Assembly: GCA_030917805.1 (NCBI GenBank)
Contig: JAUPUA010000032.1
Location: 1-16,005 of the forward strand
Length of the DNA: 16,005 bases
Source: Patescibacteria group bacterium
GTDB taxonomy: Bacteria; Patescibacteriota; Saccharimonadia; Saccharimonadales; HK-STAS-PATE-42
Direction of reading: 5' to 3'
A model generated the notes under the pieces. That model saw nothing but the letters and a program-made list of their open reading frames with translations. It did no database searches and was not told the DNA's origin. Positions 1 to 16,005 of this stretch are shown piece after piece. The position numbers were made by a program, and so were the translations under genes. Every line of letters begins with the position of its first letter. Position 1 is the first letter of the stretch.

Positions 1-371
1 CAAGAAGAGCGGTAAGTGAAGTTGTCATTACCCAGCCTAGAAAACAAGTCACACTTGTCGGTGCAAAAAAGGTCACTTCATCTCGAGCAAATGTCAGTGC
101 CCAAGCTAAAGAATTAATGGCTGCAGCTGGTATTGCAGAATCTGACTGGGATGCTGCATACAGACTTATTCAAAAAGAATCAGGCTGGAACCCTGGCTCA
201 GTTAACAGAAGTTCGGGTGCATGTGGTCTAGTCCAGGCCTACCCTTGCTCAAAGCTAGGTGCTAACTGGAATGACCCTTTAGTCGCCTTAAGGTGGGGGA
301 ATAGCTACGTTAAAAGATGGGGTGGTTGGCAAGGGGCCTGGGCACATAGCCAACAAAAGGGTTGGTACTAG
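1..371 (+). CDS. G5-domain / lytic transglycosylase-like secreted protein, C-terminal part (5' end outside window)
   Basis: The reading frame is open to the left edge (codons in phase with position 3), so this is the last 122 residues of a longer protein; the internal ATG at 117 is not taken as the start. Visible residues 1-23 (SEVVITQPRKQVTLVG) match the end of a G5 domain, a surface module thought to bind amino sugars. Residues about 45-122 resemble the small lytic transglycosylase domain of actinobacterial and phage proteins: likely catalytic Glu at visible residue 59 (IQKESGWNP), a GACGLVQAYPCSK segment whose two Cys could form a disulfide, and an AWAHSQQKGWY end. Likely exported and peptidoglycan-cleaving. 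The signal peptide cannot be seen. The domain call is by motif recognition only. Stop is TAG. Confidence 0.8.
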   Translation, partial: RRAVSEVVITQPRKQVTLVGAKKVTSSRANVSAQAKELMAAAGIAESDWDAAYRLIQKESGWNPGSVNRSSGACGLVQAYPCSKLGANWNDPLVALRWGNSYVKRWGGWQGAWAHSQQKGWY

Positions 372-399
372 AATATCTTGCTAAACAATCAAAAAAGGG

Positions 400-409
400 T
401 TAAGCTTAA
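400..409. repeat. TTAAGCTTAA iterated palindrome, intergenic copy
   Basis: Perfect 10-bp palindrome in the 59-bp gap upstream of the response regulator. It lies immediately 5' of an AT-rich -10-like stretch (TATTAT 410-415 or TATAAA 413-418). It is one of at least 10 exact copies in this window: 400, 6978, 9080, 9343, 10367, 11277, 11625, 12134, 12476 and 12572. Confidence 0.8.
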
Positions 410-418
410 TATTATAAA
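410..418 (+). promoter_or_regulatory. Possible -10 region of the response regulator gene
   Basis: TATTAT (410-415) or TATAAA (413-418) lies 12-15 bases before the ATG at 431, which would give a leader of only about 6-9 nt. No convincing -35 is seen. There is no Shine-Dalgarno sequence before the ATG, which fits a nearly leaderless transcript. Confidence 0.35.
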
Positions 419-430
419 ACTATCTAGAAT

Positions 431-814
431 ATGAAAGACCCAGCAGATACAAAAATTGCAATCATTGAAGATCAAGAAGAGATCGCCGAGATGTACCGAT
501 TCAAGTTTGAATCTGTCGGCTATCAAGTAGAAGTAGCAGAAAACGGAGCAGTTGGCCACCGTATGGTCAAGGAATTTCAGCCAGATATTATTTTGATGGA
601 TCTCATGATGCCTGTTCAAGACGGACCAGAAACGCTAGATCAATTCAAAGCATCCGGAATAAAGACCCCAGTTATTGTACTAACAAACCTTGGTAAAGAA
701 GAGGCTATGGGCAAGATAAAGACCCCAGATAACATCGTAGATTTCATTATTAAAGCAGACTGTACGCCAACACAAGTGTTAGACCGCGTTAAAATGTTCC
801 TTGCCAAGATCTAG
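431..814 (+). CDS. Stand-alone receiver-domain response regulator (CheY/Spo0F-like)
   Basis: The 127-aa protein is a single REC domain with no output domain. Key residues are present: acidic pair E13-D14 (IIED), phosphoacceptor D57 in LMDLMMP, T85 in VLTN and K108 in IKAD. It should accept a phosphoryl group from a histidine kinase and act through protein contacts rather than DNA binding. No kinase lies in this window, so its partner is encoded elsewhere. The ATG at 431 is chosen because it starts directly at the first beta strand of the fold. It has no Shine-Dalgarno site and a very short possible leader. It is followed after 65 bases by the helicase gene, which has its own -10 element, so co-transcription is uncertain. 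Family assignment is secure; the pathway is unknown. Confidence 0.9.
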   Translation: MKDPADTKIAIIEDQEEIAEMYRFKFESVGYQVEVAENGAVGHRMVKEFQPDIILMDLMMPVQDGPETLDQFKASGIKTPVIVLTNLGKEEAMGKIKTPDNIVDFIIKADCTPTQVLDRVKMFLAKI

Positions 815-839
815 CCAAGAAGTTTAGCCTAGATTACTC

Positions 840-848
840 TGCTACAAT
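840..848 (+). promoter_or_regulatory. Extended -10 promoter for the helicase gene (TGCTACAAT)
   Basis: The TGnTACAAT form of an extended -10 element sits about 31 bases before the ATG at 880. No clear -35 hexamer is seen at the usual spacing. The same TGnTACAAT arrangement precedes the sugar transferase at 10413. Confidence 0.5.
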
Positions 849-879
849 TAAGATTAAGTAAAAACACTCTAATTTATTG

Positions 880-3096
880 ATGTCGGAAGATTTTTTAAAA
901 GAGCTCAATGAGGCTCAATATAAAGCCGCTACAGCAATTGATGGGCCAGTTCTGGTTCTGGCCGGCGCAGGTTCTGGTAAAACTAAAACTCTAGTATATC
1001 GAATTGCGCACTTACTCCGCTCAGGAATATATCCATCCCAAATCCTTGCTGTAACCTTTACCAATAAAGCCGCAAAAGAGATGCGTGAGCGTGTGCAGGA
1101 GCTCTATCTAAACCTAGGGGGTGAAAAGGGCACAGACTTCACCCTACCCTACCTAGGGACCTTCCATAGCATCTGTGTGCGTATTCTAAGACGAGAAGGT
1201 CAACATATTGGAATTCCATCTAACTTCGTTATCTATGATGATGGCGATCGCATGCAGCTAATTAAGCAAATTCTTAAAAATAATTTAAATATTCAAGATA
1301 TTAAACTTGCACGCCCAATTTTGAGCTTGATATCAAAGATGAAGAATGACGGCTTGACTCAAGAAGACCTTGAATTCAACGCAAAAACACCTAATGAAAA
1401 GATTACCGCAGAAGCTTGGCCGATTTATAAGAAAAAGATGGATGATCTCGGAGCGTTAGATTTTGATGATTTAATCTTAAAGACTGCAGAACTCTTTTCA
1501 ACATCTCAGGAGGTTAGAGAAGCATACAAATCGAGGTTTAAGCACATTCTAGTAGACGAGTATCAGGATACAAACCCAATTCAGTACAAACTTCTAAAAT
1601 CACTCACAGAAGAAAAAAGTAACATCTTTGTTGTAGGAGATGACTGGCAAAGCATTTATAGCTGGCGTGGAGCTGATTATCGAATTATTCTTAACTTTGA
1701 GCAGGACTTTCCAGGTGCTCAGGTTATAAAGCTAGAACAGAACTACCGTTCGACCCAGAATATCTTGGATGTTGCTCATAAAATAATTACTAAAAATACC
1801 TCTCGCTCTGCCAAAGAATTATTTACAGAAGAAGGCCCCGGCAAAGACGTAGAGTTAATGCAGGCCAGTTCCGAGAACCACGAAGCCGAGATGATCGTTT
1901 CTAAAATGCGAGACTTAATCTCTGAAGAAGACCGCCAGTGGAGAGACTTTGTAGTCCTATACCGAACAAACGCCCAATCTCGTTCTTTTGAGGAGGCCTT
2001 TATGCGCACAGGAACTCCATATCAAATTGTTGGAGGAGTACGTTTTTACGAGCGCAAAGAGGTTAAAGATTTAATTAGCTATCTTCGTTTAATCTATAAT
2101 CCAAACGACTCGGTATCTTTTGACAGAATTATTAATGTTCCTGCAAGGGGTATAGGTGCTAAATCTCTCTTAGCTCTGCAGAGCTTCGCAGCAGAAAAAG
2201 GCTCTCTGTCAGCCGCCCTGGCCTTTCTAGACCAATGCCCAGGTATAAGTGGTAAAGCCCTAACTTCTGCCCAAAGCTTTTATTCAAAGATAGAAAAGAT
2301 AAGATCTGAACTGCTCATGAATAATGTAGCCGATACTATACAAATTGTTATATCTAAATTTGGCCTAGATGAGTTCTATAACGATAACACACCTCAAGGT
2401 ATTGAACGTTTAGAGAACTTAAGAGAACTCGCTAGTGTAGCTACGGCCCAAGGTGCAACTGATCTTGGAGCCTTTTTAGAAGATGTCGCGCTTGTCTCAG
2501 ACCTAGATTCGCTCACCTCGGAAGGTGACTCTGTAACCTTAATGACAATTCATGGCTCCAAAGGGCTAGAATTCCCTGTCGTCTTTATCGCCGGCCTAGA
2601 AGAGGGCGTGTTCCCGCACTCTCGTTCTGCCGGTAATCAAGAAGAGCTTGAAGAAGAGCGTCGACTTGCCTATGTGGCCATGACGCGTGCCAGAGAGGCC
2701 CTTTACCTCATTTATGCTACAAGGCGCATAATATACGGCAATCCACAAAACAATCCACCCTCACGCTTTGTAACAGAGCTTCTAGACGAAAACATTATCA
2801 AAGTAGCACCGGGCTTTAGCTTAAATCCAACCAGTATTCTTTTTGGAGGTTTTCAACCTCAAGCGAGGGATATCTTTAGTGAAGCGGAACAAGTTAACCA
2901 AACACTTTCTCAGGGTGGGTTTAAGCAACAAGTTAAGCCAGAAACCAACTCAAGCCTAGCCGAGGGCTCAAAAGTATCTCACCCAAGCTTTGGTGTGGGA
3001 ACAGTTGTAGAAATCAACGAACCCATGGCCACTATAGTCTTCAGTTCTGGGCCAAAACAACTACATTTAGAATATGCACCTTTAAGTTTAGTATAG
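880..3096 (+). CDS. pcrA: UvrD/PcrA/Rep-type superfamily 1A DNA helicase
   Basis: A 3'-5' ATP-dependent DNA helicase acting in repair, replication restart and transcription-coupled repair. With the ATG at 880 (a TTG lies directly before it) it is 738 aa, normal for the family. Motifs in order: Walker A AGAGSGKT (about 28-35), Ia AVTFTNKAAKEM, DEAD-type motif II VDEYQDT (about 225), III GDDWQSIYSWRGAD (about 253), IV LEQNYRS (about 285), V MTIHGSKGLEFPVVF (about 554), VI AYVAMTRAREALYL (about 597-610). The last 40 residues (GSKVSHPSFGVGTVVEI...) match the tudor-like PcrA tail that contacts RNA polymerase. W replaces the common D in GDDDQ of motif III, a variant I associate with candidate-phyla proteins. 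pcrA and uvrD are hard to tell apart by sequence alone; the tail favours PcrA. Confidence 0.95.
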   Translation: MSEDFLKELNEAQYKAATAIDGPVLVLAGAGSGKTKTLVYRIAHLLRSGIYPSQILAVTFTNKAAKEMRERVQELYLNLGGEKGTDFTLPYLGTFHSICVRILRREGQHIGIPSNFVIYDDGDRMQLIKQILKNNLNIQDIKLARPILSLISKMKNDGLTQEDLEFNAKTPNEKITAEAWPIYKKKMDDLGALDFDDLILKTAELFSTSQEVREAYKSRFKHILVDEYQDTNPIQYKLLKSLTEEKSNIFVVGDDWQSIYSWRGADYRIILNFEQDFPGAQVIKLEQNYRSTQNILDVAHKIITKNTSRSAKELFTEEGPGKDVELMQASSENHEAEMIVSKMRDLISEEDRQWRDFVVLYRTNAQSRSFEEAFMRTGTPYQIVGGVRFYERKEVKDLISYLRLIYNPNDSVSFDRIINVPARGIGAKSLLALQSFAAEKGSLSAALAFLDQCPGISGKALTSAQSFYSKIEKIRSELLMNNVADTIQIVISKFGLDEFYNDNTPQGIERLENLRELASVATAQGATDLGAFLEDVALVSDLDSLTSEGDSVTLMTIHGSKGLEFPVVFIAGLEEGVFPHSRSAGNQEELEEERRLAYVAMTRAREALYLIYATRRIIYGNPQNNPPSRFVTELLDENIIKVAPGFSLNPTSILFGGFQPQARDIFSEAEQVNQTLSQGGFKQQVKPETNSSLAEGSKVSHPSFGVGTVVEINEPMATIVFSSGPKQLHLEYAPLSLV

Positions 3097-3107
3097 TTAA
3101 AAAAAGT

Positions 3108-3377
3108 ATGGCTGCAGAAAAAGTTTATTTACTTATGGGAGATGGGGTAGAAAGAACCCACGTAGAATCATTAGACCTCAGTCCATGCAACCAGCTAGGT
3201 TGTTCGGCATATGTCAGCTATATAGAAATTACTGGCGGAGTTAAAATAGTAGGCAAATGTACTAATTCTTCTGAAGCTGCTAGCGGTCCTGTCTGTCTTA
3301 ATAACTGCAACGAGATCTCCTATCAAGCTGCACAAGCCTTATGGGGAACTAAAGTTTTGACAGAAAAAAGAAAATAA
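3108..3377 (+). CDS. Small cysteine-containing protein of unknown function
   Basis: An 89-aa protein that I do not recognise. It starts with ATG 11 bases after the helicase stop and so is probably co-transcribed with it. It has five cysteines at 27, 32, 51, 63 and 67, forming CX4C and CX3C pairs that could bind a metal or form a small disulfide-stabilised fold. The first 45 residues read as alternating short beta strands (KVYLLM, AYVSYIEI, VKIVGKC). The C-terminus is basic (TEKRK). No signal peptide or membrane segment is visible. It ends 6 bases from the convergent trmD stop with no clear terminator between them. Codon use is like its neighbours, and the tight spacing makes it likely to be real. 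Confidence 0.6.
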   Translation: MAAEKVYLLMGDGVERTHVESLDLSPCNQLGCSAYVSYIEITGGVKIVGKCTNSSEAASGPVCLNNCNEISYQAAQALWGTKVLTEKRK

Positions 3378-3383
3378 TACGGT

Positions 3384-4034
3384 TCAGGTTAAGCTATTCT
3401 CTTCTCGCCACTTTTCGATCTCCTTATGGTTACCATTCTTCAGCACCTCTGGTACACTACTTCCTTCAAAAATCTCTGGTCGAGTATACTGAGCATGCTC
3501 AACAAACGTCAGATTATTCTGAAAACTCTCCTTATCTACAGACTGCGCCCCTCCTAATACATCAGGCCGAAGCCTAACAATACTATCAGAAATTACCATT
3601 GCGGGGATCTCGCCTCCAGTTAGCACGTAAGAACCAATGCAAATCTGCTCATCTACTAGCTTCACGATTCTTTCATCGTAACCTTCGTATCTTGGGCAAA
3701 AAATAATTAAGTTCTTGTTAATCTTAGCAAACCTCTTTGAGTCATCTTGAGTGAATAGCTTGCCTCTAGGAGTTGGCAAAATAACCAATGCATCTTCACC
3801 AACAAGATCTTTTGCTTTTAAGATTGCGCCAGAAATTGGCTCTGGCTTTAAAACCATTCCATCGCCTCCTCCGTATGGAGTGTCATCAACTTGTCTTCGT
3901 GGGCCTAGGCCAAATTCTCTTAAATTAAGATAAATAAACTCCACGGCATCAATTTCCTGAGCTTTTCGCATCATACCGACATTATTATAGGCCTCAATAA
4001 CCTCTGGAAACAGCGAAATATAACAAATCTTCAT
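3384..4034 (-). CDS. trmD: tRNA (guanine-N1-)-methyltransferase TrmD
   Basis: Transfers a methyl group from S-adenosylmethionine to N1 of G37 in tRNAs, preventing +1 frameshifting. The SPOUT trefoil-knot signatures are clear: YGGGDGM (54-60), CPRYEGYDERI (about 113-123), IGSYVLTGGE (about 133-142) and the C-terminal HAQYTRPEIFEG segment. The start at 4034 (MKICYISLFPEV) is set by a strong AAAGGAG site 7 nt upstream and gives 216 aa, shorter than the roughly 250 aa of E. coli TrmD but complete in motifs. An in-frame ATG at 4064 lies inside recR and is not favoured. It begins one base after the recR stop, so translation is probably coupled. Usually trmD follows rpsP-rimM; here it is the last gene of a uppS-ybaB-recR-trmD cluster. 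The stop is TGA, showing that UGA is read as stop. Confidence 0.95.
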   Translation of the reverse strand: MKICYISLFPEVIEAYNNVGMMRKAQEIDAVEFIYLNLREFGLGPRRQVDDTPYGGGDGMVLKPEPISGAILKAKDLVGEDALVILPTPRGKLFTQDDSKRFAKINKNLIIFCPRYEGYDERIVKLVDEQICIGSYVLTGGEIPAMVISDSIVRLRPDVLGGAQSVDKESFQNNLTFVEHAQYTRPEIFEGSSVPEVLKNGNHKEIEKWREENSLT

Positions 4035-4035
4035 C

Positions 4036-4641
4036 TTAGAACTCCTTTCTACCATCGAACGCATGGCTTAAGGTAATCTGATCAGCGTAAGCAAGATCAA
4101 CTCCCGTAGGTAAGCCTCTAGCAAGTCTGGTAAGCTTAACTTTCTCTCCTGCATCCTCCAACATCTTCTGAATGTATAAAGCAGTGCTTTCTCCCTCAAT
4201 ATTGGCATTAGTTGCTAAGATTAACTCTTCTACTTCATCTTCCTTAACTCTTCGGATTAGCTCAGCAATCTTAAGATCGCTAGCATGTATTCCATCAATT
4301 GGGCTAATCGCTCCGCCTAAAACGTGGTAAGTTCCATTAAACTTAGAGGTCTTTTCGAGTGGGATAATATCAAAAGGTTGCTCAACTACCATAACAACTT
4401 TCTTGTCCCTCTCGTCATCAGAGTAAAGTGGGCTAACGTCCTCTCCGTCTGAGATTAAAGCAAAAGTCTTCGGGCAAAGCTTAACTTTCTCATGAAGGCT
4501 AGAGATTGAGCCTGCAATCTCATCCAACTTTGCCTGAGGACGTTTGAATAAGGCCCATGCATAACGCTCAGCAGTCCTAGGTCCAACACCGGGAAGCAGA
4601 CTCAGCGCCTCAATTAAATCATCTAATGCTTTAGGTAACAT
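4036..4641 (-). CDS. recR: Recombination mediator RecR with a degenerate zinc finger
   Basis: RecR works with RecO/RecF to load RecA on gapped DNA. The 201-aa protein has the family length and order: helix-hairpin-helix LLPGVGPRTAERYAWAL (15-31), zinc-finger region (56-72), Toprim domain starting KKVVMVVEQP (80-89), LILATNANIEGESTA and the C-terminal RLARGLPTGVDLAYAD signature. The zinc finger normally has four Cys as CX2C-X8-CX2C; here only C56 remains, with T59 in the second position and no Cys in the second pair (DVSPLYSDD). The ATG at 4641 is chosen because it matches the family start (MLPKALDDLIEAL); no good Shine-Dalgarno site is seen. It lies 45 bases downstream of ybaB and one base upstream of trmD. 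Confidence 0.92.
   Translation of the reverse strand: MLPKALDDLIEALSLLPGVGPRTAERYAWALFKRPQAKLDEIAGSISSLHEKVKLCPKTFALISDGEDVSPLYSDDERDKKVVMVVEQPFDIIPLEKTSKFNGTYHVLGGAISPIDGIHASDLKIAELIRRVKEDEVEELILATNANIEGESTALYIQKMLEDAGEKVKLTRLARGLPTGVDLAYADQITLSHAFDGRKEF
4042..4048 (-). promoter_or_regulatory. Shine-Dalgarno site deciding the trmD start
   Basis: AAAGGAG on the minus strand, 7 nt before the ATG at 4034 and lying inside the end of recR. It is one of the strongest ribosome binding sites in the window and supports 4034 over the upstream in-frame ATG at 4064. Confidence 0.85.
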
Positions 4642-4686
4642 ATTGTTCCATCATCTTGACCGTAGTGCAGAGATCTTAGTTTAGTT

Positions 4687-4971
4687 TTACAGTCCTAATC
4701 CGCCAAGCTGTCCCATAATTGGCTTGAGCTTTTCTTGAGCAACTTCTTGAGCTTTTTGGATAGCCTCTCTCATTGCCTCTTCCAGATTAGTCTCAAGTGA
4801 TCTAAAGTCGCCATCAACTTTATCCTCGTCAATACGGATTGTTTTTAGCTTCTGCTCACCACTCATTCGAATAGTTACGCTCTCATCTTGGCTACTCACT
4901 TCAATAATAGTTTTAGTAAGTTCTTTTTGAATCTTCTTTGCCTGTAAGGCAAGTTTAGCTTGATCTAACAT
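4687..4971 (-). CDS. ybaB: YbaB/EbfC family nucleoid-associated protein
   Basis: A small DNA-binding protein of the YbaB/EbfC family, thought to act as a nucleoid-associated dimer. The 94 residues start with a long charged helix (QAKLALQAKKIQKEL), followed by three short beta strands (IEVSS, VTIRMSG, LKTIRID) and a C-terminal helix (LEEAMREAIQKAQEVAQEKL) ending GQLGGLGL, the usual family plan. A strong AAGGAG site (minus strand, 4981-4986) precedes the ATG at 4971 by 9 nt. In most bacteria ybaB lies directly upstream of recR, as here, which supports both calls. Confidence 0.92.
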   Translation of the reverse strand: MLDQAKLALQAKKIQKELTKTIIEVSSQDESVTIRMSGEQKLKTIRIDEDKVDGDFRSLETNLEEAMREAIQKAQEVAQEKLKPIMGQLGGLGL

Positions 4972-4980
4972 CTTTATAGT

Positions 4981-4986
4981 CTCCTT
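4981..4986 (-). promoter_or_regulatory. Shine-Dalgarno site of ybaB
   Basis: AAGGAG on the minus strand, 9 nt before the ATG at 4971. It is an internal gene of the cluster; head genes in this window mostly lack such a site. Confidence 0.75.
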
Positions 4987-5049
4987 GTTTAGTAAATTTA
5001 AGTTTAACAGTTTAGACTTAGCAATTTCTAGCCTAGAAGTCTAACTAGC

Positions 5050-5775
5050 TTAACCAGGTTGCGCGTCTCCACCAAAACGCCTATTTCTTCTGGCAAATTC
5101 TTCGAGTGCAATATCTAAGTCTTCGTTGGTAAATGCCGGCCATTTCTTGTCTGTAAAAACTAACTCAGAATAACTACATCGCCATAGATTAAACCCACTT
5201 AAGCGTTGTTCGCCACTTGTGCGGATCATTAAATCTACTGGACCAAGCTCGGGGGAGTATAAGTTATCTTCGATTAACTCAGGAGTTATGTCTTCAGCCT
5301 TATACCCTTTACTTATAATTTTTGAAGTGGCATCTACTATCTCTTGGTGGCCACCGTAGTTTAAGCAAAAAGCAAGGGTTCCTTTAATGTTCTTCTCTGT
5401 CTTTAATATTGCATCCTCTATAGCTTGAATAATGTCTGGTTTAAGCCCCACTTTTGTTCCAAGCCATAAAACCTTTACACCCTTTCTGTGAAGCTCCTTA
5501 ATGTCTCTCTTCATCATTCTTAGTAATAGCTTCATTAGGTAATCAACCTCCTCTTTGCTTCTGTTCCAATTCTCGGTGCTAAAAACATAGGCAGAAACAT
5601 TCCTAACACCCTTATTAAAAGCATAATCTGCTATATTCTTGAGGTTATCGTATCCAGCCTTATGTCCATTTAGTCCACTACTAAAACCATTTTCTTTTGC
5701 CCACCTTCTATTGCCATCAAGAATAAGACCTACGTGACAGGGTATATTATTTGCTATAATATCATCAGATTTCAT
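5050..5775 (-). CDS. uppS: Undecaprenyl diphosphate synthase (cis-prenyltransferase)
   Basis: Condenses isopentenyl diphosphate onto farnesyl diphosphate to make the C55 lipid carrier for cell wall and surface glycans. The 241-aa sequence has all family motifs: LILDGNRRWAKENG with catalytic D20, NGHKAGYDNL, AYVFSTENWNRSKEEV, CLNYGGHQEIVDA and the C-terminal DLMIRTSGEQRLSGFNLWRCSYSELVF. It is the first gene of the minus-strand cluster, 78 bases upstream of ybaB, and is divergent from the ABC exporter. No Shine-Dalgarno site precedes the ATG. Its product would feed the polyprenyl-linked glycan genes located 4-7 kb away in this window. Confidence 0.96.
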   Translation of the reverse strand: MKSDDIIANNIPCHVGLILDGNRRWAKENGFSSGLNGHKAGYDNLKNIADYAFNKGVRNVSAYVFSTENWNRSKEEVDYLMKLLLRMMKRDIKELHRKGVKVLWLGTKVGLKPDIIQAIEDAILKTEKNIKGTLAFCLNYGGHQEIVDATSKIISKGYKAEDITPELIEDNLYSPELGPVDLMIRTSGEQRLSGFNLWRCSYSELVFTDKKWPAFTNEDLDIALEEFARRNRRFGGDAQPG

Positions 5776-5867
5776 AAAAATTTAAATCAAAACAATGATT
5801 CGGCTAAAAATTCAATAAGAGAAGCATTAGAGCTACATCTTTTAGTAGATCTAAGTTTACCATAAAA

Positions 5868-5884
5868 AGCGGTAAAATACCGCT
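5868..5884. promoter_or_regulatory. Inverted repeat in the uppS / ABC exporter divergent region (operator or minus-strand terminator)
   Basis: AGCGGTA-AAA-TACCGCT is a perfect 7-bp inverted repeat with a 3-base centre. It contains TAAAAT (5873-5878), which could be a -10, and lies 33 bases before the exporter ATG. Read on the minus strand, the hairpin is followed by TTTTTA, so it could also end antisense transcription before uppS. An operator and a terminator cannot be told apart from sequence. Confidence 0.45.
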
Positions 5885-5917
5885 AGATACGCTACTATTA
5901 AACATAAGCAATTAGAT

Positions 5918-7756
5918 ATGAAAAAAGAAGATAAAGATAAAACAAAGAAGTCTAAAGAGATAGGCCTAAAAGACTCCATCTACGTAATAGCTCGAACACT
6001 AAAGATTGGCTGGAAAATTGATAAACTAAATTACTCATCGAGATTCTTCTTCTCAACTATAGAGGTAGTGGGTACAATAATCGCAACTTATGTAGGCTCA
6101 AGAGTCCTCGGAGAACTAATTACTTCCGTAAACCAGGGCTCGGCAACTAGTCTACTCTACCAACTTGCTATTGCTGAAGGTTTCATCCTTCTGGCAGTTA
6201 ATATGTCTGCTGCATTATCTACCTTATCCGACAGAATAATGTTTATTAAGTGGGATAAATGGTTCACTTTAGAGCTTAACAGGGCACGTTCCGAACTAGA
6301 TACAGATTTCTTTGAAGATCGTAACAATCAGAAGCTTTTGAATAAGATCGATAGAAAAGGAGTCTGGGCTGTGGAGGCAGTTTCTAATAATACAGTCTAC
6401 CTTTACTATAACCTATTAAAAATGATTTTAATTCTAGGATCAGTTCTTGTGTTAGGGCCAATTATAATTATCCTTATAATTGTTTCAAGTATTCCTAGAA
6501 TATATGCAGAGATAAAAAGATCTAAGCTTGAATGGGGAATATGGGCGACAAAAGGGGATGAATATCATACTCACCAAAAGACAATAGGACTGTTCAGAGA
6601 TCAAAAGAATCTAATTGAAATAAAACTTTACGGTCTTAAGAATAGGCTTCTTTATGGTGTGGCTGCAAAGAATATAGATAAATTTGGTCAAACACAAGTT
6701 GCAGCCTCAAAGTCAACTCTTGGAGCAGAGTCTGTGGCTCATTTAGCTTACGAGGGAACTTTTCTTGCAGTAACACTATACCTTCTTAAGAGAGCCGTAG
6801 AAGGAGCAATAACTATTGCTAACTTCTCATTCTACGCTGGTGTACTGAACCAGTTCAGTTCATCTATGCGCAACTTATCTTCGATAATATCAAGATCAAG
6901 TGAATCTATACTCTATACAAAAGATGTCTATAGTATCCTAGATGTGAACGCTACAATCGTAAGTCCTACGGATGCAATTAAGCTTAACAAGGCAGAGATC
7001 CCAACAATCGAATTCAAAGATGTTTCATTTGCCTATAGATCTAACCCAGACGAAAAGATTCTTGAGAATCTAAACTTAACTATCAAGCCAGGCGAACATC
7101 TAGCCCTAGTTGGCGAGAACGGAGCAGGGAAGACCACCATAATTAAGCTTCTATTAAGGCTTTATGATGTGACTGAAGGCCAGATTTTGGTTAATGGCAT
7201 TAACATTAAAGAACTTGATCTTGATAGCTACTGGCGCCAAATAGGTGTTCTATTTCAAGATTTCAACCGCTACCCATTCGATATCAAAACCAACATAGAG
7301 CTAGGTCGTGTCACCAAGACTCCGACTAAAAAGGAGATTGATCGTGCAGTGGAGCTTTCTAATCTAGGACCAATCTTAAACAAGTTACCAAAGGGTATCA
7401 ACACGATTCTAGATAACTCTTTTGAAGAAGGGGTTGAGCCAAGTGGCGGACAGTGGCAACGTGTCGCTCTAGCTCGCGCTTTTTATCGCAACTCGAACAT
7501 CCTAATCCTTGATGAGCCAACAGCAGCCGTAGATGCTAATGCAGAGTATGAAATCTTCAACAACATCTTCACTCACTACGGTGATAAAACTGCCCTAATC
7601 ATCTCTCACCGCTTCTCAACAGTTAAGCGAGCCCAAAGAATAGTTGTTTTAGATAAGGGTAGGATCATTGAAGAGGGCAGCCACAAAGACTTAATGAATA
7701 ATTCTAAGTTATATGCCGGAATGTTCACTAAGCAAGCTGAAGGTTACAAAGATTAG
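5918..7756 (+). CDS. ABC transporter, fused permease and ATPase (MsbA/exporter type)
   Basis: The 612-aa half-transporter has an N-terminal membrane domain (about residues 35-330, several hydrophobic segments such as LYYNLLKMILILGSVLVL) and a C-terminal ATPase. ATPase motifs: Walker A GENGAGKTT (about 398-406), Q-loop VLFQDF, signature PSGGQWQRVALARA (about 507; P replaces the usual L of LSGGQ), Walker B ILILDEPTAAVDA (about 527) and H-loop ISHRFST (about 562). Two copies would form an exporter. The substrate cannot be read from sequence; the nearby glycan genes make a lipid-linked saccharide or a lipid plausible, while peptides or drugs remain possible. No Shine-Dalgarno site is seen. The next small membrane gene follows after 18 bases. 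Confidence 0.92.
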   Translation: MKKEDKDKTKKSKEIGLKDSIYVIARTLKIGWKIDKLNYSSRFFFSTIEVVGTIIATYVGSRVLGELITSVNQGSATSLLYQLAIAEGFILLAVNMSAALSTLSDRIMFIKWDKWFTLELNRARSELDTDFFEDRNNQKLLNKIDRKGVWAVEAVSNNTVYLYYNLLKMILILGSVLVLGPIIIILIIVSSIPRIYAEIKRSKLEWGIWATKGDEYHTHQKTIGLFRDQKNLIEIKLYGLKNRLLYGVAAKNIDKFGQTQVAASKSTLGAESVAHLAYEGTFLAVTLYLLKRAVEGAITIANFSFYAGVLNQFSSSMRNLSSIISRSSESILYTKDVYSILDVNATIVSPTDAIKLNKAEIPTIEFKDVSFAYRSNPDEKILENLNLTIKPGEHLALVGENGAGKTTIIKLLLRLYDVTEGQILVNGINIKELDLDSYWRQIGVLFQDFNRYPFDIKTNIELGRVTKTPTKKEIDRAVELSNLGPILNKLPKGINTILDNSFEEGVEPSGGQWQRVALARAFYRNSNILILDEPTAAVDANAEYEIFNNIFTHYGDKTALIISHRFSTVKRAQRIVVLDKGRIIEEGSHKDLMNNSKLYAGMFTKQAEGYKD

Positions 7757-7758
7757 CT

Positions 7759-7764
7759 AAGGAG
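7759..7764 (+). promoter_or_regulatory. Shine-Dalgarno site of the small membrane protein gene
   Basis: AAGGAG lies 10 nt before the ATG at 7775. It supports translation of the short gene that follows the ABC exporter. Confidence 0.7.
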
Positions 7765-7774
7765 AATTAAAGTT

Positions 7775-8008
7775 ATGATTAAGAATAATAACAATAACAA
7801 TAACAATACTAAGGGAAAAGATACTGTAGCAAGAAGAGCTATGATAGTAACGATAGTAGTTGCTACTATCATTTTTTATCTAAAAACCTATGTGAGAGAC
7901 CAAACATCCCTAATCATAATATTATTTCTAATAGTTTTGTTCTCGCCACTTATAGTTATGTTGCTTATTCTACAGATTCGGAAGAATAACAGACTACTAA
8001 AGAAGTAG
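7775..8008 (+). CDS. Small two-helix membrane protein with an Asn-rich N-terminus
   Basis: A 77-aa protein of unknown function. Residues 4-11 are eight Asn in a row, encoded by an AAC/AAT microsatellite. Two hydrophobic stretches follow (about 22-37, AMIVTIVVATIIFYL, and 45-67, LIIILFLIVLFSPLIVMLL), separated by a short charged turn, with a basic tail (RKNNRLLKK). A good AAGGAG site and an 18-base gap from the ABC gene suggest co-expression and perhaps an accessory role. Its last 44 bases overlap the 3' end of the convergent ligase gene. I know no family for it. Confidence 0.6.
   Translation: MIKNNNNNNNNTKGKDTVARRAMIVTIVVATIIFYLKTYVRDQTSLIIILFLIVLFSPLIVMLLILQIRKNNRLLKK
7785..7808. repeat. 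AATAAC hexanucleotide microsatellite inside a coding region
   Basis: An AAT/AAC run containing three tandem AATAAC units encodes the poly-Asn tract of the small membrane protein. Because the unit is 6 bases, gain or loss of a unit would change the Asn count without shifting the frame. Confidence 0.7.
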
Positions 8009-9341
8009 CTAGTGCAGAGACTACCCACAAGTGCGTAATAGTTAACTCCCCAAAAGTGATACTTTGGATCAAGAACCCAAGCAAATAAATTCCAATTCCA
8101 ATAACAAAAACTTTTTCATGTTCGCTCAAGCTTAGCTTCTTCAAGTAACTCCTACTAAAACTGTTTCTTAAAATTGCACCTAAGAAGAATATGATCATCA
8201 AAAGCCCAACTAATCCATACTCCACCCAAACATCCAGTAACATAAAATTAGAGGTTGCCTCGAAGCCTTTTTCTGGCACCAAGCTTAAACCATGCTGACC
8301 AGCTCCAACACCAACTAGAATATTCTCAGGACTAGATTCAACTACTACCCAAGCATCTTCTCTTGCCTCGTCTCTAGAGTTGATTGAGTTCTGATCAGCC
8401 TCGTCCTCTTTAGAACCCCACGGCTTAATTGTCTCTAAATGCCCAACAATTGTAGAAAAGCCTTTCTCGTAAAGATGATCCTCGTCAGTTCCTTGTTTTC
8501 CTATAACAGAAGTTAGGCCAACAAGAAGCACCAGAGCAAGAACTCCACCAAGTGCTAACTTTGCTAGATCCTTAAGTTTAAGTCTCTCCTTAAGTTCTGT
8601 AAAGTTATAGGCTAGGCCTATCAAACCAATGAATACGCTGGCAACAATTGCTCCTCTGGCTAAACTTAATAAAATCGCCATGTAAATTAAGGTTATGATG
8701 CCGAATCTAGAGTAGATGCTTTTGATAAACTTTCCGGTTCTATCTGCCCACAATAAGCCTAGGGGTAAGAGTAGATAAAGCCCAAAATAAAGTGGCTCAA
8801 GTAAGGTAGAGTGCATTCTTGGCAACCCTAAACGCTCAGCAGTGTACTCCTCACGTATTCCAGTAAAGTTTGAACTTAATCCCAAGAGATCACCAAACCA
8901 CTGCCAAAACCCAAACCCAATCACCAACAAGGCAGATACAATCAGTGTTTTGTAAGTTAAGTTTAGGTAAGTCCTACCCCTACAGTTTCTAACCACAGAG
9001 TAAACTGCATAAAACGCCGCGACATTAAACCCTAAGATCAAATTAGACTTAAGCCCAAAAGTGGTGCTCTCAGACCAAATTAAGCTTAATAATGAGAATG
9101 CGAAGAAGAGCAGGGGAGCAATAACAAAACTCTTCCTGAACTCTTTGAACTTAAAACTTCTTAATAACCTAGGAGCTTCTAGCCCCACAAGTAGAGTTCC
9201 AACCAGGATACTAAGCTTAACAGTAAGTCCTGCAACATCAAAGCTCGGAATTCTCTCCAACGGCAAAACAAACACCAGAGCAAGAAGCAATCTCTCTCTA
9301 AAACTCAAAGCCGTATATTGTTCTAAAAATCTCTTAAGCAT
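7965..9341 (-). CDS. O-antigen ligase / polymerase family membrane protein (WaaL/Wzy-like)
   Basis: The 458-aa protein has about ten to twelve hydrophobic segments. A large hydrophilic loop (about residues 275-380) contains SRDEAREDAW and ENILVGVGAGQHG, the layout of O-antigen ligases and polysaccharide polymerases. AILLSLARGAIVA, before the loop, is another family hallmark. It would transfer or polymerise glycan from a polyprenyl carrier on the outer face of the membrane. Ligase and polymerase cannot be separated by sequence. The start at 9341 is preceded by only 35 bases after the kinase-like gene, so the two may share a transcript; TATACT on the minus strand in that gap could be a local -10. 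The gene ends inside the convergent small membrane gene, a 44-bp overlap. Confidence 0.85.
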   Translation of the reverse strand: MLKRFLEQYTALSFRERLLLALVFVLPLERIPSFDVAGLTVKLSILVGTLLVGLEAPRLLRSFKFKEFRKSFVIAPLLFFAFSLLSLIWSESTTFGLKSNLILGFNVAAFYAVYSVVRNCRGRTYLNLTYKTLIVSALLVIGFGFWQWFGDLLGLSSNFTGIREEYTAERLGLPRMHSTLLEPLYFGLYLLLPLGLLWADRTGKFIKSIYSRFGIITLIYMAILLSLARGAIVASVFIGLIGLAYNFTELKERLKLKDLAKLALGGVLALVLLVGLTSVIGKQGTDEDHLYEKGFSTIVGHLETIKPWGSKEDEADQNSINSRDEAREDAWVVVESSPENILVGVGAGQHGLSLVPEKGFEATSNFMLLDVWVEYGLVGLLMIIFFLGAILRNSFSRSYLKKLSLSEHEKVFVIGIGIYLLGFLIQSITFGELTITHLWVVSALATSLVVCYSSESVE

Positions 9342-9342
9342 C

Positions 9343-9358
9343 TTAAGCTTAAGTTTAG
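9343..9358. repeat. Fused pair of the iterated word (TTAAGCTTAA + TTAAGTTTAG)
   Basis: TTAAGCTTAA (9343-9352) overlaps TTAAGTTTAG (9349-9358) by four bases. The pair lies directly upstream of the ligase ATG, between the ligase and the kinase-like gene. Confidence 0.75.
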
Positions 9359-9376
9359 CAGAGAGTATAAGGTCCT

Positions 9377-10309
9377 CTAAAAAATCTCATTAATTTTGCG
9401 CGCCATAGCCTTATGTGCTTCTGATTCTGACCACATTAATCCCCTAGCAATTATATTTAAGCCAGTCCTTGTTACGTTATCAGTATTAACGCCAGTAGTG
9501 TCTAATACAATAGGTACACCTTCAGCTAAAGCATCTTCTAAGTCAGAGTCATTATGACGCTCAGCTAGACTTAATCTACCATCTTGCTCATTAAAAAGCA
9601 CAAACTCATCAGGCATTCCAACGCCATCCACTGGCCTGTCCTCATCCTGAAGCGCCCTTTTTCTTAATTCCTCATGAGTCTTAACTAGGGCAGGGTGTAC
9701 TTGCCACCCCTTTTCACCATACTCAACCTCTCCTCTACTAGACATCCTTCGATGTGCTGCCTCAATTGGGTCGACTACCATAACAAGACTCGCTAGAAGA
9801 TCAGCTCCAACCCTTGGCTTTCCTAGTACTCTTTCTTGTACAAACTGTCTCATCTCTCTGCCATCAAAAGCGACTAGAGGCTCTGACCACTTTGAAGCAA
9901 AATCCTCAAGCCATTTAACTTTCATATGCTTAGTGTATGTCCTAACGAAGCTAGAGCTACCGAACGAAGCTACTCTGTTAGAGACATCTCCACCATGAAG
10001 AACAGATTCATGGACATCCATTCCGAATAGAGAGAGACCTCTTTCAGAGTGCCCAAAATTCCCAGCATTATCCCATGCAACTAATCTATCTCGAAACACT
10101 TCATCGTCTGGACTTAGTCCTTCCATCATTGCCCTTAGGGTGATTGATCTATATGCACATCCGCTGTCGTAAGCTAAACCTCCTACTTGTCTGATTGCAT
10201 CAGCCATTGTTCCTTTTCCTGAGCTAGTACCAACTCTCTCCTGGTCTAAGACTCTTCCTCTTACGTCACTTCCTGCGTCAATTGTTACGATTGCTAGTCT
10301 TTCTGGCAT
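9377..10309 (-). CDS. cmk: Divergent cytidylate kinase-like protein with insertion and tail
   Basis: Cytidylate kinase phosphorylates (d)CMP using ATP. Recognisable parts: SSGKGTMADAIRQ (P-loop), YDSGCAYRSITLRAMMEG (like DTGAMYRAVTLKAL), GGDVSNRVASFGSSSFVR (like DVSNAVSxVAA), VAFDGREMRQF (like VVDGRDIGT), a lid ALQDEDRPVD (like RDxxDxxR) and IVLDTTG near the end. At 310 aa it is longer than the usual 220-230. About 14 extra residues separate the first strand (TIDAGS) from the P-loop, the usual first P-loop Gly is replaced (VGTSSGKGT), the region before and after the lid is expanded, and a 30-residue tail follows DTTG. It has its own TTGATA-N17-TAGAAT promoter and lies upstream of the ligase. 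Family membership is fairly sure; activity and substrate are not. Confidence 0.72.
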   Translation of the reverse strand: MPERLAIVTIDAGSDVRGRVLDQERVGTSSGKGTMADAIRQVGGLAYDSGCAYRSITLRAMMEGLSPDDEVFRDRLVAWDNAGNFGHSERGLSLFGMDVHESVLHGGDVSNRVASFGSSSFVRTYTKHMKVKWLEDFASKWSEPLVAFDGREMRQFVQERVLGKPRVGADLLASLVMVVDPIEAAHRRMSSRGEVEYGEKGWQVHPALVKTHEELRKRALQDEDRPVDGVGMPDEFVLFNEQDGRLSLAERHNDSDLEDALAEGVPIVLDTTGVNTDNVTRTGLNIIARGLMWSESEAHKAMARKINEIF

Positions 10310-10332
10310 ATTCTTAGTATTAATCTAAACTT

Positions 10333-10361
10333 ATTCTACCACAATAGTTAGTATATATCAA
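10333..10361 (-). promoter_or_regulatory. Sigma-70-like promoter of the cytidylate kinase-like gene
   Basis: On the minus strand TTGATA (10361-10356), 17 bases and TAGAAT (10338-10333) form a near-consensus promoter. Initiation would fall about 17 nt before the ATG at 10309. It is divergent from the sugar transferase promoter in the same 103-bp gap. Confidence 0.65.
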
Positions 10362-10366
10362 TGAGC

Positions 10367-10376
10367 TTAAGCTTAA
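10367..10376. repeat. TTAAGCTTAA iterated palindrome between divergent promoters
   Basis: Exact copy lying between the minus-strand -35 (10356-10361) and the plus-strand extended -10 (10386-10394). It occupies the -35 zone of the sugar transferase promoter. Confidence 0.75.
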
Positions 10377-10385
10377 GTTCAAAAA

Positions 10386-10394
10386 TGGTACAAT
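10386..10394 (+). promoter_or_regulatory. Extended -10 promoter of the sugar transferase (TGGTACAAT)
   Basis: TGnTACAAT ends 18 bases before the ATG at 10413, giving a leader of roughly 12 nt. There is no good -35 hexamer, as often found with extended -10 promoters. No Shine-Dalgarno site follows. Confidence 0.55.
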
Positions 10395-10412
10395 GTTTAG
10401 CTATAAATAACT

Positions 10413-11870
10413 ATGCGACAAAAGTTTCAACTTCTTTATAATTTAGCCTTAATATTTAGCGATGCATTGGCTATTCTTGCCTCATTCTCTGTGGCCTACA
10501 TCTTAAGAGTTCAAATTGATACAAGACCAATCCTAAATCCAATATCCGCAAAAAGCTATCTTTTGATTTACCTCTCTGTTCTACCTTTTTGGCTTGGAAT
10601 CATGGCCTCGGTTGGCCTATATAAAAGAAGTTTCTATCACAGGTTTGTTAAAGAGTTTGTTGCTCTCGCAGTTACGTCACTAATAGGTATAATGGCGCTC
10701 ATAACTTTAGATTTTGCCCTGGATCGACCACTCTTCCCAGCCAGACTTGTTCCGGTTTATGCCTTTGGCTTAAGTTTAGGCTTCTTATGGCTAGGACGTT
10801 TAGTTCTACGTTTCATTAAATTTATGGCCGCAAGGTCAGGCAAGGGTTTAACCCGCGTTCTAATTATCGGTAATGGCGACATTGCTCCAAAACTCTATAA
10901 CAATCTAACTGGCAATAAGAATTATGAATACCGTTTAGAAGGAATCTGGATGCCAGAGCTTAAAGCCAACAAGATTAGAGATTTCAAACCGAGTAAGGAT
11001 CATCTGATTACCAACTTCTCCGCAGCTCTCAAACGAATTAGCGGACGCCACGTTGATCTTATTGTCCAGACAGAAGTTCTAGATGACGAGCGAAATTATC
11101 AGCTGACTTCTGCAGTAGAGGCTGCCCACGCTCGCTATAAACTCATCCCCTCTAACTCATCTTTATACGGAGTTAAAACCACCACAGACCTGTTCTTTGG
11201 AGTTCCTAGCCTAGATGTTCACATCACTCCCCTTGTTGGATGGAACACCGTCCTAAAGAGGATATTTGACATAACCTTAAGCTTAATTCTTCTCATAGTT
11301 GCAGTCATTCCTATGATCATCCTGGCTATTCTTGTTAAACTTAGTGATTTTAGGGGCCCAGTATTCTATAAACATGCAAGAGTTACCCGATTTGGCCAGA
11401 CGTTCTATATCTATAAATTTAGAAGCATGTACTGGAAGTATTGCACTGGTGGCAAGAAGACAAACCAGCAAGTGTTTAGAGAAATGGGAAGAGAAGATCT
11501 ACTTCATGAGTGGGAGACAACCCAAAAACTTAAAAATGACCCGCGCATAACTCCTTTAGGGAAGTTTCTGCGCAAAACTAGTCTAGATGAGCTTCCGCAG
11601 CTCATAAACGTTCTACAAGGTAAATTAAGCTTAATTGGCCCAAGAGCAATAACCAAAGAAGAACTCATAAGATATAAAGCCTCAAGGGATAAGTTCTTAA
11701 GTGTAAAGCCAGGTATTACAGGACTTTGGCAGGTGTCTGGACGCAATAATTTAGGCTACGAAGATCGCGTTAAACTAGATGTCTACTACGTACAAAACTG
11801 GAGCCTCTGGCTAGATATCAAAATCCTATTCAAAACAATTGGTGTAGTTTTAACTAGATCTGGTGAGTAA
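10413..11870 (+). CDS. Polyprenyl glycosylphosphotransferase (WbaP/CpsE-type initiating sugar transferase)
   Basis: Starts surface-glycan synthesis by moving a sugar-1-phosphate from a nucleotide sugar to undecaprenyl phosphate. The 485-aa protein has four N-terminal membrane segments (about 1-125), a nucleotide-binding-like middle (TRVLIIGNGDIA, about 145) and a C-terminal bacterial sugar transferase domain from about 275: KRIFDITLSLILLI, GPVFYKHARVTRFGQTFYIYKFRSM, DPRITPLGKFLRKTSLDELPQL, LSLIGPRA, KPGITGLWQVSGRN and YVQNWSLWLDIKILF. All signature segments of the catalytic domain are intact. The sugar cannot be told from sequence. Its stop overlaps or abuts the next glycosyltransferase start, so the two are probably translated together. 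Confidence 0.95.
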   Translation: MRQKFQLLYNLALIFSDALAILASFSVAYILRVQIDTRPILNPISAKSYLLIYLSVLPFWLGIMASVGLYKRSFYHRFVKEFVALAVTSLIGIMALITLDFALDRPLFPARLVPVYAFGLSLGFLWLGRLVLRFIKFMAARSGKGLTRVLIIGNGDIAPKLYNNLTGNKNYEYRLEGIWMPELKANKIRDFKPSKDHLITNFSAALKRISGRHVDLIVQTEVLDDERNYQLTSAVEAAHARYKLIPSNSSLYGVKTTTDLFFGVPSLDVHITPLVGWNTVLKRIFDITLSLILLIVAVIPMIILAILVKLSDFRGPVFYKHARVTRFGQTFYIYKFRSMYWKYCTGGKKTNQQVFREMGREDLLHEWETTQKLKNDPRITPLGKFLRKTSLDELPQLINVLQGKLSLIGPRAITKEELIRYKASRDKFLSVKPGITGLWQVSGRNNLGYEDRVKLDVYYVQNWSLWLDIKILFKTIGVVLTRSGE

Positions 11871-11874
11871 AGAT

Positions 11875-13005
11875 ATGTCTAAAAAAGAGCCTAAAATTGC
11901 ACTAGTACACGATTGGCTAACTAACATGCGCGGAGGCGAAAGAGTCCTTCTTGCCATGAAAAAGGCCTTCCCTAAAGCCGACATTTACACCTCTGTATAC
12001 GAACCAGAGAAGCTTCCTGAATTTGATAAATATAAAAGCCAGATCAGGACAACTTGGCTTCAAAAACTTCCTAAAAAACTACGCAACTTCCATCAACTCT
12101 TTCCAGTAATTAGAGTCATTGCCTTTAGATCAATTAAGCTTAATGATTACGACATTATCATCTCGGATACAAGCTCGGATGCAAAGCAAGTTAAAGCTGG
12201 CGAGAACACCAAACATATCTGCTACTGCTTCACCCCAACTCGCTACTACTGGTCGCACTACAATGATTATAAAAAAGACCCAGGATTTGGCAAGCTCAAC
12301 ATCCTAATAAAACCAATAATCCCACCATTTGTCTGGCTAATGCGAAAGTTTGATTATTCTGCAGCCAGCAGAGTTACTCAGTTTGTAGCCATATCATCAA
12401 AAGTTCAAAAAAGAATCCAAAAATACTATAAGCGAGAATCTACCGTAATATTTCCTCCAACAGATACTCACCTTATTAAGCTTAATTCTGATATTAAAAA
12501 TAGGGCAGGTTACGTCGTTTTTGGAGCTCAAGTTGCCTACAAACGTGCAGATTTAGCCATTCAAGCCTGCATTAAGCTTAAGTTAGACCTAACTCTCATT
12601 GGTAATGGTTCTGAGCACCAAAAGCTCAAAGAGCTAGCTTCTGGCCACGATAATATTAAGTTTAGAACTGATGTTGATGACAAAGAGAAATCTGAGCTAC
12701 TCGGAACCTTTAAGGCAATGATCTTCCCTCAAGAAGAAGATTACGGAATCTCTGCCATAGAATGCATGGCCGCCGGAACTCCAGTTATTGCCTACAAAAA
12801 AGGTGGAGCCAGAGATTACATCTCTCCAGAATCTGGAGTCTTCTTTAAAGAGCAAACCCTAGAATCTCTTGTTGATATTCTCAAAAGGTTTGAGGCTGGA
12901 GAGTTCGAGCACGAGCCAAGTAAAGTTCGCGAGCAAGCCCTTAAGTTTAGTAAAGAAGAATTTATAACTAAGATTCGACAGTTGGTTGATCAACCTCAGG
13001 ACTAG
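11875..13005 (+). CDS. Glycosyltransferase family 4 (mannosyltransferase WbaZ-like)
   Basis: A GT-B fold enzyme that adds a sugar to the lipid-linked acceptor. The N-terminus LVHDWLTNMRGGERVLLAM is typical of WbaZ-like GT4 proteins. The C-terminal donor-binding half contains YVVFGAQVAYKRADLAIQA and the E-X7-E-like region EEDYGISAIECMAAGTPVIAYKKGGARDYI. With the ATG at 11875 it is 376 aa; GGTGA at 11862-11866 is a weak ribosome site 8 nt upstream. A GTG at 11863, overlapping the previous stop, would add four residues (MSKD) and is an alternative start. The gene carries three exact TTAAGCTTAA words, each read as Ile-Lys-Leu. Its 3' end overlaps the convergent orphan gene by 38 bp. Family sure; donor sugar unknown. 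Confidence 0.93.
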   Translation: MSKKEPKIALVHDWLTNMRGGERVLLAMKKAFPKADIYTSVYEPEKLPEFDKYKSQIRTTWLQKLPKKLRNFHQLFPVIRVIAFRSIKLNDYDIIISDTSSDAKQVKAGENTKHICYCFTPTRYYWSHYNDYKKDPGFGKLNILIKPIIPPFVWLMRKFDYSAASRVTQFVAISSKVQKRIQKYYKRESTVIFPPTDTHLIKLNSDIKNRAGYVVFGAQVAYKRADLAIQACIKLKLDLTLIGNGSEHQKLKELASGHDNIKFRTDVDDKEKSELLGTFKAMIFPQEEDYGISAIECMAAGTPVIAYKKGGARDYISPESGVFFKEQTLESLVDILKRFEAGEFEHEPSKVREQALKFSKEEFITKIRQLVDQPQD

Positions 13006-13465
13006 GCGGTACCCACAATCCATCGCTCGCACAAGTCCAACCCTCAAATCTGCTTAGGTATCCTTCCATAGTACTGGCAATTGTAGAAGAGGCTTTAAAA
13101 ATATTTCTTGTGGTGTCAAGTTTCAAAATTGTGCTAAATTCATTACTAACCACTAGAGTGATAGCATTTCCTGTAGGGTCACTCCTACGTACAAATGCGG
13201 ATACTTGATTATTTCCAGGTTCGTAGAAGGATATACCGTAATATGGATGTTCTCCTAGGGATACTGAGACTAAACCAGGCATCCAATTTGGTTCATAGGT
13301 CCACATAAACCCTGAATTACTTTTGAGTTCTCCTTTTTCAGTTGCCGCCCAACACAATCTTGCAAGAGTATGACTCCTACCCTGTATAGGATCAGTAGGT
13401 ACTCTGAACTCACCACTAAGTGCAATGGCCACTCGCGGATTTAATTTATCTATAGGGTGTTCCAT
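12968..13465 (-). CDS. Orphan 165-aa protein of unknown function
   Basis: I do not recognise this protein. It has no membrane segment or clear signal peptide. The sequence is rich in Ser, Gly, Pro and aromatic residues with several short beta-like stretches (LVSVSLG, YYGISFYEPG, AITLVVSNEF, TILKLDTT), suggesting a soluble beta-rich fold, with a Pro-rich end (WVPPSPEVDQPTVES). Evidence for a real gene is a near-consensus promoter (TTGACA) upstream, an inverted repeat at the expected transcription start, and an ATG at a sensible distance (about 18 nt). Its last 38 bases overlap the 3' end of the glycosyltransferase gene. It contains no copy of the iterated word. The product cannot be assigned to the glycan pathway on present evidence. 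Confidence 0.6.
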   Translation of the reverse strand: MEHPIDKLNPRVAIALSGEFRVPTDPIQGRSHTLARLCWAATEKGELKSNSGFMWTYEPNWMPGLVSVSLGEHPYYGISFYEPGNNQVSAFVRRSDPTGNAITLVVSNEFSTILKLDTTRNIFKASSTIASTMEGYLSRFEGWTCASDGLWVPPSPEVDQPTVES

Positions 13466-13469
13466 ATGT

Positions 13470-13489
13470 AATTCAAACTATTTTGAATT
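13470..13489. promoter_or_regulatory. Inverted repeat at the start of the orphan gene (candidate operator or mRNA hairpin)
   Basis: AATTCAAA (13470-13477), CTAT, TTTGAATT (13482-13489) is a perfect 8-bp inverted repeat. It lies between the -10 and the ATG of the orphan gene and covers the expected transcription start, a classic repressor position. A 5' mRNA hairpin is the alternative reading. Confidence 0.55.
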
Positions 13490-13519
13490 ATTCTATAAGT
13501 ACAAACTACTATATGTCAA
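13490..13519 (-). promoter_or_regulatory. Near-consensus promoter of the orphan gene
   Basis: On the minus strand TTGACA (13519-13514) is followed after 16 bases by TATAGA (13497-13492) or after 18 bases by TAGAAT (13495-13490). The perfect -35 is the strongest seen on this strand. The -35 boxes of this promoter and the divergent rpsP promoter are only 3 bases apart. Confidence 0.7.
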
Positions 13520-13522
13520 GCG

Positions 13523-13552
13523 TTTACAGGTGGGCTAAGCTTAATGTATAAT
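13523..13552 (+). promoter_or_regulatory. Promoter of rpsP (TTTACA-N18-TATAAT)
   Basis: TTTACA (13523-13528) and a perfect TATAAT (13547-13552) are separated by 18 bases. The spacer holds one copy of the iterated word (CTAAGCTTAA, 13535-13544). Initiation would give a leader of about 47 nt before the ATG at 13606. Confidence 0.75.
13535..13544. repeat. CTAAGCTTAA copy of the iterated word inside the rpsP promoter spacer
   Basis: A nine-of-ten match to the palindrome TTAAGCTTAA, lying exactly between the -35 and -10 boxes of the rpsP promoter. Confidence 0.65.
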
Positions 13553-13605
13553 CAACATTAATCCTCGAGACAAAAAATAACAATAAGGAAATAAGAGAAT
13601 AACAA

Positions 13606-14031
13606 ATGCTAGTAATCAGACTTCAAAGAAGAGGACGTAAGGGTTTAGCCATGTACCGCATGGTTGTGCAAGATAAGCGAACTCACCCCTCAAAAGAAAA
13701 AGTAGTGGCCCGTCTTGGAAACTACAACCCACACACAAAAGAACTTAACTTAGATAATGAATTAGCTCAAAAGTATTTAGATGCTGGTGCACAACCATCT
13801 CCTAGGTCTGTAAAGCTCCTTAAGCTATCGGGAGTTAAGCTGCCAGCTTGGGTTAAAGAAGTTGCTAATAAGCCTCGTACAACCAGAAACGCTGAAAAGT
13901 TGAGAAAGAATCAACCAAAAGAAGAGGTAGCCGAAGCTCCGGCAGAATCAGAAGAAACCTCTGAGACAGAGGTAGAGACCACTGAAGAAACTACTGAGGC
14001 CTCCAAAGAAGAGACTTCCACCGAAGCCTAG
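13606..14031 (+). CDS. rpsP: 30S ribosomal protein S16 with an acidic C-terminal extension
   Basis: Ribosomal protein S16, an early assembly protein of the 30S body. The start MLVIRLQRRGRKGLAMYRMVVQDKR and ARLGNYNP are diagnostic. The core occupies about the first 85 residues, the normal family length. A further 56 residues follow: a basic linker (NKPRTTRNAEKLRKNQPK), then a Glu/Thr/Ser-rich acidic tail. The total is 141 aa. It has its own strong promoter and is followed after 51 bases by khpA, the usual neighbour. rimM and trmD, often next in this operon, are not here; trmD lies with recR. A weak AAGGA element lies too far upstream (16 nt) to be a good Shine-Dalgarno site. Confidence 0.95.
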   Translation: MLVIRLQRRGRKGLAMYRMVVQDKRTHPSKEKVVARLGNYNPHTKELNLDNELAQKYLDAGAQPSPRSVKLLKLSGVKLPAWVKEVANKPRTTRNAEKLRKNQPKEEVAEAPAESEETSETEVETTEETTEASKEETSTEA

Positions 14032-14043
14032 TAATAAGCTAAA

Positions 14044-14053
14044 CTAAGCTTAA
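14044..14053. repeat. CTAAGCTTAA copy of the iterated word between rpsP and khpA
   Basis: A nine-of-ten match to TTAAGCTTAA in the 51-base rpsP-khpA gap. Related fragments (AAGCTAAACTAAGC) surround it. Confidence 0.65.
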
Positions 14054-14082
14054 GTAAACCTAACGAGTCCCACTAAAAGACC

Positions 14083-14481
14083 ATGGAAACCACAATTGAC
14101 CAAAACTTTGTTGAATTTATTGCAAAACAGTTAGTAGATAATGAGGACGATGTACAGGTAGAGCGCGTAGTTGATGAAAGAGGAGTACTACTTACACTCT
14201 ACGTAAACCCAGCAGATCTTGGCAGAGTAATCGGTAAAAGAGGTGCTATTGCCGAAAGCATTAGGACTCTTTTACGTTCTTTAGGAATCAAGAATAACGC
14301 CCACTATAACCTAAAGATTGCTGATACAGATGGAGGTTCCGGCTCAACAATTCAACCTCAAAAAGATCAATACGATTATAGTGTGGATAACCCTACCCCG
14401 GAAACAGTTCAAAACAATGAGGAATCAGAGTCTGATTTTGTTAAGAATACCCGTCAAGAACTTGCAGATTTAGAAGGATAA
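14083..14481 (+). CDS. khpA: KhpA-type KH-domain RNA-binding protein with C-terminal extension
   Basis: A small type II KH-domain protein that binds RNA and, in Firmicutes, partners with KhpB/Jag in controlling cell elongation. The core (residues about 5-80) has FVEFIAKQLVDNEDDV, VNPADLGRVIGKRGAIAESIRTLL with the GXXG loop GKRG at 51-54, and YNLKIAD. It is 132 aa; the usual length is about 75-85, so about 50 polar, acidic residues are added at the C-terminus. The position after rpsP is the standard one. No Shine-Dalgarno site precedes the ATG. A small hairpin with a T-run (14492-14512) and then a structured RNA follow the stop. Confidence 0.92.
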   Translation: METTIDQNFVEFIAKQLVDNEDDVQVERVVDERGVLLTLYVNPADLGRVIGKRGAIAESIRTLLRSLGIKNNAHYNLKIADTDGGSGSTIQPQKDQYDYSVDNPTPETVQNNEESESDFVKNTRQELADLEG

Positions 14482-14491
14482 CTGGTAACAT

Positions 14492-14512
14492 AAGCAGTAA
14501 GTACTTGCTTTT
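14492..14512 (+). terminator. Weak terminator-like hairpin after khpA
   Basis: AAGCA (14492-14496) pairs with TGCTT (14506-14510) around a 9-nt loop, and TTTT follows. The stem is only 5 bp, so termination would be partial. It may separate the rpsP-khpA transcript from the downstream RNA. Confidence 0.3.
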
Positions 14513-14600
14513 GAATCGTTGTTAAAACATTCTAGAGAAGGAGTAGGTACTAAAAACTTCCTCATTGGCTTATTCAAATAGTGAGCTTTATGTGGCAGGT

Positions 14601-14752
14601 GAAACCTCTAGACCATTAGTGTTTAAGAGTAAAGTTTGAATCTTAGTCTTCTTAGCAAAAAAGTTCGCGCTCCAAAGCTAAAGAAGCATAGTGATAAGTT
14701 TTAAACCCTCATTGCGAGAACTCTTAAGCCTCTGGTGAATCTAGGGGTTTTT
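14601..14752 (+). ncRNA. Candidate structured non-coding RNA (long rod, about 150 nt)
   Basis: No protein gene fits 14482-14778. From 14602 to 14750 the sequence folds back on itself by stacked helices that I paired by hand: 14602-14611 with 14741-14750 (10 bp), 14612-14615 with 14733-14736 (4 bp), 14621-14630 with 14720-14729 (10 bp), 14634-14645 with 14695-14706 (12 positions, one T-T mismatch) and 14648-14656 with 14677-14686 (9 bp, one bulged A). The apical loop is about 20 nt, and a 3/13-nt asymmetric internal loop lies midway (14631-14633 and 14707-14719). A TTTTT tract ends the RNA on the plus strand; the minus strand has none, so plus is preferred. A weak promoter (TTGGCT 14565-14570, 18 bases, TATGTG 14589-14594) would start near 14601. 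I see no SRP, tmRNA or RNase P core motif. A 6S-like RNA is possible but unproven. Confidence 0.6.
14729..14752 (+). terminator. Intrinsic terminator at the 3' end of the structured RNA
   Basis: CCTCTGG (14729-14735), loop TGAAT, CTAGGGG (14741-14747) form a 7-bp stem with two G-U pairs, followed by TTTTT (14748-14752). The 3' arm can pair instead with 14602-14611, so the terminator and the closing helix of the rod exclude each other. Confidence 0.6.
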
Positions 14753-14778
14753 CTGCGCCATAGTTCGCTTTCTTAGCA

Positions 14779-15198
14779 TTAATTATGGTGATACGGTGAC
14801 CCTTTGGTTATCTCTATTGTTCTGTAGATCTGCTCAGCAAGCATTATTCTAAATAGTCGATGAGGAAAGACCTGCTCAGAGAAACTCCAAGTTAGATTAG
14901 CCCGTTCTTTTAGCTCTCTGCTGACTCCATATGCCTCACCAATAATAAAAACAAGTCTCTTGTACCTCCCAGAGCTAGTAACATCCTCAAACTTTTTAGT
15001 AAACTCAAGGTTGTTTAATCGGACTCCTGTCTCATCAAGAACTACTACAAAGTCACTCTCTACTAGCTTATCTGCAGAAACAGGTATTGTCAGCAGCTCA
15101 AACTTGAAGATCCTAGAGATTCTTTTACAATAATCTTCTAGTAACTCTTTCTCAGCACCTTTAGGCTTGTCTCCTGGTGAGTAAATAACAATCTGCAT
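14779..15198 (-). CDS. rlmH: 23S rRNA (pseudouridine1915-N3)-methyltransferase RlmH
   Basis: Methylates pseudouridine 1915 in helix 69 of 23S rRNA on assembled ribosomes, using S-adenosylmethionine. The SPOUT-fold signatures are clear: VVVLDETG (about 52-58), the cofactor loop FIIGEAYGVS (about 83-92) and the C-terminal FPHRLFRIMLAEQIYRTIEI plus GSPYHHN. At 139 aa it is slightly shorter than the E. coli protein (155 aa), mainly at the N-terminus. It is divergent from the VanZ-like gene with only 22 bases between the starts. No Shine-Dalgarno site is seen. Its 3' end abuts the structured RNA of the opposite strand. Confidence 0.94.
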   Translation of the reverse strand: MQIVIYSPGDKPKGAEKELLEDYCKRISRIFKFELLTIPVSADKLVESDFVVVLDETGVRLNNLEFTKKFEDVTSSGRYKRLVFIIGEAYGVSRELKERANLTWSFSEQVFPHRLFRIMLAEQIYRTIEITKGSPYHHN

Positions 15199-15199
15199 C

Positions 15200-15208
15200 T
15201 GATAAAAT
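15200..15208 (+). promoter_or_regulatory. Extended -10 element before the VanZ-like gene (TGATAAAAT)
   Basis: The TGnTAAAAT element ends 12 bases before the ATG at 15221, so the leader would be about 6 nt or less. It overlaps the start region of the divergent rlmH gene. Confidence 0.4.
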
Positions 15209-15220
15209 TATTACTAGCTA

Positions 15221-15757
15221 ATGAATACTCCAATTATAAACTACTTCCTAGGAATAGGAATGCTATTAACCTTAACTTTTCTACCAAAGAAGATATATTG
15301 GCTGTATGGTATTAACAAAAAAGAAGAACTAAAGTATCTCCCATACATTGCTGGGTTATTGCCAGTTATTTATACAGCCTTCTTTGAGGTATATGTAAGG
15401 CTAGCAGGATATCCGGACTTAAGTTTAGAGGTATTCCTAAACTTTCTTCAGCACTCCATTGGTGGAGGAGTCGCGGTCGGACTTATCTCATTTTATCTGT
15501 ACCAAAACTTTAAAACTCAAATACCATGGCTAAAAGATTGGCGAATAAAACTGATTTTTTTATTAGGAATTGTAAGTATCTTTGGAGTAGCCAACGAAAT
15601 AATCGAATTAAATCTAGATCTACTAAACTTTAGTGAATACTCAAGAGACCGCTACGACACCTGGGTAGATCTCGTCGCCAACACCACGGGCGCAGTTGCA
15701 GTATTCTATTCACTACAAATCTTAAGGAACCTTCGACATAAATCCAATCTTCGCTAG
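15221..15757 (+). CDS. VanZ-like / DUF2238-like integral membrane protein
   Basis: A 178-aa protein with about four to five hydrophobic segments: residues 5-22, 40-60, 80-98, 112-128 and 148-166. The segment NEIIELNLDLL, then RYDTWVDLVANTTGAVAVFY (about 126-162), has the E...D...D...N..G spacing typical of VanZ-like and related DUF2238 membrane families. The function of these families is poorly known; VanZ confers low-level teicoplanin resistance, but most relatives are uncharacterised. The start ATG is the only reasonable one, with an extended -10 just upstream and no Shine-Dalgarno site. The stop lies 23 bases before the convergent partial gene at the window end. Family assignment is by motif only. 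Confidence 0.6.
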   Translation: MNTPIINYFLGIGMLLTLTFLPKKIYWLYGINKKEELKYLPYIAGLLPVIYTAFFEVYVRLAGYPDLSLEVFLNFLQHSIGGGVAVGLISFYLYQNFKTQIPWLKDWRIKLIFLLGIVSIFGVANEIIELNLDLLNFSEYSRDRYDTWVDLVANTTGAVAVFYSLQILRNLRHKSNLR

Positions 15758-15780
15758 CGACAAAATAATATCCAGTTCTA

Positions 15781-16005
15781 TTACCTCGTTAGCTCTTCAA
15801 TAGTCTTTGGACATCTTTCATCTGAGTCTATGTATGCACCAACAAGACTAGTAAATTCTAAACCAGCTTCGTAATCGTCTGCAAACCTTCTTTCATATGT
15901 AGTCTCAAACATCGCAGCAACAAATTCTTTACTACATGGACTATTTGAACCATAACCGAAACCACCAAACACATAAATAAAAAGGAACCTGGCTACAGTG
16001 TTTGG
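15781..16005 (-). CDS. Unknown protein, C-terminal part (5' end outside window)
   Basis: The frame is open to the right edge, so at least 74 codons are visible and the GTG at 15972 is not necessarily the start. The visible N-terminal part (ARFLFIYVFGGFGYG) is hydrophobic and could be the end of a signal peptide or membrane segment; the rest is soluble and acidic (SKEFVAAMFETTYERRFADDYEAGLEF...), with two Cys (PCSK and ERCPK). I know no family. It is convergent with the VanZ-like gene. The existence of a real gene is moderately likely given the lack of stops and the tight spacing. Confidence 0.45.
   Translation of the reverse strand, partial: PNTVARFLFIYVFGGFGYGSNSPCSKEFVAAMFETTYERRFADDYEAGLEFTSLVGAYIDSDERCPKTIEELTR

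Follow-up and report, generated by a model that had tools for sequence, protein, structure and literature searches.

The locus examined here, a 16,005-nucleotide stretch of a Saccharibacteria genome (the window), raises the question of why a ten-base word, TTAAGYTTAR, recurs in it so often and what function the word may serve. TTAAGYTTAR gave 34 strand-hits in the window, compared with a mean of 0.69 (sd 0.88, largest 4) in 200 dinucleotide-preserving shuffles. A preliminary description of this DNA had counted 23 copies and suggested either a HIP1-like repeat or a DNA uptake sequence. The stated words were present at all 23 starts, and one further copy, TTAAGTTTAG on the minus strand at 8660, had been overlooked, bringing the total to 24 sites, two of which (9343 and 9349) overlap (Table 1). 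At 1.50 sites per kb the window ranks third among 40 contigs, against 0.50 per kb for the genome minus the window, so that its rate overstates that of the remaining genome. The sugar-gene cluster holds 16 sites, and the Wzy_C score of gene 7965-9341 was slightly under cut-off. No Rfam family reached its gathering score in the window and no tRNA was found there. Terminator-like sites numbered 17, compared with 12.3 ± 3.6 in shuffles, and one alone (9333-9353) includes the word.

Table 1. Copies of the word family in the window (. marks a palindromic copy).
Word	Position	Strand	Location and remarks
TTAAGCTTAA	400..409	.	palindrome; intergenic, ORFs 3-371 / 431-814
TTAAGTTTAG	3082..3091	+	pcrA/uvrD-like gene, 3' end; L046 has TTAAGCTTAG at same place
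TTAAGTTTAA	4998..5007	+	intergenic; identical word at same place in L046
TTAAGCTTAA	6978..6987	.	within ABC transporter gene 5918-7756
TTAAGTTTAG	7070..7079	-	within ABC transporter gene 5918-7756
TTAAGTTTAA	8572..8581	+	within O-antigen-ligase-like gene 7965-9341
TTAAGTTTAG	8660..8669	-	absent from the preliminary list
TTAAGTTTAG	8957..8966	+	within gene 7965-9341
TTAAGCTTAA	9080..9089	.	within gene 7965-9341
TTAAGCTTAG	9211..9220	-	within gene 7965-9341
TTAAGCTTAA	9343..9352	.	intergenic; 4 b overlap with 9349 copy (6-b period)
TTAAGTTTAG	9349..9358	+	intergenic; overlaps 9343 copy
TTAAGCTTAA	10367..10376	.	divergent intergenic region 10310-10412
TTAAGTTTAG	10770..10779	+	within polyprenyl glycosylphosphotransferase gene 10413-11870
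TTAAGCTTAA	11277..11286	.	within gene 10413-11870
TTAAGCTTAA	11625..11634	.	within gene 10413-11870
TTAAGCTTAA	12134..12143	.	within glycosyltransferase-like gene 11863-13005
TTAAGCTTAA	12476..12485	.	within gene 11863-13005
TTAAGCTTAA	12572..12581	.	within gene 11863-13005
TTAAGTTTAG	12656..12665	+	within gene 11863-13005
TTAAGTTTAG	12941..12950	+	within gene 11863-13005
TTAAGCTTAG	13535..13544	-	intergenic, upstream of rpsP-like gene 13606-14031
TTAAGCTTAG	14044..14053	-	intergenic, 13606-14031 / 14083-14481
TTAAGTTTAG	15419..15428	+	within gene 15221-15757

The excess was also found across the host genome (G000, a Saccharibacteria MAG from a tiny parasitic bacterium, the assembly being 66% complete), where TTAAGYTTAR gave 342 strand-hits and the reversed word 12, a soft control because CG is possible within it. 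The comparison with a Markov model proposed in the preliminary description gave 129 sites of the four-word family against 9.5 expected (order 2; 38 unmasked own contigs, 249,311 b, window included). Such counts might arise as a by-product of the encoded proteins, of codon use or of base composition, as Leu-Ser-Leu and x-Lys-Leu readings occur and A+T is about 60%. However, coding regions held 90 sites against 17.9 ± 4.1 under synonymous permutation and intergenic regions 35 against 1.95 under an intergenic Markov control; these 5-fold and 18-fold excesses refute a composition or codon artefact and bear out the earlier claim that protein sequence alone does not explain the copies. Enrichment survives both codon and protein constraint and is strongest between genes (1.5 sites per kb, compared with 0.40 in coding DNA). 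In addition, the G000 count is by far the highest in its order, with none of the other genomes near it (392 genomes; counts with composition not matched genome by genome), and the by-product reading retains virtually no probability. Held-out contigs (17 unmasked, 118,437 b) contained 51 sites (0.43 per kb; 1.68 intergenic, 0.29 coding), with 32 coding sites against 5.1 (maximum 12 in 100 permutations).

The enrichment is confined largely to the exact word. In G000 the family stood at 13.6 times expectation and its one-off variants at 1.95 times (303 vs 155.8), while single changes at word positions 2-4 and 7-9 gave 0-6 strand-occurrences, near or slightly over expectation. A HindIII-site or hexamer effect was rejected, as AAGCTT outside TAAGCTTA was not enriched (155 vs 179.5). 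Orientation was unbiased with respect to both gene strand (34:33) and G-rich strand (42:47, from contig GC skew, with which it did not correlate); this lack of strand bias speaks for a signal at the level of DNA, and an RNA-level signal was rejected for want of a gene-strand bias. Among 60 genes matched in the congeneric genome G001, site density showed no clear trend with gene conservation (Spearman −0.09), the middle identity class being densest (0.86 per kb, compared with 0.19 and 0.15).

Dialects were observed in related taxa. In the relative L046 (8.2 kb read, from the 587-kb contig CALMQB010000002), the preferred word is the asymmetric TTAAGTTTAA, with 15 copies against 0.17 expected and three palindromes, as opposed to TTAAGYTTAR in G000; the palindrome is the commonest form in G000 and G001 but not in L046. 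TTAAGYTTAR gave 24 strand-hits in these 8.2 kb against 0.23 in shuffles, with the family at 48.5 times expectation and one-off variants at 2.0 times (13 vs 6.5). G001 (74% complete) holds 29 sites in 194 kb against 5.5 expected, and the word was not found on its 30-kb contig bearing comEC and a ligA-like gene. Other families showed a mild excess over the reversed control (strand-hits of 56 vs 6 in G031, 41 vs 11 in G006 and 34 vs 4 in G011). In stretches of these three genomes and of G037 the palindrome had 0-4 strand-occurrences (0.3-1.2 expected) and no word stood out comparably; TTAAGYTTAR may be weakly present in these families.

Individual positions were not retained. None of 36 aligned G000 sites was common to G001 and, in the reverse comparison, 1 of 11 was (70% identity); identity at the sites (0.66) matched that of their flanks (0.68), and two window sites were common to L046. 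Copies vary between relatives by point substitution, their places being lost while their number stays high. A gene-specific operator was rejected, as positions are not conserved.

Chi and KOPS are short, very frequent polarity signals, and the present word is likewise short and very frequent. The asymmetric copies in L046 split 16:4 by strand (p = 0.012, post hoc), and a recombination role fits the site-rich replication and repair genes described below, if loosely. However, G000 has no replication-strand bias, and its many palindromic copies cannot point, which argues against polarity; we consider a Chi-like recombination hotspot or a KOPS-kind signal very improbable.

Another possibility is a binding site for an abundant chromosome-organising protein or global regulator, with sites selected for number and not for place. 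Such a nucleoid protein would be consistent with the high intergenic density, the overdispersion of site number across contigs, the overlapping copies with a 6-b period (4 of 121 spacings) and the palindromic form of the commonest G000 word, as for a dimer. In G001, moreover, a start codon follows 15-50 b downstream of 11 of the 13 usable intergenic sites, compared with 5.7 expected. However, G000 shows no such preference (14 vs 14.9 expected), relatives do not keep positions, L046 prefers an asymmetric word, and a bias toward replication and repair genes is not predicted by this reading, which appears rather unlikely. Contamination was also considered as a possible cause of the uneven density. 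Contigs of 3 kb or longer were, in tetranucleotide distance, nearest G001 (L112 included), apart from L025 and L040, which lay closest to G031, and L021, closest to L046.

The HIP1 reading of the preliminary description implies that DNA methylation, together with a repair bias linked to it, would create and maintain the word. As in cyanobacterial HIP1, the G000 word is highly iterated, its core and commonest form are palindromic, and deviations tend to lie at its two end positions, a pattern described for HIP1 (PMC4390886). Furthermore, a Type IIG/ISP N6-adenine methyltransferase is encoded in both f1 genomes (G000 and G001) and in none of eight compared relatives, and three f31 genomes whose homologues of this enzyme are partial or distant had moderate word counts (14/15 in G237, control 2/1; 16/17 in G233, control 5/6; 8/11 in G200, control 2/0). 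Other f31 genomes lacking a Type IIG homologue also showed moderate counts. In its specificity region the G000 enzyme shares 53% identity with that of G001, which also carries the word, but 71% with that of G291, where the word is not enriched (0/4 strand-hits vs control 6/6). Near full-length homologues in other families likewise occur with the word unenriched or nearly so (2/6 vs 1/1 in G129, 2/3 vs 3/3 in G226, 8/6 vs 3/4 in G307), and the Type IIG enzyme, first seen in f1 alone, was therefore rejected as the cause. A C5 methyltransferase (PF00145) was not found in G000 or G001, and the sole PF01555 match in G000 was partial, in an open frame judged to encode a Trm11-like tRNA enzyme beside an L27-like gene. 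PADLOC, run on 219 own proteins, matched this protein weakly to Type II methyltransferases (4.7e-10 across 50 residues for the best match listed); its matches represent the 25 commonest families per scan and so do not prove absence. The three families searched yielded no methyltransferase that would target the word or its core (PF02086 and PF07669 lay outside the genome-wide search). Unlike HIP1, then, the word has no matching methyltransferase in these families, an asymmetric dialect in L046 and a hexamer core that is not enriched by itself. The HIP1 label loses support on these grounds, and a methylation origin seems improbable.

The distribution of sites among gene classes suggests a different function. 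Replication, repair and recombination genes carried 19 sites in 12.07 kb (7 genes), compared with 37 in 89.9 kb (59 genes) elsewhere (p = 0.0046, post hoc). With the class fixed before counting on new contigs, the figures were 8 sites in 10.07 kb (8 genes) and 15 in 74.6 kb (72 genes; p = 0.021), about a fourfold difference in density, with exonuclease I contributing four of the eight sites and three of the eight genes having none. The highest count of all genes examined was in recG (7 sites), although L005:4178-4798 (4 in 621 b) and window gene 11863-13005 (5 in 1,143 b) are denser. Within the window the densest genes are exopolysaccharide genes, and pcrA (1 in 2,220 b) and recR (0) do not stand out. 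Four phage, mobile or defence genes (7.7 kb, a small sample of undated acquisition) had no site, nor did the phage-like contig L029, the second sugar-gene contig L040 or the Type IIG restriction gene.

These features resemble the Neisseriaceae DUS, which is a 10-b word as well, repeated on both strands within genes and between them, with dialects between related taxa. Neisseria DUS are reported to be denser in repair, recombination, restriction-modification and replication genes, with recG the DUS-richest gene recognised in N. meningitidis (PMC5063381). The replication and repair excess and the top count in recG are similar, and the lack of sites in the few phage, mobile and defence genes examined here may be so too, if these were recently acquired; the site-free restriction gene differs. 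Further differences are the large share of palindromes, the hairpin/terminator pairing at a single place in the window, and the host phylum, Saccharibacteria (Patescibacteria). Neisserial DUS are described as strongly conserved in place (PMC2397512), unlike the present positions at 70% identity, but the genomes compared here are far more diverged. The Pasteurellaceae USS, with two dialects and a type IV minor pilin as predicted receptor (PMC12616744), is likewise a short, exact and frequent word, though a different one. Uptake sequences elsewhere are reported to favour one orientation within reading frames (PMC2346458), a preference absent here.

The preliminary description had regarded uptake as a natural hypothesis given the competence and type IV pilus genes of many candidate-phyla genomes. 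A comEC open frame without stops is present, and natural transformation of a cultured saccharibacterium is reported to be comEC-dependent (PMC10633639). The premise that type IV pilus genes read the label was not borne out. Pilin (PF07963) was not matched in G000 and gave one weak match in G001, compared with 5-7 in each of eight other relatives; PilC (PF00482) was found in neither, compared with 2-4 domain matches in each of the eight; a single T2SSE ATPase passed cut-off in G000 and in G001, compared with four in each; and PilT and the two usual PilB genes were not found in either genome, absences that assemblies 66% and 74% complete do not prove. Unlike the DUS, which is read by the minor pilin ComP, the word thus appears without type IV pilus genes; membership of the DUS/USS families is not claimed, and a putative receptor would be other than the usual pilin.

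Taken together, the evidence makes it about an even call that TTAAGYTTAR is a lineage-specific self-DNA label working like a DNA uptake sequence and used with ComEC. The earlier interpretation is thus upheld in part, in its uptake reading and not in its methylation one: dialects, independence of position and of strand in G000, the repair bias and ComEC favour the label, while the missing pilus genes, the few G001 sites, the unconserved positions and the lack of a reading-frame orientation preference speak against it. A surface or envelope DNA-binding protein would prefer word-bearing DNA, and kin DNA would then be imported through ComEC and recombined more often, so that word-carrying alleles would spread by molecular drive, above all where the protein tolerates change and where there is a benefit in having repair genes restored. 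The putative receptor could, for instance, be a component of the type IV secretion apparatus, represented by a VirB4-like fragment, or of a reduced secretion system built on the one PilB/GspE-type ATPase that is left.

Two proteobacterial families have established uptake sequences (PMC2346458). In our literature search no paper connected Saccharibacteria, Patescibacteria or CPR to uptake or over-represented words. We know of no uptake-sequence families beyond the two proteobacterial ones, and uptake sequences are tied to type IV pili. We tentatively suggest, as a possible though doubtful extension from genome sequence, an uptake-sequence system of independent origin in Patescibacteria, outside the Proteobacteria. 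Its receptor would not be a type IV pilin, and DNA from kin would allow the repair genes of an epibiont to be restored. If true, the receptor need not be a pilin, and a separately evolved instance within the Candidate Phyla Radiation, with repair genes favoured and recG once more carrying most sites, would offer a test of the idea that self-labels evolve so that genome-maintenance genes can be restored. As cultured Saccharibacteria are naturally transformable, the label idea can be tested, and the word could be of use in work with this lineage.

Every start that the preliminary description had listed for TTAAGYTTAR was correct on re-checking, but one additional copy, at 8660, was missing from the list. 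The window holds 24 sites, or 34 strand-hits because ten palindromes are counted twice, versus 0.69 in shuffles. Sixteen of the 24 sites fall in an exopolysaccharide gene cluster, three of them between its genes, and three cluster genes contained 5, 3 and 5 sites versus 0.57, 0.18 and 0.64 under synonymous permutation. A frame between two sugar-polymer genes showed weak (d)CMP-kinase similarity, below curated cut-offs.

The window is contig 12 of its own genome, G000, an incomplete Saccharibacteria MAG (612,200 b, 93 contigs, 65.6% complete, 1.7% contamination) with home-made gene calls, for which counts leave out six all-N contigs (L024, L027, L039, L138, L143, L149). Site density was uneven among its contigs (chi-square 87 vs 38 expected, window left out). 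Using a PcrA-like protein as query, we recovered MAG contig L045 (84% identical), L046 from an 'uncultured Candidatus Saccharibacteria' MAG (78%) and a distant third match (25%). Word counts were equal in the genome of L045 and in the same-genus genome G001. In a scan of 392 genomes of the order, TTAAGYTTAA gave 188 strand-hits in G000 (reversed control word, 8) and 41 in G001 (control, 2); the next highest after G000 was G217 with 47 (control, 22), and the reversed control was mildly exceeded in several other families. Given these counts, and since no comparable word was found in stretches of four other genomes, strong enrichment is limited, among the genomes examined, to the family of G000 and G001. 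G000 contigs with 0 copies include the phage-like L029 (C26, 6.6 kb; large terminase, weak portal match) and L040 (C37, 6.4 kb). L040 carries another group of sugar genes (O-antigen-ligase-like, glycosyltransferase), unlike the window's dense cluster in this respect, and has a tetranucleotide composition closer to G031, from another family.

Protein sequence and codon use were ruled out as the source of the word. G000 has 90 coding copies versus 17.9±4.1 when synonymous codons were permuted gene by gene (299 genes; maximum of 200 permutations, 31), and 35 intergenic copies versus 1.95 under an order-2 model. The excess was repeated in held-out contigs, with 32 coding copies versus 5.1, and 1.68 copies per kb between genes versus 0.29 within them. 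G001 showed the same pattern, more weakly (coding 15 vs 5.8±2.3; intergenic 14 vs 1.2). Asymmetric copies within genes lie 34 on the gene's strand and 33 on the opposite strand; the signal is therefore read in DNA, which rules out an RNA-level signal. Phase 2, where a stop codon would arise, had 0 copies. Several intergenic copies lie a few bases from a start codon, by eye mostly right behind a TATAAT-like box, giving TATAATTAAGYTTAATG. In G001, 11 of 13 usable intergenic copies cluster upstream of starts (5.7 expected), which was noticed after the fact.

The enriched forms in G000, as strand-occurrences, were TTAAGCTTAA (80 vs 3.5 expected), TTAAGCTTAG (32 vs 2.4), TTAAGTTTAG (39 vs 2.2) and TTAAGTTTAA (18 vs 3.1), while CTAAGTTTAA (3 vs 2.2) and CTAAGTTTAG (2 vs 1.5) were not enriched. 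TTAAG is constant in one half, and in the other it is the last base and the central ones that vary. Outside TAAGCTTA, AAGCTT was at or below expectation (155 vs 179.5). In the 8.2 kb of L046 the word is an asymmetric dialect, TTAAGTTTAA (15 vs 0.17 expected), with three palindromic sites besides; 22 of 30 single-substitution variants were absent and the palindrome was the commonest. Its 16:4 strand bias was noticed after the fact. The same 8.2 kb also holds five copies of another dispersed repeat, about 26 b long (GTCATCCTGAGCTTGCCGAAGGATCT, with variants that are 69-81% alike).

When the window, G001 and L046 were aligned, many L046 copies stood where the other two carry substitutions in aligned surroundings, and window and L046 had two sites in common (3082/5233 and 4998/7581). 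By our own reading of the RecR frames, the changes at 7095 alter the protein too. Over 63.6 kb aligned between G000 and G001 (70% identity), 0 of 36 G000 sites were common to both and these sites diverged to the same degree as the sequence around them; starting from G001, 1 of 11 sites was shared. The exact family occurs at 13.6 times expectation and one-off variants at 1.95 times. It is therefore copy number that is kept, not place, as would be expected of drive or of selection on count.

By count the richest gene was recG (7 sites), followed by ligA (6), and polA had 4; by density some others exceed recG. Genes 1 kb or longer outside the window numbered 70; five window genes were left out because the window had been picked for its density. 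Of the 70, seven replication, repair and recombination genes held 19 sites in 12,066 b, compared with 37 in 89,880 b for 59 others (p=0.0046, post hoc; p=0.0275 without recG, p=0.0088 with ftsK), and four phage, recombinase or restriction genes (0 sites in 7,677 b) were kept out of the comparison. Classes rest on Pfam or NCBIfam scans of 55 of the 70; the other 15, and also those that matched nothing, were assigned to the rest by eye. Because this test was post hoc, a prospective one was made on 20 further contigs (3 masked), with eight Pfam-supported repair-class genes named before counting: 8 sites in 10,074 b versus 15 in 74,646 b across 72 other genes 600 b or longer (p=0.021). Of these 72, two were scanned as well and stayed in the rest (one TatD DNase, one unknown gene); for the other 70, inspection of the start of each gene decided the class. 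Exonuclease I gives 4 of the 8 sites; uvrC, a dnaE piece and dnaX have 0. Permutation expectations were similar in the held-out classes (repair 0.066 vs 0.046 per kb), with third-position G+C alike, but higher for repair in the first set (0.195 vs 0.081), which somewhat weakens that half. Pooling the post hoc and prospective sets (15 of 146 genes in the repair class) gave p=0.0007. These permutation tests assume exchangeable genes.

Locations and membership of features discussed in the text
Feature	Location	Remark
Exopolysaccharide gene cluster	window 7965-13005	
(d)CMP-kinase-like frame	window 9377-10309 (-)	
Type IIG enzyme	L124:1759-4848 (G000:C42); L125:1-2874 (G001:C86)	same place in both
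PilB/GspE-type ATPase, G000 copy	L112:2581-4221	same stretch as GAPDH-like gene
VirB4-like fragment and 1122-aa protein of unknown kind	L153:1302-5345 (G000:C58)	adjacent
Intergenic copies near start codons	L015:4536, L042:330, L017:14194, L011:601, L009:4683; G001 L062:2128	leaderless-promoter-like
Second repeat of L046	1619, 2341, 7190, 7639, 7724	some pairs similar over longer stretch
First-set repair class (7 genes)		PIF1-like, topA, polA, dinB-like, recG, rarA-like, ligA

PF02384 matched in G000 and G001 only, of ten genomes, in a Type IIG enzyme of 1029 aa that carries a Type ISP specificity domain and adjoins a pyrG-like gene; across the order, 15 of 392 genomes gave matches to it, partial ones among them. 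Its place is conserved and its specificity region much diverged between the two species, as if specificity had been swapped. Of five regions compared, the nearest to that of G000 belongs to G291 (71%), which lacks word enrichment, whereas that of G001 differs (53%) although G001 shares the word. The specificity region therefore does not track the word, and this enzyme was ruled out as its cause. In another family, f31, moderate word counts occur in three genomes that carry partial or distant homologues, but also in genomes that lack one. A C5 methyltransferase was found in neither G000 nor G001, and the one PF01555 match in G000 lies in an open frame that we judge to be a Trm11-like tRNA enzyme, with weak Type II methyltransferase matches in PADLOC. 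By the families searched (PF02384, C5, PF01555), the methylation reading is weakened.

The word may work like a DUS or USS, to judge by analogy: it is exact and short, lies on both strands within and between genes, has a dialect (L046), is biased to repair genes and has no copy in the small number of phage genes seen. Points of difference are its palindromic form, the lack of orientation preference within reading frames (cf. PMC2346458) and, relative to neisserial DUS, the lack of positional conservation, the genomes compared here being far more diverged than those of the neisserial study (PMC2397512). A further difference is that the pilus was not found. Open frames for comEC (about 485-500 aa) occur in both G000 and G001. 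PilC (PF00482) and three PF00437 ATPases, one PilT-like and two PilB-like (our names, from length and score), were missing from G000, at 65.6% completeness, and from G001, but were found in 8 of 8 compared relatives; pilins (PF07963) numbered none in G000, one weak in G001 and 5-7 in each of the eight. A single PilB/GspE-type ATPase is common to all 10 genomes. The VirB4-like fragment shows a putative type IV secretion locus in G000, and its 5.3-kb contig has 0 copies of the word. Because a pilus-borne receptor, a defining part, was tested for and not found, we do not class the word as a DUS/USS member. In a cultured saccharibacterium, comEC is reported to be required for transformation, and growth to depend critically on type IV pili (PMC10633639). 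If pili are truly absent from the family of G000 and G001, this would be surprising in itself, and any receptor for the label must be of another kind.
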